Below, one piece after another: positions 1 to 64,000 of a stretch of 64,000 bases of DNA. Under the pieces are notes generated by a model. It searched no databases. It saw only the letters and a list, made by a program, of their open reading frames with translations, and was not told the origin of the DNA. Source of the stretch: Amycolatopsis australiensis (lineage in GTDB: Bacteria; Actinomycetota; Actinomycetes; Mycobacteriales; Pseudonocardiaceae); the NCBI RefSeq assembly GCF_900119165.1, contig NZ_FPJG01000006.1, forward strand, positions 8,160,001-8,224,000, given 5' to 3'. The position numbers were made by a program, and so were the translations under genes. Position 1 is the stretch's first letter. Each line of letters starts with the position of its first letter.

Positions 1-1245
1 GCCGGCGAGCGGGCGGCGGTCGTAGGCGCTGACCGGGTTGCGGTGCTTCAGTTTCGCGACGTCGACCACGAACGCCTCGTCCGGCGCGAACACGCAGAAG
101 TCGGCGTCGAACCCCACCGCCAGGTGGCCCTTGCGGCGCATCCCGGCCTGCGCGGCTGGACGTTCGGCCATCCAGCGGACGACGTCGGTCAACGCGAACC
201 CACGTTGCCGCGCCTGCGTCCAGACCGCCGGCAAGCCCAGCTGAAGGCTCGAAATCCCGCCCCACGCGAGACCGAAATCGCCGCTGTCGAAGCGTTTCAG
301 CTCCGGGGTGCACGGCGAGTGATCGCTGACGACGCAGTCGATCACGCCGTCGGCGAGTCCCTGCCAAAGCAGCTCGCGGTTCGCGGCCTCCCGGATCGGC
401 GGGCAGCACTTGAACTGCGTCGCGCCGTCGCGGATTTCCTCGGCGATGAAGCTGAGGTAGTGCGGGCAGGTCTCCGCGGTCAGCGCCACGCCGTCGCGGC
501 GTGCCTCGGCGATCAGCGGGAGAGCGTCCGATGAGGACAGATGCAGGATGTGCGCCCGCGCGTTGTGGCGGCGGGCCGCCTCGATCACGTGCGAAATCGC
601 CAGATTTTCCGCCGTGCGCGGCCGGGATCGCAAGAAGTCGACATAGCGACCGCCGTGCGGCTCCGGCGCTTCGTCGATCTCGTGCGCGTCTTCGGCGTGG
701 ACGATCATCAGCGCGTCGAAGGAGCTCAGCTCCCGCAACGCTTCGTCGAGGCCGGCCGGGTCGAGCGGCGGGAACTCGTCGACGCCCGAGTGCAGCAGGA
801 AGCACTTGAAGCCGAACACGCCGGCGTCGTGCAGGCCCCGGAGGTCCGCGAGGTTGCCGGGAATCGCGCCACCCCAAAAGCCGACGTCGACGTGCACCCG
901 GCCGGTCGCCGCCTTGCGCTTGACCTCCAGGGCCGCGACGTCGACGGTCGGGGGCAGGCTGTTGAGCGGCATGTCCACGATCGTGGTCACGCCGCCGGCG
1001 GCGGCCGCGCGGGTCGCCGTCTCGAAGCCCTCCCACTCGGCGCGGCCGGGGTCGTTCACGTGGACGTGCGTGTCGACGAGTCCCGGCAGCAGCACGACGT
1101 CGTCGCCGAGGTCGAGCTCGCGATCGCCGGACAGCGACGCGCCGCCGGGTTCGACCGCGACGATCCGCCCGCCGTCGACGCCGACCGTCGCCGGTACCTC
1201 ACCCTCCGCCGTGACGGCTCGGGCCGCGCGCACCACAAGATCCAT
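1..1245 (-). CDS. allB: Allantoinase, C-terminus cut by window edge
   Basis: Hydrolyses allantoin to allantoate, a cytoplasmic metal-dependent amidohydrolase step of purine catabolism. The gene runs off the left edge, so about the last 40-50 residues are missing. The ATG at 1245 gives [11 protein letters not shown], typical of the family start, with GAAGG about 8 nt upstream. The first metal-binding pair is visible as [10 protein letters not shown] near residue 60. Further family signatures are [24 protein letters not shown] and the Asp motif SDHSPC. It is divergent from a regulator and next to uraD-uraH-uricase, which produce its substrate. The assignment to allantoinase rather than dihydroorotase or hydantoinase rests on both sequence and context. 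Confidence 0.95.
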
Positions 1246-1375
1246 CCGAAAACCCTTCTCCGGGAGGATGACCACCGCCGATTTTCACACTACGGAAAGG
1301 CGGTTTCGCACAACGACAGTAACCACGGCGCGCGCCGCTCGTCAACGACGGACGCGGCGCGTTACGGTCATCCTC
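1246..1375. promoter_or_regulatory. Divergent allB/regulator promoter with 21-bp-phased direct repeats
   Basis: Two copies of TTTC(A/G)CAC(T/A)ACG lie at 1283-1294 and 1304-1315. They are 10/12 identical, in the same orientation, and exactly 21 bp (two helical turns) apart, as expected for tandem binding of a dimer pair. TACGGT at 1363-1368 is a -10-like hexamer 7 nt before the GTG at 1376, suggesting a leaderless transcript for the plus-strand regulator. The regulator that binds the repeats is not known from sequence; candidates are the adjacent HTH protein, the PucR protein or the IclR protein in this window. Confidence 0.5.
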
Positions 1376-2020
1376 GTGCGGCTTGAAGCGGAGTTCACGA
1401 GCGAACCGTTCCGCGGCGAGGGTTCGCCGCCCGAGCACGCGCTCGCCGCGCGCGACGCCGCCGCGGAAGCAGGGTTGGAGACCGACTTCGGGCCGCTCGG
1501 CACCCTGGTGAGCGGCGACGCGAAGGAAGTTCTGGAGGCGCTGCCGGCCATCGCCCGGGCAGCGCTCGACGGCGGCGCGACCCAGGTGACGCTGCAGGTA
1601 CGCCGCCCCGCGGCGAGCAACCCGCCGGCCGACGAGGACACGGCAGCCCAGCACCGGCGCTCCGCAGCGAGCGAAGCGTCCCGAAACAACGCCACGGCAA
1701 GCCACCCGCCCACCAGCGCAGACACGACCGGCACAGGACGCCGCGGTACGGCGAGTGAGGCGGCCGCGAACTCCGCGACCGGCGAAGAGCCCGCTGCGCC
1801 GGTCGGGTTGAACGATGCGCTCGCCCGGCTCATCGCCGACGTCGAGCGGGAACTCGGGTCCCCGCTCGGCGATCTCGACCGCGCCGGGAAGCAGCGCGCC
1901 GTGCGGTTGCTGCGCGAACGCGGGGCCTTCGGGCTGCGGAAGTCCGTCTCGTCCGTGGCCGACGCGCTGGGCGTCACGCGGTTCACCGTGTACAACTACC
2001 TCAACCGGGAAGCGGACTGA
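1376..2020 (+). CDS. Putative regulator: thiamine-binding (MTH1187/YkoF-like) domain + HTH
   Basis: A 214-residue protein of two parts. Residues about 1-78 (starting VRLEAEFTSEPF) resemble the small ferredoxin-like MTH1187/YkoF thiamine-binding fold (former DUF77). A low-complexity Ala/Ser/Thr linker follows to about residue 140. The C-terminal 70 residues end in SVADALGVTRFTVYNYLN, which resembles the HTH_22 domain of YheO/DauR regulators, where the N-terminal half is normally a PAS domain. The start is a GTG with no Shine-Dalgarno, preceded by a -10-like TACGGT at 7 nt (leaderless). Its position beside allB and uraD suggests control of purine catabolism. The inducer is unknown; domain assignment is from memory of motifs, not a search. 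Confidence 0.65.
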   Translation: MRLEAEFTSEPFRGEGSPPEHALAARDAAAEAGLETDFGPLGTLVSGDAKEVLEALPAIARAALDGGATQVTLQVRRPAASNPPADEDTAAQHRRSAASEASRNNATASHPPTSADTTGTGRRGTASEAAANSATGEEPAAPVGLNDALARLIADVERELGSPLGDLDRAGKQRAVRLLRERGAFGLRKSVSSVADALGVTRFTVYNYLNREAD

Positions 2021-2030
2021 CCAGCTCTTT

Positions 2031-2069
2031 CAACAAAATGTTGACGGAACTCCGGCGCCGACGTACGGT
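2031..2069 (+). promoter_or_regulatory. uraD-uraH-uricase promoter with overlapping operator
   Basis: A clear sigma70-like promoter: TTGACG at 2041-2046, a 17-nt spacer, and TACGGT at 2064-2069. A perfect inverted repeat, CAACA-AAA-TGTTG (2031-2043), overlaps the -35 box, the classical layout for repression. The palindrome type is like those bound by GntR or TetR proteins. GAGGAG at 2088-2093 is the ribosome site, 6 nt before the GTG start at 2100. Confidence 0.65.
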
Positions 2070-2099
2070 CAGCGGGACGCCACTCACGAGGAGTTCCCC

Positions 2100-2579
2100 G
2101 TGCCGCTCACCCTCACCGACTTCAACACCGCCGCCGCGGCCGACATCCGTCCGGTGCTGACGGCCTGTCTCGCCGTGCCGCGGTGGGTCGATGCCGTCGT
2201 CGACGGCCGTCCGTACGCCGACCTCGATTCGCTCAAGGCGGCCGCCGACCTGCCGCTGCGCGATGACGAGATCCGGCTGGCCATGGCCGCGCACCCGCGG
2301 ATCGGGGAAAAGCCGGCACAGCAGGGAACCGAAGCCGACTGGTCGCGTAACGAACAGTCCGGTGTGGACAACGCCGGCGCGTTCGCCGCCGCGAACGCCG
2401 AGTACGAAGCCAAGTTCGGGCACGTCTACCTCGTCTGCGCCAGCGGCCGCAGCGGCGACGAGCTGCTCGAGATCCTCAAGAGCCGGCTGGACAACGATCC
2501 CGCGACGGAACTGGCCGTCGCCGGGCGGGAGCTGCTCAAGATCGCCGCACTCCGGCTCGCCAAGGCGGTGACCGCGTGA
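2100..2579 (+). CDS. uraD: 2-oxo-4-hydroxy-4-carboxy-5-ureidoimidazoline decarboxylase
   Basis: Converts OHCU to S-allantoin, the third step from urate. The protein is 159 residues, normal for the family. The GTG at 2100 gives VPLTLTDFNTA and is preceded by GAGGAG. The catalytic-loop signature AAHPRIGEK places the conserved His at residue 65, and the central SGVDNAG and NAEYEAKFGHVYLVCASGR segments are typical. The stop overlaps the next start (GTGA, 4 nt), so translation with uraH is coupled. It is the first gene of a three-gene operon behind the promoter at 2041-2069. Confidence 0.95.
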   Translation: MPLTLTDFNTAAAADIRPVLTACLAVPRWVDAVVDGRPYADLDSLKAAADLPLRDDEIRLAMAAHPRIGEKPAQQGTEADWSRNEQSGVDNAGAFAAANAEYEAKFGHVYLVCASGRSGDELLEILKSRLDNDPATELAVAGRELLKIAALRLAKAVTA

Positions 2580-2893
2580 GCCTCGTGACGACGCACGTGC
2601 TCGACACGGCGAAAGGGCGCCCGGCGGCAGGGATCGCCGTCCGGTTCGAGACCGCCGCGGGGAAGCCGATCGCCGAAGGGCGCACCGACGACGACGGCCG
2701 CATCCGCGAGCTGGGCCCCGAGACCCTCGACCCGGGCGTCTACCGCCTGGTCTTCGACACCGGGGCCTACCTGGGCCCGGACGCCTTCTTCCCGGAAGTG
2801 GCGCTCACCTTCCGGATCACCGACGGCGCGTCGCACCACCACGTGCCGCTCCTGCTCAGCCCGTTCGCCTATTCGACCTACCGAGGGAGCTGA
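2576..2893 (+). CDS. uraH: 5-hydroxyisourate hydrolase (transthyretin-like)
   Basis: Hydrolyses 5-hydroxyisourate, the uricase product, to OHCU. At 105 residues it has the family length. The N-terminal TTHVLDTAKGRPA carries the conserved His near residue 7. The C-terminus ends in the diagnostic tetrapeptide YRGS at residues 102-105. The GTG start overlaps the uraD stop, and uricase begins 3 nt after the stop, so all three enzymes between urate and allantoin are made from one transcript. Confidence 0.97.
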   Translation: MSLVTTHVLDTAKGRPAAGIAVRFETAAGKPIAEGRTDDDGRIRELGPETLDPGVYRLVFDTGAYLGPDAFFPEVALTFRITDGASHHHVPLLLSPFAYSTYRGS

Positions 2894-2896
2894 ACC

Positions 2897-3778
2897 GTGG
2901 CCATCACCCTGGGCCCCAACCAGTACGGCAAGGCGGAGGTCCGCCTGGTGTCGGTGCGCCGCGACGGCCCCGTCCACCACCTGAAGGACCTGACCGTGTC
3001 GACGTCGCTGCGCGGCGAGCTGGCCGCGACGCACCTCACCGGCGACAACGCCGGCGTGCTCGCGACCGACACGCAGAAGAACACCGTGTACGCCTTCGCG
3101 AAGGAGGCGCCGGTCGGCGAGATCGAGGACTTCGGCCTGCGGCTGGCGCGGCACTTCACGTCCACGCAGGAGAACATCACCGGCGCGCGGATCAAGATCG
3201 ACGAGCACGGCTGGGACCGGATCACGGTCGGCGGCGAGCCGCACGACCACGCGTTCAGCCGCGCGGGCGACGAGCGGCGGACGACGGCGGTGACGATCCA
3301 GGACGGCCGCGCGTGGATCGTGTCCGGCGTCGACGGCCTGACGCTGCTCAAGTCGACGGGCTCGGAGTTCCACGGCTTCCCGCGCGACCAGTACACGACG
3401 CTGGCCGAGACCGACGACCGGATCCTCGCCACGGCCGTGACGGCGCGGTGGCGCTACCGGGGCGACGGCATCGACTGGGCGGAGAGCCACCGCGAAATCC
3501 GGCGGCTGATGCTGGAGACGTTCGCGACGAAGCACAGCCTTTCGCTGCAGCAGACGCTGTACGCGATGGGCGAGGCGGTGCTCGAGGCGCGCGGCGAGGT
3601 GGCGGAAGTACGGCTGTCGCTGCCGAACAAGCACCACTTCCTGGTGGATTTGAGCCCGTTCGGGCTGAAGAACGACAACGAGGTGTTCTACGCCGCGGAC
3701 CGGCCGTACGGACTGATCGAGGGCACGATCCTGCGCGACGACGCCGAGGACCCGGGCCCGGCGTGGGATCTGCACTGA
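2897..3778 (+). CDS. pucL: Urate oxidase (uricase, cofactor-free)
   Basis: Oxidises urate to 5-hydroxyisourate with O2 and no cofactor. It has 293 residues, normal for uricase. The general-base elements are visible: Lys12 in YGKAEVRLV and Thr57 in ATDTQKN. The NKHHFLVDL segment near residue 250 and the substrate loop around RWRYRGDGIDW are also typical. It begins with GTG three nucleotides after uraH. The B. subtilis PucL protein is a fusion with the decarboxylase; here uraD is separate. A 71-nt gap follows before a TetR gene. Confidence 0.96.
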   Translation: MAITLGPNQYGKAEVRLVSVRRDGPVHHLKDLTVSTSLRGELAATHLTGDNAGVLATDTQKNTVYAFAKEAPVGEIEDFGLRLARHFTSTQENITGARIKIDEHGWDRITVGGEPHDHAFSRAGDERRTTAVTIQDGRAWIVSGVDGLTLLKSTGSEFHGFPRDQYTTLAETDDRILATAVTARWRYRGDGIDWAESHREIRRLMLETFATKHSLSLQQTLYAMGEAVLEARGEVAEVRLSLPNKHHFLVDLSPFGLKNDNEVFYAADRPYGLIEGTILRDDAEDPGPAWDLH

Positions 3779-3815
3779 CCGGCCCCGCACGGAACTCCGG
3801 GCACGAGGAGCTTGA

Positions 3816-3827
3816 TAGAACGCTCTA
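3816..3827. promoter_or_regulatory. Putative TetR operator (autoregulation)
   Basis: TAGAACGCTCTA is a 12-bp near-perfect palindrome lying 22 nt before the GTG of the TetR gene. It overlaps a possible -35 (TTGATA, 3812-3817). A -10-like TATCCT at 3838-3843 is only 6 nt from the GTG at 3850, suggesting a leaderless message. The spacing between the two hexamers (20 nt) is long, so the exact promoter is uncertain. Confidence 0.45.
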
Positions 3828-3849
3828 CCAACTCGCGTATCCTCGACCC

Positions 3850-4434
3850 GTGGCAGGGACCAAGGAACGCATCATGGCCGCCGGCGCCGAGCTCTTCCGG
3901 CGCAACGGCTACACCGGTACCGGGCTGAAGCAGATCGTCGCGGAGGCGAATGCTCCCTTCGGGTCGCTCTACCACTTCTTTCCGGGTGGCAAGGAGCAAC
4001 TCGGCGAGGAGGTCATCCGGACCTCCGGGCTGTCCTACATCCAGCTCTTCGACCTCTTCATCGCGCCCGCGCCGGATCTCGTCAGCGGGATCGAAGCCTT
4101 CTTCGCCGCCGGGATCGCCACCCTTCAGGCCACCGACTACGTCGAAGGGTGCCCGATCGCCACCGTTGCCCTCGAAGTCGCTTCCACCAACGAACCCCTC
4201 CGGCGGGCCACCGCCGACGTCTTCACCGCCTGGATCGATGCCGGGACCGAAAAATTCGGCAAGTTCGGGCTCGGGCGGGAGGCCGCTCGGACGCTCACCA
4301 TCACCGCCGTCAACAACCTCGAAGGCGCCTTCGTCCTCTGCCGCTCGCTGCGGGACACCGAGGCCATGGCCGTTGCCGGAGCCGCGACCGTCGAGGTCGC
4401 TCGCAAGCTGCTCAACGAGAACGCACAACTTTAG
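3850..4434 (+). CDS. TetR family transcriptional regulator (LmrA/YxaF-like)
   Basis: A 194-residue repressor. The DNA-binding domain spans residues 5-50 (RIMAAGAELFRRNGYTGTG then APFGSLYHFFPGGKEQL). The recognition helix with PFGSLYHFFPGGK and the later EGCPIATVALE are characteristic of the LmrA/YxaF subgroup, which control multidrug or flavonoid-responsive genes. Alternative downstream starts would cut into the first helix, so the GTG at 3850 is preferred. No obvious target gene is divergent to it; it probably controls itself and perhaps the following gene. Confidence 0.85.
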   Translation: MAGTKERIMAAGAELFRRNGYTGTGLKQIVAEANAPFGSLYHFFPGGKEQLGEEVIRTSGLSYIQLFDLFIAPAPDLVSGIEAFFAAGIATLQATDYVEGCPIATVALEVASTNEPLRRATADVFTAWIDAGTEKFGKFGLGREAARTLTITAVNNLEGAFVLCRSLRDTEAMAVAGAATVEVARKLLNENAQL

Positions 4435-4534
4435 TCGGGAATCCAACACGAACCACCAAGATGGCGCTTGACCGCGCAGCAGTGGACACGGAAGCTGCTC
4501 TTCTCCTCCCCCACCGCCGTCGGTTGGAGCTGCC

Positions 4535-6118
4535 ATGCGCCGGTTCTTCGCCGTCCTCGCCACCGCCCTCGCCGCCACCGCCCTCACTTCTTCGCCCGCG
4601 CGCGCCCTCGACAACGGGCTGGCCCGGACGCCGCCCATGGGGTGGAACACCTGGAACACCTTCGAGTGCAACATCGACGAGACGCTCGTCAAGCAGACCG
4701 CCGACCTCATGGTCAGCTCCGGGATGCGCGACCGCGGCTACACCTACGTCAACCTCGACGACTGCTGGATGACGCGCTCCCGGGACGGCAACGGCAACCT
4801 CGTCGCCGATCCCGCCAAGTTCCCCAGCGGCCTCAAGGCGCTCGGCGACTACATCCACGCGCGCGGGCTCAAATTCGGGATCTACGAGAGCGCCGGGACC
4901 GAAACCTGCCAGCACTACCCCGGCAGCCTCGGCCACGAGCAGGCCGACGCCACCCTCTTCGCGAGCTGGGGCGTCGACTACCTGAAGTACGACAACTGCG
5001 GCAGCTCCGGCAGCGACACCCAGCAGGACTACATCCGCCGCTACTCCGCGATGCGCGACGCCCTCAAGGCCACCGGGCGGCCAATCGTCTACAGCATCTG
5101 CGAATGGGGCAACTACGCGCCCGCGACCTGGGCGCCGGACGTCGGCAACCTGTGGCGCACCACCGGGGACATCACCAACACCTGGAGCAGCGTCGACGCG
5201 ATCTACCACCAGAACGTCGGCCTCGCGTCCGCCGCGAAACCCGGCGCCTGGAACGACCCCGACATGCTCGAAGTCGGCGACGGCATGGACTTCCAGGAAG
5301 ACCGCGCGCACTTCACGCTCTGGGCGGCGATGGCCGCGCCCCTCATCGCCGGCGCCGACCTGCGCTCCGCCGGTGTCGCCACCTTCTCGACCTACCTGAA
5401 CCCGGACGTCATCGCCGTCGACCAGGACCCGCTCGGCAAGCAGGCCACGCGCATCGCCACCGGTGGCGGCCTCGACGTCCTCACCAAGCCGCTGCAGAAC
5501 GGTGACGTCGCCGTCGTGCTGCTCAACGAGAACAGCACCACCCGGACCGTGTCGACGACCGCCGCCGCGGCCGGGCTGCCCGCCGCGTCGAGCTACCGGC
5601 TGACCAACCTCTGGTCGAAGGAGCTCACCACCAGCAGCGGCACCATCAGCGCGAACGTGCCGTCGCACAGCACCGTGAGCTACCGGGTGACCCCCGGCAC
5701 CGGCAGCAGCATCGGTACCGCGCACCCGATCCAGGGCGCGTCGTCGTCGCGCTGCATCGACGTCAACGGCGGCTCGACGACCCCCGGCACGAAGGTCGAC
5801 ATCTGGGACTGCGACGGCGGCGGCAACCAGTCCTGGACGTTCACGAGCGCGGGCGAGCTGAAGGCCGGCGGGCTCTGCCTCGACGCCAGCGCGGGCGGCA
5901 CGAGCGCCGGGACCAAGCTCATCGCCTGGACCTGCCACGGCGGCGCGAACCAGAAGTTCAAGCTCAACCCCGACGGCTCGATCACCGGCACGCAGTCGGG
6001 CCTGTGCGTCGACGTCACCGGCGGCGACAAGCCCGCCGGCAACGTCAACGGCACCCCGCTCGAACTCTGGGGCTGCAACGACGACGCCAACCAGAACTGG
6101 CTGCTCAAGTCCCGGTGA
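4535..6118 (+). CDS. Secreted alpha-galactosidase, GH27 + CBM13
   Basis: A 527-residue exported retaining glycosidase for alpha-galactosides. A Sec signal peptide covers residues 1-24 (ends SSPARA). The GH27 barrel starts at TPPMGWNTWN (about residue 32). The nucleophile is Asp153 in YLKYDNC, and the acid/base is expected at Asp243 in NDPDML. A beta-sandwich lies around residues 290-385. The last 135 residues form a ricin-type (CBM13) carbohydrate-binding domain with repeated QSW/QKF/QNW motifs. GGAG precedes the ATG. The 3' end overlaps by 14 nt the stop region of the convergent xanthine dehydrogenase gene. Confidence 0.93.
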   Translation: MRRFFAVLATALAATALTSSPARALDNGLARTPPMGWNTWNTFECNIDETLVKQTADLMVSSGMRDRGYTYVNLDDCWMTRSRDGNGNLVADPAKFPSGLKALGDYIHARGLKFGIYESAGTETCQHYPGSLGHEQADATLFASWGVDYLKYDNCGSSGSDTQQDYIRRYSAMRDALKATGRPIVYSICEWGNYAPATWAPDVGNLWRTTGDITNTWSSVDAIYHQNVGLASAAKPGAWNDPDMLEVGDGMDFQEDRAHFTLWAAMAAPLIAGADLRSAGVATFSTYLNPDVIAVDQDPLGKQATRIATGGGLDVLTKPLQNGDVAVVLLNENSTTRTVSTTAAAAGLPAASSYRLTNLWSKELTTSSGTISANVPSHSTVSYRVTPGTGSSIGTAHPIQGASSSRCIDVNGGSTTPGTKVDIWDCDGGGNQSWTFTSAGELKAGGLCLDASAGGTSAGTKLIAWTCHGGANQKFKLNPDGSITGTQSGLCVDVTGGDKPAGNVNGTPLELWGCNDDANQNWLLKSR

Positions 6119-8363
6119 GGTACTCCGGCCGCACCGGGACGCGGGTGAGCGCGAGCCCGGTCGCGGCGCGGATGGCCGCCACGATCGCCGGCGTCGACGA
6201 GATCGTCGGCGGCTCGCCCACTCCACGCAGGCCGTACGGCGCGTGCGGGTCCGGGCGCTCCAGGACGTCGATCGTCATCGGCGGCATGTCCAGGACCGTC
6301 GGAATCAGGTAGTCGGTGAAGGAGGGGTTCCGGATCTTCCCGCCGGAAGTCTGGATCTCCTCCATCACCGCGAGCCCGAGCCCCTGCGCCGAACCGCCCT
6401 GGATCTGGCCGAGCACGGCCTGCGGGTTCAGCGCCTTGCCGACGTCCTGGGCGCAGTCCAGCGCGACCACCTTGACCAGGCCCAGCTCGGTGTCGACGTC
6501 GACGACCGCCCGGTGCGCGGCGAACGCGTACTGCACGTGCGCGGTGCCCTGCCCGGTCTCCGGATCCAGCGCGGAAGTCGGCCGGTGCCGCCATTCCACC
6601 GTTTCGTCGTAGACGTCGTCGCCGAGGACGTCCACCAGGTCGGCGACCACCTGGCCGTCGGCCGCGACGAGCTTGCCGCCGACCACCCGCACGCGCCGGT
6701 CGAACCGGGACAGCAGCCGCGCCCGCACCGCCGCGCAGGCGGCCTGCACGGCACCGCCGGTGACGTAGGTCTGGCGCGACGCCGACGTCGAGCCGCCGTT
6801 GCCGATCGAGGTGTCCATCGGCAGGATCGTCACCTGCTCGACGCCCAGCTCGGTCCGGACGATCTGCTGCATGATCGTCACCAGGCCCTGGCCGACCTCG
6901 CAGGCCGCGGTGTGCACGGTCGCCGCCGGTTCGCCGCCGACCAGCTGCAGCCGCACCCGGGCCGTCGAGTAGTCGTCGAAGCCTTCGGAGAAGCAGACGT
7001 TCTTGATCCCGACGGCGTACCCGACCCCGCGCACCACGCCTTCGCCGTGGGTCGTGTTCGACACCCCGCCGGGCATGTGCCGCAGATCGAATGGCCGCTC
7101 CGGCGGCATCGGCAGCTCGCGCACGCGGGTCAGCAGCTCCGCGACCGGCGCCGCGGAGTCGACGACCTGGCCGGTCGGCATGACCGAGCCCTCCCGCATC
7201 GCGTTGCGGACCCGGATTTCGACCGGGTCCAGGCCGACCGCGGCGGCGAGCTTGTCCATCTGGGACTCGTAGCCGAATGCGGCCTGCACCGCGCCGAAGC
7301 CGCGCATCGCGCCACACGGCGGGTTGTTCGTGTACGTGCCCCAGCAGTCCACCGAGACACTGTCCACTTCGTACGGTCCAATGCCGAGCGTCGCCGCGTT
7401 CGCCACCACCGCTCCGGTCGAGGACGCGTACGCGCCTCCGTCGAGGAACAGCCGCGTCTTCACGTACACGAGACGGCCGTCGCGCGTCGCGCCGTGCTCG
7501 TAGTACATCTTCGCCGGGTGCCGGTGGACGTGACCGTAGAAGGACTCTTCGCGGTTGTAGACCATCTTCACCGGTTTGCCGGTGTGCAGGGCCAGGAGGC
7601 ACGCGTGCACCTGCATCGACAGGTCCTCGCGGCCGCCGAACGCGCCGCCGACACCGGCGAGCGTCAGCCGCACCTTCTCGGCCGGCAGGCCCAGCGCGGC
7701 GACGATCTGCTGCTGGTCGACGTGCAGCCACTGCGTCGCGACGTACAGGTCGACGCCGCCTTCGGTGTCCGGCACGGCGAGCCCGGACTCCGGTCCGAGG
7801 AACGCCTGGTCCTGCATGCCGACCTCGTAGACGCCCGAGACGACGACGTCCGCCGGAACGTCCTGAGGGCCGCGGCGGATCTTCACGTGCCGGACGACGT
7901 TGCCGCCTTCGTGCAGCGAAGGTCCTTCGCCCGCGACAGCGGCCTCGGAGTCCGTCACCGGAGACAGCTCTTCGTAGGAGACGACGATTCGCTTCATCGC
8001 GCGACGCGCGGTCTCCGGGTGGTCGGCGGCGACCAGCGCGACCGGTTCGCCCTGGTAGCGCACGACGTCGTCGGCGAGCACCGGCTGGTCGGCGTGCTCG
8101 AGGCCGTAGCGGTTGACGCCGGGGACGTCCTCGTGGGTCAGCACCGCGTAGACGCCGGGCACGGCGAGCGCTTCGGCGATGTCGATCGCCAAGATCCGGG
8201 CGTACGGGTGCGGGCTGCGCAGCGTCGCGCCCCACAGCATGTCCTCGTGCCACAGGTCCGAGGAGTACGCGAACTCGCCGCGCACCTTGACCGTGCCGTC
8301 GGGACGCCGTGGCGACGCGCCGACGCCGTTGGCCGTCTGCGTGGTGACGGACGTGGTGGTCAT
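6105..8363 (-). CDS. xdhB: Xanthine dehydrogenase, molybdopterin-binding subunit
   Basis: The catalytic molybdenum-cofactor subunit (752 residues) that hydroxylates hypoxanthine/xanthine to urate. The N-terminal a/b-hammerhead domain covers about residues 20-130, followed by Moco-binding motifs such as GGAFGGREDLSM, AMRGFGAVQ, and a late GQGLVTIMQQ / GSAQGLGLAV. Fourth and last gene of a minus-strand operon. Its ATG overlaps the upstream deaminase stop (ATGA), indicating coupled translation. xdhB is used loosely, since naming differs between species; a related substrate such as nicotinate cannot be excluded from sequence alone, but the purine context supports xanthine. Confidence 0.87.
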   Translation of the reverse strand: MTTTSVTTQTANGVGASPRRPDGTVKVRGEFAYSSDLWHEDMLWGATLRSPHPYARILAIDIAEALAVPGVYAVLTHEDVPGVNRYGLEHADQPVLADDVVRYQGEPVALVAADHPETARRAMKRIVVSYEELSPVTDSEAAVAGEGPSLHEGGNVVRHVKIRRGPQDVPADVVVSGVYEVGMQDQAFLGPESGLAVPDTEGGVDLYVATQWLHVDQQQIVAALGLPAEKVRLTLAGVGGAFGGREDLSMQVHACLLALHTGKPVKMVYNREESFYGHVHRHPAKMYYEHGATRDGRLVYVKTRLFLDGGAYASSTGAVVANAATLGIGPYEVDSVSVDCWGTYTNNPPCGAMRGFGAVQAAFGYESQMDKLAAAVGLDPVEIRVRNAMREGSVMPTGQVVDSAAPVAELLTRVRELPMPPERPFDLRHMPGGVSNTTHGEGVVRGVGYAVGIKNVCFSEGFDDYSTARVRLQLVGGEPAATVHTAACEVGQGLVTIMQQIVRTELGVEQVTILPMDTSIGNGGSTSASRQTYVTGGAVQAACAAVRARLLSRFDRRVRVVGGKLVAADGQVVADLVDVLGDDVYDETVEWRHRPTSALDPETGQGTAHVQYAFAAHRAVVDVDTELGLVKVVALDCAQDVGKALNPQAVLGQIQGGSAQGLGLAVMEEIQTSGGKIRNPSFTDYLIPTVLDMPPMTIDVLERPDPHAPYGLRGVGEPPTISSTPAIVAAIRAATGLALTRVPVRPEYLTGT

Positions 8364-9696
8364 CGGTCCTCCCGCAGCCGGGCGCTCGCGGCCGCCAGCT
8401 CGCGGGCGATGGCGGACTCGTCGGCTTCGCGCAGCGTCCCGTCCTCGACGACGGTCTTGCCGCCGACGAACAGCCGCCGCACCGGCGGAGTCGTGCCCAG
8501 CACGAGCGCCGCGACCGGGTCGGTGATCCCGGCGTAGTTGAGCCCGGTCAGGTCCCAGACGGCGAGGTCGGCGAGCTTCCCGGGCTCGATCGACCCGAGG
8601 TCGCCGGCCCGGCCGAGGCAGCGGGCGCCGCCCAGCGTGCCCATCCACAGCGCTTCCCGCGTGGTCAGGCCGCGCGGGCCGCCGCGCTGGCGGGCCTGCA
8701 GCAACGCCTGGTGCAGCTCCTCGCCGAGGCCGCCGGACTCGTTGGACGCGGCCCCGTCGGCACCCAGCCCGACCGGCACGCCCGCGTCGAGCAGGTCGCG
8801 GACCGGGGCGATGCCGGCGCCGATCCGGCCGTTGGACGTCGGGCAGTGCGCCGCGCCGGTGCCCGTCGCGCCGAACCGGCGGATCGCCTCGGGCGCGAGG
8901 TGGATGGTGTGCGCTAGCCAGACGTCGTCGGCGAGCCAGCCGAGCTTGTCGGCGTACTCCGCCGGGGTGCAGCCGACCTCGGCGAGGCACTGCCGTTCCT
9001 CGTCCAGGGTCTCCGCGAGGTGGGTGTGCAGCCGGACGCCCTTGCGCCGTGCCAGCTCGGCCGCGCCGGACATCAGCCGCTCGGTGACCGAGAACGGCGA
9101 GCAGGGGCCGGCGGCGATCTGCAGATGGGACTCCGCCGAGGCGTCGTGGAAGCGGTCGATCGCCGCTTCGGTGCCGGTCAGGGCATCCTCGGTCGGCTCG
9201 ACGATCTGGTCCGGCGGCAGGCCGCCGTCGGACTCGCCGCGGTCCATCGACCCGCGCACCACGTGCAGCCGGACGCCGATCCGCTGCCGGGCCGCGACCA
9301 GCGCCTCGACCGGGTCACCGCCGTCGCGGGGAAAGACGTAGTGGTGGTCGGCGACGGTCGTGCAGCCGGTGAGCGCCAGCCGGGCCATCCCCGCCGTGCC
9401 CGCGGCGTGCGTGATCTCCGCGTCGAGCCGGCCCCAGACCGGGTAGAGCGCGACCAGCCACTCGAAGAGCGTGTGGTCGGCGGCCAGCCCGCGGGTCGCC
9501 CACTGGTAGAGGTGGTGGTGGGTGTTGATCAGGCCGGGCGTGACCAGGCAGCCTTCGGCCTCCACGCGCTCGTCGAACTCGCCGGTGTACACCCCTTCGC
9601 CGACCTCGGCGATCCGGTCGTTCTCGACGACGACGTGCCCGCTCGCGTACTCCGCACCGCTGACCGTGGCGATCGCGGCGTTGGCGATCAGCGTCC

Positions 9697-9700
<4 letters not shown>
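8360..9700 (-). CDS. 8-oxoguanine deaminase-like amidohydrolase
   Basis: A 446-residue zinc amidohydrolase of the ATZ/TRZ group. Metal ligands appear as THHHLYQ (His61-63), HTHLAET near residue 240, His in AHTIHL and the Asp of GADGAASNES near 320. THHHLYQ with the long AADHTLFEWL segment is typical of proteins annotated 8-oxoguanine deaminase, which convert 8-oxoguanine to urate; guanine-like substrates are also possible. It overlaps both neighbours by 4 nt, sitting between the iron-sulphur and molybdenum subunits of xanthine dehydrogenase. Its product would therefore enter the same pathway. Confidence 0.85.
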
Positions 9701-10154
<454 letters not shown>

Positions 10155-10164
<10 letters not shown>

Positions 10165-11018
10165 GCGCGCTCCCCCGTCCGGTGTTCGTCCCAGGCCCAG
10201 GTCAACGTTCGCCGCGCGAGTACCCCGAGCGCGTGCTTCCGATACGCGGCACTGCCGCGGACGTCGTCGATCGGCGACGCGGCTTCGGCCACCAGGTCGC
10301 CGAAGCGGCGCTTCAGGGAGTCCGGCAACGCCGGTGCGGACGTCCACGGCAGCTCGGCGGCGAGGAACTCCTCGGCCGCGCGAGCCCGTCGGGGGGTCGG
10401 CGCGGCGGACCCGATCGCGGCGCCGACCCGGCCCTCGCGCAGGCACAGCGCGAAGGAGCAGACCGCGATGACCATGGCGTTGCGCGTGCCGACCTTGGCG
10501 AACTGCTGCGGCCCGGCGTGCGCGGGCAGGTGGACGGCGGTGATCAGCTCGTCCGGCTCGAGGGCGTGGCGTTTCACGCCGACGTAGAACTCCTCCGCGC
10601 GGAGGAGCCGGGTCCCCCGGACGGAGGCGGCCTCGATCCGGGCGTCCAGGGCCAGGAGCACCGGGTGCGTGTCACCGGCGGGCGACGCGGCGCCGAGGTT
10701 GCCGCCGACCGTGCCGCGGTTGCGGATCTGGGGCGAGCCGACCGTGCGGGACGCCATGGCCAGCGCCGGGACGGATTCACCCAGTTCGGCGATCACCCGG
10801 GAATACGGCACGCCGGCGCCGAGCCGCACCGTGCCGTCCGATGTGGACCACTCCGTCAGCTCGGGGACCGTCGTCAGGTCCAGCAGGGCTTCGGGGCGTC
10901 GGTGGTCGAAGTTCAGCTCGACCATGACGTCGGTGCCGCCGGCGATCGGCACCGCGCCGGGCCGCTCGGCCTTCATGGCCAGTGCCTCGGCGAGCGTCGC
11001 GGGACGCAGGAACTCCAC
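10155..11018 (-). CDS. xdhA: Xanthine dehydrogenase, FAD-binding subunit
   Basis: A 287-residue FAD subunit (CoxM/XdhA type). FAD-contact motifs are PIAGGTDVMVELN (about residues 24-36) and the double-glycine stretch TVGGNLGAASPAGDT. First gene of the operon. The GTG start is preceded by AAGGAG at 6 nt. The longer in-frame extension to 11231 would run through the divergent promoter and lacks family similarity, so it is rejected. Upstream lies the regulatory region shared with the PucR gene. Confidence 0.92.
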
Positions 11019-11090
11019 GGTTGCTCCTTGGTGAGGGCGATAGACCAGTAGACGACGGATCACGGGCCGGCGGCAACGGCACGTCGCATG

Positions 11091-11120
11091 AAACGCACAG
11101 GAGCGAAACCGGGTGCGTTT
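11091..11120. promoter_or_regulatory. Inverted repeat between xdh operon and pucR
   Basis: AAACGCAC (11091-11098) and GTGCGTTT (11113-11120) are perfect 8-bp inverted arms with centres 22 bp apart, in the 121-bp divergent intergenic region. The site ends 20 nt before the PucR start codon. It is positioned to control both directions and is a candidate PucR operator. TACAAG at 11130-11135 is a possible -10 for pucR, only 4 nt from its ATG; no good -35 was found. Confidence 0.5.
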
Positions 11121-11139
11121 GTGCTTTCCTACAAGCCTG

Positions 11140-12456
11140 ATGACGACCGTGAAAACTCTGCTGGGCCTGCCGGGGCTGCGGCTGCGGCCCCGGGCCGGGA
11201 GCGACCTGCTCGACCGGCCGGTGACGCGCATCTACGTGACGGAGCTGTCCGACCCCGGACGGTACCTGTCGGCCGGTGAACTCGTGCTGTCCGGGCTGCT
11301 CTGGTGGCGCGAGCCGGGCGACGCGGAGCCGTTCGTGGCCGCGCTGGCCCGCTCGGGCGCCGCGGCGTTGGCCGCGTCCGGCGCCGATTCCGGCGGGATC
11401 CCGGACGACGTCGTCGACGCCTGCGTCCGGCACCGGATCCCGCTGCTGGAGGTACCGGCCGACCTGTCGTTCTCGGTGATCACCGAGCAGGTGGTGCTGG
11501 CGCTGGCGGCCGCGTCCGACAGCGCGCGCAAACGTTTGCAGGCCGCTGCGGACGCCCCGGTGGAGACGCTGCTGGAGCGGGCCTCCGCGGAGCTGGGCCT
11601 GCCGTGCTGGGTGCTGTCGGGGTTCGGGCGGGTCGTCGCCGGGACCTCGCCGCTGCCGTCGCCGGGCGCCGACGTCGTCCGCCGGTACGCGGCTCGCGAG
11701 CCCGGGTCGTTGACCGTCGTCCCCGTCGAGGGGCGGCACGCGGTGCCGTGGCTGGTCCTCGTCGGCGGGCCGCTGAGCACCGCGCAGACGGAGCTGGCCG
11801 AGGAACTGGCCGGGCTGGTCGGTGTCACGCGGGCGCGGTCACCACGGCCTGAAGCGGAGTTGCCCGATGAAGCGCGCGTTGTCGCGTTGCGGACCGAAGG
11901 CAGCGAAGAAAGCGAAGACGTCCTACGGGAACTGCTGCCCGACGGGCTCCTGCTCGAGTCCGCCGGGGATACCGCGTACGCGGCGACGACGCTTCGGCCC
12001 TCTTCGACAGAGCTGTCCACAGTGGAGCCGCTGCTGCGCGCGAAGCGAATCCTGTGCGGTGTCAGCGACCCGGGCCCGCGAGCGGAGGCGTGGGAGTCGG
12101 CGCGGTACGCCCTGGAAGTGGCGTCCCGGCGGCGCATCACGGTGGTGGCGGCCGGGGAAGTCGGCGCACACGAGCTGCTGCTCGCCGGGGCTCCGGACGG
12201 GCTGCGCGCGGCGCTTCGCCGTCGCGTGCTCGGGCCGTTGCTGGACTACGACGCCGAGCAGCACGCGGACCTGGTGCACACGGTCCGGGTGTTCCTGGAG
12301 TGCTCGGGCTCGCCGACCCGGGCGGCGAAGGCGTTGCACGTCCACGTCAACACGCTGCGCTACCGCATCGGCCGCGCGGGCGAGCTGCTCGGCGCGGACC
12401 TGACGGAGTTCGCCGGCCAGCTCGACGTCTACCTCGCGTTGCGCATGGAGGAGTGA
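11140..12456 (+). CDS. pucR: PucR family transcriptional regulator
   Basis: A 438-residue regulator. Residues about 8-125 match the PucR N-terminal purine-catabolism domain (LLGLPGLRLRP then SGLLWWREPGD). The C-terminal 60 residues are the PucR-type HTH (HVHVNTLRYRIGRAGELLG near residues 395-415). In Bacillus, PucR activates purine-degradation genes on nitrogen limitation with allantoin-type effectors. The divergent arrangement with xdh strongly suggests xdh is its target. No ribosome site is seen before the ATG at 11140. A 27-nt in-frame extension from 11113 exists but adds no family sequence. Confidence 0.88.
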   Translation: MTTVKTLLGLPGLRLRPRAGSDLLDRPVTRIYVTELSDPGRYLSAGELVLSGLLWWREPGDAEPFVAALARSGAAALAASGADSGGIPDDVVDACVRHRIPLLEVPADLSFSVITEQVVLALAAASDSARKRLQAAADAPVETLLERASAELGLPCWVLSGFGRVVAGTSPLPSPGADVVRRYAAREPGSLTVVPVEGRHAVPWLVLVGGPLSTAQTELAEELAGLVGVTRARSPRPEAELPDEARVVALRTEGSEESEDVLRELLPDGLLLESAGDTAYAATTLRPSSTELSTVEPLLRAKRILCGVSDPGPRAEAWESARYALEVASRRRITVVAAGEVGAHELLLAGAPDGLRAALRRRVLGPLLDYDAEQHADLVHTVRVFLECSGSPTRAAKALHVHVNTLRYRIGRAGELLGADLTEFAGQLDVYLALRMEE

Positions 12457-12457
12457 A

Positions 12458-12946
12458 GTGGATCCGGAGATCACCTCGGCCCGGCAGGCGGGGTACGACC
12501 CGCGCGTGCTGGCCTTCGGGCGGCTGCAGGGGGCGGCGAACCGGCTGGAGTACCTGCTCGGGCGGGCGCTGGAGCGCGAGTGCGGGATCACGCACCTGAT
12601 GTACGAGGTGCTGCTGATCGTCGGCCGGGCCGGGGCCGACGGGCGCACGATGCGCTCCATCGCGCAGGAGCAGGTGCTGACCACCGGCGGCGCCACCCGG
12701 CTCGTCGACCGGATGGCGGCGCTGGGCCTGGTGACCCGCACGCCGTCCCCGCGCGACCGGCGGGTCCAGCTCGTGCGGCTGACCCCGCTGGGCGAGGAGA
12801 CCACCGTGCGGGCCAGCCGGCTGCACGTCCAGAACATCGAGCAGTACTTCTTCCGGCCGCTGCCGCCCGAGCACCGGGAGCGGTTCGCCGAGGACCTGCG
12901 GACGCTGAGCCACTTCGCCCGTGACGCGCTGCCGCGGCTGCGTTAG
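12458..12946 (+). CDS. MarR family transcriptional regulator
   Basis: A 162-residue winged-helix repressor. The HTH lies around residues 60-95 (TMRSIAQEQVLTTGGATRLVDRM) and the wing is TPSPRDRRVQLVRLTPLG. It starts with GTG one nucleotide after pucR, so the two are co-transcribed. MarR proteins usually respond to small aromatic or oxidative ligands. Its stop codon overlaps that of the convergent DoxX gene, so there is no room for a separate terminator. Confidence 0.88.
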   Translation: MDPEITSARQAGYDPRVLAFGRLQGAANRLEYLLGRALERECGITHLMYEVLLIVGRAGADGRTMRSIAQEQVLTTGGATRLVDRMAALGLVTRTPSPRDRRVQLVRLTPLGEETTVRASRLHVQNIEQYFFRPLPPEHRERFAEDLRTLSHFARDALPRLR

Positions 12947-13269
12947 AGCACCGCCGCGACCGCCAGCCCGAGGAACAGCAGCGGCGCGGCGCCGGTGGCG
13001 TACTTGCGGGCCTTGACGTGCGCGACGATGGCCCCGACGTAGAACAGGACGAGCCCGATCCCCGCGGCGATCCCGAGCGGCTGCACGCCCAGCAGGCCGA
13101 GCAGGAGACCGGCCGCCCCGGCGAGCTTGAGCGTGCCCAGCACGGGCAGCCAGCCCGGCGGGACGTCGACGGCGGCGGAGGTGGCGAGGACGAACTTCGC
13201 CTTGGCCAGGTCGGCGAGGCCGATGGCGGCGTTGAGCACGATCGTGGTGACGATGACGGCGGTGTGCAT
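12943..13269 (-). CDS. DoxX-like small integral membrane protein
   Basis: A 108-residue protein with four hydrophobic segments (about residues 4-22, 42-62, 66-84 and 92-108), typical of the DoxX-like family of unknown biochemical role. The start is the ATG at 13269. It is convergent with the MarR gene (3-nt overlap). It lies 34 nt downstream of the DUF6986-like gene on the same strand and may be the last gene of that transcript. Confidence 0.75.
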   Translation of the reverse strand: MHTAVIVTTIVLNAAIGLADLAKAKFVLATSAAVDVPPGWLPVLGTLKLAGAAGLLLGLLGVQPLGIAAGIGLVLFYVGAIVAHVKARKYATGAAPLLFLGLAVAAVL

Positions 13270-13303
13270 GCCTGCCCGACGAACCGCGCGCCGGAAAGGT
13301 GAC

Positions 13304-14491
13304 TCAGTCTTCGCGGCGGGCGTACTTCTCCAGCTCCGGACGGCCGAACGGCAGCTCGCCCTCGTCCAGCGCCCCGCAGTCGAGGCCGCGCAGCAGGTAG
13401 ACCGCCAGCGCCTGCGCCGTCGCCGGTTCGTCCAGCACTCCTCCGGCCGTCTTCTCCGCGTACGCGCGCAGCCGCTCCACCGCCGCCGGAAAGCCTGAAC
13501 GGTAGAACGTGTACGTCGCCGCGAAGCGGGTCGGCAGCTGGTGCGGGTGCAGGTCCCAGCCCTGGTAGAAGCCGCGCTCCAGGGACCGGCGGACGAGGCG
13601 GAGGTGCTCCGCCCACGCCGACGGCAGCGCGTCACCGATCGGGAGGCGGTTGGTCGAGCCGTCCGACAGGCGGACGCCCGTGCCCGCCGCCGCCACCTGC
13701 ATGAGGCCCTTGGCCAGGTCCGCCGCCGGGTGCTCCATGCTCTGGTAGGCCGCCGCGATGCCCAGGCCCGCGCTGTAGTCGTAGGTCCCGTAGTGCAGGC
13801 CCGAGCACCGGCCGCCGGCCGCCTGCACGATCCGCGCCACCGACAGCGTGCCGTCCAGGTCCACAATGGACTGGGCGGTCTCGATCTGGACCTCGAAGCG
13901 CAGCGCACCGGCGGCGAGCCCGTACGCGGATTCCAGGTGTCCCAGCACTTCCGCGGCCACGGACACCTGCTCGACGGCGGTCACCTTCGGCAGCGTGACG
14001 ACGAATCCGGGCGGCAGCGGCCCGTTCTCCAGCAGGCCGGCGAGGAACAGGTCCAGGGTGCGGATCCCGCGCCGGCGTGTCGCCGCCTCGAAGCTCTTGA
14101 AGCGGATGCCCGTGAACGGTGTCCCGCCCGTGGTCGCCAGGGTCCGCCCGGCCGCCAGCGCGGCCGCGTCCTCGACGTCGTCCGGCACGCGGCCGTAGCC
14201 GTCCTCGAAGTCGATCCGCAGGTCCTCGATCGGCTCGGTCAGCAGCTTCGCCCGCACGCGCTCGTACACGCCGGCGTCGACCTCGAGGAGATCGCCGTGC
14301 TCGACGAAGACCCGCATCGCCTGCTTGCCCCAGTCGGCCACCAGGCGCGTCTTGTACCGCGACGCCGGGACGTAGACCGTGTGCACCGGCTGCCGTCCCG
14401 GCCGCTCCCCCGGGTACGACGCCGCGACGCGCGCGTCGGCCGCAGCCAGGCGCGCGTCGGCGGCGTCGTAGACGTCCTCGGGCAGGCGCAC
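13304..14491 (-). CDS. HpcH/HpaI aldolase-like protein (DUF6986 type)
   Basis: A 395-residue protein resembling CitE/HpcH TIM-barrel lyases: DLRIDFEDGYG, FVVTLPKV, RFEVQIETAQSI and GTYDYSAGLG are the barrel motifs with acidic metal ligands. It matches the actinobacterial family I know as DUF6986, whose reaction is undescribed to my knowledge. Its GTG shares one base with the malate synthase stop (TAGTG), so translation is tightly coupled. Since HpcH-type enzymes and malate synthase can both act on glyoxylate, a role in glyoxylate or purine-carbon disposal is plausible but unproven. The 13-bp motif GTCCACANNGGAC occurs inside at 13859. Confidence 0.75.
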   Translation of the reverse strand: MRLPEDVYDAADARLAAADARVAASYPGERPGRQPVHTVYVPASRYKTRLVADWGKQAMRVFVEHGDLLEVDAGVYERVRAKLLTEPIEDLRIDFEDGYGRVPDDVEDAAALAAGRTLATTGGTPFTGIRFKSFEAATRRRGIRTLDLFLAGLLENGPLPPGFVVTLPKVTAVEQVSVAAEVLGHLESAYGLAAGALRFEVQIETAQSIVDLDGTLSVARIVQAAGGRCSGLHYGTYDYSAGLGIAAAYQSMEHPAADLAKGLMQVAAAGTGVRLSDGSTNRLPIGDALPSAWAEHLRLVRRSLERGFYQGWDLHPHQLPTRFAATYTFYRSGFPAAVERLRAYAEKTAGGVLDEPATAQALAVYLLRGLDCGALDEGELPFGRPELEKYARRED

Positions 14492-16068
14492 TACTTGATC
14501 TTCTCGTAGGCGGGCAGCGTCAGGAAGTCCGGGAACTCGTCGGCCAGCGCGACCTGCTCGAACAGCTCCACGGCCGGCAGCAGCCGGTCGGCGGGCAGCT
14601 CGCGGGCCAGCTCGCCGCGGACGTCGGCCAGCACGCCGCGCACCAGCTCCGACGTCACGACGTCGCCGGTGTCCAGGGTCGTGCCGTTCTTGACCCACTG
14701 CCAGACCTGCGAGCGCGAGATCTCCGCGGTCGCGGCGTCCTCCATCAGGTTGTGGATCGCCGCCGCACCGTTGCCGCCCAGCCACGACGCGATGTAGCGG
14801 ACGCCGACGTCGACCGCGGCGCGCAGGCCGGCCGCCGTCGCGCTGCCCGGCGTCGAGGCGACGTCCAGCAGCTGGTCGGCGGTGACGCTGACCTCGTCAC
14901 GGGTGCGCTCGAGCTGGTTCGGCTTGTCGCCGAGGACCTTGTCGAACTCCTCCTTGCACAGCTCGACCATGCCGGGGTGCGCGACCCACGACCCGTCGAA
15001 GCCGTCGTTGGCCTCGCGCGACTTGTCCGCGTGGACCTTCTCGAAGGCGCCCTTGTTGACCTCGGGGTCCTTGCTCGGGATGAACGCGGCCATGCCGCCG
15101 ATCGCGAACGCGCCGCGCTTGTGGCACGTGCGCACCAGCAGCTCGGTGTAGGCCCGCATGAACGGCGCGGTCATCGTGACGGAGTTGCGGTCCGGCAGCA
15201 CGAACTTCTCGCCCGCGTCACGGAAGTACTTGATCACGCTGAACAGGTAGTCCCAGCGGCCCGCGTTGAGGCCCGAGGCGTGCTCGCGCAGCTCGTAGAG
15301 GATCTCCTCCATCTCGAACGCGGCCGGGATGGTTTCGATCAGCACGGTCGCGCGGACGGTCCCGTGCTCGATGCCGAGGGTCTTCTCGGCGTGGGTGAAG
15401 ACGTCGTTCCAGAGCCGCGCTTCGAGGTGGCTCTCCATCTTCGGCAGGTAGTAGTACGGGCCCTTGCCGCGGCGGATCAGCTCGGCCGCGTTGTGGAAGA
15501 AGTGCAGGCCGAAGTCGACGAGGGCGCCGACGGCCTCGCGGCCGCCGAAGGACAGGCCGCGCTCGGGCAGGTGCCAGCCGCGCGGGCGGACCACGATCGT
15601 GGCGTGCTCGACGTCGTCCTTCAGCGCGTAGCTCTTGCCGCCGCTTTCCAGGGTGATCGTCTCGCGGATGGCGTCGTAGAGGTTGACCTGGCCGGAGATG
15701 ACGTTCTTCCAGTGCGGGGTGTTGGCGTCCTCGAGGTCGGCCAGCCACACCTTCGCGCCGGAGTTGAGCGCGTTGATGGTCATCTTGCGGTCGGTCGGCC
15801 CGGTGATCTCGACCCGCCGGTCCCGCAGCGCGGGCGGGGCGGGGGCGACCTGCCAGTCGCCCTCGCGGATCTCCTTGGTCTCGGGCAGGAAGTCGAGCCT
15901 GCCGGTGGTCCGGGCCTCCTCGCGACGCTTGCTCCGCGCCTGGAGCAGCTCGTCACGACGGCCGGCGAAGGCGTCGTGGAGGCCGGCGAGGAACTCGAGC
16001 GCTTCCGGCGTGAGGATCTCGTCGCCGCGCTCGACCGGGTCGCCCAGCACCTGGACTTCTGAAGACAT
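14491..16068 (-). CDS. aceB: Malate synthase A
   Basis: Condenses glyoxylate with acetyl-CoA to malate. It has 525 residues, the length of the A isoform. The signature LREHASGLNAGRWDYLF is at 260-276, the catalytic Arg161 in VVRPRGWHL, and the DGSWVAHPG segment near 445 is typical. The ATG at 16068 follows GAGGTG. No isocitrate lyase is nearby, but allantoin degradation genes are, so this copy probably consumes glyoxylate from purines (as proposed for malate synthases in actinobacterial allantoin clusters). Confidence 0.95.
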   Translation of the reverse strand: MSSEVQVLGDPVERGDEILTPEALEFLAGLHDAFAGRRDELLQARSKRREEARTTGRLDFLPETKEIREGDWQVAPAPPALRDRRVEITGPTDRKMTINALNSGAKVWLADLEDANTPHWKNVISGQVNLYDAIRETITLESGGKSYALKDDVEHATIVVRPRGWHLPERGLSFGGREAVGALVDFGLHFFHNAAELIRRGKGPYYYLPKMESHLEARLWNDVFTHAEKTLGIEHGTVRATVLIETIPAAFEMEEILYELREHASGLNAGRWDYLFSVIKYFRDAGEKFVLPDRNSVTMTAPFMRAYTELLVRTCHKRGAFAIGGMAAFIPSKDPEVNKGAFEKVHADKSREANDGFDGSWVAHPGMVELCKEEFDKVLGDKPNQLERTRDEVSVTADQLLDVASTPGSATAAGLRAAVDVGVRYIASWLGGNGAAAIHNLMEDAATAEISRSQVWQWVKNGTTLDTGDVVTSELVRGVLADVRGELARELPADRLLPAVELFEQVALADEFPDFLTLPAYEKIK

Positions 16069-16131
16069 GGGGAAACACCTCGAGGGTTCGGATCTTTGGA
16101 TAACGTCCCTACGGTTTTCTACCAGCCGGAC

Positions 16132-16155
16132 TATAGTTTCTGCATAGCGGAAGCT
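16132..16155. promoter_or_regulatory. Putative IclR/AllR-type operator between aceB and its regulator
   Basis: A 21-bp imperfect palindrome at 16135-16155 has arms AGTTTCTGC and GCGGAAGCT around TAT-like centre bases, with 14 symmetric positions. The TTTC...GGAA arrangement is like known IclR-family boxes. It overlaps the 8-bp palindrome ACTATAGT (16130-16137), which includes TATAGT, a good -10 hexamer readable in either direction. A strong ribosome site, AAGGAGG, precedes the IclR start. Confidence 0.5.
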
Positions 16156-16180
16156 CAACGCCGACGTAAGGAGGGCCACC

Positions 16181-16957
16181 GTGCCGGCGGAGAAGAACGG
16201 TCGCGACGGCGGCGTCCAGTCCCTGCAGCGCGCCTTCGAGCTGCTGGAACACCTCGCGGACACCGGCGGCGAGGCCAGCCTGTCCGAGCTGGCGACGCTG
16301 TCCGGGCTGCCGATGCCGACCATCCACCGGCTCATCCGCACCCTGGTCGACCTGGGGTACGTCCGCCAGAACACGAACCGCCGCTACGCGCTGGGCGCCC
16401 GCCTGATCCGGCTCGGCGAGAACGCGAGCATGCAGTTCGGCGCGTGGGCACGGCCGCTGCTGGCGGAGCTGGTCGAGGAGGTCGGCGAGACGGCGAACCT
16501 CGCGGTGCTGGAGCGCGACGAAGTCGTGTACGTGGCCCAGGTGCCCTCGAAGCACTCGATGCGGATGTTCACCGAGGTGGGACGCCGGCTGCTGCCGCAC
16601 GGCACGGGCGTCGGCAAGGCGATGCTGGCACACCTGCCGGAAGCGGAGGTGCGGGCTCTGCTCGACCGGACCGGGATGCCGGCGTACACGCAGCACACGT
16701 TCACCGACCCGGACGCGCTGGCGGCCGAGCTGGCCCGGATCGCTTCGCAGGGGTACGCGCTGGACGAGGCCGAGCAGGAGCTGGGCGTGCGGTGCGTCGC
16801 GGTGGCGGTCCCGGGAGCACCGGTCCCGGCGGCGGTTTCGGTGTCCGGCCCGTCGGGACGGCTGACCGCCGAGGCGGTGGCCCACATCGCCCCGGCGGTC
16901 CAGCGGGTGGCGGACGCCCTCGGGGCGAGCCTCGCCCAGGCACCGCTGTCAGTGTGA
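16181..16957 (+). CDS. IclR family regulator (AllR-like candidate)
   Basis: A 258-residue repressor. The winged HTH spans residues 12-70 (SLQRAFELLEHLAD, PMPTIHRLIRTLVDLGYV). The effector domain covers 85-250, with the expected GTGVGKAMLAHL and RGYALDEAEQELGVRCVAV-type segments. IclR proteins often sense glyoxylate, pyruvate or aromatic acids; AllR of E. coli and Streptomyces senses allantoin-pathway intermediates. Divergence from malate synthase supports control of glyoxylate use. GTG start, AAGGAGG upstream. Confidence 0.87.
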   Translation: MPAEKNGRDGGVQSLQRAFELLEHLADTGGEASLSELATLSGLPMPTIHRLIRTLVDLGYVRQNTNRRYALGARLIRLGENASMQFGAWARPLLAELVEEVGETANLAVLERDEVVYVAQVPSKHSMRMFTEVGRRLLPHGTGVGKAMLAHLPEAEVRALLDRTGMPAYTQHTFTDPDALAAELARIASQGYALDEAEQELGVRCVAVAVPGAPVPAAVSVSGPSGRLTAEAVAHIAPAVQRVADALGASLAQAPLSV

Positions 16958-17031
16958 CCAAAAGTGATAATTCATGACTCAACGTGACACCGATGGAATC
17001 GGCGACGACCCCTGCCGGTAAAGTGAGCGGC

Positions 17032-17352
17032 ATGGCAAGTCTCGAAGACCTCGAAGCCCGGGTGAGCGCGTTGGAGGCCCAGGCGCGTCAGGCCCGGCAG
17101 GACGCCACCGCGGCTCGCATCCTCGCCGGTGCGGCGGACCGAGACGTCTCCGAGTTCAAACAGGGCCAGAACGCCCTGATCAGGTCGATAGGTGCCCTGC
17201 GCGAGACCCAGCTCGAAGACCACGAACGGCTCACCGACCTCGAAGTCAAGGTCGACAACCTCGATGCGAAAGTCGACAGCGGGTTCACCAAGGTCAACAT
17301 CGGCGTGGAGCAGATCAGCCGGTTGCTCCAGCAGGTCATCGACAAGCCCTGA
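17032..17352 (+). CDS. Small coiled-coil protein of unknown function
   Basis: A 106-residue, highly charged protein with heptad-like patterns nearly throughout (SLEDLEARVSALEAQ..., ERLTDLEVKVDNLDAKVDS). Coiled coil is predicted over residues 3-30 and 60-100. There is no membrane segment or signal. A -10-like TAAAGT (17019-17024) lies 7 nt before the ATG and no ribosome site is seen, so the message is probably leaderless. Not assigned to a family with known function. Confidence 0.7.
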   Translation: MASLEDLEARVSALEAQARQARQDATAARILAGAADRDVSEFKQGQNALIRSIGALRETQLEDHERLTDLEVKVDNLDAKVDSGFTKVNIGVEQISRLLQQVIDKP

Positions 17353-17355
17353 CCC

Positions 17356-17856
17356 TCAGCCCGGCTCGCTCTTCAGCAGCTCCATGAGCAGCCCGTCGTG
17401 CCAGGTGCCGTCCGGGCCGCGTTCGTACTGGCGCAGCACGCCCACCGGCTGGAACCCCGCTTTCGTGTACACCCGGATCGCCGTCTCGTTGGCCGCCGCC
17501 GGGTCGATCGTCAGGCGGTGGTGGCCCGTCGCGAACAGGTGGGCCGCCAGCGCGCGGACCGCGTCCGTGCCCACGCCGCGGCCGTGGAAGCCCGGGTGCA
17601 CCGCGATGTCGATGCCCGCGTGGCGGTAACGCGGGTCCGGCTCCTCCCAGCTCTGGATCAGCCCGACGACCACGTCGTCCAGCTCGATGACATAGACGGC
17701 GTAGCCCTCTTCGACCGCGTACAGGCCTTCGGTTTCCTCGTCCGCGTCGCCCCACCAGCGGGCGACCTCCGGCGTCGCCAGGATCTCGCGCACGCGGGCG
17801 CGGTCCGGCTCGGTGATCGGGCGCAGCAGCACCCGCGCACCACGGATGGTGGTCAT
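17356..17856 (-). CDS. GNAT acetyltransferase, AAC(6')-like
   Basis: A 166-residue acetyltransferase. The acetyl-CoA loop is HGRGVGTDAVRAL (residues about 94-106), followed by DPAAANETAIRVYTKAGFQPVG, the hallmark of the Acetyltransf_8/AAC(6')-Ib-like group. Aminoglycoside 6'-N-acetylation is therefore possible, but many chromosomal relatives have other or unknown acceptors. ATG at 17856. It is convergent with the coiled-coil gene (3 nt apart). Confidence 0.82.
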   Translation of the reverse strand: MTTIRGARVLLRPITEPDRARVREILATPEVARWWGDADEETEGLYAVEEGYAVYVIELDDVVVGLIQSWEEPDPRYRHAGIDIAVHPGFHGRGVGTDAVRALAAHLFATGHHRLTIDPAAANETAIRVYTKAGFQPVGVLRQYERGPDGTWHDGLLMELLKSEPG

Positions 17857-17994
17857 TTCGGTCCTCTCTCGTAGCGAACGACGGCGGTGCGGCGTCTGAT
17901 ACGAGGAGGGGCACGAGCGGACGGGCGTCAACCGGGCATGCCCCGATTCTGCGCCGGCCGGCGCGGCCCGTCAGCCGAATATCGGAGGGACGGC

Positions 17995-18468
17995 ATGGAC
18001 CCGCACCCCGGTGGCGCACTCGCCTGGCTCGCGCAGGGCGCCGCCGCGAACCTGCTCGACCGGCTCGTCGACCGCGCGCTCGACGGCCCGCCGCTCGCAC
18101 CGGCCTGGCCGCGCCCGGGGAAGACCGCGGCGGGCACCGTCGAAATCACCGTGCGGCACCACACCGCCGCGAAGATCCGCACGCCGGTCATCCTCACGCT
18201 GCAGGAGGACGGCAGCCGCGCCGGAACGGCGTTCCCGACCCTGCTCGGGCACACCGCCCGCCTCGCCCTGCCCGTCGGCCATTACCTCGGCGCGGCGCTG
18301 GTGGTCAACCCGCGGCGGCGCACCCTGCAGGGCATCGGCTGGTCGCGGCTGACGGTGGTCACCCACCGGACGTCGCCGGTCATCATCCCGGCCCAGCGCC
18401 CGTCGGCGCCGGTGATCCTGCAGCTCGGCCTGCGCAAAGCCGACGGAACGCCGCTGTTCCGGCTTTAG
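17995..18468 (+). CDS. Hypothetical protein with beta-rich core
   Basis: A 157-residue protein that I do not recognise. The ATG is preceded by GGAGGG at 6-7 nt. An N-terminal helix (LAWLAQGAAANLLDRLVDRAL) is followed by alternating beta-like strands (TVEITVRHHTAA, TPVILTLQEDG, LVVNPRRRTLQG). There is no clear signal peptide or transmembrane segment. The stop overlaps the ftsY stop on the other strand. Coding potential is supported by codon usage and the ribosome site. Confidence 0.6.
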   Translation: MDPHPGGALAWLAQGAAANLLDRLVDRALDGPPLAPAWPRPGKTAAGTVEITVRHHTAAKIRTPVILTLQEDGSRAGTAFPTLLGHTARLALPVGHYLGAALVVNPRRRTLQGIGWSRLTVVTHRTSPVIIPAQRPSAPVILQLGLRKADGTPLFRL

Positions 18469-19748
18469 CCGAGCAGCGCGTCCACGAACGCGCCCGGCTC
18501 GAACGGCGCCAGGTCGTCCGGGCCCTCGCCGAGCCCGACCAGCTTCACCGGTACGCCCAGTTCCTTCTGGACCTGGAAGACGATGCCGCCCTTCGCGGTG
18601 CCGTCCAGCTTCGTCAGCACGATGCCCGTGACGTCGATGACCTCGGCGAACACGCGGGCCTGCATCAGCCCGTTCTGACCGGTCGTCGCGTCCAGCACCA
18701 GCAGGACCTCGTCGACCTTCGCCTGCTTCTCCACGACGCGCTTGACCTTGCCCAGCTCGTCCATCAGGCCCGTCTTCGTGTGCAGCCGGCCCGCCGTGTC
18801 GACCAGCACCGCGTCCACGCCCGTGTCCACGCCGCGCTTGACCGCGTCGAACGCCACCGCCGCCGGGTCCGCGCCTTCCTTGCCGCGCACGACCTCCGCG
18901 CCGACGCGCTCGGCCCACGTCTGCAGCTGGTCGGCCGCCGCGGCGCGGAACGTGTCCGCCGCGCCCAGCACCACCGTCTTGTCCTGGGCGACCAGCACGC
19001 GGGCGAGCTTGCCCGTGGTCGTCGTCTTGCCCGTGCCGTTGACCCCCGCCACCAGCACGACGGCGGGCTGCTTCTTGCCGTCGACGGTGTGCGGCAGCGC
19101 CCGCACCGCGCGCTCCGCGTCGGTGGACAGCTGGGCCGTCAGCACCTCGTGCAGCACTTCGCGGGCCTCGGCCGACGAGCGGACCGCGCGCCGGGACAGC
19201 TCGTCACGCAGCCGCTCGACGATCTGGTTGGTGGTGGCCGCGCCCAGGTCGGCCATCAGCAGCGTGTCTTCGACGTCCTGCCAGGAGTCCTCGTCGAGGT
19301 CGCCGGCGCCGAGCAGGCCCAGCAGGCTGGTCCCGAAGACCGACCGCGACTTCGACAGGCGCCCGCGCAGCCGCTCCATGCGGCCGGTCGCGGGTTCGAT
19401 CTCCTCGACGACCGGAACGGGCGCGGGCTCTTCGGGCAGCTTGACGTCCCGGACCGTGCGCTGCGCCGAGTCGCGCGGCACGGCGGCGTCATCGCCCACC
19501 GCGGGCTGGCCGTCCACCTCCGGCCGGTCCTCGACCGGGTGCTCGACCTCCTCCGGCGGCGCCGTGCCGCCGGGCGCGAGCGCGATGCCGCCGCTGGCAG
19601 CGTAGCTGCCGCCCTTCGGTTTCTCCTCGACCTCGCGCTGGGCGTCCAGGCTGATCCGGCGCCTCCGCGCGATCAGCAGGCCGGTCACCAGGAGGGCGAC
19701 CAGCACGACAACGGCGACGACTACGAACAGGAACCAGGTGCTCGACAC
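18465..19748 (-). CDS. ftsY: Signal recognition particle receptor FtsY
   Basis: The SRP receptor GTPase that docks ribosome-nascent chain complexes at the membrane. It has 427 residues: an N-terminal transmembrane anchor (residues 4-26), an acidic/Pro-rich A region to about 120, the N domain to about 225, and the G domain. The G1 loop is GVNGTGKTTT (235-244) and DTAGRLHT and TKLDGTAKGG follow. The N-terminal anchor is typical of actinobacterial FtsY. GTG start at 19748. It is usually adjacent to smc; here about 3.9 kb of plus-strand genes lie between them. Confidence 0.97.
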   Translation of the reverse strand: MSSTWFLFVVVAVVVLVALLVTGLLIARRRRISLDAQREVEEKPKGGSYAASGGIALAPGGTAPPEEVEHPVEDRPEVDGQPAVGDDAAVPRDSAQRTVRDVKLPEEPAPVPVVEEIEPATGRMERLRGRLSKSRSVFGTSLLGLLGAGDLDEDSWQDVEDTLLMADLGAATTNQIVERLRDELSRRAVRSSAEAREVLHEVLTAQLSTDAERAVRALPHTVDGKKQPAVVLVAGVNGTGKTTTTGKLARVLVAQDKTVVLGAADTFRAAAADQLQTWAERVGAEVVRGKEGADPAAVAFDAVKRGVDTGVDAVLVDTAGRLHTKTGLMDELGKVKRVVEKQAKVDEVLLVLDATTGQNGLMQARVFAEVIDVTGIVLTKLDGTAKGGIVFQVQKELGVPVKLVGLGEGPDDLAPFEPGAFVDALLG

Positions 19749-19851
19749 GCGCCCATCCTTTCATCCGCACCCGCCGGGCCCGGACACCCCGTCCACACAG
19801 GCAATTCATAACGACGTAGGTCGCGATTGGGCCAAGACTTCACCACGTGGG

Positions 19852-19880
19852 TTGCGTCACCCCGTGGCCTGCACTAAACC
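19852..19880 (+). promoter_or_regulatory. Candidate promoter of anmK (leaderless)
   Basis: TTGCGT (19852-19857), a 17-nt spacer and TAAACC (19875-19880) form a plausible promoter. The ATG at 19888 is 7 nt downstream, where transcription would start, and no Shine-Dalgarno precedes it. Confidence 0.45.
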
Positions 19881-19887
19881 CCACCGG

Positions 19888-21135
19888 ATGGGGAAAGACT
19901 GTTCCACCCGGGGCAGCCACGGCTTCCGGGTGATCGGGCTGATTTCCGGCACGTCGGTCGACGGCATCGACGTGGCCGTGGCGGACCTGCACGCCGAAGA
20001 CGACACGATCATGTTGACGCCGCTGGGCGAGCTGGACGTCCCCTATCCCGAACCGCTACGCGAGCGCCTGCTCGCGGCGCTGCCGCCGAACCCGTGCACC
20101 GCGGGTGAGCTGACCCGGCTCGACACCGGCGTCGGCCAGGCGTTCGCCGAAGCGGCCGCCCGCGGCGCCGAAGAACTGGCCGGCGGCACCGCGGACCTCG
20201 TCGCGTCGCTGGGCCAGACCGTGTTCCACTGGGTCGAGGACGGGCACGTCCGCGGCACGCTCCAGCTCGGCCAGCCCGCCTGGATCGCCGAGCGCACCGG
20301 GCTGCCGGTGCTGGCCGACCTGCGCGCCCGCGACGTCGCCGCGGGCGGCCACGGCGCGCCGCTGGCCGGCACGCTCGACCGGCTGTGGCTGCGCGGCCTG
20401 GCCGAGGACACCGGCCGCCCGGTCGCCGCGCTGAACCTCGGCGGCATCGCCAACATCACCGTCGTCGCCGCGGGCGAGCCGGCGATCGCCTACGACACCG
20501 GGCCCGCCAACGCGCTGCTCGACCTCGCGGCCTACCGCGTCACCGGGCGGCACAGCGACGTCGACGGGCGGCTCGCGCTCAGCGGGTCGGTGCGCTCGGA
20601 CCTGCTGGCGCGGCTGCTCGCCGACCCGTACTTCGCCGCGGCGCCGCCGAAGTCCACCGGCAAGGAGCACTTCAACGCGCCCTACCTCGACGCCGCGCTG
20701 GCCGGGCTGCCGCCGGTCGATCCCGGCGACCTGCTCGCCACGCTCACCGAGTTCACCGCGGTGACCGTCGCCGACCAGTGCCTGCGTCACGGCGTCGCGA
20801 CGGTCGTCGCCTCCGGCGGCGGCGTCGCCAACCCGGCGCTCATGGCGGCGCTCGCGCGGAACCTGCCGTCCGTGGCGCTCGAGACCAGCGACGACCTCGG
20901 CCTGCCCGGCGCCGGCAAGGAGGCGTACCTGACCGCGCTGCTCGGCTGGCTCACCTGGTGCGGCGTGCCCGGTACGGTGCCGTCGGCGACCGGCGCCCGC
21001 GGGCCGCGCCTGCTCGGCGCGCTCGTCCCGGGTGCCGGGCCCCTGATCCTTCCCGCCCCGCTGGGGGGCACCGTGACGCGGTTGCGAGTCGCGGAGAAGG
21101 CCGGAACAGTAGGAGAAGTCCATGCGTGGTGTTGA
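19888..21135 (+). CDS. anmK: Anhydro-N-acetylmuramic acid kinase
   Basis: Cleaves and phosphorylates 1,6-anhydro-MurNAc to MurNAc-6-phosphate in cell-wall recycling. With the ATG at 19888 it has 415 residues. The family signature is GLISGTSVDGID (17-28), with later LGQTVFHW, LNLGGIANIT, DTGPANALLD and ASGGGVANP. A GTG at 19930 (401 residues) is also possible; the ATG was preferred for its promoter geometry (leaderless). It overlaps the following symporter by 14 nt. Confidence 0.93.
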   Translation: MGKDCSTRGSHGFRVIGLISGTSVDGIDVAVADLHAEDDTIMLTPLGELDVPYPEPLRERLLAALPPNPCTAGELTRLDTGVGQAFAEAAARGAEELAGGTADLVASLGQTVFHWVEDGHVRGTLQLGQPAWIAERTGLPVLADLRARDVAAGGHGAPLAGTLDRLWLRGLAEDTGRPVAALNLGGIANITVVAAGEPAIAYDTGPANALLDLAAYRVTGRHSDVDGRLALSGSVRSDLLARLLADPYFAAAPPKSTGKEHFNAPYLDAALAGLPPVDPGDLLATLTEFTAVTVADQCLRHGVATVVASGGGVANPALMAALARNLPSVALETSDDLGLPGAGKEAYLTALLGWLTWCGVPGTVPSATGARGPRLLGALVPGAGPLILPAPLGGTVTRLRVAEKAGTVGEVHAWC

Positions 21136-22687
21136 CCTCGCCATCATCGTGGTCTACCTGGCGGCGATGCCGCTGATAGGCGTGCTCGTCGGCCGGAAAC
21201 AACGGTCGGCGGCCGACTACTTCGTCGGCGAGCGCAGCCTCCCGTGGGGCGCGGTGATGCTTTCGGTGGTCGCCACGGAGACGTCGACCCTGACCGTCAT
21301 CAGCACGCCGGGGCTCGTCTTCGGCAACGCGTTCCTGTTCCTGCAGCTGGCCTTCGGTTACATCATCGGCCGGACCATCGCCGCGTTCGTGCTGCTGCCG
21401 CGGTACTTCCGCGGCAACCTCGTCAGCGCGTACGCCTTCCTCGGGAAGCGGTTCGGCTCGGGGCTGCAGGGCACCGCGTCGGTGACGTTCGTGATCACCC
21501 GGCTGCTCGCCGAGGGCGTGCGCCTGTTCGCCGGCGCCATCCCGATCAAGGTGATCCTCGGGCACTACAACATCCACCTCGACTACTGGGTCATCGTCGT
21601 CATCCTGACCGCGCTGACGCTGATCTACGCCTACATCGGCGGGATCAAGGCGGTCGTCTGGGTCGACGTCATCCAGCTGTCGCTCTACCTCGGCGGCGCG
21701 GCGGTGGCCGCGATCGTGCTGTTGAACAAGCTGCCGGGCGACTGGGCCACGCAGGCGTCCGCCGACGGGAAGTTCATGCTCGTCGACTTCACGAAGAACC
21801 TGCTCACCAGCCCGTACGCGTTCGTGACGGCGGTGCTCGGCGGCGCGGCGCTCTCGATGGCCTCGCACGGCGCCGACCAGCTGATCGCCCAGCGGCTGAT
21901 GGCCACGCGCAGCCTGCGCGACGGCCAGAAGGCGCTCATCGGCAGCGGCATCATCGTCACCGTCCAGTTCGCGCTGTTCCTGCTGGTCGGGGCGATGCTG
22001 TGGGTGTTCAACGGCCGGAAGTCGGTCGCGCAGCTCGGGTTGCAGAGCCCGGACGACGTGTTCTCGCGGTTCATCATCGACGACCTGCCGGTCGGCGTCT
22101 CGGGCCTGCTCATCGCCGGGGTCCTCGCTTCGACCATGGGCGCGCTCGCGTCGGCGCTCAACGCGCTTTCGACGTCGACGGTGGCCGACCTCTACCAGCG
22201 GTTCACCAAGCGCTCGCCGGAGGACTCCAAGCTGCTGCGGCACGGTCGCATGTGGACACTGATCTGGGCGGTCGTGTTCGCGGTGTTCGCGTCGCTGTTT
22301 TCCACCACGAAGAACTCGGTGATCGAGCTGGGCCTGGCCATCACCGGCTACACCTACGGCGCGCTGCTCGGCGCGTTCGTGCTCGGCCTGCTGATCCGGA
22401 AGGCGCGGCAGGCCGACGCGATCGTGGCGTTCGTCGTCACGGTCCTGGTGATGGCGTTCGTGATCCTCGGCGTGAAGTTCAACGCGAAGACCGGCGCCCT
22501 GATCGGCGTCGACTTCAGCAAGGCGGCCGGGGACAAGGTGGCGCTGGCGTACCCGTGGTACACGCTGCTGGGCGTGGTGATCACGCTGGTCGTCGGCGGG
22601 CTGCTGGCACTGCGGCACCGGACGCCGGACCCGAAGGCGGTTCCCGACGAAGCCGCCGGTGAAGCGGAAGAAGTCCCCGCCGCCTGA
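21122..22687 (+). CDS. Sodium:solute symporter (SSS family)
   Basis: A 521-residue membrane transporter with about 13 hydrophobic segments. The SSS features are the N-terminal AADYFVGERSLPWGA, ATETSTLTVIS in the first repeat, and GALASALNALSTSTVADLY. AGGAG precedes the ATG. The start lies inside the end of anmK, so the two are co-translated. Sugar, sialic-acid-like or amino-sugar substrates are suggested by this linkage; the substrate cannot be read from sequence. The C-terminus is a short charged tail. Confidence 0.9.
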   Translation: MRGVDLAIIVVYLAAMPLIGVLVGRKQRSAADYFVGERSLPWGAVMLSVVATETSTLTVISTPGLVFGNAFLFLQLAFGYIIGRTIAAFVLLPRYFRGNLVSAYAFLGKRFGSGLQGTASVTFVITRLLAEGVRLFAGAIPIKVILGHYNIHLDYWVIVVILTALTLIYAYIGGIKAVVWVDVIQLSLYLGGAAVAAIVLLNKLPGDWATQASADGKFMLVDFTKNLLTSPYAFVTAVLGGAALSMASHGADQLIAQRLMATRSLRDGQKALIGSGIIVTVQFALFLLVGAMLWVFNGRKSVAQLGLQSPDDVFSRFIIDDLPVGVSGLLIAGVLASTMGALASALNALSTSTVADLYQRFTKRSPEDSKLLRHGRMWTLIWAVVFAVFASLFSTTKNSVIELGLAITGYTYGALLGAFVLGLLIRKARQADAIVAFVVTVLVMAFVILGVKFNAKTGALIGVDFSKAAGDKVALAYPWYTLLGVVITLVVGGLLALRHRTPDPKAVPDEAAGEAEEVPAA

Positions 22688-22703
22688 ACCCGCTGAACCG
22701 TTT

Positions 22704-22741
22704 CCGGCGGGCGCCCGTGTTGGTCAGCGGGAGCCCGCCGG
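22704..22741 (+). terminator. Stem-loop after the symporter gene
   Basis: CCGGCGGGC (22704-22712) pairs perfectly with GCCCGCCGG (22733-22741), giving a 9-bp GC stem with a 20-nt loop, 17 nt after the symporter stop. There is no U tract, which is common for actinomycete terminators. It could equally act in the leader of the next gene. Confidence 0.4.
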
Positions 22742-22771
22742 GAGGCGGCGGGAGGCAGCGAAGGTGGGACG

Positions 22772-23272
22772 ATGAAAAAGACGACGGTGGCGCTCGCGGC
22801 CGGTGCCCTGCTGGCCGGCGGCGCGGCGACGGCTTCGGCGACCCCCGCCCCGGCGAAGGTGCCGGACGCGGTCAAGGTGCCGGACGGCAACCGGCACCTG
22901 GTCACTTTCCACGGCGAAGGCGTGCAGATCTACGGCTGCGCGAACGGCGCGTGGACGCTGGTCCAGCCCGCGGCCGTGCTGTCGGAACACGGGAAGCCGG
23001 TGGCGCTGCACAGCAAGGGTCCGGTCTGGACGTCCACTGTGGACGGCAGCACGGTCGGCGCGGCGGCGGTGGCCAGTGCGCCACGGCCGGACGCGATCCC
23101 GCAGCTGCTGCTCAAGGCGGACCTCAACACCGGCGACGGCGTCTTCGGCAAGGTCACGTACATCCAGCGCCTCGCCACGCGCGGTGGCGTCGCTCCGGCG
23201 GGAAGCTGCCCGCCGGGCGCGCAGACGGCGGTCCGGTATTCGGCGGACTACGCCTTCTGGGTGGCCGGCTGA
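22772..23272 (+). CDS. Secreted DUF3455 family protein
   Basis: A 166-residue exported protein. The signal peptide covers residues 1-24 (KKTTVALAAGALLAGGAATASA, cleavage after ASA). The mature part matches DUF3455: GVQIYGCANGAWTLVQPAAVL, HSKGPVWTSTVDGS, PQLLLKADLNTGDGVFGKVTYIQR, TRGGVAPAGSC. It has two cysteines (in YGCAN and GSCPP). Function is undescribed. It contains one copy of the GTCCACANNGGAC-type motif (23032-23044) in an STVDG codon run. Confidence 0.85.
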   Translation: MKKTTVALAAGALLAGGAATASATPAPAKVPDAVKVPDGNRHLVTFHGEGVQIYGCANGAWTLVQPAAVLSEHGKPVALHSKGPVWTSTVDGSTVGAAAVASAPRPDAIPQLLLKADLNTGDGVFGKVTYIQRLATRGGVAPAGSCPPGAQTAVRYSADYAFWVAG

Positions 23273-23277
23273 CAAGC

Positions 23278-23359
23278 GCCCCAAGGCGACCTTGGTTGCG
23301 TCTGACGCACCGAAGGCCGCCTTGGGTGCGTCTCACGCACCGAAGGCCGCATTGGGGCG
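23278..23359. repeat. 30-bp tandem repeat with nested palindromes
   Basis: Two full units at 23290-23319 and 23320-23349 differ at only two positions, and are followed by a truncated third (23350-23359) and preceded by a degenerate partial unit. Each unit contains CCTTGG, GCGTC(T)(G/C)ACGC (palindromic) and ACCGAAGGCCG. The junctions form longer near-palindromes such as ACCGAAGGCCGCCTTGGGT. It is non-coding and sits directly after the DUF3455 stop. It may be a REP-like element or a bidirectional terminator. Confidence 0.75.
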
Positions 23360-23432
23360 ATCGGGACCAGGCGAATGGGCGGTGCGTGCGGGGCCGTGCT
23401 CCCGTAACTTGGGAGTGGGAGATGGGGGTCGG

Positions 23433-23657
23433 ATGGGGTTCTTCATCGGTGTCGGCGTGCTGCTGGCCGTCGTTCTCGTCGTCGCTTTCGTGCTCGACCG
23501 GGCGGATCGCCGACGCGGGGTCAAGCACGGCCTGCTCCGGCCGCGCGGGCGGCGGCCGCGGATCGGGGACGCCGGTTACGTCGGCAACGACCTCCGGCAC
23601 TACGAGCCGCGCGTGCGGGGCGAGGATCGCCCCGCCCCGCGCGAAGACGACATGTGA
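23433..23657 (+). CDS. Small single-pass membrane protein
   Basis: A 74-residue protein: one N-terminal transmembrane helix (GFFIGVGVLLAVVLVVAFVL, residues 2-21) followed by a basic, Arg-rich cytoplasmic tail ending PRVRGEDRPAPREDDM. The ATG at 23433 follows a purine-rich GGGAG stretch at 14 nt, so initiation is not strongly supported. The stop is 4 nt from the convergent smc stop. Unknown function. Confidence 0.55.
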   Translation: MGFFIGVGVLLAVVLVVAFVLDRADRRRGVKHGLLRPRGRRPRIGDAGYVGNDLRHYEPRVRGEDRPAPREDDM

Positions 23658-23661
23658 TCGC

Positions 23662-26600
23662 TCAGCCGGCCGGGACCGGCTCCTCCGCGGCCGTGCGCAG
23701 GCGCTGCGAGATCACCTTCGTGATGCCGTCGCCCTGCATGCTCACGCCGTAGAGGGCGTCGGCGATCTCCATCGTCGGCTTCTGGTGGGTGATGATGATC
23801 AGCTGCGACGAGTCGCGCAGCTGCTCCAGCAGCCCGATCAGCCGGCGCATGTTGGTGTCGTCGAGCGCGGCCTCGACCTCGTCCATCACGTAGAACGGTG
23901 ACGGGCGGGCGCGGAAGATCGCGACCAGCATGCCCACCGCGACCAGCGACTTCTCGCCACCCGACAGCAGCGAAAGCCGCTTGACCTTCTTGCCCGGCGG
24001 GCGCGCCTCGACGTCGACGCCCGTGCTCAGCAGGTCGTCCGGCTCGGTGAGGACCATCCGGCCCTCGCCGCCGGGGAAGAGCACGCCGAACACGGTCTCG
24101 AACTCGCGGGCGACGTCCGCGTACGCCGACGTGAACACCTCCAGGATCTTCTCGTCGACCTGCTTGATCACCGACTCGAGGTCCTTGCGGGTCTCCTTGA
24201 GGTCTTCCAGCTGCGTGGAGAGGAACTTGTACCGCTCCTCCAGCGCCGCGAACTCCTCCAGCGCGAGCGGGTTCACCTTGCCCAGCAGGGAAAGATCCTT
24301 CTCGGCGCGCTTGGCGCGGCGGGCCTGGGTGTCGCGGTCGTACGGCATCGGCGGCGGCGGGGTGACGTCCTCGCCGCGGTTCTTGGCCGCCTCGTACTCG
24401 GCCATCTCGCCCGCGCTGGGCGGGACCGGGACGTCCGGGCCGTACTCGCGGACGAGGTCGTCGAGGCCGATGCCGAAGTCCTCGGCGATCTTGGCTTCCA
24501 GTGTCTCCAGCCGCAGCCGCTGCTCGGCGCGCAGGACCTCGTCGCGGTGCACGGCGTCGGTGAGCTTCTCCAGCTCGCCCGACAGCTCGCGGACCTTGGC
24601 GCGGACGCCGCTCAGTGCCTGCTCGCGGGACTGGCGGCGGGCCTGGACCTGGTCGCGTTCGGTGGCCGCGCGCTGCACCGAGTGTTCGATGCGCTCCAGC
24701 GCCAGCTCGCCCGCGTTGACGACGGCGTTGGCGATCTCGGCGCCGCGCTTGCGGGCCGCGGCGGCGCGCTCGGCGCGCTCGCGGGCCTGCTGCTCGGCGT
24801 GCGCGGCGCGGCGGAGCCCTTCGGCCTTGCCCGCGATGCTGCGCGCCCGCTCCTCGGCGGTGCGCTGCGCGAGCCGGGCCTCCATCTCCTCCTGCCGGAC
24901 GACGGCCAGCTCTTCGACGGCCTGGTCGCGCTCGGCGGTGTCCGGGTCGTCCTCGACCGGCTGCTCGGCGACGGCGGCGAGCCGTTCCTCCAGCTCCGCG
25001 AGCTGTGCCAGAGCCTGCTCGCGGCTCTGCTCGACCTTCGCGCGCTGGCCGCTGAGCCGTTCGACCTCGGCCTGGGCCTGCCGGACCGCCTGCTGCAGCC
25101 GGTTGAGCCGCTCCGAAGACCGGGCGCGCCGGACCTTCGCCTCGCCGAGCGCGTCCTTGGCCTGGGAAACCTCTTCGCGACGCGCCTGCTGTTCGGCGCG
25201 GGCGCCTTCCAGCTCGGCGGCGTACCGCTCCAGCGAGCGCTCGGCCGTGCGGAGCCGCTCCCCCGCCTCGTCGACGGCCGCCTGGACCTCGATCACGCTC
25301 TCGCGCTTGCCGGAGCCGCCGATCGCCCAGCGGGCGCCGAAGACGTCGCCTTCGGCGGTGACCGCCCGCACGTCCGGGTGCGCGGCCACCAGCTGCCGCG
25401 CCGCATCGAGGTCGCGGACCAGCGCCAGCTTGTCGAGCGCCTGCTCGACCGCGGCGCGCAGCGGCGGCGGCGCCGTGACGACCTCGCGGGCCCAGCGCGC
25501 GCCTTCGGGCAGCGCGGGCCACGCCGAAGTGTCCACAGTGGACTCGGGACTGCCGAGCAGGATGCCCGCGCGGCCCGAGTCGGTGTCCTTCAAGTACTTC
25601 AGCGCGCGCAACGCGTCTTCGCCGCCGGCCACGGCGACCGCGTCGGCGACCGGGCCGAGCGCCGCGGCCAGCGCGACCTCGTACCCCGGTTCGACGGTGA
25701 GCAGCGCGGCGACCGAGCCGAGCAGGCCCGGCAGCTCGTGCGACGCGCCGAGCAGGGCACCCGCGCCGTCCTTGCGCCGCAAGCCCATCGACAGCGCCTC
25801 GACGCGCGCCTTCTCCGACGCGATCTCGCGCTCGGCCGCGCGTTCCGCCTTGACCAGCTCTTCGACGCGCGCCTTGGCCGCGTTGTTGGCCTCGACGGCG
25901 CGGTCGTGGCGCTCCTGCAGCGCCGCGTCGTCGGACTCCTCTTCGCCGCCTTCGGCCTTGGCCAGCTCCAGCTCCTCGACGGCGATCTCGGCGCGCTCGG
26001 CGGCTTCCTCCAGCGAGACGCTGAGCCGGTCGATCTCGTCGGAGGTGGCGCCGTTCTTGCTGCGCAGCGCCTCGACCTGGCCGGTCAGCTTGGCCATGCC
26101 CTCGCGGCGGTCGGCGATCGCCCGGACGGCGGCCCAGTGCGCGCGCTCGGCGGCCTGGACGCGCTGTTCGAGGTCTTCGCGCCGCAACACGGTCTGCGCC
26201 AGCAGCTCCCGGGCCTCCATGACGGCCTCGTTGAGCTCCTCTTCCTGCTCGGCGACGCGTTCGGCTTCTTCGAGCAGCTCCTCGGGGTCACGGCCGCCGG
26301 TCGACGTCGAGACGTCGGCCGACAGGTGCCGCTGCCGCTCGACCGCCAGGCGGACGGTGCCGCGCAGGCGCTCGGCCAGCGCGGACAGCTTGTACCAGGT
26401 CTCCTGGGCGGTCTGCAGCAGCGGCGCGTCCTCGGCCAGCGACGCCTCCAGCTCGGCTTCTTCGGCGGAGACGATCTCGAGGTGCTGCTCGACCTCGGCA
26501 CGGCGCTGGCGGGCGGCCTTCTCGTCGGCCTCTTCGCGCGCGATGGCGTCCCGCTGGGTGACCAGGTCGTCGGCGAGCAGGCGCAGACGGGCGTCCCGCA

Positions 26601-27264
26601 GCTCGGACTGCACGGCCTGGGCCCGGCGGGCGATCTCGGCCTGCTTGCCCAGCGGCTTGAGCTGGCGGCGCAGCTCGGTGGTGAGGTCGCCGAGCCGGTC
26701 GAGGTTGCCCTGCATGTTGGCCAGCTTGCGCAGGGTCTGTTCCTTGCGCTTGCGGTGCTTGAGGACGCCGGCGGCCTCTTCGATGAAGGCGCGGCGCTCT
26801 TCGGGCTTGGACTCGAGGATCGCCGAGAGCTGGCCCTGCCCGACGATGACGTGCATCTCGCGGCCGATGCCGGAGTCCGAGAGCAGCTCCTGGACGTCCA
26901 TCAGGCGGCAGCGGTCGCCGTTGATCTCGTACTCGCTCGCGCCGTCGCGGAACATCCGGCGGGTGATCGACACCTCGGAGTACTCGATGGGCAGCGCGCC
27001 GTCGGCGTTGTCGATGGTGAGGGTGACCTCGGCGCGGCCGAGCGGGGCGCGGCCCGCGGTGCCGGCGAAGATGACGTCCTCCATCTTGCCGCCGCGCAGG
27101 TCCTTCGCGCCCTGGGTGCCCATGACCCAGCGCAGCGCGTCCAGCACGTTCGACTTGCCGGAGCCGTTCGGCCCGACCACGCAGGTGATACCCGGCTCGA
27201 AGCGCAGCGTGGTGGCCGAGGCGAAGGACTTGAAGCCCTTGAGCGTCAAGCTTTTCAGGTGCAC
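23662..27264 (-). CDS. smc: Chromosome segregation ATPase SMC
   Basis: The core condensin subunit that organises and segregates the chromosome, 1200 residues. Head: Walker A GPNGSGKSN near residue 34. Two long coiled-coil arms (about 170-490 and 670-1010) flank a hinge around 510-650 (GVAALLTVEPGYEVALAAALG-type region). C-terminal head: LSGGEKSLVAVG and Walker B FYVMDEVEAALDDTN. The start is GTG at 27264. Acylphosphatase lies 99 nt upstream on the same strand, the common actinobacterial order. Motif GTCCACAGTGGAC occurs at 25531. Confidence 0.98.
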   Translation of the reverse strand: MHLKSLTLKGFKSFASATTLRFEPGITCVVGPNGSGKSNVLDALRWVMGTQGAKDLRGGKMEDVIFAGTAGRAPLGRAEVTLTIDNADGALPIEYSEVSITRRMFRDGASEYEINGDRCRLMDVQELLSDSGIGREMHVIVGQGQLSAILESKPEERRAFIEEAAGVLKHRKRKEQTLRKLANMQGNLDRLGDLTTELRRQLKPLGKQAEIARRAQAVQSELRDARLRLLADDLVTQRDAIAREEADEKAARQRRAEVEQHLEIVSAEEAELEASLAEDAPLLQTAQETWYKLSALAERLRGTVRLAVERQRHLSADVSTSTGGRDPEELLEEAERVAEQEEELNEAVMEARELLAQTVLRREDLEQRVQAAERAHWAAVRAIADRREGMAKLTGQVEALRSKNGATSDEIDRLSVSLEEAAERAEIAVEELELAKAEGGEEESDDAALQERHDRAVEANNAAKARVEELVKAERAAEREIASEKARVEALSMGLRRKDGAGALLGASHELPGLLGSVAALLTVEPGYEVALAAALGPVADAVAVAGGEDALRALKYLKDTDSGRAGILLGSPESTVDTSAWPALPEGARWAREVVTAPPPLRAAVEQALDKLALVRDLDAARQLVAAHPDVRAVTAEGDVFGARWAIGGSGKRESVIEVQAAVDEAGERLRTAERSLERYAAELEGARAEQQARREEVSQAKDALGEAKVRRARSSERLNRLQQAVRQAQAEVERLSGQRAKVEQSREQALAQLAELEERLAAVAEQPVEDDPDTAERDQAVEELAVVRQEEMEARLAQRTAEERARSIAGKAEGLRRAAHAEQQARERAERAAAARKRGAEIANAVVNAGELALERIEHSVQRAATERDQVQARRQSREQALSGVRAKVRELSGELEKLTDAVHRDEVLRAEQRLRLETLEAKIAEDFGIGLDDLVREYGPDVPVPPSAGEMAEYEAAKNRGEDVTPPPPMPYDRDTQARRAKRAEKDLSLLGKVNPLALEEFAALEERYKFLSTQLEDLKETRKDLESVIKQVDEKILEVFTSAYADVAREFETVFGVLFPGGEGRMVLTEPDDLLSTGVDVEARPPGKKVKRLSLLSGGEKSLVAVGMLVAIFRARPSPFYVMDEVEAALDDTNMRRLIGLLEQLRDSSQLIIITHQKPTMEIADALYGVSMQGDGITKVISQRLRTAAEEPVPAG

Positions 27265-27308
27265 TGGGTGCCGACCCCTCTGGCCGCGATGACTGGCGTT
27301 TCAATCGT

Positions 27309-27344
27309 CCCAGGCTACCTGGGGGTGTCCGGGGACCGCCGGAC
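27309..27344 (-). terminator. Two hairpins between acylphosphatase and smc
   Basis: CCCAGG-CTA-CCTGGG (27309-27323) and GTCCGG-n6-CCGGAC (27327-27344) are perfect 6-bp stems in tandem, in the 99-nt gap downstream of acylphosphatase. They could partly terminate or attenuate transcription into smc. No U tract. Confidence 0.35.
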
Positions 27345-27363
27345 GCGCCCCCTCTCGGCGCGG

Positions 27364-27651
27364 CTACCGCTCGGCGAAGCCGGTCAGCCCGCCTTTCGGG
27401 TCCGACCAGCGCTCGACGACGTGGTCCACACTTCCGGGTGATTCTCCGGACCGAAGCGCGGCGAGCAACCGCTCACAGTGGTCGCGATCACCCTCCGCTA
27501 TGACCTCGACACGCCCGTCGGGCATGTTGCGCGCACTGCCGACCAGACCCAGTTCCAGCGCCCGGCTGCGGGTCCACCAGCGGAAACCGACTCCCTGCAC
27601 CCGGCCGTGCACCCACGCCGTCAACCGGATGTTCGTTTCTTCCTCACTCAC
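27364..27651 (-). CDS. acyP: Acylphosphatase
   Basis: A small hydrolase of acyl phosphates, 95 residues. The signature GRVQGVGFRWWTRSRALELGL-type loop (catalytic Arg in GVGFRWW, near residue 24) and the Asn in GSARNMPDGRVEV (near residue 42) are both present. The GTG at 27651 (VSEEETNIR) is chosen; a longer frame to 27696 has no family match. It precedes smc, as in many actinobacteria. Confidence 0.93.
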   Translation of the reverse strand: MSEEETNIRLTAWVHGRVQGVGFRWWTRSRALELGLVGSARNMPDGRVEVIAEGDRDHCERLLAALRSGESPGSVDHVVERWSDPKGGLTGFAER

Positions 27652-27751
27652 GTCCTCATCCTTTCCGGGCTCTCCGACTGCGCACAGTGATCGCACAGGG
27701 CCACTACCTGGGCGAATGCGGCACCGACGGTGATAACCTCGCCGCCGAGGT

Positions 27752-27781
27752 CCTCCCCCCGGGTTCCCCCGCCCGGGGAGG
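27752..27781 (+). other. GC hairpin in the leader of the Pro/Thr-rich gene
   Basis: CCTCCCCCCGGG (27752-27763) can pair with CCCGGGGAGG (27772-27781) around a short C-rich loop, about 60 nt before the ATG at 27843. It may be a leader structure or the terminator of an upstream transcript. No known riboswitch is recognised. Confidence 0.3.
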
Positions 27782-27842
27782 CGGTGATCGATTCACCGGC
27801 CTCACACCGCGCCTTCCTCCCCGAACCCCCGAGGAGCCTGCA

Positions 27843-28469
27843 ATGCCCCGCCCCGACGGGTCCGCCTCGAGCCGGCACGCGACCAGGATCGACACCGCGC
27901 CACCGAAGAGCAGCAAACCGAACCGCACCGGGTACGTCGTGCTCGGGGTGGCCGGGCTGGTGGTCGCGACCGCGTTCGCCGCCGTCGCCGAGCTCGCCGG
28001 CCCGGACCCGGCCACCACCGCGGGCGGCACCGGCGGCACCGGCGGCCAGGGCACCTCGCAAGCAGGCCTGCAGACGGTCCGGAACACCCCCTCCACGGCC
28101 GGCCCGTCGACGGCCGGCAGCGTGCCGACGACCCCGTCGGCGCCGACGTCGTCCAGCGCCCCGACCACGCTGGTGTCGGTGAGCCCGGACGGCAAGACGA
28201 CCACCACGTTCGTCACCCAGGCGCCCCCGCCCCCGCCGCCGCCGCCGCGCAGCGACACGGGCGGTGGCACCCCGCCGCCGCAGCAGCAGTCGAGCCAGAA
28301 CCCGAAGCCGCCGAGCGACACGAGCACGAAGCCGTCCCCCTCGACCGACCCCGCGACAACGCCCGACCCGTCGCCGTCGTCGACCCCGACCACGGGCGGC
28401 AGCTCCAGCACGGGCGGCTCGCCGACCACCGCGCCCAGTGCCTCGGGGAGCACCACGCACGCGCAGTGA
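27843..28469 (+). CDS. Membrane-anchored Pro/Ser/Thr-rich protein
   Basis: A 208-residue protein with a short basic cytoplasmic start, one transmembrane segment (GYVVLGVAGLVVATAFAAVAEL, about residues 31-52) and a 150-residue extracytoplasmic tail of low complexity. The tail holds a run of eight prolines, Gln/Ser stretches and many TTP/PSS motifs. This looks like a cell-wall-spanning or glycosylated stalk; no domain is recognisable. GAGGAG precedes the ATG. Convergent with a TetR gene. Confidence 0.7.
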   Translation: MPRPDGSASSRHATRIDTAPPKSSKPNRTGYVVLGVAGLVVATAFAAVAELAGPDPATTAGGTGGTGGQGTSQAGLQTVRNTPSTAGPSTAGSVPTTPSAPTSSSAPTTLVSVSPDGKTTTTFVTQAPPPPPPPPRSDTGGGTPPPQQQSSQNPKPPSDTSTKPSPSTDPATTPDPSPSSTPTTGGSSSTGGSPTTAPSASGSTTHAQ

Positions 28470-28482
28470 GCCACGCGCCGCG

Positions 28483-29124
28483 TCAGGCCAGGATCGCCGC
28501 GACGATCGCGTCGCGCAGGAACTTCCCGTAACGCTCCGGTGACCAGCCGCGCTCCAGGCAGAGCAGCTCGTACTGCTCCGGGGCGTGGTAGGTCCACAGG
28601 ACGTCGCGGACGTCTTCGGCGGTGAGGCCCGGCTTGATCTGGCCGGTCGCCATCAGGTCGGCCGAGAAGTACGTCATCGCCGTGAGCATCTCCTGGCGCA
28701 TCTGGGCCCACACCTCGGCGGCCCCGGGGTCGGCGGCGGCCGCGTCGCGGGCGAGCAGCTGGACCGGCCACACCGCAGGCGCCGAGCCGGCGAGGTGCTC
28801 GAGGTACATCTCGATCTTGCGGGCGGCGTCCGGCTCGGCCTGGATCGCCGCGATGAAGTCGCGGCCCGCGATGGGGATGTCTTCGTCGTCGCCGGCGACC
28901 GTCACGTCGAACACCGCCTTGAGCAGGACCGCCTTGCTGGCGAACGCCTTGTAGACGGTCTGCACCGCGACACCGGCGGCCTTCGCCACTTCGGGCATCG
29001 CCGTGCCCGCGTACCCCTTCTCCCGGAAGAGCCCCGACGCCGCGGCCAGGATCCGGCGGCGGTTTTCGCGTGCCTGCTCTTGGCGGCGCGAAGTGTCGTA
29101 ACGCCGCTTGACAGGATCGGCCAT
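28483..29124 (-). CDS. TetR family transcriptional regulator
   Basis: A 213-residue repressor; the HTH is at about residues 20-65 (RRRILAAASGLFREKGYAGTAMPEVAKAAGVAVQTVYKAF). The ATG at 29124 (MADPVKRRYD) is chosen over an upstream start at 29166 because the longer version would cross the operators. It is divergent from a flavin-dependent monooxygenase-like gene, 65 nt apart, which it likely represses. Confidence 0.87.
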   Translation of the reverse strand: MADPVKRRYDTSRRQEQARENRRRILAAASGLFREKGYAGTAMPEVAKAAGVAVQTVYKAFASKAVLLKAVFDVTVAGDDEDIPIAGRDFIAAIQAEPDAARKIEMYLEHLAGSAPAVWPVQLLARDAAAADPGAAEVWAQMRQEMLTAMTYFSADLMATGQIKPGLTAEDVRDVLWTYHAPEQYELLCLERGWSPERYGKFLRDAIVAAILA

Positions 29125-29129
29125 TTGAG

Positions 29130-29163
29130 TAGAGACTCCTCTATCCAATAGACGTCCATCTAT
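29130..29163. promoter_or_regulatory. Two palindromic TetR operator candidates
   Basis: TAGAG-ACTC-CTCTA (29130-29143) and ATAGA-CGTCCA-TCTAT (29148-29163) have perfect 5-bp arms and sit between the divergent TetR and oxidoreductase start codons. The AT-rich sequence contrasts with the surrounding GC and likely includes both promoters. Confidence 0.55.
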
Positions 29164-29189
29164 CATGACACCCTGAGGGGGCGCTGACC

Positions 29190-30329
29190 ATGATGGGACA
29201 AGCCACGACCGACGCCGTCACCGCCGCGCGGGAGCTCGCTCCCGAGCTGAGCGCGCGGGCCGCCGAAGCGGAAGAGCTCCAGACGCTGCCACGCGACCTG
29301 GTCGAGCGGGCGCGCTCGGCCGGGTTGTTCCGGCTGGCGACGCCCCGCGCGCTGGGCGGGCGGGAGCTGCCGGCCGCCACGATCGTCGAAGTGATCGAGG
29401 AACTCGCCCGCGCGGACGGCTCGGCGGGCTGGACGATCACCATCGGCAACGCCTCGTCGTTCCTCGCCTGGCTCGCGCCGGACGTCGCCGCCGAGCTCGT
29501 GGCGGGCGTCCCGGACCCGATCGGCGGCGGCGTCTTCGCGCCGATGGGGCGGCTGACCCCCGACGGCACCGGGAAGTTCACGTTCGGCGGCCGGTGGAGC
29601 TTCTGCAGCGGCAGCCCGCACACGGACCTGTTCTTCAACGGCGCCTTCGCCGGCGGCGACCCGCGGGACTGGCGGCTGGCCGTGGTCCCGGCCGCGGCGG
29701 TGCGGGTGATCGAGAACTGGGACGTCAGCGGGCTGCGCGGCACCGGCAGTCACGACGTCGTGATCGAGACGGTGGTGCCGGAGGAGCACACGATCTCACC
29801 GTTCACCCAGCCGGCGCGCCACGACGGACCGCTGTGGCGGTTCCCGTTCTTCACGCTGGTGGGCGCGATGTTCGCGGGCATCCCGCTCGGCATCGCGCGG
29901 CGGGCGCTCGACGAGTTCACCGCGTTCGCGCCGGCGAAGTTCCGCCCGCCGAGCCCGAGCCCGCTCGCCGAGGACGGCGACGTCCAGGTGGCGCTGACCC
30001 GCGCCGAAGGCCGGCTGCGCTCGGCACGGGCGTTCGTCTTCGAGGCGCTGGGCGCGCTGTGGGACACGGCGTGCGCGGGCGACGTCCCGGACGTGCGCCG
30101 GCGCGGCCAGTTCCTGCTGGCGACCCAGCAGGCGATGCGCGCGGCGCTCAGCGCGGTGAACATCGCGTTCGGCTTCGCGGGCGCCGGCGCGCTGCACGCG
30201 GACCAGCCGATCCAGCGCTGCTTCCGCGACCTCCACGCGGCATCCCAGCACATCTACTTCTCGGCCGCGGCTTCGAAGCGGTACGCCAAGCTGCGGTTCG
30301 GGATCGACCAGCCGACGTTCTGGTTCTAG
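29190..30329 (+). CDS. Acyl-CoA dehydrogenase-fold flavin monooxygenase
   Basis: A 379-residue protein of the acyl-CoA dehydrogenase fold, closest to two-component class D hydroxylases (HsaA/HpaH-like) rather than true dehydrogenases. Seen: an N-terminal helical domain with LFRLATPRALGGRELP, ADGSAGWTITIGNAS, the beta-domain GRWSFCSGSPHTD, and a C-terminal helix bundle ending LRFGIDQPTFWF. No catalytic Glu motif typical of dehydrogenases is evident. A reductase partner is not adjacent. An ATGATG start follows GAGGGGG. Confidence 0.78.
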   Translation: MMGQATTDAVTAARELAPELSARAAEAEELQTLPRDLVERARSAGLFRLATPRALGGRELPAATIVEVIEELARADGSAGWTITIGNASSFLAWLAPDVAAELVAGVPDPIGGGVFAPMGRLTPDGTGKFTFGGRWSFCSGSPHTDLFFNGAFAGGDPRDWRLAVVPAAAVRVIENWDVSGLRGTGSHDVVIETVVPEEHTISPFTQPARHDGPLWRFPFFTLVGAMFAGIPLGIARRALDEFTAFAPAKFRPPSPSPLAEDGDVQVALTRAEGRLRSARAFVFEALGALWDTACAGDVPDVRRRGQFLLATQQAMRAALSAVNIAFGFAGAGALHADQPIQRCFRDLHAASQHIYFSAAASKRYAKLRFGIDQPTFWF

Positions 30330-30368
30330 TGCCGAAAGGTTCACGAGCAGGACCGGCGACGCGCGACA

Positions 30369-31067
30369 CTAGATCTCGAAGCGGTAGCCCATGCCGGGTT
30401 CGGTGAGCAGGTGCCGGGGCCGTGACGGCTCCGGCTCCAGCTTGCGGCGCAGCTGGGCCAGGTACACCCGCAGGTAGTGGGACTCCGTCTCGTACGTCGG
30501 GCCCCAGACCTCGCGCAGCAGCTGCTTCTGCGCCACCAGGCGGCCGCGGTTGCGGACCAGCAGCTCCAGCACGCCCCACTCCGTCTTCGTCAGGTGGACC
30601 TCCACGCCGTCGTGGCGGCGGACCTTCTTCGCCGCCAAATCCACCGTGAACGACGACGTGTCCACCACCGCCTCCGCGCCCTCCGCGCCCGACACCGCCG
30701 AGCGGCGGACCGCCGCTCGGAGGCGGGCCAGCAGCTCGTCCATGCCGAACGGTTTCGTCACGTAGTCGTCCGCGCCGGCGTCGAGGGCCTGGACCTTGTC
30801 CGCCGAGTCGCCGCGGGCCGACAGCACGATGATCGGGACCGTCGTCCAGCCGCGCAGGCCCGCGATCACCTCCGTGCCGTCGAGGTCCGGCAGGCCCAGG
30901 TCGAGCACGACGACGTCCGGCTTCGTCTCGGCGACCGCCTTCAGCGCGGCCGTCCCGTCGTGCGCCGTGATCACCTTGTAGCCGCGGGCGTTCAGGTTGA
31001 TCCGCAGCGCCCGCACGATCTGCGGCTCGTCGTCCACCACCAGCACGGTGGCACCCCGGTCGCTCAT
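30369..31067 (-). CDS. kdpE: Response regulator KdpE
   Basis: The OmpR-type activator of kdpFABC. It has 232 residues: a receiver domain with phospho-acceptor Asp in VVVLDLGLPDLDG (near residue 52) and Lys in YVTKPFGMDELLAR, then a winged helix with LVAQKQLLREVWG and RVYLAQLRRKLE. It overlaps kdpD by 4 nt (ATGA). Last gene of the kdp operon; convergent with the monooxygenase gene 39 nt away. Confidence 0.95.
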   Translation of the reverse strand: MSDRGATVLVVDDEPQIVRALRINLNARGYKVITAHDGTAALKAVAETKPDVVVLDLGLPDLDGTEVIAGLRGWTTVPIIVLSARGDSADKVQALDAGADDYVTKPFGMDELLARLRAAVRRSAVSGAEGAEAVVDTSSFTVDLAAKKVRRHDGVEVHLTKTEWGVLELLVRNRGRLVAQKQLLREVWGPTYETESHYLRVYLAQLRRKLEPEPSRPRHLLTEPGMGYRFEI

Positions 31068-33601
31068 CGCGCCCCCTCCTTCGCCGGCTCGGCGCTGAAC
31101 GCGGGCAGCGACACCACGACCGTCAGGCCGCCGCCCGGCGTGTCCTCGGCCCGGATCGTGCCGCCCATCGCCTCGGTGAACCCCTTCGCCACCGAAAGCC
31201 CCAGCCCGACACCCGGTGTCGTGTCCCGGTCGCCGCCGAGACGCTGGAACGGCGTGAACGCCGAGTCCGCCGCGCCCTTGCGCAGGCCCTTGCCGTGGTC
31301 GACGATCCGCAGCTCGACCTGGCCCGAGTGGGCGCTGGCCCGCGCCGACACCGGACCGCCGCCGTGGCGCAGGGCGTTGTCCAGCACGTTCGCCACCACC
31401 CGCTCCAGGAGCCCGGGGTCGGCGAGCACGGACGGGAGCCGGTCGTCGACCGCCACCTCGACCGCCTCGGAGCTGTCCACATTGGACAAGGCGTGCGCGA
31501 CGACCTCGTCGTAGCCGACCGGGCGCAGGTGCGGGCGCACCGCCCCGGTGGCCAGCCGCGACGAGTCGAGCAGGTTGTCGATCAGCCCGGCCAGCCGGTC
31601 GGCGGACACCTCGATCGCCTCCATCAGCTCCGCGGTGTCCGCTTCGGACAGTGCGAGGTCGGGCGCGCGCAGGCTGCCGACCGCCGCCTTGATCGACGTC
31701 AGCGGCGTGCGCAGGTCGTGCCCGACGGCCGAGAGCAGCGTCGTGCGCAGCTCGGTCGCCTCGGCCTTGCGCTCGGCGCGCGCCGCGGCGGCGGCCGCCC
31801 GCTGCTGGCGCAGGGCCAGCAGCGCCTGCCCGGCCACGGCCTCCAGCACCCGCCGGTCGGCCGCCGGCAACGCGCGCCCGCGCAGCGTCAGGTGCACGTC
31901 GGCGGTGACGGCGATGTCGACGTCCGCCTCGTCCGGGTCGGCGCACGGGTGCTCCCCCGCGGTCGCGACGCGCCGCCACTCGCCCTCCCGCTTTTCCAGC
32001 AGCGTCACCGACGTCAGCGCGAAGTTCTCCCGGACCTTCGCCAGCAGCCGCTCGATCGGGCTCGCGTGGGTCAGCACGGTCCGGGCGTAGGAGGCGAGCA
32101 GCGCCGCCTCGGTCCGCGCCCGCGCCGCCTGCGTGGCCCGGCGCGCGGCCTGGTCGACGACCAGCGCCACGAGCACCGCGACGACGACCATCGCGATCAG
32201 CGTCACCAGGTTCTGCGGGGTGTGCACGTTGAGCGTGTACAGCGGCGGGGTGAAGAAGAAGTTGAGCAGGCCGGCCCCGAGCACGGCCGCGACCAGCGCC
32301 GGGCCGAGGCCACCGACCAGCGCCACGATCACGGTGGCCAGCACGTAGGAGATGACGTCGGTGGCGAAGTCGAGGCCGCCCGGCAGGAACACGCCGATCG
32401 CCGTCACCAGCACCGGCAGCGCGACGCCGAGCACCCAGCCCGCCACCAGCCGCGAGAGTCCCAGCGGGCTCGCGCTCAGCCGTGCCCGCAGCCGCCCGCC
32501 CGCCTCGGAATGGGTGACCATGTGCACGTCGATCGGCCCCGACTGGCGGACCACCGAAGCGCCGATGCCCTCGTCGAACAGCCGCGCCACGCGCGAGCGC
32601 CGCGAAGTGCCGATCACCAGCTGGGTGGCGTTGACCCCGCGGGCGAAGTCCAGCAGCGCGGTCGGCACGTCGTCGCCGACGACGGTGTGGAACGTGGCGC
32701 CGACCTCTTCGGCGAGGGTCCGGCAGCGGGCGATCGCGGCGGGCCCGAGCCCGGACAGGCCGTCGCCACGCAGGATGTGCACGACCTGCAGCTCCGCGCC
32801 CGCGCGGGTGGCGATGCGGCTGGCGCGGCGGATCAGCGTCTCGCTCTCCGGGCCGCCGGTGACCGAGACGACGACGCGTTCGCGTGCCTCCCACGTATCG
32901 GTGATGCGCTGCTCGGCGCGGTAGCGCTGCAAGGCGACGTCGACCTGGTCGGCCACCCACAGCAGCGCCAGCTCGCGCAGCGCGGTGAGGTTGCCGGGCC
33001 GGAAGTAGTTGCCGAGCGCGGCGTCGATCCGCTCGGCCGGGTAGACGTTGCCGTGCGCCAGCCGCCGCCGCAGCGCCTCGGGGGTGATGTCGACCAGCTC
33101 CAGCTGCTCGGCGCGGCGGACGACCTCGTCGGGCACGGTCTCCTGCTGGGTGACCCCGGTGATCCGCTCGACGACGTCGTTGAGGCTCTGCAGGTGCTGC
33201 ACGTTGACCGTGGACAGCACGTCGATGCCCGCTTCCAGCAGTTCCTCGACGTCCTGCCAGCGCTTGGCGTTGCGGGAGCCCGGCACGTTCGTGTGGGCGA
33301 GCTCGTCGACGACCGCGACCTCCGGCGCGCGGGCCAGGACGGCGTCGAGGTCCATCTCCTCGAACTCGCGGCCGCGGTGGCCGGCCCGCCGTCGCGGAAC
33401 GATCTCGAGTCCTTCGAGCAGCTCGGCCGTCTTGGCCCGGCCGTGCGTCTCCACCAGGCCGACGACGACGTCGGTGCCGCGGTCGAGCCGCCGCCGCGCC
33501 TCGCCGAGCATGGCGAAGGTCTTGCCGACGCCGGGAGCCGCGCCGAGGTAGATCCTCAGCTCACCGCGACGCGGCTTCGGCGACGTGTTTTCCGTGGTCA
33601 C
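31064..33601 (-). CDS. kdpD: Sensor histidine kinase KdpD
   Basis: Senses low potassium or osmotic imbalance and phosphorylates KdpE. It has 845 residues: an N-terminal KdpD domain with Walker A GAAPGVGKTFAM (near residue 24), a universal-stress-like domain to about 365, four transmembrane helices (about 395-495), a GAF-like region, the DHp His in SAVGHDLRTPLTS, and an HATPase domain ending GVGLGLSVAKG. GTG start 4 nt after the kdpC stop. Confidence 0.97.
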   Translation of the reverse strand: MTTENTSPKPRRGELRIYLGAAPGVGKTFAMLGEARRRLDRGTDVVVGLVETHGRAKTAELLEGLEIVPRRRAGHRGREFEEMDLDAVLARAPEVAVVDELAHTNVPGSRNAKRWQDVEELLEAGIDVLSTVNVQHLQSLNDVVERITGVTQQETVPDEVVRRAEQLELVDITPEALRRRLAHGNVYPAERIDAALGNYFRPGNLTALRELALLWVADQVDVALQRYRAEQRITDTWEARERVVVSVTGGPESETLIRRASRIATRAGAELQVVHILRGDGLSGLGPAAIARCRTLAEEVGATFHTVVGDDVPTALLDFARGVNATQLVIGTSRRSRVARLFDEGIGASVVRQSGPIDVHMVTHSEAGGRLRARLSASPLGLSRLVAGWVLGVALPVLVTAIGVFLPGGLDFATDVISYVLATVIVALVGGLGPALVAAVLGAGLLNFFFTPPLYTLNVHTPQNLVTLIAMVVVAVLVALVVDQAARRATQAARARTEAALLASYARTVLTHASPIERLLAKVRENFALTSVTLLEKREGEWRRVATAGEHPCADPDEADVDIAVTADVHLTLRGRALPAADRRVLEAVAGQALLALRQQRAAAAAARAERKAEATELRTTLLSAVGHDLRTPLTSIKAAVGSLRAPDLALSEADTAELMEAIEVSADRLAGLIDNLLDSSRLATGAVRPHLRPVGYDEVVAHALSNVDSSEAVEVAVDDRLPSVLADPGLLERVVANVLDNALRHGGGPVSARASAHSGQVELRIVDHGKGLRKGAADSAFTPFQRLGGDRDTTPGVGLGLSVAKGFTEAMGGTIRAEDTPGGGLTVVVSLPAFSAEPAKEGAR

Positions 33602-33605
33602 GGTG

Positions 33606-34205
33606 TCAGTGTGCCCCTCCGGCCGCGGCTTGCACGGCCAAGTTGAGCGGGAGCACAGTCACGCCGGGGACACCGATCCCGGCTCCGCTCGTGTTCTGCT
33701 CGATCAGCTGCTTCACCCGGTCGAGGGGCACGCCGGTGTTCCGGGCGACGCGCGCGGCCTGCAGCTCGGCGTAGGCCACGCTGATCGCCGGGTCGAGCCC
33801 CGAACCGGACGCGGTGACGGCGTCCGGCGGCACCTGGCCGGGTGACACGCCTTCGCGTCGCGCGACCACGTCACGCCGCTCCCGGATCGCGTTCACGAGA
33901 TCCTCGTTGTAGGGGCCCTTGTTGGACGCACCGGACGGCATTCCGGGGGTGACCGCCGAAGGCCGCGTGTGGAACCACGGGTCGTGCGCCGGGTCGGCGG
34001 GCACCGGGTCGACGCCGATCAGCGACGACCCCACGGCCTGCCCGTTCCGCGTGACGACCGAGCCTTCGGCGTTCGATTCCAGGCCGGGAATCCGAGCGAC
34101 CGCCCACACGGCGAGCGGGTAGAGGATCCCGAGCAGGACGGTCATGACGAGCAGGACGCGCAGCCCCGCCCAGGTTTGCTTGACGAGCGTGTGCACGGAC
34201 TTCAC
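33606..34205 (-). CDS. kdpC: Potassium-transporting ATPase subunit KdpC
   Basis: The single-span KdpC subunit that assists ATP/K+ binding in the KdpFABC pump, 199 residues. One N-terminal membrane helix ([20 protein letters not shown]). Family motifs: [36 protein letters not shown]. The GTG overlaps the kdpB stop (GTGA). Confidence 0.96.
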
Positions 34206-36247
34206 CCGATTCCGGGGATGAGACGGACGAGCAGGTCGATCAGCCAGATCCCGAGGAACGGGCTGACGATCCCGCCGAGGCCGTAGACGAGCAGGTTGCG
34301 GCGCAGCAGCGCGGACGCCGACGACGGCTTGTACCGCACGCCCCGCAGCGCCAGCGGGATCAGCACGACGATGATCAGCGCGTTGAAGATCACGGCCGAG
34401 AGGATCGCCGACTTCGGCGTGGCCAGGTGCATGATGTTCAGCCCGCCCAGCTGGGCGTGGATGCCGGTGAACATCGCGGGCAGGATCGCGAAGTACTTGG
34501 CCAGGTCGTTGGCGACGCTGAAGGTGGTGAGCGCGCCGCGGGTGATCAGCAGCTGCTTGCCGATCCCGACGATCTCGATCAGCTTGGTCGGGTCGCTGTC
34601 GAGGTCGACCATGTTCCCGGCCTCCTTGGCGGCCGAGGTGCCGGTGTTCATCGCGACGCCGACGTCCGCCTGCGCGAGCGCCGGGGCGTCGTTGGTGCCG
34701 TCGCCGGTCATCGCGACCAGCCGCCCGCCTTCCTGCTCCCGCTTGATCAGCGCCATCTTGTCTTCGGGCTTGGCCTCGGCGAGGAAGTCGTCGACGCCGG
34801 CGTCGGCGGCGATGGCCTTCGCGGTGAGCGGGTTGTCGCCGGTGATCATCACCGTCTTGATGCCCATCGAGCGCAGCTCGGCGAAGCGCTCCTTCATGCC
34901 CGGCTTGACGACGTCGGAAAGCCGGATCACGCCGCGGACCACCGTGTCTTCGGCGACGACGAGCGGCGTGCCGCCCTGCGCGCCGATCTCGTCGACGACC
35001 CTGGTGGTCTCCGCGGGGAATTCGCCGCCGTTGCCGAGCACCCAGTCGCGCACCGCGCTCGCCGCGCCCTTGCGGATCCGCCTGCCGCCGAGGTCGAGCC
35101 CGCTCATCCGGGTCTGCGCGGTGAACGGGACGAACTCGCCGCGTTCGTCCTGGCCCGCGTGGTCCGGCGTCAGCTCGACGACACTGCGTCCTTCCGGGGT
35201 CTCGTCGGCCAGGCTGGCCAGCCGGGCGGCGCGGGCCAGCTCGTCCCGGGTGGACGTGCCGACCGGGATCAGCTCGGTGGCGCGCCGGTTGCCGAAGGTG
35301 ATGGTGCCGGTCTTGTCGAGCAGCAGCGTCGAGACGTCGCCCGCGGCCTCGACCGCGCGGCCGCTCGTCGCCAGGACGTTGCGCTGCACCAGCCGGTCCA
35401 TGCCCGCGATGCCGATGGCGCTCAGCAGCGCGCCGATGGTCGTGGGGATCAGGCACACCAGCAGGGCGGTCAGCACGATCACCGGCTGCTCGGCCCCGGA
35501 GTAGCGGGCCATCGGCTGCAACGCGACGACGGCGAGCAGGAAGATGATCGTCAGCGTCGAGAGCAGGATCGTCAGCGCGATCTCGTTCGGCGTCTTCTGC
35601 CGCGCCGCGCCCTCCACCAACGCGATCATGCGGTCCACGAAGGACTCACCGGGTTTCGTGGTGATCTTCACGACGATCCGGTCGGACAGCACGGTCGTGC
35701 CGCCGGTGACGGCGCTCCGGTCGCCGCCGGACTCGCGGATGACCGGGGCCGACTCGCCGGTGATGGCCGACTCGTCGACGGTCGCGATGCCCTCGACGAC
35801 GTCGCCGTCACCCGGGATCACCTGGCCCGCCTCGACGACGACGAGGTCACCGATCTTCAGGTCGGCGCCGGGCACCCGCTCCTCGCCGGTTTCGGTGAGC
35901 CGGCGGGCGACGGTCTCCTGCTTCGCCCGCCGCAGGCTTTCGGCCTGCGCCTTGCCGCGCCCTTCGGCGACGGCCTCGGCGAGGTTGGCGAACAGGACCG
36001 TGAACCACAGCCAGACGGCGATCAGGACCGTGAACACGCTCGGGTCCGTGACGGCGAAGACGGTGGTCAGCGCGGACCCCACCCACACCACGAACATCAC
36101 CGGGTTGCCGAGCTGGTGCTTCGGGTTCAGCTTCCGCAGCGCTTCCGGCAGCGAAATCCAGAGCTGGCGGGGGCTGAACACCCCGGCGCCCACCCGGCTC
36201 CGGTGCCCGGCGGGAGCCACCTGCGGTCGTTCGTCGGTGACGGTCAT
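34202..36247 (-). CDS. kdpB: Potassium-transporting P-type ATPase subunit KdpB
   Basis: The catalytic P-type ATPase subunit, 681 residues. The phosphorylated Asp is in [18 protein letters not shown]-type [14 protein letters not shown] forms the actuator loop; [18 protein letters not shown] is the hinge motif. Several membrane helices are visible. Its ATG overlaps the kdpA stop (ATGA). Confidence 0.98.
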
Positions 36248-37905
36248 GCGAGTGCCTCCGCGATGGGCCCGAGCGCGAGCGCCGGGATGAACGTGAGGGC
36301 CGCGACGAGCACCACCGTGCCGGTGAGCAGGGTGGCGAAGAGCGGTCCGGTGGTCGGCAGGGTGCCGGCGGTTTCGGGCACCGTGCGTTGCGCGGCCAGG
36401 GAACCGGCCAGGCAGAGCACGGCGAGGATCGGCACGAACCGGCCGAACGCCATGGCGACGCCGAACGAGGACTGGAACCAGTCGTTCGTCGCGGTCAGCC
36501 CGCCGAACGCGCTGCCGTTGTTGTTGCCGGTGGACGCGTAGCCGTAGAGGATCTCGGACAGGCCGTGCGCGCCGCCGTTGCCGAGCGCGCCCGCGGTGCC
36601 CGGCAGCAGCAACGCGATCCCGGAGCCGAGGAGCACGACCGTGGGCATCGCCAGCATGGCGACGGCGGCGCAGGTGACCTCGCGCTTGCCGAGCTTCTTG
36701 CCCAGGTACTCGGGGGTGCGCCCGACCATCAGCCCGGCCAGGAACATCGCGATGATCGCCATGACGAGGATGCCGTAGAGCCCGGTGCCGACGCCGCCGG
36801 GCGAGATCTCGCCGTAGAGCATGTTGAGCAGCGGTCCCCCGCCGCCGAGGCCGGACAGGCTGTCGTGGGCGCCGTTCACCGCGCCGGTCGACGTGCCGGT
36901 GGTCGTGTCGGCGAAGATCGACGTCGCCCCGATGCCGAACCGCTGTTCCTTGCCTTCCGTGCTGGCGCCGGCGGCCAGCGCGGCCGGGTTGCTCGCCTCG
37001 GCCTCGGAGAACCAGATGATCGCCAGCGACGCGGCCCACAGCAGGCCCATCACGCTCAGCAGGACGTACCCCTGGCGGCGGTTGCCGACCAGCGTGCCGA
37101 ACGCGCGGGTCAGGCTGACCGGGAGCACCAGGATGAGGAACAGCTCGACGAGGTTCGTCCAGGCGTCGGGGTTTTCGAACGGGTGCGCGGAGTTGGCGTT
37201 GAAGACGCCGCCGCCGTTGGTGCCCAGTTCCTTGATCGCCTCCTGGCTCGCGGCCGGGGCGAGGGCGATGGTGCCGTGGCTGCCGTCCGGGTTCGTCACG
37301 GCGATGCCCGCCTTCAGGCTCTGCACCACGCCGAGCGCGACCAGCACGAGCGCGAACACGAACGCCATCGGCAGCAGCACGCGGATCGTGCCGCGGGTGA
37401 GGTCCACCCAGAAGTTGCCGAGCCGGTCGGTCTTCGCCCGCACGAACCCCCGTGTCACGGCGATGGCCACGGCCAGGCCGACGCCGGCCGACAGGAAGTT
37501 CTGCACGGTCAGCCCGGCCATCTGCACGAAGTGGCCCATCGTCGTCTCGGGGACGTAGGACTGCCAGTTCGTGTTGGTGACGAACGAGATCGCCGTGTTG
37601 AACGCGACGCCGGGGCTCACCGGGCCGCGGCCGAGGCTCCACGGCAGCAGCGGCTGCCACCGCTGCAGCAGGTAGAGCAGGACGACGGAGACGAACGAGA
37701 AGCCGAGCACGCCCGCGGCGTAGGCCGGCCACCGCTGCCCGGAGTCCGGGTCGACGCGGAAGACCTTGTACAGGCCCTTTTCCAGCTTGAGGTGCTTCTC
37801 GGTGGAGAAGACGCGCGCCAGGTAGTCGCCCAGCGGCCGGTAGACCGCGGCGAGGGCGGCGAGCAGGAGGCCGAGCTGGACGAGCCCGGCCGTCGTGTCG
37901 GACAT
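36244..37905 (-). CDS. kdpA: Potassium-transporting ATPase subunit KdpA
   Basis: The K+ channel-like subunit, 553 residues with about ten membrane segments and four selectivity-loop repeats (e.g. [41 protein letters not shown]). It starts with ATG one base inside the kdpF stop (TGATG). Confidence 0.98.
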
Positions 37906-38006
37906 CAGAATTTCTCCGGCCTGGTCAGGGCGACGAACAGGTAGCCGAGCAGACCGAGCGCCAGCAGCCCGCCGGCGACGTTGGCCACGGTTCCCGCGCC
38001 GCTCAC
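37905..38006 (-). CDS. kdpF: Potassium-transporting ATPase small subunit KdpF
   Basis: A 33-residue single-span peptide ([20 protein letters not shown] then [13 protein letters not shown]) that stabilises the Kdp complex. The ending [12 protein letters not shown] is characteristic of KdpF. The GTG start overlaps the stop of the 27-aa ORF upstream and its own stop overlaps kdpA. Confidence 0.9.
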
Positions 38007-38086
38007 AGCTTCTCCAGCCCGCGCAGCACCAGCGCGAGGACCACGAAAACGCCGATCAGCAGCACGGCGTAGAGCAAGTCGGCCAC
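38003..38086 (-). CDS. 27-aa membrane peptide leading the kdp operon
   Basis: A very short ORF: VADLLYAVLLIGVFVVLALV followed by LRGLEKL. One transmembrane helix (residues 4-20) and a short basic C-terminal tail. AGAGGTG sits 4-10 nt before its GTG, a better ribosome site than kdpF has. Its TGA overlaps the kdpF start (GTGA), so it is coupled like every other gene of the operon. It is too short for usual gene callers. It could be a second KdpF-like subunit or a regulator of the pump. Confidence 0.65.
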   Translation of the reverse strand: MADLLYAVLLIGVFVVLALVLRGLEKL

Positions 38087-38230
38087 AGGCACCTCTCAAG
38101 ACGGGTCACCGGGTTCGGTGACCGGACGCCGTTCACTGTGCGGCTCCGGAACCGCGTCACGACCTGCGGATGACGGCGCCTTGATGCGTTCCCGACACGC
38201 ATTTACGCCGTCTTGACGGCTGGTGGCGGC
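38087..38230 (-). promoter_or_regulatory. kdp upstream region: three inverted repeats
   Basis: Three perfect inverted repeats precede the kdp operon: GGTCACC-n6-GGTGACC (38104-38123, likely an RNA hairpin in the leader), ATGCGT-n7-ACGCAT (38184-38202) and GCCGTC-TT-GACGGC (38207-38220). The last two are spaced about two turns apart by centre and are candidate KdpE or other regulator sites. No convincing -35/-10 pair was found on the minus strand. Confidence 0.45.
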
Positions 38231-38348
38231 GGTCACGCAAGCGTTTGCCGGACACTCACGGTATGCAGTTGGTTAGTGACCCGCGACACACCGCGTGACC
38301 GAACAGGTGCGGAACGTGCAATTCGGGCAGACAAGATCTTGGGGGCGT

Positions 38349-38379
38349 GTTACACCTGAGTTACCGATAGTTGTATCGG
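38349..38379 (+). promoter_or_regulatory. GlnR-like box and palindrome upstream of asnB
   Basis: GTTAC-n6-GTTAC (38349-38364) has the spacing of an actinobacterial GlnR a-b site pair (consensus GTnAC-n6-GaAAC; the second half deviates). Immediately after it, CCGATA-GTTG-TATCGG (38364-38379) is a perfect 6-bp inverted repeat. Both lie 29-59 nt before the asnB ATG, which has GGAGAG upstream. Nitrogen control of asparagine synthase would make sense. Confidence 0.45.
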
Positions 38380-38407
38380 CTAAGCAATTCGGAGAGAGGG
38401 GTTCCCC

Positions 38408-40249
38408 ATGTGCGGTATCGCCGGCTGGGTTTCCTACGACGCCGACCTGACCCGCCGCCGGGACGTGGTCGGCGCCATGACGGAGACCATGGCCTGCCGC
38501 GGACCGGACGACGAAGGCACCTGGGTGCGTACGCACGTCGCGCTGGGGCACCGGCGCCTGGCCATCATCGACCTGCCCGGCGGCCGTCAGCCGATGTCGG
38601 TGCACACGCCCAACGGCGACATCGCGATGGTCTACAGCGGTGAGGCCTACAACTTCACCGAACTCAAGGAAGAGCTGACGAAGCTCGGGCACACGTGGGA
38701 GACCGACAGCGACACCGAGGTCGTCCTGCACGGCTACCTGCAGTGGGGCGACGAGGTCGTCGACCACCTCAACGGCATGTACGCCTTCGCGATCTGGGAC
38801 GAGCGCGACGACCGGCTCGTCATGATCCGCGACCGGATGGGCATCAAGCCGTTCTACTACTACCCCACCCGCGACGGGGTCCTGTTCGGGTCCGAGCCGA
38901 AGGCCATCCTCGCCAACCCGCTGGCGGCGAAGGTGGTCGACACCGACGGCCTCCGCGAGCTGATGGCCTTCACCAAGCGGCCGGGCTGGTCGCTGTGGAA
39001 GGGCATGGAGGAGGTCCGGCCGGGCACGATCGTCACCGTGTCCCGCGAGGGCATCCGCACCCGCACCTACTGGAAGCTCGACGCGAAGCAGCACACCGAC
39101 GACCAGGAGACCACGGTCGCCCGCGTGCGCGAGCTGATGACCGACATCGTGAACCGGCAGCTCGTCGCGGACGTCCCGCGCTGCGTGCTGCTCTCGGGCG
39201 GGCTCGACTCCAGCGCCGTCACCGGCCTCGCCGCCGCGCGGCTGGCCGAGCAGGGTGAACGGCTGCGGACGTTCTCCGTCGACTTCGTCGGCCAGGAGGA
39301 GAACTTCAAGCCGGACGAGATGCGGGACACGGCGGACTCGCCGTTCGTCCGCGACGTCGCGAAGCTGGTCGGCTCGGCGCACAAGGACGTCGTGCTGAAC
39401 CCGGCCGAGCTGACCGACCCCGAGGTGCGGCGCGCGGTGCTGCGGGCGCGGGACATCCCGGCCGGGCTCGGCGACATGGACACGTCGCTGTACCTGCTGT
39501 TCAAGGCGATCCGCGGCGAGTCGACGGTGGCGCTGTCGGGCGAGTCGGCCGACGAGGTGTTCGGCGGCTACCGCTGGTTCTTCGACGAGGCTTCGGTGAA
39601 CGCGGACATGTTCCCGTGGATCGCCTTCCGCACCTCGATGATGACCGAGCGGACGTCGATCTACACGCCCGAGCTGATGGGGAAGATGGACTTGGAGTCC
39701 TACGTCCGCGACCAGTACCGGTCCGCCGTCGACGAAGTCGAGCACCTGGACGGCGAGTCCGAGCGCGAAGCCCGGATGCGGACGATCTGCCACCTGCACC
39801 TGACCCGGTTCGTCCGGATGCTGCTCGACCGCAAGGACCGCGCGTCGATGGCGGTGGGCCTGGAGGTCCGGGTGCCGTTCTGCGACCACCGGCTCGTCGA
39901 GTACGTCTACAACACGCCGTGGTCGCTGAAGACGTTCGACGGCCGCGAAAAGAGCCTCCTGCGGCACGCGACCAAGCACGTGCTGCCGGACTCGGTGCGC
40001 GACCGGGTGAAGAGCCCGTACCCGTCGACGCAGGACCCGGGCTACGCGGCCGCGCTGCAGCAGCAGGTCAAGGAGGTCCTCGGCGAGCCCGGCCACCAGG
40101 TGTTCGGCCTGGTCGACCGCGGCTGGGCGCACCGCGCGTCCGAAGTGGACCCCGCGGCCATGGACCCGGCGATGCGGATCGGCCTGGACCGGCTGCTGGA
40201 CCTCTACCACTGGATCGAGATGTACTCCCCCACGCTCGAACTGGCTTGA
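38408..40249 (+). CDS. asnB: Asparagine synthase (glutamine-hydrolysing)
   Basis: Makes asparagine from aspartate, glutamine and ATP; 613 residues. Glutaminase domain: nucleophile Cys2 exposed after Met removal (MCGIAGWVSYD), RGPDDEG near residue 31, and SGEAYNF at 78-84, where most family members have NGE. Synthetase domain: PP-loop SGGLDSS at 263-269, then GESADEVFGGYRWF and KDRASMAVGLEVRVPFCD. Some relatives amidate cell-wall or antibiotic precursors instead; no such cluster is nearby. Single gene after the kdp divergent region. Confidence 0.93.
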   Translation: MCGIAGWVSYDADLTRRRDVVGAMTETMACRGPDDEGTWVRTHVALGHRRLAIIDLPGGRQPMSVHTPNGDIAMVYSGEAYNFTELKEELTKLGHTWETDSDTEVVLHGYLQWGDEVVDHLNGMYAFAIWDERDDRLVMIRDRMGIKPFYYYPTRDGVLFGSEPKAILANPLAAKVVDTDGLRELMAFTKRPGWSLWKGMEEVRPGTIVTVSREGIRTRTYWKLDAKQHTDDQETTVARVRELMTDIVNRQLVADVPRCVLLSGGLDSSAVTGLAAARLAEQGERLRTFSVDFVGQEENFKPDEMRDTADSPFVRDVAKLVGSAHKDVVLNPAELTDPEVRRAVLRARDIPAGLGDMDTSLYLLFKAIRGESTVALSGESADEVFGGYRWFFDEASVNADMFPWIAFRTSMMTERTSIYTPELMGKMDLESYVRDQYRSAVDEVEHLDGESEREARMRTICHLHLTRFVRMLLDRKDRASMAVGLEVRVPFCDHRLVEYVYNTPWSLKTFDGREKSLLRHATKHVLPDSVRDRVKSPYPSTQDPGYAAALQQQVKEVLGEPGHQVFGLVDRGWAHRASEVDPAAMDPAMRIGLDRLLDLYHWIEMYSPTLELA

Positions 40250-40283
40250 CTTCGAGTGCCCTCGAGGTTCCAGGCTGGGTGGC

Positions 40284-40607
40284 ATGAAGGTGCTGCTGTT
40301 CGGCCGCAACCCGGCCACGGTCTCGAGGGTGACGGCGGCGCTGTCCGCGGCGGGTCTCGCCGCGGACGGCGTCGCTTCGGAGGAAGCCGCACTGGCCCGG
40401 CTGGGGGTGGTGGACGCGCTCGTGCTCGGCGCGGGCGTGGTCGGCGACCTGCGGGAGCGCGTCACGGCCGCGGCGGCGCGGCACGGCGTCGTGTGCGTGC
40501 AAGGGCCGCACATCCTGCCTTCGCGGGACGCGCTCGAGTACGTCCGGACCGAGATCCTGCCGCTACTGGCGCAACGCCGTCCGCACGAACGCCGCGACCC
40601 GCGGTGA
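40284..40607 (+). CDS. Small receiver-like hypothetical protein
   Basis: A 107-residue alpha/beta protein (MKVLLFGRNPATVSRVTAAL, GLAADGVASEEAALARL, VDALVLGAGVV). The fold pattern looks like a degenerate CheY receiver or Rossmann half: the place of the phospho-Asp strand reads ALVLGAG. It has no HTH. The 3' 45 nt overlap the end of the convergent LysR gene. Unknown function. Confidence 0.6.
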   Translation: MKVLLFGRNPATVSRVTAALSAAGLAADGVASEEAALARLGVVDALVLGAGVVGDLRERVTAAAARHGVVCVQGPHILPSRDALEYVRTEILPLLAQRRPHERRDPR

Positions 40608-41399
40608 CCGTGACGTCGACGGCCACGCCACCTGCAACCGCACGTCGCTGAGCCCGTCGATCTCGCGGTAGGCGATGCCTTCGCGCGGGTAGCGGCGGGC
40701 CACCGACCTCGGGAGGAACGTCACCGCCTGGCCCAGCTCGACCAGCCGCAACGCCTCGGCGAGGTCCTTCGCCGGCGGGCCGAGCCGGGCGGGCGGCGGG
40801 TCGGCGAGCACGGTCCGGGGATCGCGGGCGCGGTAGTAGGCGTCGAGGCGGTCGTCGACGCCGGGCCACGTCACGGCCGGGCGGGCGAGCACTTCGCGCA
40901 GCGTCGCCGCTTCCCGGCCGCGCGGCTGGGCGGCGACGCGCGGCTCGGTGGTGACCGGCTCGACGTCCAGCCCGGTGCGGTCGAACGGCGCCGGGATCAG
41001 GGCGACGTCACCGCGGCCGTCGCGGAGCATGCGGGCGGCTTCGTCGCCGGTGGCGGCGAAGAGCAGGTCCGCCGGCTCGCCGAGGGCGGCGAGGATGCCG
41101 GGCAGGAGCCCGGCGTCACCGTCCGGTTTGGACACGACGACCAGGGCGCCGTTCCGCTGCGCCCGGCGTCTCGCGGCCTTCGCGGCTTCGACGGCGGCGC
41201 GGGCGTCCGGCAGCATCGCCGCGCCGGCCCGGGTGAGCGCCACGCTGCGGGTCGAACGGTCGAAGAGCGTGACGCCGAGTTCGCGTTCGAGCCCGGCGAC
41301 GGCCCGCGAAAGGGACGGCTGGGTCCGGCCGAGCCGGTCGGCGGCCCGGCCGAAGTGCAGTTCCTCGGCGACGGCGACGAAAGCCTCGAGGTCATTCAT
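40563..41399 (-). CDS. LysR family transcriptional regulator
   Basis: A 278-residue LysR protein. The N-terminal HTH is at residues 1-58 (MNDLEAFVAVAEELHFGRAA, SLSRAVAGLERELGVTLF). The effector-binding domain is somewhat short and ends LRVALR-like. The divergent target would be the SnoaL-like gene 70 nt upstream. It overlaps convergently with the 107-aa gene. Confidence 0.88.
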   Translation of the reverse strand: MNDLEAFVAVAEELHFGRAADRLGRTQPSLSRAVAGLERELGVTLFDRSTRSVALTRAGAAMLPDARAAVEAAKAARRRAQRNGALVVVSKPDGDAGLLPGILAALGEPADLLFAATGDEAARMLRDGRGDVALIPAPFDRTGLDVEPVTTEPRVAAQPRGREAATLREVLARPAVTWPGVDDRLDAYYRARDPRTVLADPPPARLGPPAKDLAEALRLVELGQAVTFLPRSVARRYPREGIAYREIDGLSDVRLQVAWPSTSRSPRVAAFVRTALRQ

Positions 41400-41469
41400 A
41401 CGTGTTCAGCATAAGTGGCGGTGTCCAGCGCATTTCCGTCCCGCGCCGGACGATGGTTGCCTCGGGGAC

Positions 41470-41802
41470 ATGACCAACACCGACATCGTCCGCCGTTACC
41501 TGGCCGCCTTCAACCGCGGCGACCTCGCCGCGTTCGACGAGCTGATCGCGCCGGACTACCTCAACCACAGCCCGAGCCTGCCGGGCCTGCCGCCCGGCCC
41601 GGAGGGCCTGAAGCCGATCGTCGAGGACCTGCGGCGGCAGGCCCCGGACCTGCGTTTCGAGGAGGTCCACCTCCTGGAGGACGGCGAGTTCGTGGCAGCG
41701 CACCTGCTGGTCCACGGCTTCGGCCCCCAGCCGGCGCGGCAGATGCAGATCGAGCGCCTGCGCGACGGCCGGATCGTGGAGCACTGGCGCGTCACGGCCT
41801 GA
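41470..41802 (+). CDS. SnoaL-like / ester cyclase family protein
   Basis: A 110-residue cone-fold protein of the NTF2/SnoaL superfamily: IVRRYLAAFNRGDLAAFDELIAPDYLNH, PGPEGLKPIVEDLRR, RDGRIVEHWRV. The conserved His/Asp pairs of polyketide cyclases are partly present, but most such small proteins have no known substrate. Divergent from LysR, which is probably its regulator. Confidence 0.78.
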   Translation: MTNTDIVRRYLAAFNRGDLAAFDELIAPDYLNHSPSLPGLPPGPEGLKPIVEDLRRQAPDLRFEEVHLLEDGEFVAAHLLVHGFGPQPARQMQIERLRDGRIVEHWRVTA

Positions 41803-42301
41803 GCGGCGGCCTCGCGGCGACCCGGGCTCGGCGCGAGCCGGCTTTCCCCAGCCGCCGGAGAAACCGGACGTACGGCGACCACCGGACCGGCTCCGCGACA
41901 CCGCCGGTCAGCTCCTCCTCCGCCCGGTCCAGCAGCTGCTCCAACAGCGCGTCGTGCAGGGGACGGAAGAACAACGGCCAGCTCAGCCGGGCCCAGCCGC
42001 GCAACGACGCCGACAGCACGTGCGTCAGCCTGCCGTCGCCGGCCGAGAACTCGTGGTACCCGTGCACGCCGGCCGGGGCCGTGAAGCGGAACCGCAGGCG
42101 GTCCGGTGCCACCTCCGCCAGCACGTACCGCACCGGGCCGTGACCGGCCGGCGTGCCCGGGCCGCGCGGGCCGCCGAGGCGGGCCGGCGGCCAGTCCGCC
42201 ACCGGCCACAGGCGGTCGTCGCGGGTGCCGAGCGTTTCCAGCAGCGCGGCCAGTTCCGGCCGGGACGCCGGGAGCCGCCGGGTGTGCACGTTGCGGACCA
42301 T
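41792..42301 (-). CDS. SRPBCC-like protein
   Basis: A 169-residue helix-grip protein (VHTRRLPASRPELAALLETL, YVLAEVAPDRLRFRFTAP, GYHEFSAGDGRLTHVLSASL). Likely a lipid or hydrophobic-ligand binder, no known reaction. It ends in a basic tail and overlaps the SnoaL gene by 11 nt on the opposite strand. Divergent from the TetR gene with shared operators. Confidence 0.72.
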   Translation of the reverse strand: MVRNVHTRRLPASRPELAALLETLGTRDDRLWPVADWPPARLGGPRGPGTPAGHGPVRYVLAEVAPDRLRFRFTAPAGVHGYHEFSAGDGRLTHVLSASLRGWARLSWPLFFRPLHDALLEQLLDRAEEELTGGVAEPVRWSPYVRFLRRLGKAGSRRARVAARPPLRP

Positions 42302-42316
42302 GTCGGGGTCCTCGCC

Positions 42317-42359
42317 TTCTGGAGACTGTCCTCCAGAAAGTATTAGAGCATATCCTCTA
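42317..42359. promoter_or_regulatory. Tandem TetR operators between SRPBCC gene and tetR
   Basis: TTCTGGAG-n6-CTCCAGAA (42317-42338) has perfect 8-bp arms; TAGAG-n6-CTCTA (42344-42359) has perfect 5-bp arms and the same GAG-n6-CTC core. The second covers a -10-like TATCCT (42351-42356) 7 nt from the ATG at 42364, so binding would block the (leaderless) tetR promoter and the divergent gene. Confidence 0.65.
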
Positions 42360-42363
42360 CAAC

Positions 42364-42945
42364 ATGGGCCGCCCCGCGACGTACACCACAGACCGGTTCC
42401 TCGACGCCGCCGTCCGGCTCTTCGCCGAAGGCGGCGCGCGGGCCGTCACCATGGCCGCCACCGCGAAGGCCGCCGGCGCGCCGAACGGGTCGATCTACCA
42501 CCGTTTCCCCGACCGCGCGGCGCTCCTCGCGCGGCTGTGGCAGCGCACCGCGCGCGACTTCCAGGACACGTTCACCGCCGCCCTCGCAGACGCCGCCGGT
42601 GTCGACGCGGCGGTCGCGGCCGCGACGAGCGTCGTGCACTGGTGCCGCGAACACCCCGACGGCGGCCGCGTCCTGGACGCCGGCATGCCGGCCTTCAGCC
42701 CCGAAAGCTGGTCGGCGGAAGCGAAGGAAGCCGTGGCGAAGGACGAGGCGGCCCTGCGGCACGCCCTCAAGAACGCCACCCGGCGGCTGCCGTCACTGAC
42801 CGGCTGCACCGACGAGGAGGTCGTGCTCGCCCTCGTCGAGATCCCGCGCGCGGTCGTCCACCGCTACCTCGCGACCGGGCGCACTCCCCCGCCGAAAGCC
42901 GTCACGCTGGTGGAACGCACGGTCCGCAAGCTGCTCAGCGCCTGA
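42364..42945 (+). CDS. TetR family transcriptional regulator
   Basis: A 193-residue repressor (GRPATYTTDRFLDAAVRLFA..., HTH with APNGSIYHRFPDRAALLARL at about residues 40-60). There is no ribosome site; the ATG at 42364 is probably the first transcribed triplet. Its operators overlap its own promoter and that of the divergent SRPBCC gene. The 3' end overlaps the convergent Gfo/Idh gene by 11 nt. Confidence 0.88.
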   Translation: MGRPATYTTDRFLDAAVRLFAEGGARAVTMAATAKAAGAPNGSIYHRFPDRAALLARLWQRTARDFQDTFTAALADAAGVDAAVAAATSVVHWCREHPDGGRVLDAGMPAFSPESWSAEAKEAVAKDEAALRHALKNATRRLPSLTGCTDEEVVLALVEIPRAVVHRYLATGRTPPPKAVTLVERTVRKLLSA

Positions 42946-43933
42946 CCTCCGCCAGCCGCACCGGACGCCGCTCACGACGGGAGACCTCGCAGGCTTCGGC
43001 GATGTAGAACGCTTCGAGTGCGTCGGCCGCGCCGCACGGCGAAGGCGCCCGGCCCGCGACGACGTCCAGGAACGCCCGCAGCTCGGTCGTGTACGCCGGC
43101 CGGAACCGCTCCATGAAACCCGGGTACGGCGGCCCCGGCAGCGGAGCGACACCCGGCTCCACCGACCGCAGCGGCGACCGGTCGTCCAGGCCGACCACGA
43201 CGCCCGCCACCGAGCCCAGCACGTCGAGCCGCACGTCGTAGCCCGCGCCGTTGTAGCGGGTCAGCGACACCGTGGCCAGCGTGCCGTCGTCCAGGGTCAG
43301 CGTCGCCGCCGCCGTGTCGACGTCGCCCGCGTCGGCGAAGAACCGCTCACCGCGGTTCGCGCCGATCGCGTACACCTCGTCGACCTCGCGGCCGCTGACC
43401 CAGCGGATGATGTCGAAGTCGTGGACGCCGCAGTCGCGGAACAAGCCACCCGAATGGGCGACGTACTCCGCCGGTGGCGGGGCCGGGTCGAACGTCGTCG
43501 CGCGCAGCGTGTGCAGCCAGCCCAGCTCGCCCGACGCGACCGCCGCCCGCGCCGCCGCGTAGCCCGCGTCGAACCGGCGCTGGAAGCCGATCTGCACCGG
43601 GACGTCCGACGCCCCGATCCGGTCGATGACGGCCAGCGTGCCCGGGATGTCCGCGGCCACCGGCTTCTCGCAGAACACCGGCAGGCCCGCGTCGACCGCC
43701 GCGATGATCAGGCCCGGGTGCGCGTCGGTCGCCGCCGTGACGACCAGCCCGTCCAGCCCCGCCGCGAACAGGCCGTCGAGGGAAGCCGATTCGACGCCGA
43801 GCTTCGCGGCGGCGGAAGCGGCCCGCGCGGCGTCGACGTCGGCCACCACGACCGACTCGACCTCGTCGAAGCCCTTCAGCGTCTCCGCGTGCGCGGTGCC
43901 GATCCGGCCGGTGCCCGCCAGTCCCAACCTCAT
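42935..43933 (-). CDS. Gfo/Idh/MocA oxidoreductase, inositol dehydrogenase-like
   Basis: A 332-residue NAD(P)-dependent sugar dehydrogenase: N-terminal Rossmann motif GLAGTGRIGTAHAETL, EKPVAADIP (conserved Lys-Pro), QIGFQRRFDAGY, and HDFDIIRW. The last two motifs are those of inositol 2-dehydrogenases (IolG and relatives), fitting the neighbouring inositol genes. scyllo-Inositol or another polyol is possible. Downstream of the LacI gene on the same strand (83-nt gap). Confidence 0.82.
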   Translation of the reverse strand: MRLGLAGTGRIGTAHAETLKGFDEVESVVVADVDAARAASAAAKLGVESASLDGLFAAGLDGLVVTAATDAHPGLIIAAVDAGLPVFCEKPVAADIPGTLAVIDRIGASDVPVQIGFQRRFDAGYAAARAAVASGELGWLHTLRATTFDPAPPPAEYVAHSGGLFRDCGVHDFDIIRWVSGREVDEVYAIGANRGERFFADAGDVDTAAATLTLDDGTLATVSLTRYNGAGYDVRLDVLGSVAGVVVGLDDRSPLRSVEPGVAPLPGPPYPGFMERFRPAYTTELRAFLDVVAGRAPSPCGAADALEAFYIAEACEVSRRERRPVRLAEVRR

Positions 43934-44016
43934 CGTGGTGCTCCTCCTGTCGCAGAAACTGTGCCGATGGTTTCCGAGCCGGCCACAGACACGGCCGGAC
44001 GGCTCCGCGGCAACGG

Positions 44017-45054
44017 TCACGTGCCGCTCGGGCGCCGGCCCGCTTTCGGCCGGCTCGGAAACGGGGCGGTGGTCGCCCGCACCACCAGTGACGGGTGCAG
44101 CAGGTGCCGGACCGGCTCCGTGCGCTCCCCGCGGACGCGCTCGATCAGCGCCTCGAAGGCCAGCCGTCCCATCTCGGTGCGCGGCTGGTCCACTGTGGTC
44201 AGTGACAGGTGCCGCAGCGCCGCGAGTGACGTGTTGTCGTAGCCGACGACCGACACGTCCTCCGGCACGCGCAGCCCGGCTTCCTCCAGTGCCGAAATCG
44301 CGCCCACGGCGTTGAAGTCGTTGCCCGCCACCAGGCCGGTCGGCAGGTCCGCGCGCGGATACGCCGCCAGCAGCTCCCGCACGGCCTTCTCGCCACCGGT
44401 GTCGGTGTGCTCGCTGCGCACGACGATCGGCTCGAGGCCGTGCCGCCGCATCGCCGCCTGGAACCCGCGACGGCGCTGGGCCGCCCCGGCCGCGCCCCCG
44501 CCGTCGAGGTGCGCGATGCGCCGGTGCCCGAGCCCGACGAGGTGGTCGACGGCCAGCGCGGACCCCGCCTCGCCGTCATCGTTCACGGTGTCCACAGCGG
44601 ACACTCGCGAGGTCCGCGACACGAGGACCACCGGGCACTGGCGTGCCGCGGCTTCGATGGCCGACGCGGGCACGACCGGCGAGAGCAGGATGACTCCGGC
44701 CGGACGGAAGGAAAGCAGGCTGCGCAAGGCGTTCCGTTCGCGCGCGGGGCTGCGGCCGCCGGTGTTGAGGACGAGGTCGAAACCCGCCGCCTGCGCGGCC
44801 GCGTCCAGTCCCTCGACCACGTCGGCGAAGAACGCGTTGCGCAGGTCGTTGACCATCACCCCGAGCACCGTGGACGTCCGGCTGGCCAGCGACCGCGCCA
44901 TCACGTGCGGCTGGTAGCCGAGCTCTTCGGCCGCGCGCAGCACTGCCGCGCGGCGCGGGGCGGAGACCTTCGGTGAATTCCTCATCACCAGGGAGACCAG
45001 TGCGCGGGAAACTCCCGCCCGCGCGGCGACGTCCTCCATGGTCGGACGCACCAT
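44017..45054 (-). CDS. LacI family regulator of the inositol locus
   Basis: A 345-residue repressor. The HTH is at residues 4-25 (TMEDVAARAGVSRALVSLVM), followed by the hinge and a periplasmic-binding-like domain (VLGVMVNDLRNAFFADVVEGL, DNTSLAALRHLSLTTVDQPR). Divergent from the iol operon, with operator palindromes between. By position it represses that operon until inositol or a catabolite binds. Motif copies lie at 44188 (near match) and 44590 (exact). Confidence 0.9.
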   Translation of the reverse strand: MVRPTMEDVAARAGVSRALVSLVMRNSPKVSAPRRAAVLRAAEELGYQPHVMARSLASRTSTVLGVMVNDLRNAFFADVVEGLDAAAQAAGFDLVLNTGGRSPARERNALRSLLSFRPAGVILLSPVVPASAIEAAARQCPVVLVSRTSRVSAVDTVNDDGEAGSALAVDHLVGLGHRRIAHLDGGGAAGAAQRRRGFQAAMRRHGLEPIVVRSEHTDTGGEKAVRELLAAYPRADLPTGLVAGNDFNAVGAISALEEAGLRVPEDVSVVGYDNTSLAALRHLSLTTVDQPRTEMGRLAFEALIERVRGERTEPVRHLLHPSLVVRATTAPFPSRPKAGRRPSGT

Positions 45055-45084
45055 GCACCTCCCCTGAGCACCGAAAACTCGGCC

Positions 45085-45143
45085 TTGACTTGATGTGACG
45101 GACGCTACAAGATTAGAGCGCTCTAATCAATAGAGCGCTCCAA
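45085..45143 (+). promoter_or_regulatory. iol operon promoter with two LacI-type operators
   Basis: GATTAGAGCGCTCTAATC (45111-45128) is a perfect 18-bp palindrome. A second, imperfect copy, TAGAGCGCTCCA, lies at 45131-45142 with centres 17 bp apart. The CG-centred GAGCGCTC core is typical of LacI operators. TTGACT (45085-45090) is a good -35; the -10 is likely within the TACAAGATT run (45106-45114), which the first operator overlaps. Confidence 0.75.
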
Positions 45144-45174
45144 CGCACCCGATGAGAGCAACGGAGTCCGCACT

Positions 45175-46053
45175 GTGACAGCGAAGATCCGTTTGGCCGC
45201 CGCCCCGATCTCCTGGGGCGTGTGCGAGGTCCCGGGGTGGGGCCGCGTGCTGGACGCGGCGACCGTGCTCGGCGAGATGCGCGAGCTGGGTGTCCAGGCC
45301 ACCGAACTGGGCCCGCCGGGCTACCTGCCCCGCGACCCGGCCCGGCTGCGCGAGCTGCTCGGGACGTACGGCCTGACGCTCGTCGGCGGCTTCCTCGCCG
45401 TCGTGCTCCACGAAAAGCAGGACGAAGCCCTGCACGAAGCCGAAGAGTCCGCCGCGCTGTTCGCCGCCTGCGGTGGTGACGTCCTCGTCCTCGCCGCCGC
45501 CACCGGGCTCGACGGCTACGACGCGCGCCCGAAGCTCACCGACGCCGAATGGGCGACGCTCGTCGAGACCGCGGGGAAGATCCGCGGCATCGCCGCCGCC
45601 CACGGCCTGCGCACGGTGCTGCACCCGCACGTCGGGACGCACGTGGAGCAGCAGGCCGAGGTCGAGCGGTTCCTCGCCGATTCCGATCTCGGGTTGTGCC
45701 TCGACACCGGGCACCTGATGATCGGCGGGACGGATCCGGTCGAGCTGGCGAAGCGGTTTCCCGAACGGGTGGGGCACGTGCATCTCAAAGACGTCCGGGC
45801 GGACCTGGCGGCCGAGGTCCGCGCCGGCCGGCTGGCCTACACCGACGCGGTCGGGCGGGGCATCTACACCCCGCTCGGCGAGGGCGACGTGGACGTGGCG
45901 GCGATGGTGCGCTCCGTCCGGGCGGCCGGCTACGACGGCTGGTACGTCCTCGAGCAGGACACCGCCCTCCACGACTCGAGCCCCGACGACCTGCCCCGGC
46001 GGGACACCGAGCGCAGCCTGGCCCACCTCGCGAAGATCATCGGCTCCCAGTAA
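45175..46053 (+). CDS. iolE: Myo-inosose-2 dehydratase-like TIM-barrel protein
   Basis: A 292-residue sugar phosphate isomerase/epimerase-like barrel: RLAAAPISWGVCE at the start, ELGPPGYLP, RTVLHPHVGTHVE and DTGHLMIGG, metal ligands matching IolE (2-keto-myo-inositol dehydratase). GTG start with CGGAG upstream. First gene of the iol operon. Confidence 0.85.
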   Translation: MTAKIRLAAAPISWGVCEVPGWGRVLDAATVLGEMRELGVQATELGPPGYLPRDPARLRELLGTYGLTLVGGFLAVVLHEKQDEALHEAEESAALFAACGGDVLVLAAATGLDGYDARPKLTDAEWATLVETAGKIRGIAAAHGLRTVLHPHVGTHVEQQAEVERFLADSDLGLCLDTGHLMIGGTDPVELAKRFPERVGHVHLKDVRADLAAEVRAGRLAYTDAVGRGIYTPLGEGDVDVAAMVRSVRAAGYDGWYVLEQDTALHDSSPDDLPRRDTERSLAHLAKIIGSQ

Positions 46054-46073
46054 TCGGTCCCAAAGGAGTGACT

Positions 46074-47063
46074 GTGTTCTCGTTCAAGAAGCTGGCGGTG
46101 CTCGCCGCCGCCGCGCTGGCGCTCACCGCGTGCAGCGGGCCCAGTGCCGACAACTCGAAGAGCAGCTCCGGCGGCTCGCCGTCCGCGGCGGCCCCGAGCA
46201 GCGGCGGCCCGCTGAAGGTCGCGGTCGTCACGCACGGCAGTGCCGGTGACGCCTTCTGGAACGTCGTCAAGAACGGCGCCCAGCAGGCAGGCAAGGACCT
46301 GGGCGTCGGCGTCGACTACTACTCCGACGGCGATCCCGCCAACCAGGCCAAGCTGATCGACAACGCGGTCGCGCAGAAGGTCGGCGGCCTGGTCGTGTCG
46401 ATGGCCAACCCGCAGGCCCTGCAGACGTCGATCCAGAACGCGGTCAAGGCCGGCATCCCGGTCATCACCATCAACTCCGGCGAGGACTACAGCACGCAGT
46501 TCGGCGCGATCGCGCACGTCGGGCAGAGCGAGGGCCTCGCGGGCCAGGGCGCCGGCCAGCGGCTGAAGGCGGCGGGGAAGACGAAGCTGCTGTGCGTCAT
46601 CCACGAGGCCGGGAACATCGGCCAGAACCAGCGTTGCGACGGCGCGAAGCAGACCTTCGGCAACGTCACGACGCTGCAGGTCGACATCTCCAACCCGACC
46701 GACGCGCAGTCGCGGATCCGCGGCGCGCTGCAGTCCGACCCGTCGATCGACGCGGTGCTGGCGCTGAACTCGCAGGTCGCGGCCCGCGCGGTGAGCGCGG
46801 CGAAGGAAGCGAGCAGCAAGGCGCAGGTCGCCACCTTCGACCTGAACGCCGACGTCGTCGCCGCGATCAAGGACGGCAGCATCCTGTTCGCCGTCGACCA
46901 GCAGCAGTACGAGCAGGGCTACCTGCCGATCGTGTTCCTGAAGCTGTACAAGGAGAACGGCAACACCATCGGCGGCGGCCACCCGGTGCAGACCGGCCCC
47001 GGCTTCGTCGACAAGACCAACATCGACACCGTGGCCCCGTACGCGCAGCGCGGCACGCGATGA
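46074..47063 (+). CDS. Sugar ABC transporter substrate-binding lipoprotein
   Basis: A 329-residue periplasmic-binding-protein homologue (RbsB-like). A lipobox LTAC with Cys20 follows the signal sequence, then a Ser/Gly-rich spacer. Ligand domains: [56 protein letters not shown]. Predicted inositol binder by context. The GTG follows AAGGAG and its stop overlaps the permease start (ATGA). Confidence 0.9.
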
Positions 47064-48103
47064 CCGCAGCGATCCAGGCCCAGCCCGACGAGCGCGTCGC
47101 GAAGAAGGGCCTGGCCGACCGCCTGGTCGTCCGGCCGGAAATCGGCGCGCTCCTCGGCGCCGTGCTCGTGTTCGTCTTCTTCTCCGTGGTCACCGGCCAG
47201 TTCCTCAGCCCGCTGGGCGTGGCGACCTGGCTGGACGACTCCTCGACGCTGGGCATCATGGCCGTCGTGGTCGCGCTGCTCATGGTCGGCGGCGAGTTCG
47301 ACCTGTCGGCGGGCGTGATGACGGCGTCGACGTCGCTGGTCACGGCGATCCTGGCGACGCAGGCGGGCTGGAACGTCTGGCTCGCGCTGCTGGTCTCGCT
47401 CGCCTTCGCGCTCGGCGTCGGCGCGTTCAACGGCTGGCTGGTCATGAAGACCGGCCTGCCGAGCTTCATCGTCACGCTGGGGTCGTTCCTGGCGCTGCAG
47501 GGCCTCAACCTCGGCGTGACGCGGCTGGTCACCAACACCGTCCAGGTGTCGGGCATGCGCTCGACCAGCGGTTACGAGTCGGCCGGGTCGTTGTTCGCGT
47601 CCACCTTCGACATCGGCGGCACGGAGTTCCAGTCGTCGATCGTGTGGTGGATCCTCGTCACGGCGATCGCGGCGTGGCTGCTGGTGCGGACCCGGTTCGG
47701 CAACTGGATCTTCGCGGTCGGCGGGTCGCAGGTGTCGGCCCGCTCGGTCGGCGTGCCGGTGGTGCGCACGAAGATCCTGCTGTTCATGGGCACCGCGCTC
47801 GGCGCGTGGCTGGTCGGCTCGATCAACATCCTGCGGTTCGCCAGCGTGCAGGCCAACCAGGGCATCGGGCTGGAGTTCCAGTACATCATCGCGGCGGTGA
47901 TCGGCGGCTGCCTGCTCACCGGCGGGTTCGGCTCGGCGGTGGGCGCGGCGATCGGCGCGCTGATCTTCGGCATGGCGCGCCAGGGCATCGTGTTCGCGCA
48001 GTGGAACAGCGACTGGTTCATGCTGTTCCTCGGCATCATGCTGCTGGCCGCGGTCCTGGTGAACAACGCCTTCCGGCGGCGCGCGGAAAGGGTACGCCGA
48101 TGA
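47060..48103 (+). CDS. Sugar ABC transporter permease
   Basis: A 347-residue RbsC-type permease with 8-10 membrane segments. The motif [16 protein letters not shown] and the later [21 protein letters not shown] are typical of the ribose/xylose/inositol permeases. It overlaps the binding-protein gene and the ATPase gene (ATGA on both sides). Likely imports inositol. Confidence 0.93.
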
Positions 48104-48879
48104 GCCTGATCGAAGTCCGCGACATCGGGAAGACCTACGGCAGCGTCATCGCGCTGCGCGACGTGTCCACTGTGGTCAACGCGGGCGAGGTGACCTGCGT
48201 GCTCGGCGACAACGGCGCAGGGAAGTCCACGCTGATCAAGATCCTCGCCGGCGTGCACCAGCACGACCGGGGCGAGTTCCTGGTGGAGGGCGAGCCGGTG
48301 CGGTTCGCCTCGCCGCGCGAGGCGCTCGACCGCGGCATCGCGACCGTGTACCAGGACCTCGCCGTGGTGCCGCTGATGAGCGTGTGGCGCAACTTCTTCC
48401 TCGGCTCGGAGCCGACGACCGGGTTCGGCCCGTTCCGGATGCTCGACCGGAAGAAGGGCCGGGAGACGACCAAGAAGGCGTTGTCCGACATGGGCATCGA
48501 CCTGCGGGACGTCGAGCAGCCGGTCGGGACGCTCTCCGGCGGTGAGCGCCAGTGCGTCGCGATCGCGCGGGCGGTGTACTTCGGTGCGAAGGTGCTGATC
48601 CTCGACGAGCCGACCGCCGCGCTGGGGGTCAAGCAGGCCGGGGTGGTCCTGAAGTACGTCGCGCAGGCGCGGGACCGCGGGCTCGGCGTCGTGCTCATCA
48701 CGCACAACCCGCACCACGCCTATCCCGTCGCCGACCGGTTCCTGCTGCTCAAGCGCGGTGCCGCGCTCGGGCACTACGAGAAGTCCGAGATCGACATCAA
48801 CGAACTGACCCGGCAGATGGCGGGCGGTGCGGAGCTGGAAGCGCTCGAACACGAGCTGCGGCAGGTGGGGAAGGCGTGA
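48100..48879 (+). CDS. Sugar ABC transporter ATP-binding protein
   Basis: A 259-residue single nucleotide-binding domain: Walker [10 protein letters not shown], signature LSGGERQ, Walker [12 protein letters not shown]. Many ribose/inositol importers of this class have a fused double domain (about 500 residues); this is the half-size, FrcA-like form, so it would act as a homodimer. The GTG of iolC overlaps its stop. Confidence 0.93.
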
Positions 48880-49805
48880 GTCTCGAAGCGCTCACGATCG
48901 GCCGGGTCGGGGTCGACTTGTACCCCGAGCAGAGCGGCGTCCCGCTGGCCGGGGTCAGCACGTTCGCCAAGTCGCTCGGCGGGACCGCGACGAACGTCGC
49001 GGTCGCCGCCGCGCGGCTCGGCCGGCGCACCGCGGTGCTCACCAAGGTCGGCCCGGACGGCTTCGGCGACTACGTCCGGCAAGCTCTCGGCGGCTTCGGC
49101 GTCTCGCCGGCTTTCGTGGGCACTTCGCCGGACCTGCGGACCCCGGTGGTGTTCTGCGAGCTGAACCCGCCAGCGGACCCGCCGCTGCTGTTCTACCGCG
49201 CGCCCATCGCGCCCGATCTGACGCTCACCGACGAGGACGTGCCGTGGGACGTCGTCGAGTCGGTGCCGCTGCTGTGGGTCACGGGCACCGGCGTGTCCGC
49301 GGAACCGGCGCGGGCGACCCAGCGGAAGATCCTCGAAGCCCGCGGCCGGCGGGAGCACACCGTCCTGGACCTGGACTACCGCCCGATGTTCTGGCCTTCG
49401 GTGGCCGAGGCCCGCGAAGAGATCGGCGGCCTGCTCGACCACGTCACCGCCGCGGTCGGCAACCGGGCCGAGGTGGAGGTCGCCGTCGGCACCGCCGATC
49501 CGGACATCGCCGCGGACCGGCTGCTTTCCCGCGGCCTGCGGCTGGCCGTGATCAAGAAGGGCGCCGATGGCGTGCTGGTGGCGACGCCGGAGGGGCGCTG
49601 GACGGTGCCGCCGCAACGCGTCGAAGTCGTTTGCGGCCTCGGTGCCGGCGACGGCTTCGGCGGCGCCCTGATCCACGGGCTGCTGTCCGGCTGGGACCCC
49701 GTGCGCATCGCGGAGTACGCGAACGCGGCGGGGGCGCTCGTCGCGTCCAGGCTGGCCTGCGCCGACGCCATGCCGACCGCCGAGGAGATCGAGGAAATGC
49801 TGTGA
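48876..49805 (+). CDS. iolC: 5-dehydro-2-deoxygluconokinase
   Basis: A PfkB-type kinase (309 residues) phosphorylating 2-deoxy-5-keto-gluconate. [15 protein letters not shown] near residue 35 is the N-terminal signature; the C-terminal anion hole [16 protein letters not shown] holds the catalytic Asp. Position in the iol order supports IolC. GTG start overlapping the ATPase stop. Confidence 0.9.
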
Positions 49806-50692
49806 TCCTCACCGACGAGCGCTGGCGGGAGCTGCTGCACACGCGGGCGACGAACCCGGGCGCGGTCCGGCAGGCGTACGCGACCCGCAAACGGCGTCCC
49901 CGGCTGCTGTCCGACGCCGGCACGCTGTTCCTGGTCGCGGCCGACCACCCGGCGCGGGGCGCGCTGAAAGTCGGCGAGGACCCGCTCGCCATGGCCGACC
50001 GGCGGGGGCTGCTCGAGCGGCTGCTCGTCGCGCTGGCGAACCCGGCGGTCGACGGCGTCCTCGGCACGCCCGACGTCGTCGAGGAGCTGCTGCTGCTCGG
50101 CGCGTTGCACGACAAGGTCGTGTTCGGCTCGATGAACCGCGGCGGACTCGACGGCGCGGACTGGGAGATCGACGACCGGTTCACCGGCTACGACGCCCGC
50201 ACGCTCGTCGACTGCGGCCTCGACGGCGGCAAGATGCTGCTGCGGCTGGTCGACTCCGACCCGGGCACGGTGCCGACGCTGCAGGCTTGCGCCGACGCGG
50301 TCACCGAGCTGGCCGCGTACGGGCTGGCCGCCATGGTCGAGCCGCTCCCCTACGCCCGCTCCGAGGGCAAGCTGGTCCTGCGATCGGATCCGGTGTCGCT
50401 CGCGCGGGCGGTCACGGTGGCTTCCGGTCTCGGCACGACGTCGGCACACACCTGGCTGAAGCTGCCGCCCACCGATTCGGCCGCCGTGCTGGGCGCCACG
50501 ACGCTGCCGGTGGTCGTGCTCGGCGGCGCGCCGTCCGGCGACCCGGACGCCGGCCTCGCGTCGTGGGGCCGGACGCTGCGGCACGACGTCGTCCGCGGCC
50601 TGGTCGTCGGCCGCTCCCTGCTCTACCCGCCCAGCGGCGACGTCGCCGGTGCCGTCGAAGCCGCCGCGAAGGTCTTGGAGGCCGCGAAGTGA
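49802..50692 (+). CDS. Cgl0158 family (beta/alpha)8 protein, IolJ-like aldolase candidate
   Basis: A 296-residue TIM-barrel protein (TLFLVAADHPARGALKVG, VDGVLGTPDVVEELLLLGAL, DGGKMLLRLVDSDPGT, PVVVLGGAPSGDP). It resembles actinobacterial proteins in inositol clusters (Cgl0158-like), where a class I/II aldolase is needed to split the phosphorylated product to DHAP and malonate semialdehyde. No iolJ-type gene is otherwise present. GTG start overlaps the iolC stop. Confidence 0.75.
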   Translation: MILTDERWRELLHTRATNPGAVRQAYATRKRRPRLLSDAGTLFLVAADHPARGALKVGEDPLAMADRRGLLERLLVALANPAVDGVLGTPDVVEELLLLGALHDKVVFGSMNRGGLDGADWEIDDRFTGYDARTLVDCGLDGGKMLLRLVDSDPGTVPTLQACADAVTELAAYGLAAMVEPLPYARSEGKLVLRSDPVSLARAVTVASGLGTTSAHTWLKLPPTDSAAVLGATTLPVVVLGGAPSGDPDAGLASWGRTLRHDVVRGLVVGRSLLYPPSGDVAGAVEAAAKVLEAAK

Positions 50693-51579
50693 GCAAGCTG
50701 CACCGTCCACTCGGGACGCTGTCCGACGACGCCGACCCGGTCCGGCTCACCCCGGACAGCGCGGGCTGGACCTACACCGGCCTCCGGGTCCTGGCACTGG
50801 CCGCCGGCGAGACGCGGGTCCTGCACACCGGCGAGTTCGAGGCGTTCGTGCTGCCGCTTTCCGGCTCGGCGACGGTTCGCGTCGACGGTCAGGTCTTCGA
50901 GCTGACCGGACGCACGTCCGTCTTCACGCGGGTCACGGACTTCGCCTACGTCCCACGGGACGCCGAAGTCGAGTTGTCGACAGTGGACGGGCTGGAGGTC
51001 GCGGTGCCGATGGCGCGCTGCACGCGTCGCCTGTCGCCGGCGTACGGACCGGCGGAGGACGTGCCGGTCGAGGTCCGCGGCGCCGGGCAGGCGACGCGGC
51101 AGGTGACCAACTTCGGCGTGCCGGGAGTGTGGGACCACGCGGACAAGCTCAACGCGTGCGAGCTGATCACGCCGGGTGGCAACTGGTCGTCGTACCCGCC
51201 GCACAAGCACGACGAGGCGACCGGGTGCGAAGTCGTCAACGAGGAGATCTACTACTTCCGCATCGCCGGCCGCGACGGGGTGACGCCGTCCCGCGAGGGC
51301 TTCGGCCTGCACCGGACGTACACGGGCGACGGCGAGCTGGACGAGGACGTCGCCGTCCGCGACCACGACGTCTTCCTCGTCCCGCGCGGCTACCACGGCC
51401 CGTGCGTGGCCGCGCCGGGCTACCCCATGTACTACCTGAACGTCCTCGCCGGGCCGGCGGACGAGCGGTCGATGGCGTTCTGCGACGACCCGGCGCACAG
51501 CTGGGTCCGCGGCACGTGGGCGGCGCAGGAGCTTGACCCGCGGTGCCCGGTGACGAGTCATGAAGGGCGTGTGCGGTGA
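50689..51579 (+). CDS. iolB: 5-deoxy-glucuronate isomerase
   Basis: Converts 5-deoxy-D-glucuronate to 2-deoxy-5-keto-gluconate; 296 residues with two cupin domains. Metal-ligand region: SSYPPHKHDE and NEEIYYFRIAG, later DHDVFLVPRGYHGPC. GTG start, 4-nt overlap with the gene before and after. Confidence 0.94.
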   Translation: MSKLHRPLGTLSDDADPVRLTPDSAGWTYTGLRVLALAAGETRVLHTGEFEAFVLPLSGSATVRVDGQVFELTGRTSVFTRVTDFAYVPRDAEVELSTVDGLEVAVPMARCTRRLSPAYGPAEDVPVEVRGAGQATRQVTNFGVPGVWDHADKLNACELITPGGNWSSYPPHKHDEATGCEVVNEEIYYFRIAGRDGVTPSREGFGLHRTYTGDGELDEDVAVRDHDVFLVPRGYHGPCVAAPGYPMYYLNVLAGPADERSMAFCDDPAHSWVRGTWAAQELDPRCPVTSHEGRVR

Positions 51580-53480
51580 ACGACTTCAGGGGTCCGGGGG
51601 CAGCGTCCCCGGCCGGGGTGCGGGGGCCGGGCCCCCGCCGGACACAGCAGCTGACGACGGCTCAGGCGCTGGTCCGCTGGATCCTCGCGCAGCGTTCGGA
51701 AACCCTCGACGGCCGGGAAGTACCGCTCTTTCCGGGCGTCTTCGCGATCTTCGGGCACGGCAACGTCCTCGGCCTCGGGACGGCCCTGGAGGAACACCGC
51801 GGAGAGCTTCCCGTGTGGCGCGGGCACACCGAGCAGGGCATGGCCCTCGCGGCGGTCGGCTACGCGAAGGCGACGCACCGGCGGCAGGTCGGCGTGGTGA
51901 CGTCCTCGATCGGGCCGGGCGCGCTCAACACGGTCACCGCGGCCGGGGTGGCGCACGCGAACCGGCTGCCGGTGCTGCTGCTGCCGGGCGACACGTTCAC
52001 CAACCGGGCGCCGGACCCGGTGCTGCAGCAGATCGAGCCGTTCGGCGACGCGACCGCGACGGTCAACGACGCCTTTCGCGCGGTGTCGCGCTACTTCGAC
52101 CGGATCGGCAGGCCCGAGCAGCTGGTCGCGACGTTGCCGCAGGTCGCGCGGGTGCTCACGGACCCGGCCGACGCCGGGCCGGTGACACTGGCGCTGCCGC
52201 AGGACGTCCAGGCGGAGACGTACGACTTCCCGGACGCGTTGTTCGAGCCCGTGCTGCACCGGCCGCTGCGGCCGCGGCCGGACCGGCGTTCGGTCACCGA
52301 AGCGGCGGCGGTCCTGCGCGCGTCCCGGCGTCCGTTGCTCGTGCTCGGCGGGGGTGTCCGGTACTCGGGCGCCGGGCAGCGCGCGCTCGACTTCGCCGAG
52401 CGGCACGGGATTCCGCTGGTGGAGACGACGGCGGGCCGCACGCTGGTCCCGCACTCGCACCCGCTGCACGCGGGGCCGCTGGGCATCACGGGCTCGACGT
52501 CGGCGAACGCCGTCGCGGCTGCGGCGGACGTGGTCCTGGCGGTCGGGACGCGGCTGCAGGACTTCACGACGGCGTCCTGGACGGTCTTCTCCCCCGACGT
52601 CCGCCTGGTGGCGCTCAACGCGGCCCGGTTCGACGCGGTGAAGCACGGCGCGCTGTCGGTGGTCGGCGACGCCGACGCGGGCCTGACCGATCTCGCGGCC
52701 CAGCTGGAGAGCTGGCGGGTCGACCCGTCGTGGACGTCGCGGGCCGCGGCCGAGCGGGCTTCCTGGGACGCGCACGTCGGCTCGCTCCGGTCGGCGCCGG
52801 GCCCGGTCCCGTCGTACGCGCAGGTCGTCGGGGTGGTGAACGACCTGTCGGCGCCGGACGACTACGTCATGACGGCGTCCGGCGGGCTGCCGGGCGAGCT
52901 GATCGGCGGCTGGCGCGGGTCCGGCTCGGTCTCGATGGACGTCGAGTACGGGTTTTCGTGCATGGGGTACGAGCTGTCGGGTGCGTGGGGCGCGGCGATC
53001 GCGTGGCCGGGCCTGGTGACCACACTTCTGGGTGACGGTTCGTACCTGATGCTGAACTCGGAACTGTTCTCGGCGGCGTTCGCGGGCCACCCGTTCGTCG
53101 CGGTGGTGTGCGACAACGACGGGTACGCCGTGATCGCCCGCCTCCAGGAGGGCCAGGGCGGGAAGCCGTTCAACAACTTCTACGCCGACTGCACGACTTC
53201 GCACGATTCACCGCCGCGCGTCGACTTCGCACGGCACGCGGAGTCACTGGGGTGCGTGGTGTTCCGCGCGTCCACAGTGGACTCACTCCGGTCGGCGTAT
53301 GCCGCGGCACGGGAAGCCGCGGTGACCGAGCGGCGGCCGGCGGTGGTCGTGGTGCCGACACAGCCGTCGGCGTGGACCGAAGCGGGCGCGTGGTGGGAGG
53401 TCGGGGTGCCGGAGCACCTCGCGGGCCGGGACGAGTACGAGCGCGGGAAGAGCGGACAGGTCCGTTACCTGCGCTCCTGA
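51576..53480 (+). CDS. iolD: THcHDO hydrolase (ThDP-dependent)
   Basis: Opens the ring of trihydroxycyclohexane-1,2-dione to 5-deoxy-glucuronate. It has 634 residues with the three domains of ThDP enzymes: the Pyr domain with catalytic Glu in RGHTEQGMALAAVGYAK, a central domain, and the PP domain GDGSYLMLNSELFSA (cofactor-binding GDGSY). Starts with GTG inside the iolB stop; ends 13 nt from the convergent TolB-like gene. The 13-bp motif is at 53270. Confidence 0.94.
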   Translation: MNDFRGPGAASPAGVRGPGPRRTQQLTTAQALVRWILAQRSETLDGREVPLFPGVFAIFGHGNVLGLGTALEEHRGELPVWRGHTEQGMALAAVGYAKATHRRQVGVVTSSIGPGALNTVTAAGVAHANRLPVLLLPGDTFTNRAPDPVLQQIEPFGDATATVNDAFRAVSRYFDRIGRPEQLVATLPQVARVLTDPADAGPVTLALPQDVQAETYDFPDALFEPVLHRPLRPRPDRRSVTEAAAVLRASRRPLLVLGGGVRYSGAGQRALDFAERHGIPLVETTAGRTLVPHSHPLHAGPLGITGSTSANAVAAAADVVLAVGTRLQDFTTASWTVFSPDVRLVALNAARFDAVKHGALSVVGDADAGLTDLAAQLESWRVDPSWTSRAAAERASWDAHVGSLRSAPGPVPSYAQVVGVVNDLSAPDDYVMTASGGLPGELIGGWRGSGSVSMDVEYGFSCMGYELSGAWGAAIAWPGLVTTLLGDGSYLMLNSELFSAAFAGHPFVAVVCDNDGYAVIARLQEGQGGKPFNNFYADCTTSHDSPPRVDFARHAESLGCVVFRASTVDSLRSAYAAAREAAVTERRPAVVVVPTQPSAWTEAGAWWEVGVPEHLAGRDEYERGKSGQVRYLRS

Positions 53481-53493
53481 GCACCCCTGCTCG

Positions 53494-54444
53494 TCACGCG
53501 AGGGCCGTGGCAGCGGGCGACGCCGCGTTCTGCACGAGCTTGCGCGGCGCGCCGGAGCCGTCGGCCGGGACCGTCCAGATCGCGTTGTCCAGCCCGTACA
53601 GGACGGTGTGGTCGTCCTGCCAGAGAGCCTGGTCGTCGACGCTGCGGGTCTCGGCCAGCGCGGTCTCCCGCAGCGTCGCGAGATCCAGCACCGACAGCCG
53701 CCAGAAGCCGTCGCCGACTTTCTTCTTGAACGCGATGCGCTTGCCGTCCGGGGAGAGCGACGGGCATTCGACGTTCTCCCTGACGGCCTTCCCGCGGTAG
53801 CGCGCGTAGTCGGCCTCGACGAGGTACGTCTTGCCCTTGCTGCCGAGGGTGGCGTAGAAGCGGTTGCCATCGGGGGCGAACGTGATGCCCCAGTAGTTGA
53901 CGTCGGCGGCGAAGTACCGCTTGCCGTCGAGGAAGACCGGCAGCTCTTCGATCGTCTTGACGAGCCGTCCGGTGTCCGCTTCGTACAGTCCGGCGCGGGT
54001 CGAGAAGCCGGTCTGGGCGTAGGAGTCTCCGGTGACGAACAGTGTCCAGTAGACGCGCTTGCCGTCGGGGGACACCCGCGCGCGGCTGGGCGTGCCGGGC
54101 AGGGTTTCGGTGTGGCGGACGGCGAGGTGGTCGTCGAGGACGAGGACGTCGGTCACCGCCGGCAGCGTCCCCGGCCGCACGGCCAGGCACACCGCCGTCT
54201 GCTTCGCCGCCGCGAACCGGTCGCATTTCAGGCTGCTGAGCTGCGGCTTCGCTTCGGAATGCGCCAGCGGGACGGCGCCGACGCGGCCGGTGGCCGTGTC
54301 ACGGAACAGCAGCTGGCCGGGCGCGAGGGTCAGCGCGGCGGCCGGTTCGGCGTCGGCGGTCTCGTGGCGGGAGCTGACGACGTAGGCGACCGCGGCGGCC
54401 ACCAGCAGCGCGGTGCCCACGAGGGCGAGGACGAGTTTCTTCAC
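53494..54444 (-). CDS. Anchored TolB-like beta-propeller protein
   Basis: A 316-residue protein with an N-terminal membrane anchor or signal (KKLVLALVGTALLVAAAVAYVV) and WD40/PD40-like repeats: SRARVSPDGKRVYWTLF, GITFAPDGNRFYATLG, CPSLSPDGKRIAFKKK. It probably lies outside the membrane and binds a partner. The GTG overlaps the MFS stop, in operon with an MFS transporter and a phosphoesterase. Confidence 0.75.
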   Translation of the reverse strand: MKKLVLALVGTALLVAAAVAYVVSSRHETADAEPAAALTLAPGQLLFRDTATGRVGAVPLAHSEAKPQLSSLKCDRFAAAKQTAVCLAVRPGTLPAVTDVLVLDDHLAVRHTETLPGTPSRARVSPDGKRVYWTLFVTGDSYAQTGFSTRAGLYEADTGRLVKTIEELPVFLDGKRYFAADVNYWGITFAPDGNRFYATLGSKGKTYLVEADYARYRGKAVRENVECPSLSPDGKRIAFKKKVGDGFWRLSVLDLATLRETALAETRSVDDQALWQDDHTVLYGLDNAIWTVPADGSGAPRKLVQNAASPAATALA

Positions 54445-55670
54445 GGGCGCACCGGTTTCACGAGAGCGGCGGCGAAGGCGACGACAGCCAGGCAGGCCGT
54501 GGCGCCGAGCACGGCGGGCCGCAGGTCCCAGACGGTCCATGCGAGTCCGAACAGGACGGACGACAGCATCCGGGCGACGGCCTGGCCGGTCTGCACGACG
54601 GCCATCCCGGTGGCGCGCAGGCCGGCCGGGATGAGCGGTCCGGCGGCGGCCATGAGGACGCCGTCGGTGGCCGCGTAGAAGACGCCGTGCAGGCCGAGCG
54701 CGACCACGGCGAGGACCGCGGTGGCCGGGCCGCAGAGCAGGAGCAGGGCCAGGCACAGCGCGGCGTGGCCGCCGAGGAACACCGGCCAGCGGCCGATCCG
54801 GTCGGCGAGCCTGCCCAGCGGCACGGCCAGCACCAGGTAGACACCGGCGGTGCCCAGCGGCAGCAGGGGGAAGAACGTCGCCGCGATCTCCCAGCGGCGC
54901 TGGAGCACGAGGTACACGAAAGAGTCGCCGACCGTGACCAGGCCGAGCAGCGCGGCCCAGAGCGTGACGCGCCGGAAGTCGCTCTCCTTGAGCAGCCGGA
55001 ACGCGGCTCGCGCGGACACCGCGGCCCGGTCGAGGGCGCCGGGGCGATCGCGGACGAACAGGGTGAGCAGCAGGACGGCGATCGCCGCGACGCAGAAGCT
55101 GGTGAAGAACACGCTGGTGTAGCTGCCGAGGCTCAGCGCGAGCACGGCCATCGCCACCAGCGGGCCGAGGAAGGCGCCGACGGTGTCGAGCGCGCGGTGC
55201 ACGCCGAACGACCGGCCGAGCGCGTCGGGCTCACTGGACAGCGAGATCAGGGCGTCGCGCGGGGCGGTGCGCAGGCCCTTGCCGGTGCGGTCGGCGGCGA
55301 GGACGACGCCGATCGCCGCGACCGACGAGCCGGCGGCGATGAGGCCGAGCTTGCACACCGCGGACAAGCCGTACCCGAACCCGGCGACCGCCTTGAGCCG
55401 CCGCCACCGGTCGGCGAGGTGCCCGCCGAGCACCCGCACGACCGCCGTGGCGCCCGCGTAGAGCCCGTCGAGCAGCCCGAACTGCAGCGGGTTCAGGCCG
55501 AGGCCGAGCACCAGGTAGAGCGGGAGGACGGCGGTGACCATCTCCGAGGAGACGTCGGTGACCAGGCTGACCATGCCGAGCGCCACGACGTTGGCGGAGA
55601 CCCGCTTCAACGCGGTCCTGCGCTCGGTGCCGGTCGCCACGTCCGAGGTCCGGCTTGCCGCGATGTACAT
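54441..55670 (-). CDS. MFS transporter
   Basis: A 409-residue, 12-helix transporter. MFS motifs: GHLADRWRRLKAVAGFGYGL between helices 2 and 3, and DRTGKGLRTAPRDALIS. The latter is typical of a group of MFS proteins predicted as drug or uncharacterised exporters. GGAG precedes the ATG, which lies 11 nt after the phosphoesterase stop. Confidence 0.87.
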   Translation of the reverse strand: MYIAASRTSDVATGTERRTALKRVSANVVALGMVSLVTDVSSEMVTAVLPLYLVLGLGLNPLQFGLLDGLYAGATAVVRVLGGHLADRWRRLKAVAGFGYGLSAVCKLGLIAAGSSVAAIGVVLAADRTGKGLRTAPRDALISLSSEPDALGRSFGVHRALDTVGAFLGPLVAMAVLALSLGSYTSVFFTSFCVAAIAVLLLTLFVRDRPGALDRAAVSARAAFRLLKESDFRRVTLWAALLGLVTVGDSFVYLVLQRRWEIAATFFPLLPLGTAGVYLVLAVPLGRLADRIGRWPVFLGGHAALCLALLLLCGPATAVLAVVALGLHGVFYAATDGVLMAAAGPLIPAGLRATGMAVVQTGQAVARMLSSVLFGLAWTVWDLRPAVLGATACLAVVAFAAALVKPVRP

Positions 55671-55681
55671 GCCCGCGTCTC

Positions 55682-57283
55682 CTAGTGGCAGGTGTAGGTC
55701 GGGCTGCTGTCGAGGACCTTGCCGTCGACGCCGATGAGCTGCGTCTGGAACGAGGTGTCGGTCATCGACAGCTTGAGGACGCCGTAGGTCTTCAGCAGCT
55801 TCGCGGTGGTCGGGTGCGCGGAGTGGAGGTCGTAGAGGCTCGCGCCGCCGCTGCCGCCGACGATCTCGACCGGGCCGGCCGCGTCCGCCTTGCCGTCGGC
55901 GTTCTGCGGGACGAACCGCTCGTAGTCGTGGTCGTGGCCGTTGAGGACCAGGTCGACCTTGTTGGCCACCATCAGGTTCCACAGCTCGATGCTGTCGGGG
56001 TTGTCACCGTGGTCGCCGGAGCTCCAGCGTGGGTGGTGGTAGTAGGCGGCGACGCAGCCCTTCTTGTTGTTGGCCAGGTCCTGCTTGAGCCACGCCAGCT
56101 GCTCGCTCGGGCCGAACTCGTGGGTGGCGAAGTCGTTGGAGTCGAGGGCGATGAAGTGCCAGTTGCCCATTTCCCAGCTGTAGTAGCGCTGGCCGTGCGG
56201 CTTCGCGATGGCGCCGAAGTAGTCGTCGTAGCCCTTGTACGGCGTGTCGTCGTAGGTTTCGTGGTTGCCGGGGATGGGGTGGGTGATGGCCTTGAACTTG
56301 CCCCAGGTCTTGTCGTAGTAGGACTTGAAGTCCGAGAGGTGGGCGTCGTCGTACTGGTTGTCGCCCATGGTGATCACGGCCGCCGGGTTCATGGTCTCGA
56401 CGAGCTTGGCGGTCTTGACGTGGGCGCAGCTGGAGCTGCTGGCGGTGCAGCGTTCGGCGATGTCGCCGGCCGCGGCGAGGACGAAGCCGGTGCCGTTGCC
56501 CGCCTGGGTCTTGACGGTGATCGGGGTGCTGGTGCCGGACAGGTTCCCGGCGGCGTCGCGGGCGCGCACGGCGTAGGTGTAGCTCGTGTCGGGCGTGAGG
56601 CCGGTGTCGGTGTAGGACGGGGTCGTGCTGGTGGCGACGGCGGTGCCGTTGCGGAGGATGTCGTAGCCGGCGACGCCGACGTTGTCGGTGGCGGCGTTCC
56701 AGGTCAGGGGCACGCTGGTGGCGGTGGCCGGGCCCGCGGTCAGGCCGGTCGGCGTGGTCGGGGCCTGGGTGTCGCCGGAGGAGTCGGTGCTGCCGAAGAC
56801 CTGCATCTCCCAGAAGGAGTAGCCGTAGCTGGTGGCGCGGGTGAGGCCGACGAAGCGCACGTACCGGCCGTGGGCGTTGAGGCCGGTCAGGTCGTCGGTC
56901 TTGCCGTCGCCGTTGTCGACGGTGGCGGCGGTGGTGAACTGCGTGCCGTCGTCGGACACTTCGATCCGGTACTTCTTGGCGTAGGCGGCTTCCCAGTTCA
57001 GCAGCACGCGGTGGATGGCGGCGGGCTGGCCGAGGTCGATCCGCAGCCACTGGGGGTCCGAGCCTTCGGCGCTGGCCCACCGGGTGGACGTGTTGCCGTC
57101 GACGGCCTTCGCCCCGGTGTAGGACGAGCTTTCGACGGTGGACGTGGCGACGGGTTTCCCCTGCGAGAGCAGGACATCGGCGGCCTGCGGGGTACTGGCC
57201 GCGGCGATCGCGGAGGGCAGCAGGGTGATCGCCGCGATCACGGGGGTGAGCCGGGTGAGTGTGCGTAAGCGGGTCGACGGCAC
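55682..57283 (-). CDS. Secreted metallophosphoesterase with F5/8 type C and FN3 domains
   Basis: A 533-residue exported phosphoesterase. Signal peptide residues 1-30; F5/8 type C (discoidin) domain about 36-165 (STRWASAEGSDPQWLRIDLG); FN3 domain about 170-258; calcineurin-like catalytic domain 265-530 with AAAGDIAE, MGDNQYDDA, GNHETYDD, YHHPRW and NGHDHDYER binding two metals. AAGGAG precedes the GTG. First gene of the phosphoesterase-MFS-TolB operon. Likely releases phosphate outside the cell. Confidence 0.92.
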   Translation of the reverse strand: MPSTRLRTLTRLTPVIAAITLLPSAIAAASTPQAADVLLSQGKPVATSTVESSSYTGAKAVDGNTSTRWASAEGSDPQWLRIDLGQPAAIHRVLLNWEAAYAKKYRIEVSDDGTQFTTAATVDNGDGKTDDLTGLNAHGRYVRFVGLTRATSYGYSFWEMQVFGSTDSSGDTQAPTTPTGLTAGPATATSVPLTWNAATDNVGVAGYDILRNGTAVATSTTPSYTDTGLTPDTSYTYAVRARDAAGNLSGTSTPITVKTQAGNGTGFVLAAAGDIAERCTASSSSCAHVKTAKLVETMNPAAVITMGDNQYDDAHLSDFKSYYDKTWGKFKAITHPIPGNHETYDDTPYKGYDDYFGAIAKPHGQRYYSWEMGNWHFIALDSNDFATHEFGPSEQLAWLKQDLANNKKGCVAAYYHHPRWSSGDHGDNPDSIELWNLMVANKVDLVLNGHDHDYERFVPQNADGKADAAGPVEIVGGSGGASLYDLHSAHPTTAKLLKTYGVLKLSMTDTSFQTQLIGVDGKVLDSSPTYTCH

Positions 57284-57333
57284 GTCGCGCTCCTTCTTGG
57301 CCTGGCGGAGGGCTGCTGGGCTGCGGCGTTTCT

Positions 57334-57389
57334 GTTAGGAAAGTTTCCTAACTAAAGAGACTGTATCGATGACCGGTTTCGGGTGACAA
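57334..57389 (-). promoter_or_regulatory. Phosphoesterase promoter with perfect 19-bp operator
   Basis: On the minus strand TTGTCA (57389-57384), an 18-nt spacer and TACAGT (57365-57360) form a good promoter. Directly downstream, GTTAGGAAAGTTTCCTAAC (57334-57352) is a perfect palindrome with 9-bp arms covering about +1 to +20. It resembles operators of ROK-family sugar repressors as I recall them (CsnR-like), which is unverified. Confidence 0.7.
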
Positions 57390-57456
57390 GACGTGTCCGG
57401 CCATTGAATCGGTCAAGAGGGTGAGCTTCGGCTGCTTTCCGCTGGTCAGCACCCGT

Positions 57457-57497
57457 CCCGATAATCGGGGCAGTGCCCCGCGAGGCGAGATCGCGGG
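57457..57497 (-). terminator. Overlapping hairpins downstream of the flavoprotein gene
   Basis: Three perfect stems crowd this spot: CCCGAT-A-ATCGGG (57457-57469), GGGGCA-G-TGCCCC (57467-57479) and CCCGCGA-n7-TCGCGGG (57477-57497). They lie about 170-210 nt after the flavoprotein stop on the minus strand. Together they make a plausible terminator or structured RNA. The flanking 57560-57670 is unusually AT-rich for this chromosome and holds no convincing gene. Confidence 0.4.
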
Positions 57498-57669
57498 CCC
57501 GCCTCCGCCGATCTTGTCGGTGGCGGCCGGTAGCATGGAGACCGGGGGCAGCGCCCATCGCTGCGCGCCGATTCCTCTTGCACTGCAACGGAATCACGTC
57601 CGTACAGTTCACTCTTTCCAGCGATGGTGTTCGCACACTTGTTCGGTTAGCTTCAGATGTATGACCCGC

Positions 57670-58737
57670 TCAGCTCTCCGAACGCAGCAGCTTCCGGATC
57701 TCGGTGACCGCCGCGCGCCCCGCCCGGTTGGCCCCGACCGTGCTCGCCGAAGGCCCGTAGCCCACCAAGTGCAGCCGCGGCTCGCGCACCACGCGCGTGC
57801 CGTCCATCCGGATGCCGCCACCCGGCTCGCGCACGTGCAGCGGCGCCAGGTGGTCGATCGCCGCGCGGAACCCGGTGGCCCAGAGGATCACGTCGGCGTC
57901 GAACCGCGAACCGTCGGCCCACTCGACCCCCGTGGGCACGATCCGGGAGAACATCGGCCGCCGGTCCAGGATCCCGGCGGCGCGCGCGGCGCGCACCTCG
58001 GGCGTCACGGCGAGGTCGGTCACGCTCACAACGCTCTCCGGCGGCAGCCCGGCGCGCACGCGTTCTTCAACCTTCGCGACGGCGCTGCGGCCCCAGTCCT
58101 CACTGAAGGGCTCGTCGCGCCACACGGGCGGGCGCCGGGTCACCCAGGCCGTGGCCCGCGCGAGAGGAGCGAACTCCATGAGTAGCTGAACGGCGGAAGC
58201 CCCACCCCCGACCACGACAACCCGCAGGTCCCGGAACTCGCCGGGCCCGGCGTAGTCGGCGGTGTGCAGCTGACGGCCGGCGAACGTCTCCTGTCCGGGA
58301 TAGCGCGGCCAGAAGGGCCGATCCCAGGTACCGGTCGCGCTGATGACGGCCCGAGCGGCCCATGACTCGGCCGGGCTCGCCACCACCAACCGCTCCCCCG
58401 CGCGCGTCACGGACTGGACGTCGACGGGTCGATGCACAGGGAGGTCATAGACGCGTTCAAAGCGCGCGAAGTATTCCGAGACGACCTCGGAGGCGGGCCG
58501 CGTGACGTCCGGGCTGCCGAAGGCCATGCCGGGAAGGTCGTGGATGCCGTGCACCTTGCCGAGGACGAGTGAAGGCCACCGGTACTGCCACGCACCCCCG
58601 GCCCGCTTGCCATGATCGAGCACCACGAACCCGGAGCCGTTGGCGAACCCGGCCCGGCGCAGGTGATAGGCCGCGGAGAGGCCGGCCTGCCCGGCACCGA
58701 TCACCACGACATCGGTCTCGTGATCCGCACGGCTCAT
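57670..58737 (-). CDS. Flavin-containing monooxygenase-like protein
   Basis: A 355-residue FAD/NAD(P) oxidoreductase: N-terminal FAD motif VVVIGAGQAGLSAAYHLRR, LDHGKRAGGAWQYRW (the G-G-x-W FMO signature) and a second dinucleotide motif VVVVGGGASAVQLL. The C-terminal LHLVGYGPSASTVGANRAG closes the FAD site. The ATG at 58737 is chosen; an in-frame GTG at 58827 would add 30 residues. Substrate unknown. Confidence 0.85.
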   Translation of the reverse strand: MSRADHETDVVVIGAGQAGLSAAYHLRRAGFANGSGFVVLDHGKRAGGAWQYRWPSLVLGKVHGIHDLPGMAFGSPDVTRPASEVVSEYFARFERVYDLPVHRPVDVQSVTRAGERLVVASPAESWAARAVISATGTWDRPFWPRYPGQETFAGRQLHTADYAGPGEFRDLRVVVVGGGASAVQLLMEFAPLARATAWVTRRPPVWRDEPFSEDWGRSAVAKVEERVRAGLPPESVVSVTDLAVTPEVRAARAAGILDRRPMFSRIVPTGVEWADGSRFDADVILWATGFRAAIDHLAPLHVREPGGGIRMDGTRVVREPRLHLVGYGPSASTVGANRAGRAAVTEIRKLLRSES

Positions 58738-59193
58738 GTAGGTGTCAACAGCACCGAAAGGCAGGTATTTCGCGCCCTGAATCACACGGCGCCCATCAGG
58801 CCCGCGCTTCCGGAACGTGCCCACCACCCGCTCAGCTCGCGACTACCCGACCACGCCCGCGAGACCGCGTTCCCGGCCGAACCAGCCTGCTCCGGCAGGC
58901 TCAAGCCCACAGCCGTCCACCCGGCTGCGCCCGAGTCAGGGCCCCGGCGCCACCAGACTCACGCTGCCACCCTCGGTTGCACCCAGCCCATTCCCAGGCC
59001 CCGAACCAGCACCCGCCACCCTCATACCGCCGCCCCCGTCGCACTCAGCCTGAGCCCGGCCCATATCCGAGGCCGCCCCCATCGGCTCCACCCCGCACCA
59101 GCGCCAGCCAGGCTCACACGGCACCCCGCTGCCCCCAGCCTCAGCCCACATCCCACGCCGCCCCGAACCAAAGGCCCCCAGCGCCGGCCAGGC
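58738..59193. repeat. C-rich intergenic region with degenerate copies of the GGDEF gene 3' end
   Basis: A gene-less, strongly C-rich stretch. It holds at least four degenerate copies (starting near 58888, 58945, 59007 and 59101) of the sequence spanning the last codons and stop of the downstream GGDEF gene (real copy from 59181). The common pattern is GC-CC-GGC-AGGCTCA, then CACCC, then CCCAGCCT. Spacing varies from about 57 to 94 bp. No ORF with plausible codon use was seen. Confidence 0.5.
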
Positions 59194-60471
59194 TCAGACC
59201 GCCACCCGGTTACGCCCAGCCTCCTTGGCACGGTAGAGCGCGGCGTCCGCCGAGCGGAGAACGTCGTCCAGGGTCGGGCCGGCATCCGGGTGGCGCGCGA
59301 CGCCGATCGATACCGACAGGCCGCTCACCCGGACCGTGCCGCTGCCCGTCGAAATCACCACGTTCAGCTCCCCCACCGCCGCGCGCACGCGTTCGGCGAT
59401 CCCCAGCACGTCCGCGCGCCCGATACCCGGCAGCAGCACCACGAACTCCTCACCACCGAACCGGCCGACCGTGTCGCCCTGGCGGACCGAGCCCGAAATC
59501 GCGACCGCGACCGCCGCGAGGACGTCGTCGCCGGTGAGGTGACCGTACGTGTCGTTGATGCGCTTGAAGTGGTCCAGATCGATCATCAGCACCGCGAAAC
59601 CACCACCCGCGGCGCCGCGCCGCTGCGCGCGGGCGTGCTCCCGAACCGCCGACTCGTGCCAGCCCGCGGTGTTGAGCAGCCCGGTCTTCTCGTCCGTGAC
59701 GGCGGCGACCTGGAGCTGCTGCTTCAACAGCAGGTACCGGTGCAACAGCAGCAACGGCGCGACGACGAACACCACCAGCACCGGCTGCTCGGCGAGCGCC
59801 AGCGCGGCGAGCCCGCCGAGACAGAGCGTCGCCAGCTCGAAAGCGTTGTCCTCCCACGTGCCGATCAGATCGGCCGCCGAGCGCTGGCTCGTGTACAGGT
59901 AAATCCCGGCCGCGACCAGGCCGATGTTGACCAGCTCGAACACGGCCGCGCCCAGGCAGAGCCCGAACAACCCACGCGGCGTCTGCAACGGCGTCCCGTG
60001 CAGCCCGGACACAGCGAGAACGGACGAAGCAGCGAAGCAGGAGAGCATCGCCCAAGCCGTGCTGGCGACGAAGCGGTGCGCGGGCCGCGTACGGACCTGA
60101 CGCCACACACGCATCCACAGGTGCGCGTAGAGCACGACAGCCAGCAGCGCCACCCAAGCGGGCGGCAGCAGGACGACACCGGCGAGGTACCAGACGGACG
60201 TGACGTTGATGTGGGTCTGCCCGCTCATCCACCGCCGCAACCGCTCGATCCGGCGCGACATCTCGGCCTGGGCCACACCGAGCCCGACCAGCACGCCGAA
60301 CCAGACCGGCCGCACCGGCCCACCGAACCCGGTGACCAGCGCGGTCACGGTCGCCCCGACGGCGACCAGCTCACAGCCGAGCGCGTAAGTGATCCACCGG
60401 GCCTTGGCCCCGCCCCACATCGCCCACCGAGCAGGCCACCCCACCCAGGCGGAAAGCGCTTCCCCGCGCAC
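59194..60471 (-). CDS. Membrane diguanylate cyclase (GGDEF)
   Basis: Synthesises c-di-GMP. The start is uncertain: GTG at 60471 gives 425 residues, but GTG 60444 and ATG 60420 are alternatives. About six transmembrane helices fill residues 25-245. The GGDEF domain occupies the last 165 residues, with DLDHFKRINDTYGH, the active-site GRFGGEEFVVL, and an RQGD inhibition site exactly five residues before GGEEF, so product inhibition is expected. A palindrome GGCTCT-CA-AGAGCC (60481-60494) lies just upstream. Confidence 0.87.
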   Translation of the reverse strand: MRGEALSAWVGWPARWAMWGGAKARWITYALGCELVAVGATVTALVTGFGGPVRPVWFGVLVGLGVAQAEMSRRIERLRRWMSGQTHINVTSVWYLAGVVLLPPAWVALLAVVLYAHLWMRVWRQVRTRPAHRFVASTAWAMLSCFAASSVLAVSGLHGTPLQTPRGLFGLCLGAAVFELVNIGLVAAGIYLYTSQRSAADLIGTWEDNAFELATLCLGGLAALALAEQPVLVVFVVAPLLLLHRYLLLKQQLQVAAVTDEKTGLLNTAGWHESAVREHARAQRRGAAGGGFAVLMIDLDHFKRINDTYGHLTGDDVLAAVAVAISGSVRQGDTVGRFGGEEFVVLLPGIGRADVLGIAERVRAAVGELNVVISTGSGTVRVSGLSVSIGVARHPDAGPTLDDVLRSADAALYRAKEAGRNRVAV

Positions 60472-61129
60472 GTCGGCCTGGGCTCTCAAGAGCCGAAGCC
60501 ACAGAAGTGACGGACCGGCATCGTGACGTACCCCTTGCGCGAAGTTCGGCCGACAGGTAGCCCAGCGTAGCCGTTCAGACGACGCCCGTCGCCAGTCCGG
60601 GCGAATTGCGGGCAACGCGCCTGCCCAAAGACCCGCGCAGGGTGGGTCTGCCCAGCTCAGAGCAGCACAATCAGCTCATCGCCGCCAAAACACCGACACG
60701 ACTCCGCGCAACTCAGCCGCCCAACGAACGAACAAATCCGCCAGCGCGCGTACGCGCGGCTCGGCCGCCAGCGCCCGCACAAGCCGACCGGCTCGCGCCC
60801 AGCACGCACGACCAGCCCTGAGCGACCCGACCGACTCACCGCAGCGAGCTAACCAGCCCGACAGCGCCACCGGTTCCCTGAGTAGCTCGCCCGCCCCAAC
60901 CTCCCAGCCACGAGCGATCCGACTCAACCTCCAGCGAACCGCCGAGCCCGACAGCCCACCGGTTCCCTGAGTAGCTCGCCCGCCCCAGCCTCCCAGCCAC
61001 GAGCGATCCGACTCAACCTCCAGCGAACCGCCGAGCCCGGCATCGCCACCCGCTACCTGCCTCGCGCGCCCAGCACTGGGCTACGGCGCCTTCTCACCCA
61101 GCGGACCAGCCAGCCCGACCGGCGCGCCG
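60472..61129. other. Gene-less 658-bp region upstream of the GGDEF gene
   Basis: No gene with convincing codon use. It contains the palindrome GGCTCT-CA-AGAGCC (60481-60494), the inverted repeat AGACCC-n9-GGGTCT (60629-60649), and a tandem duplication (separate entry). Small minus-strand frames here are broken by the repeat phase. Confidence 0.6.
60855..61033. repeat. Near-perfect 90-bp tandem duplication
   Basis: Two adjacent copies, 60855-60944 (90 bp) and 60945-61033 (89 bp), differ by one deleted G and one A/G change. A partial third copy starts at 61034, and an older, more degenerate copy is visible at about 60820-60854. Since one unit is 89 bp, the repeat does not preserve reading frame and is not coding. 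Confidence 0.9.
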
Positions 61130-61876
61130 CTACTTGCGCAGAGCGCGAACGATCGCCACCACCCCGGCCACCGCCGCGATCGCGACCAGCACCGGCGCCA
61201 GCCGCTTCAGCACCGACTGCCCGGCGTAATCGAGGAGGTCGATCGCTTCCGTCTCCGGGGCCGCCGGAACGCTGCGCAGCGGCGGGCGCTCCGCTGTCTC
61301 CTTCGGTGCCGTGTTGATCTCCGGGGTCGTCGGGGCCGGCTTGACCGCCGGTTCCGGCTTTGCCACCGGCTCTGCCGTGGCCGTCGGCTCCGGTGCCGGT
61401 TTCTCGGCCGCCGGTGCGGGGGCCGGTGTGGCCGCGGGCGCCAATTTGCCCGACAGGCAGCCCGCGAACGTGTCCAGGATCTTGCCGCCCACCTCGCTGA
61501 TCAGGCCGCGGCCGAACTGGGCCGGCTTGCCCGTGATCGCCAGGTCCGTCGCCACCGCGCCGTGGGTTCCGCCGTCGCTCTCCGTCAGCGTCAGCGTCAC
61601 CGTTGCCGCCGCCGTGCCCGCTCCGCGGGCGTCCTTGCCCGATGCCTTGATCGTGACCTTGTGCGCCGCTTCGTCCTTCTCCAGGAACTCGCCGTTGCCC
61701 TTGTACAGCAGGGAAATCGGGCCGAGCTTGACCTTCACCGTCCCGCTGAACTTGTCCCCTTCGACCTTCGTCAGCGTGGCGCCCGGCATGCACGGGGCGA
61801 CGCGCTCGGGGTCGACGACCGCCTGCCAGACCTCGCCGATCGGTGCCGGGACGGTGAATTCGTGGTCGAGCCGCAC
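61130..61876 (-). CDS. CoxG-like SRPBCC protein with C-terminal anchor
   Basis: A 248-residue protein: CoxG/SRPBCC domain (residues 1-145: FTVPAPIGEVWQAVVDPERVAPCMPGATL, ITGKPAQFGRGLISEVGGKILDTFAGCL), an Ala/Pro/Glu-rich linker (150-205) and a C-terminal membrane helix (about 225-245) with basic tail. CoxG of CO dehydrogenase clusters helps tether the enzyme or its assembly to the membrane. AAGGAGG precedes the GTG. Confidence 0.85.
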   Translation of the reverse strand: MRLDHEFTVPAPIGEVWQAVVDPERVAPCMPGATLTKVEGDKFSGTVKVKLGPISLLYKGNGEFLEKDEAAHKVTIKASGKDARGAGTAAATVTLTLTESDGGTHGAVATDLAITGKPAQFGRGLISEVGGKILDTFAGCLSGKLAPAATPAPAPAAEKPAPEPTATAEPVAKPEPAVKPAPTTPEINTAPKETAERPPLRSVPAAPETEAIDLLDYAGQSVLKRLAPVLVAIAAVAGVVAIVRALRK

Positions 61877-61931
61877 GGCCGACCTCCTTCCTCGAGACGA
61901 GCCTGCCGCACCCCACCCTAGCCGCACCCGG

Positions 61932-61967
61932 CGCTCGTGCCCCGGCGGCGAAGCCGGGGCACGAGCG
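61932..61967 (-). terminator. Strong hairpin terminator after coxM
   Basis: CGCTCGTGCCCCGGC (61932-61946) pairs perfectly over 15 bp with GCCGGGGCACGAGCG (61953-61967) around the loop GGCGAA. It lies 5 nt after the coxM-like stop on the minus strand. It has no U tract, as is common in actinomycetes. It separates or attenuates expression of the CoxG-like gene. Confidence 0.8.
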
Positions 61968-61972
61968 GTGTG

Positions 61973-62827
61973 TCAGGCTCCGGCCGCCGCCGCGATCGCG
62001 CGGCCCGTCAGCACCTTCGCCAGGTGACGGCGGTATTCGACGTCGGCGTTGCCGTCGACCGGCGGGTTCGTCCCTTCCGCCGCGTGGGACGCCGCCGCGC
62101 TGATCGACTCGGCCGACGCCTGCACCCCGACCAGGGCCGCTTCGACGCCCGTGGCGCGGACCGGCGTCGAGCCCATGTTGGTCAGCGCGACCCGCGCCTC
62201 CTCGATCACCCCGGCCTCGGTACGGACGGTGACCGCGACCGCGACCATCGACCACGCCTGGGCGACACGGTTGAACTTCTCGTAGTGCGCCCGCCACCCC
62301 GTGTGCTTGGGGACGCGGACCTCGACGAGCAGCTCGTCCGGCCCCAGCGCCGTGGTGAACAGGTCCTGGAAGAACTCCGCGGCCGGCACCGTCCGGCGCA
62401 CGGACGGCCCGGCCACCACCAGCGCAGCGTCCAGCGCCAGCACCGGCGCGAGGAGGTCCCCGGCCGGGTCGGCGTGCGAGATCGCGCCGCCGAGCGTGCC
62501 GCGGTGGCGGATCTGCGGGTCGGCGACCGTGTCCGTCGCTTCCTTGAGCAAGGCCGCGTGCGAAGCGACCAGCGGGTCGCGCTGGACCTCGTAGTGCGTG
62601 GTCATCGCGCCGATCACCAGCGCGTCGCCGTCCTCGCGCACGCCGCGCAGCTCCGGGATGCGCCCGAGGTCGACCAGCGTCGTCGGCGCGGCCAGCCGCA
62701 TCCGCAGCACCGGCAGCAGGCTCTGCCCGCCGGCCAGCACCTTGGCGTCCTCGCCCGCCGACGCCAGCGCCTGCACCGCTTCGTCCACTGTGGACGGGCG
62801 GACGTAGTCGAAGGAAGCCGGGATCAC
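61973..62827 (-). CDS. Molybdenum hydroxylase FAD subunit (CoxM-like)
   Basis: A 284-residue FAD-binding subunit: SFDYVRPSTVDEAVQAL, KVLAGGQSLLPVLRMRLA (FAD site) and TLGGAISHADPAGDLLAPVLAL. It overlaps the catalytic subunit gene (GTGA) and is followed by a strong hairpin. Similar to CoxM of aerobic CO dehydrogenase; the true substrate is not decided. A 13-bp motif lies at 62783. Confidence 0.9.
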   Translation of the reverse strand: MIPASFDYVRPSTVDEAVQALASAGEDAKVLAGGQSLLPVLRMRLAAPTTLVDLGRIPELRGVREDGDALVIGAMTTHYEVQRDPLVASHAALLKEATDTVADPQIRHRGTLGGAISHADPAGDLLAPVLALDAALVVAGPSVRRTVPAAEFFQDLFTTALGPDELLVEVRVPKHTGWRAHYEKFNRVAQAWSMVAVAVTVRTEAGVIEEARVALTNMGSTPVRATGVEAALVGVQASAESISAAASHAAEGTNPPVDGNADVEYRRHLAKVLTGRAIAAAAGA

Positions 62828-64000
62828 TGCGCACCTCCGGTAGCGTCGATCGAACCGAGCCCGCCACCGGCTTCGTCGCGGCCGGGGCCGCCCGCGTCGG
62901 TGGTGCCGTGCTGGATGGCGTGCCACACCCGCATCGGCGTCAGCGGCATCTCGATGTCGTCGACGCCGAAGTGCCGCACCGCGTCGACCACCGCGTTCAC
63001 CACCGCCGGGGTGGACGCGATCGTGCCTGCCTCGCCGACGCCCTTGGCGCCGAGCGGGTTGGTCGTCGACGGTGTCTCCGTGCGGTCGGTGGTGAACGAC
63101 GGCAGGTCGGCCGCCGACGGCAGCAGGTAGTCGGCGAACGTGCCGGTGGTCAGCGTGCCGCTGTCGTCGTGCTCGGTGCCCTCGAACAGCGCCTGCGCGA
63201 TGCCCTGCGCGAGCCCGCCGTGCACCTGGCCTTCGACGATCAGCGGGTTCACCACGACCCCCACGTCGTCGACGCAGACGTACGAGCGCAGCTTGATCCG
63301 GCCCGTCTCGGTGTCCACCTCGGCGGCGCACAGGTGCGTGCCGTGCGGGAACGAGAAGTTCTCCGGGTCGAACGTCGCGTCCGAGTCGAGCGACGGCTCG
63401 ACCCCGTCGGGCAGGTTGTGCGCCGCGAACACGGCCAGCGCGACATCACCCAAGGTGGTGGATGTGTCGGTGCCCTTCACGGTGAACTTGCCGCCGGCGA
63501 ACTCCAGGTCGTCCTCGGCGCATTCGAGCAGGTGCGCCGCGATCGGCTTGGCCTTCGCGATCACCTTCTCCGCGGCCTTGATGACGGCGATCCCGCCGAC
63601 CACCAGCGACCGCGAGCCGTAGGTGTCCATGCCCTTGTGCGACGACTGCGTGTCGCCGTGCAGGATCTCGACGTCCTCGAACGCGACGCCCAGCTGGTCG
63701 GCGACGATCTGGCTCCACGCCGTCTCGTGGCCTTGGCCGTGCGCGGACGCGCCCGTCGTGACCTCGACCTTGCCGGTGGGCAGCATCCGGATCGACGCGT
63801 ACTCCCAGCCGCCGGCGCCGTAGTCCAGCGAGCCGAGCACCCGCGAGGGCGCCAGACCACACATTTCGGTGAACGTCGAGACGCCGATGCCGAGCTGGAC
63901 CTTGTCGCCGGACTCGCGGCGGCGCCGCTGTTCGGCGCGCAGGCCGTCGTAGTCGAAGAGCTGCTTGGCCTTCTCGGTCGCGGCCTCGTAGTTGCCGGAG
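62824..64000 (-). CDS. Molybdenum hydroxylase large subunit (CoxL-like), N-terminus outside window
   Basis: The last 391 residues of the catalytic molybdopterin subunit; the gene continues beyond the right edge. Seen: YDGLRAEQRRRRESGDKVQL, GIGVSTFTEMCGLAP (ISTYVEVCGLAP in CoxL), TTGASAHGQGHETAWSQIVAD and GAKGVGEAGTIASTPAVVNAV. The loop that separates form I CO dehydrogenase (AYRCSFR) from form II and others should lie just outside, so CO use cannot be claimed. Confidence 0.9.
   Translation of the reverse strand, partial: SGNYEAATEKAKQLFDYDGLRAEQRRRRESGDKVQLGIGVSTFTEMCGLAPSRVLGSLDYGAGGWEYASIRMLPTGKVEVTTGASAHGQGHETAWSQIVADQLGVAFEDVEILHGDTQSSHKGMDTYGSRSLVVGGIAVIKAAEKVIAKAKPIAAHLLECAEDDLEFAGGKFTVKGTDTSTTLGDVALAVFAAHNLPDGVEPSLDSDATFDPENFSFPHGTHLCAAEVDTETGRIKLRSYVCVDDVGVVVNPLIVEGQVHGGLAQGIAQALFEGTEHDDSGTLTTGTFADYLLPSAADLPSFTTDRTETPSTTNPLGAKGVGEAGTIASTPAVVNAVVDAVRHFGVDDIEMPLTPMRVWHAIQHGTTDAGGPGRDEAGGGLGSIDATGGAQ

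Follow-up and report, generated by a model that had tools for sequence, protein, structure and literature searches.

The stretch of DNA analysed here, which we refer to as the window, comprises 64,000 nt of the Amycolatopsis australiensis genome (assembly GCF_900119165.1, contig NZ_FPJG01000006.1, positions 8,160,001 to 8,224,000), and exact matches to GTCCACANNGGAC recur inside its genes. These lie in an OHCU decarboxylase gene (2100-2579, +; GTCCACACCGGAC at 2357-2369, -), a [2Fe-2S] subunit gene (9697-10164, -; GTCCACAAAGGAC at 9886-9898, +), a gene for an FAD-binding molybdopterin dehydrogenase subunit (10155-11018, -; GTCCACATCGGAC at 10836-10848, -), a DUF6986 gene (13304-14491, -; GTCCACAATGGAC at 13859-13871, +), a kdpD-like gene (31064-33601, -; GTCCACATTGGAC at 31475-31487, +) and a gene encoding a periplasmic-binding/LacI-type domain (44017-44943, -; GTCCACAGCGGAC at 44590-44602, +). 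The remaining four are copies of one perfect 13-bp palindrome, GTCCACAGTGGAC, found in a DUF3455 gene (22772-23272, +; site at 23032-23044, -), in smc (23662-27264, -; 25531-25543, +), in a thiamine-pyrophosphate enzyme gene (51618-53480, +; 53270-53282, +) and in another FAD-binding molybdopterin dehydrogenase subunit gene (61973-62827, -; 62783-62795, -). A near-perfect palindrome with one outer mismatch, TGTCCACAGTGGAg, is found at 12015-12027 (+) in a PucR-type regulator gene (11140-12456, +), and W-centred variants occur at 40138-40150 (-; GTCCACTTCGGAC), 41121-41133 (-; GTCCAAACCGGAC) and 50705-50717 (+; GTCCACTCGGGAC).

The original prediction had listed ten exact copies of GTCCACANNGGAC in the window, and all ten are present, against a mean of 0.08 and a maximum of 1 in 100 dinucleotide shuffles. 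With one mismatch permitted, there are 26 matches where 1.74 are expected. Genome-wide, the pattern occurs 572 times in 9.31 Mb and its reversed form 0 times, giving a density of 61 per Mb, or 99 per Mb for a wider pattern; the window is itself enriched relative to this average (10 vs 3.9 expected). After codon shuffling, the control proposed alongside the prediction, the sampled coding DNA (2.14 Mb) kept a mean of 2.57 copies vs 127 observed. Likewise, the 299 S-x-V-D peptides differ by their coding: an A- or T-ending middle codon is used in 125/150 of those encoded as G-TCC-x-GTG-GAC and in 31/149 of the others (Fisher P = 7e-29). The initial observation is thereby confirmed, and is bigger than first described. 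The second codons also read as reported (GGT, TTT, ACA, ATT, ACT, ACT, AAT, GCT, ACA, ACA), although their A/T ending is not independent evidence because the pattern itself fixes that base. No published account of the motif was found among open-licence PMC papers.

The full word is the palindrome yGTCCAC-W-GTGGACr, in which half-sites yGTCCAC surround one A/T base, and the motif is captured better by an A/T-centred palindrome of 13-15 bp than by GTCCACANNGGAC. In coding DNA, W-centred sites number 194 against 4.5 expected (43-fold), whereas S-centred sites number 40 against 27 (1.5-fold); for the loose core TCCNNWNNGGA the count is 424 vs 72 expected, and for its S-centred counterpart 416 vs 516. 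The spacing is fixed at one base, as GTCCAC-N1-GTGGAC is found 40 times vs 3.6 expected while N0 and N2-N9 each yield 0 or 1. The perfect palindrome is enriched 180- to 400-fold in coding DNA, and GTCCACWGTGGAC was observed 36 times vs 0.2 expected. Enrichment is graded and depends on each half-site with additive effects; most one-step neighbours of the palindrome are also enriched, and tolerated deviations often fall on the first and last base of the word. Two-fold symmetry, fixed spacing and graded half-sites are the features of a dimeric DNA-binding site.

All ten exact sites in the window lie inside genes with TCC starting a codon, in agreement with the claim of a single frame, but genome-wide the claim does not hold, since other registers and intergenic sites occur. 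In an even sample of 146 sites, 127 are wholly within genes, 15 wholly intergenic and 4 lie over a gene edge; separately, 21 intergenic sites appear among the matches listed in the sample. The intragenic sites fall mainly in the TCC register (107/127), with 20/127 in the other two. There is no concentration at promoters, the 15/146 wholly intergenic sites comparing with roughly 13% of non-coding DNA, and there is a slight deficit near gene starts (11/199 in the first tenth; KS P = 0.053). This mostly intragenic location differs from the intergenic one of REP elements. Two other enriched palindromes, TGCGT-N3-ACGCA and AAGGC-N1-GCCTT, are intergenic REP-like repeats, with 0 of 75 units in called genes.

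Along the chromosome, parS lies at 1.006 Mb and the GC skew switches sign near 5 Mb. Sites show no strand polarity (72 forward and 74 reverse overall; 30 and 30 between 1.0 and 5.0 Mb) and no origin-to-terminus gradient (Spearman correlation with parS distance, rho 0.04, P = 0.67, 120 stretches). Every 0.5-Mb bin contains sites, and the 5.0-5.5 and 5.5-6.0 Mb bins hold 10.0 per 100 kb each against a mean of 9.9. Site spacing is close to random and counts per 20 kb are barely more uneven than random (variance/mean 1.28), with no domain pattern of the kind that would prove an architectural role.

The central base is retained across the genus. Counting relatives that keep the amino acid and have no insertions near the codon, the central wobble base is A or T in 108/113 comparisons, vs 800/1977 for 96 control codons (Mann-Whitney P = 1.1e-4; 115/121 vs 849/2103 before insertion-bearing relatives were left out). 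The test covers six codons in two regions, among genomes that are related to each other, and its outcome indicates that the central wobble position of these codons is under purifying selection. Relatives show A-T flips at the centre as well as an amino-acid change with the A/T centre kept. At 12015, for instance, the centre is A or T in 27/27 aligned genomes, even where Thr is replaced by Ile; the outer mismatch is common to all of them, and the full GTCC...GGAC appears in none. A match to GTCCNNWNNGGAC persists in 24/29 aligned Amycolatopsis genomes at 9886 and in 18/29 at 10836, where it is gone in 11/29. The site at 23032 has a C centre in A. bullii and an A/T centre in A. saalfeldensis. 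The smc site at 25531 is unchanged in both these species, carries one mismatch in Prauserella and is absent from A. arida. In motif-free taxa, the small set of smc-flanking loci inspected for alternative palindromes appears to be dominated by orthologous sequence and so gives no guide to them.

The motif is present in 60/60 Amycolatopsis genomes searched. Its distribution is patchy across Pseudonocardiaceae, Micromonosporaceae and a further three families, with at least 100 copies in 34/121 genomes of the family to which Virgisporangium belongs, and in the remainder of the class sample its count is at background.

Taken together, we give about an even chance to the reading that the motif is the site of a putative homodimeric DNA-binding protein acting chromosome-wide, whose role would most likely be architectural or in chromosome maintenance. 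Such a protein would decorate the entire chromosome at operator-like sites, with clear sites on average about every 10 kb. The two yGTCCAC half-sites join at a single A/T base pair, whose recognition probably goes through DNA shape (bending) and not direct contact. Sites of graded strength would be retained wherever coding constraints permit, for the most part within genes, and control of individual genes would be a less likely role than nucleoid organisation, topological domains or SMC/replisome traffic. Among the meanings first suggested, binding by a protein of the nucleoid, of replication or of segregation is still the best, while the DnaA-box and codon-context alternatives fare badly.

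Two candidate families of binder were considered and rejected. ParB-domain proteins do not track the motif, and a ParB paralogue is not supported: a strong ParB match was present in 19/19 genomes, motif-bearing or not, with extra weaker matches in both groups. YbaB/EbfC did not co-vary with the motif in 34 genomes: one motif-bearing genome (G080) has a single copy and a motif-free Nocardia (G348) has twelve. Of 23 perfect 15-mers in the A. australiensis genome and Virgisporangium, 16 were examined for autoregulated promoters; 13 of the 16 are intragenic and three are not.

Alternatively, the palindrome may be a mark of self, such that a defence, nuclease or silencing protein takes DNA bearing it as self, and the chromosome and adapted phages gain sites that newcomers lack. 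Consistent with this, one phage clade (10 loci, 144 kb) carries 33 W-centred sites vs 1 S-centred, about twice the host density, while 10 related phage loci (145 kb) have zero. Two further contigs of this genome are depleted (2 vs 10.9 expected, 110 of 179 kb), which also tells against the chromosome-wide protein, as not every replicon needs the sites; in chromosomal stretches with a GC content under 69% (100 kb, masked bases excluded) there are 0 sites vs 9.7 expected. However, an identical pattern is predicted if any replicon benefits from the binding protein. Moreover, 50 kb of an Actinoplanes phage contain a single W-centred site, a weak one, and a single S-centred site, and 125 of 155 viral loci found via a perfect 15-mer have no further site. 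We consider self-recognition unlikely. The idea that phage sites track tRNA genes was dropped, as ARAGORN found no tRNA in the phage locus concerned.

It is rather improbable that the word resembles HIP1 in origin, having been generated and maintained through a repair bias coupled to a methyltransferase, with no selection for binding. Like the cyanobacterial HIPs described in PMC4390886, it is palindromic, GC-rich, mostly intragenic and lineage-patchy, tolerates deviations at its end bases, and is overrepresented and scattered across the genome. However, a word of 13-15 bp with additive half-sites is unlike a methyltransferase target, and its one-step neighbours are mostly enriched, not consumed. 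A modification target alone would explain neither the length of the word nor the graded half-site preference.

The sites could also be operators of a global transcription factor, such as a relative of the IclR-type NdgR, that binds within genes as well. The ChIP-seq motif of Streptomyces NdgR is a 15-bp imperfect palindrome with half-sites GTCCAC/GTGGAC (PMC4340878), which favours this option. Nevertheless, the sites show no promoter bias, and NdgR itself was rejected as the binder, since its half-sites are identical but the spacing is wrong: the three-base form GTCCACNNNGTGGAC is found once vs 2.16 expected. A factor of this type is, in our view, a rather doubtful candidate.

A signal for DNA uptake or transfer, read in conjugation or transformation, would fit hundreds of scattered intragenic copies that are genus-kept, lineage-specific and scarce in likely new DNA, but it does not predict the occurrence in phages. 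Uptake sequences known so far are, in addition, non-palindromic and denser, and we regard this option as very unlikely. That the coding context of S-x-V-D is itself favoured has next to no chance of being right: one register does hold most intragenic sites, yet the excess over codon-shuffled expectation extends to all six register/strand classes (three with just 1-3 sites), intergenic sites occur too, and the motif is kept across an amino-acid change.

We return to the dimeric protein. With slightly less than an even chance, it would belong to an undescribed system of filamentous actinobacteria, in which each genome has around a thousand sites, conserved and for the most part inside genes. Such a system would be ancient in the Pseudonocardiaceae-Micromonosporaceae part of the tree and repeatedly lost, and would also act on invading phage genomes, some of which evolve sites. 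In actinobacteria, the known chromosome-organising systems with sequence specificity are few, and we know of none with hundreds of conserved intragenic palindromes. The motif may serve as its own probe, as the 15-bp TGTCCACAGTGGACA, compared with a control bearing a single central substitution, TGTCCACGGTGGACA, should capture the putative binder. The on/off distribution across related genomes enables gene-content profiling, and the phage clade can be treated as a natural experiment in how the site serves a replicon.

The sites of matS/MatP, Noc and SlmA are chromosome-organising palindromes present in tens of copies. They share with the motif a palindromic, dimer-type structure, a scatter through genes and, presumably, a purpose in maintaining the chromosome. 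In contrast, the motif numbers in the hundreds, is neither terminus-only, as matS is, nor depleted there, as Noc and SlmA sites are, and has no ParB paralogue that tracks it across 19 genomes. The HIP1 and alternate HIP palindromes are likewise iterated, GC-rich and dispersed with lineage-dependent presence, at 1000-2000 per Mb (PMC4390886); the motif is longer, requires an A/T centre, has graded half-sites and, at 61 per Mb exact or 99 wider, is more than 10 times sparser. The NdgR operator shares its half-sites and odd centre but has a half-site gap of 3 where the motif has 1, and NdgR binds at 19 loci (PMC4340878), whereas the motif has hundreds of sites, most of them inside genes. KOPS, Chi and AIMS are also numerous short motifs kept within genes, and are strand-biased (PMC5993296, PMC4786541), whereas the motif is palindromic and unpolarised. 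This class was rejected, as the sites show neither strand bias nor a rise towards the terminus. Finally, the core had been likened to a DnaA box, whose actinobacterial consensus is TTGTCCACA and which has GTCCACA in common with the motif. This resemblance does not account for the enrichment: the box alone is enriched 3-fold in coding DNA (9 vs 2.96 expected), whereas the motif needs the second half-site and the A/T centre.

The original prediction placed ten exact matches to a 13-bp pattern in the window, and all ten were found at the predicted positions (2357, 9886, 10836, 13859, 23032, 25531, 31475, 44590, 53270 and 62783), against a mean of 0.08 in 100 shuffles. As also claimed, every match lies within a called gene and in a single register, with the predicted second codons. 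The A/T ending of these codons is true of all ten sites but is a consequence of the pattern definition, because the pattern fixes that base.

The 9.31-Mb genome, in which the window spans C6:8160001–8224000, contains 572 exact matches (279 forward and 293 reverse), and the pattern read backwards has none across the same sequence. The window together with 120 stretches, each 20 kb long, forms a 2.464-Mb sample (2229 genes called by a codon-usage script, 86.8% coding) that holds 146 exact sites, of which 127 are inside genes, 4 cross a gene edge and 15 are intergenic. When synonymous codons were shuffled within genes (30 shuffles), the 127 coding sites compared with 2.57, and the wider pattern GTCCAMWNNGGAC with 265 observed versus 6.0 (perfect palindromes counted on both strands). 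A peptide or codon-context effect as the driver is contradicted by the excess in all six register and strand classes (observed 14, 3, 29, 1, 2 and 78; expected 0.70, 0.07, 0.30, 0.03, 0.30 and 1.17).

Among 5-base arms with gaps of 0–9 in coding DNA, GTCCA-N3-TGGAC and TCCAC-N1-GTGGA rank top against the codon-shuffled controls, and the optimal motif is the palindrome yGTCCAC-W-GTGGACr. The one-base spacing between half-sites is obligatory (40 versus 3.6 expected for N1; 0 or 1 for N0 and N2–N9), as is the A/T centre, with 194 versus 4.5 expected for GTCCACWNNGGAC and 40 versus 27 for a G/C (S) centre. Half-site effects are additive: beside one GTCCAC the partner may vary, favoring AC inside and G outside. 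The loose core TCCNNWNNGGA occurs 424 times against 72 expected when W-centred, while S-centred cores fall below expectation (416 versus 516); extrapolating from these counts, we infer roughly 1500 excess sites per genome.

Other palindromes are also present. A second, rarer intragenic palindrome with the same 13-bp build, CGAAG-N3-CTTCG, is found at window position 7917; sampled coding DNA has it at 14 places, whereas codon shuffling leaves 0.32. Gaps of 0–7 other than N3 are closer to expectation, the biggest departures being N4 (30 versus 17.8) and N6 (3 versus 0.56). REP-like intergenic hairpin repeats lie at 23297–23340, with units such as CTTSGGTGCGTNNNACGCACCSAAG adjoining AAGGCNGCCTT; 75 such units occur in 2.46 Mb, none inside called genes.

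Two regions containing eight sites were aligned to 29 and 20 genomes of the genus, and six site centres at synonymous wobble positions with enough aligned relatives were scored. The A/T centre was retained in 108/113 cases versus 800/1977 for 96 further codons in these genes that end in A/T (P = 1.1e-4), leaving out relatives with nearby insertions; including them gives 115/121 versus 849/2103. Because the compared genomes share ancestry, this comparison counts as indicative. The centre interchanges between A and T among relatives, and at site 12015 it is preserved where Thr (ACA/ACT) has changed to Ile (ATT). A match to GTCCNNWNNGGAC is retained in 24/29 genomes at site 9886 and in only 18/29 at site 10836. 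The centre of site 23032 is C in A. bullii, which with A. saalfeldensis is nearest among named relatives in SMC protein (96% and 91%). In Prauserella the smc site differs by one mismatch, and in A. arida it is lost.

The wider pattern averages about 10 sites per 100 kb, spaced nearly at random, and counts per 20 kb have a variance/mean of 1.28. Motif density shows no trend with distance from parS (1.006 Mb) across the 120 stretches, and the 146 exact sites show no replication polarity. Position within genes is near uniform, with a slight deficit close to the gene start (KS P = 0.053). No sites fall in the 44 kb of genes whose third-position GC is under 0.85, and stretches below 69% GC hold none in 100 kb versus 9.7 expected (P = 6e-5, masked bases excluded). 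Two other contigs of the assembly, C1 (72.8 kb, carrying a second ParB-domain protein) and C2 (105.9 kb, with an N6/N4 DNA methylase as the sole Pfam match among eight scanned open frames), are both likely extrachromosomal elements and together hold 2 sites versus 10.9 expected (P = 0.0013; 110/179 kb covered).

All 60 Amycolatopsis genomes searched, A. australiensis included, carry 137–1114 copies. Across 249 Pseudonocardiaceae genomes the range is 0 to 1244, the maximum being genome G107 of genus g35 (exact sites, 6.6 Mb), with 0–5 per genome in genus g68. In a survey of 40 named genomes picked from 80 loci, counts were obtained for Amycolatopsis (151–650), Prauserella (274), Kibdelosporangium (413), Virgisporangium (850), Actinokineospora (322 and 389), Saccharothrix (246), Saccharomonospora (192), a Pseudonocardiaceae MAG (291) and Pseudonocardia (40 and 211). 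Mangrovihabitans (46), Plantactinospora (38), Glycomyces (30), Nucisporomicrobium (29) and Catellatospora (22) were intermediate, and the remaining 22/40 had 0–7 copies, including Micromonospora (7), Rhodococcus (3 and 3), Nocardia (2 and 5), Mycobacterium (2), Streptomyces (3–7) and Nocardioides (4). Micromonosporaceae, to which Virgisporangium belongs, have at least 100 copies in 34/121 genomes. Three further families of the order carry the motif (f5, 84–590; f9, 26 and 273; f12, 68 and 95); the maximum in genomes sampled from its other families is 18, and in a class sample of 394 genomes it is 14, setting aside A. australiensis and two others of its family. The motif looks like an ancient trait that was lost repeatedly, with repeated gain as a possible alternative. 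In a Virgisporangium locus (L293:1482–3013), a series of short called frames of roughly 160–270 bases adjoins a perfect site.

Placement regardless of promoters argues against a regulon, the absent polarity against KOPS- and Chi-like use, and the absent terminus pattern against MatP-, Noc- and SlmA-like use. The main rival to an architectural or maintenance role would be a self-mark that phages exploit. Querying viral contigs with two perfect 15-mers returned 87 and 69 stretches; 125 of 155 viral loci lack any further W-centred site, and the pooled loci (1.33 Mb) hold 51 further W-centred versus 9 S-centred sites. One viral contig with tape-measure and head genes led, via its head protein, to 20 loci. 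The nearest ten, which include the query contig and share at least 91% identity in the head protein, contain 33 W-centred sites and 1 S-centred site in 144 kb, one locus having none, and the other 10 (56–74% identical) have no sites in 145 kb; by that definition, host DNA carries W-centred sites at 10.1 per 100 kb. Of the ten nearest loci, 9 have a site upstream of the head gene and 8 have another within it; these loci are near relatives and therefore not independent. The phage region L435:10236–14265 (IMGVR_UViG_3300044446_000019) holds six W-centred sites, two immediately ahead of start codons; a related palindrome, CCCTCCACTGTGGAGGG, is also present, and ARAGORN found no tRNA there. A cultured Actinoplanes phage contains two sites in 50 kb, one of them weak and W-centred, the other S-centred.

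The best remaining reading is a putative binding protein with an architectural or maintenance role. A homodimer reading the central bend indirectly would select a symmetric site with fixed spacing, additive half-sites and a centre indifferent between A and T. As candidate binders, ParB-domain proteins (19 genomes) and YbaB/EbfC proteins (34 genomes) were rejected, their occurrence not co-varying with the motif.

No description of yGTCCAC-W-GTGGACr was found in the searched library of open-licence PMC papers. AIMS are defined as in PMC5993296, with further definitions from PMC4786541. The cyanobacterial HIP class (PMC4390886) is nearest in behavior but differs in length, density and grading; the Streptomyces NdgR operator (PMC4340878) is nearest in sequence, with identical half-sites at a different spacing.
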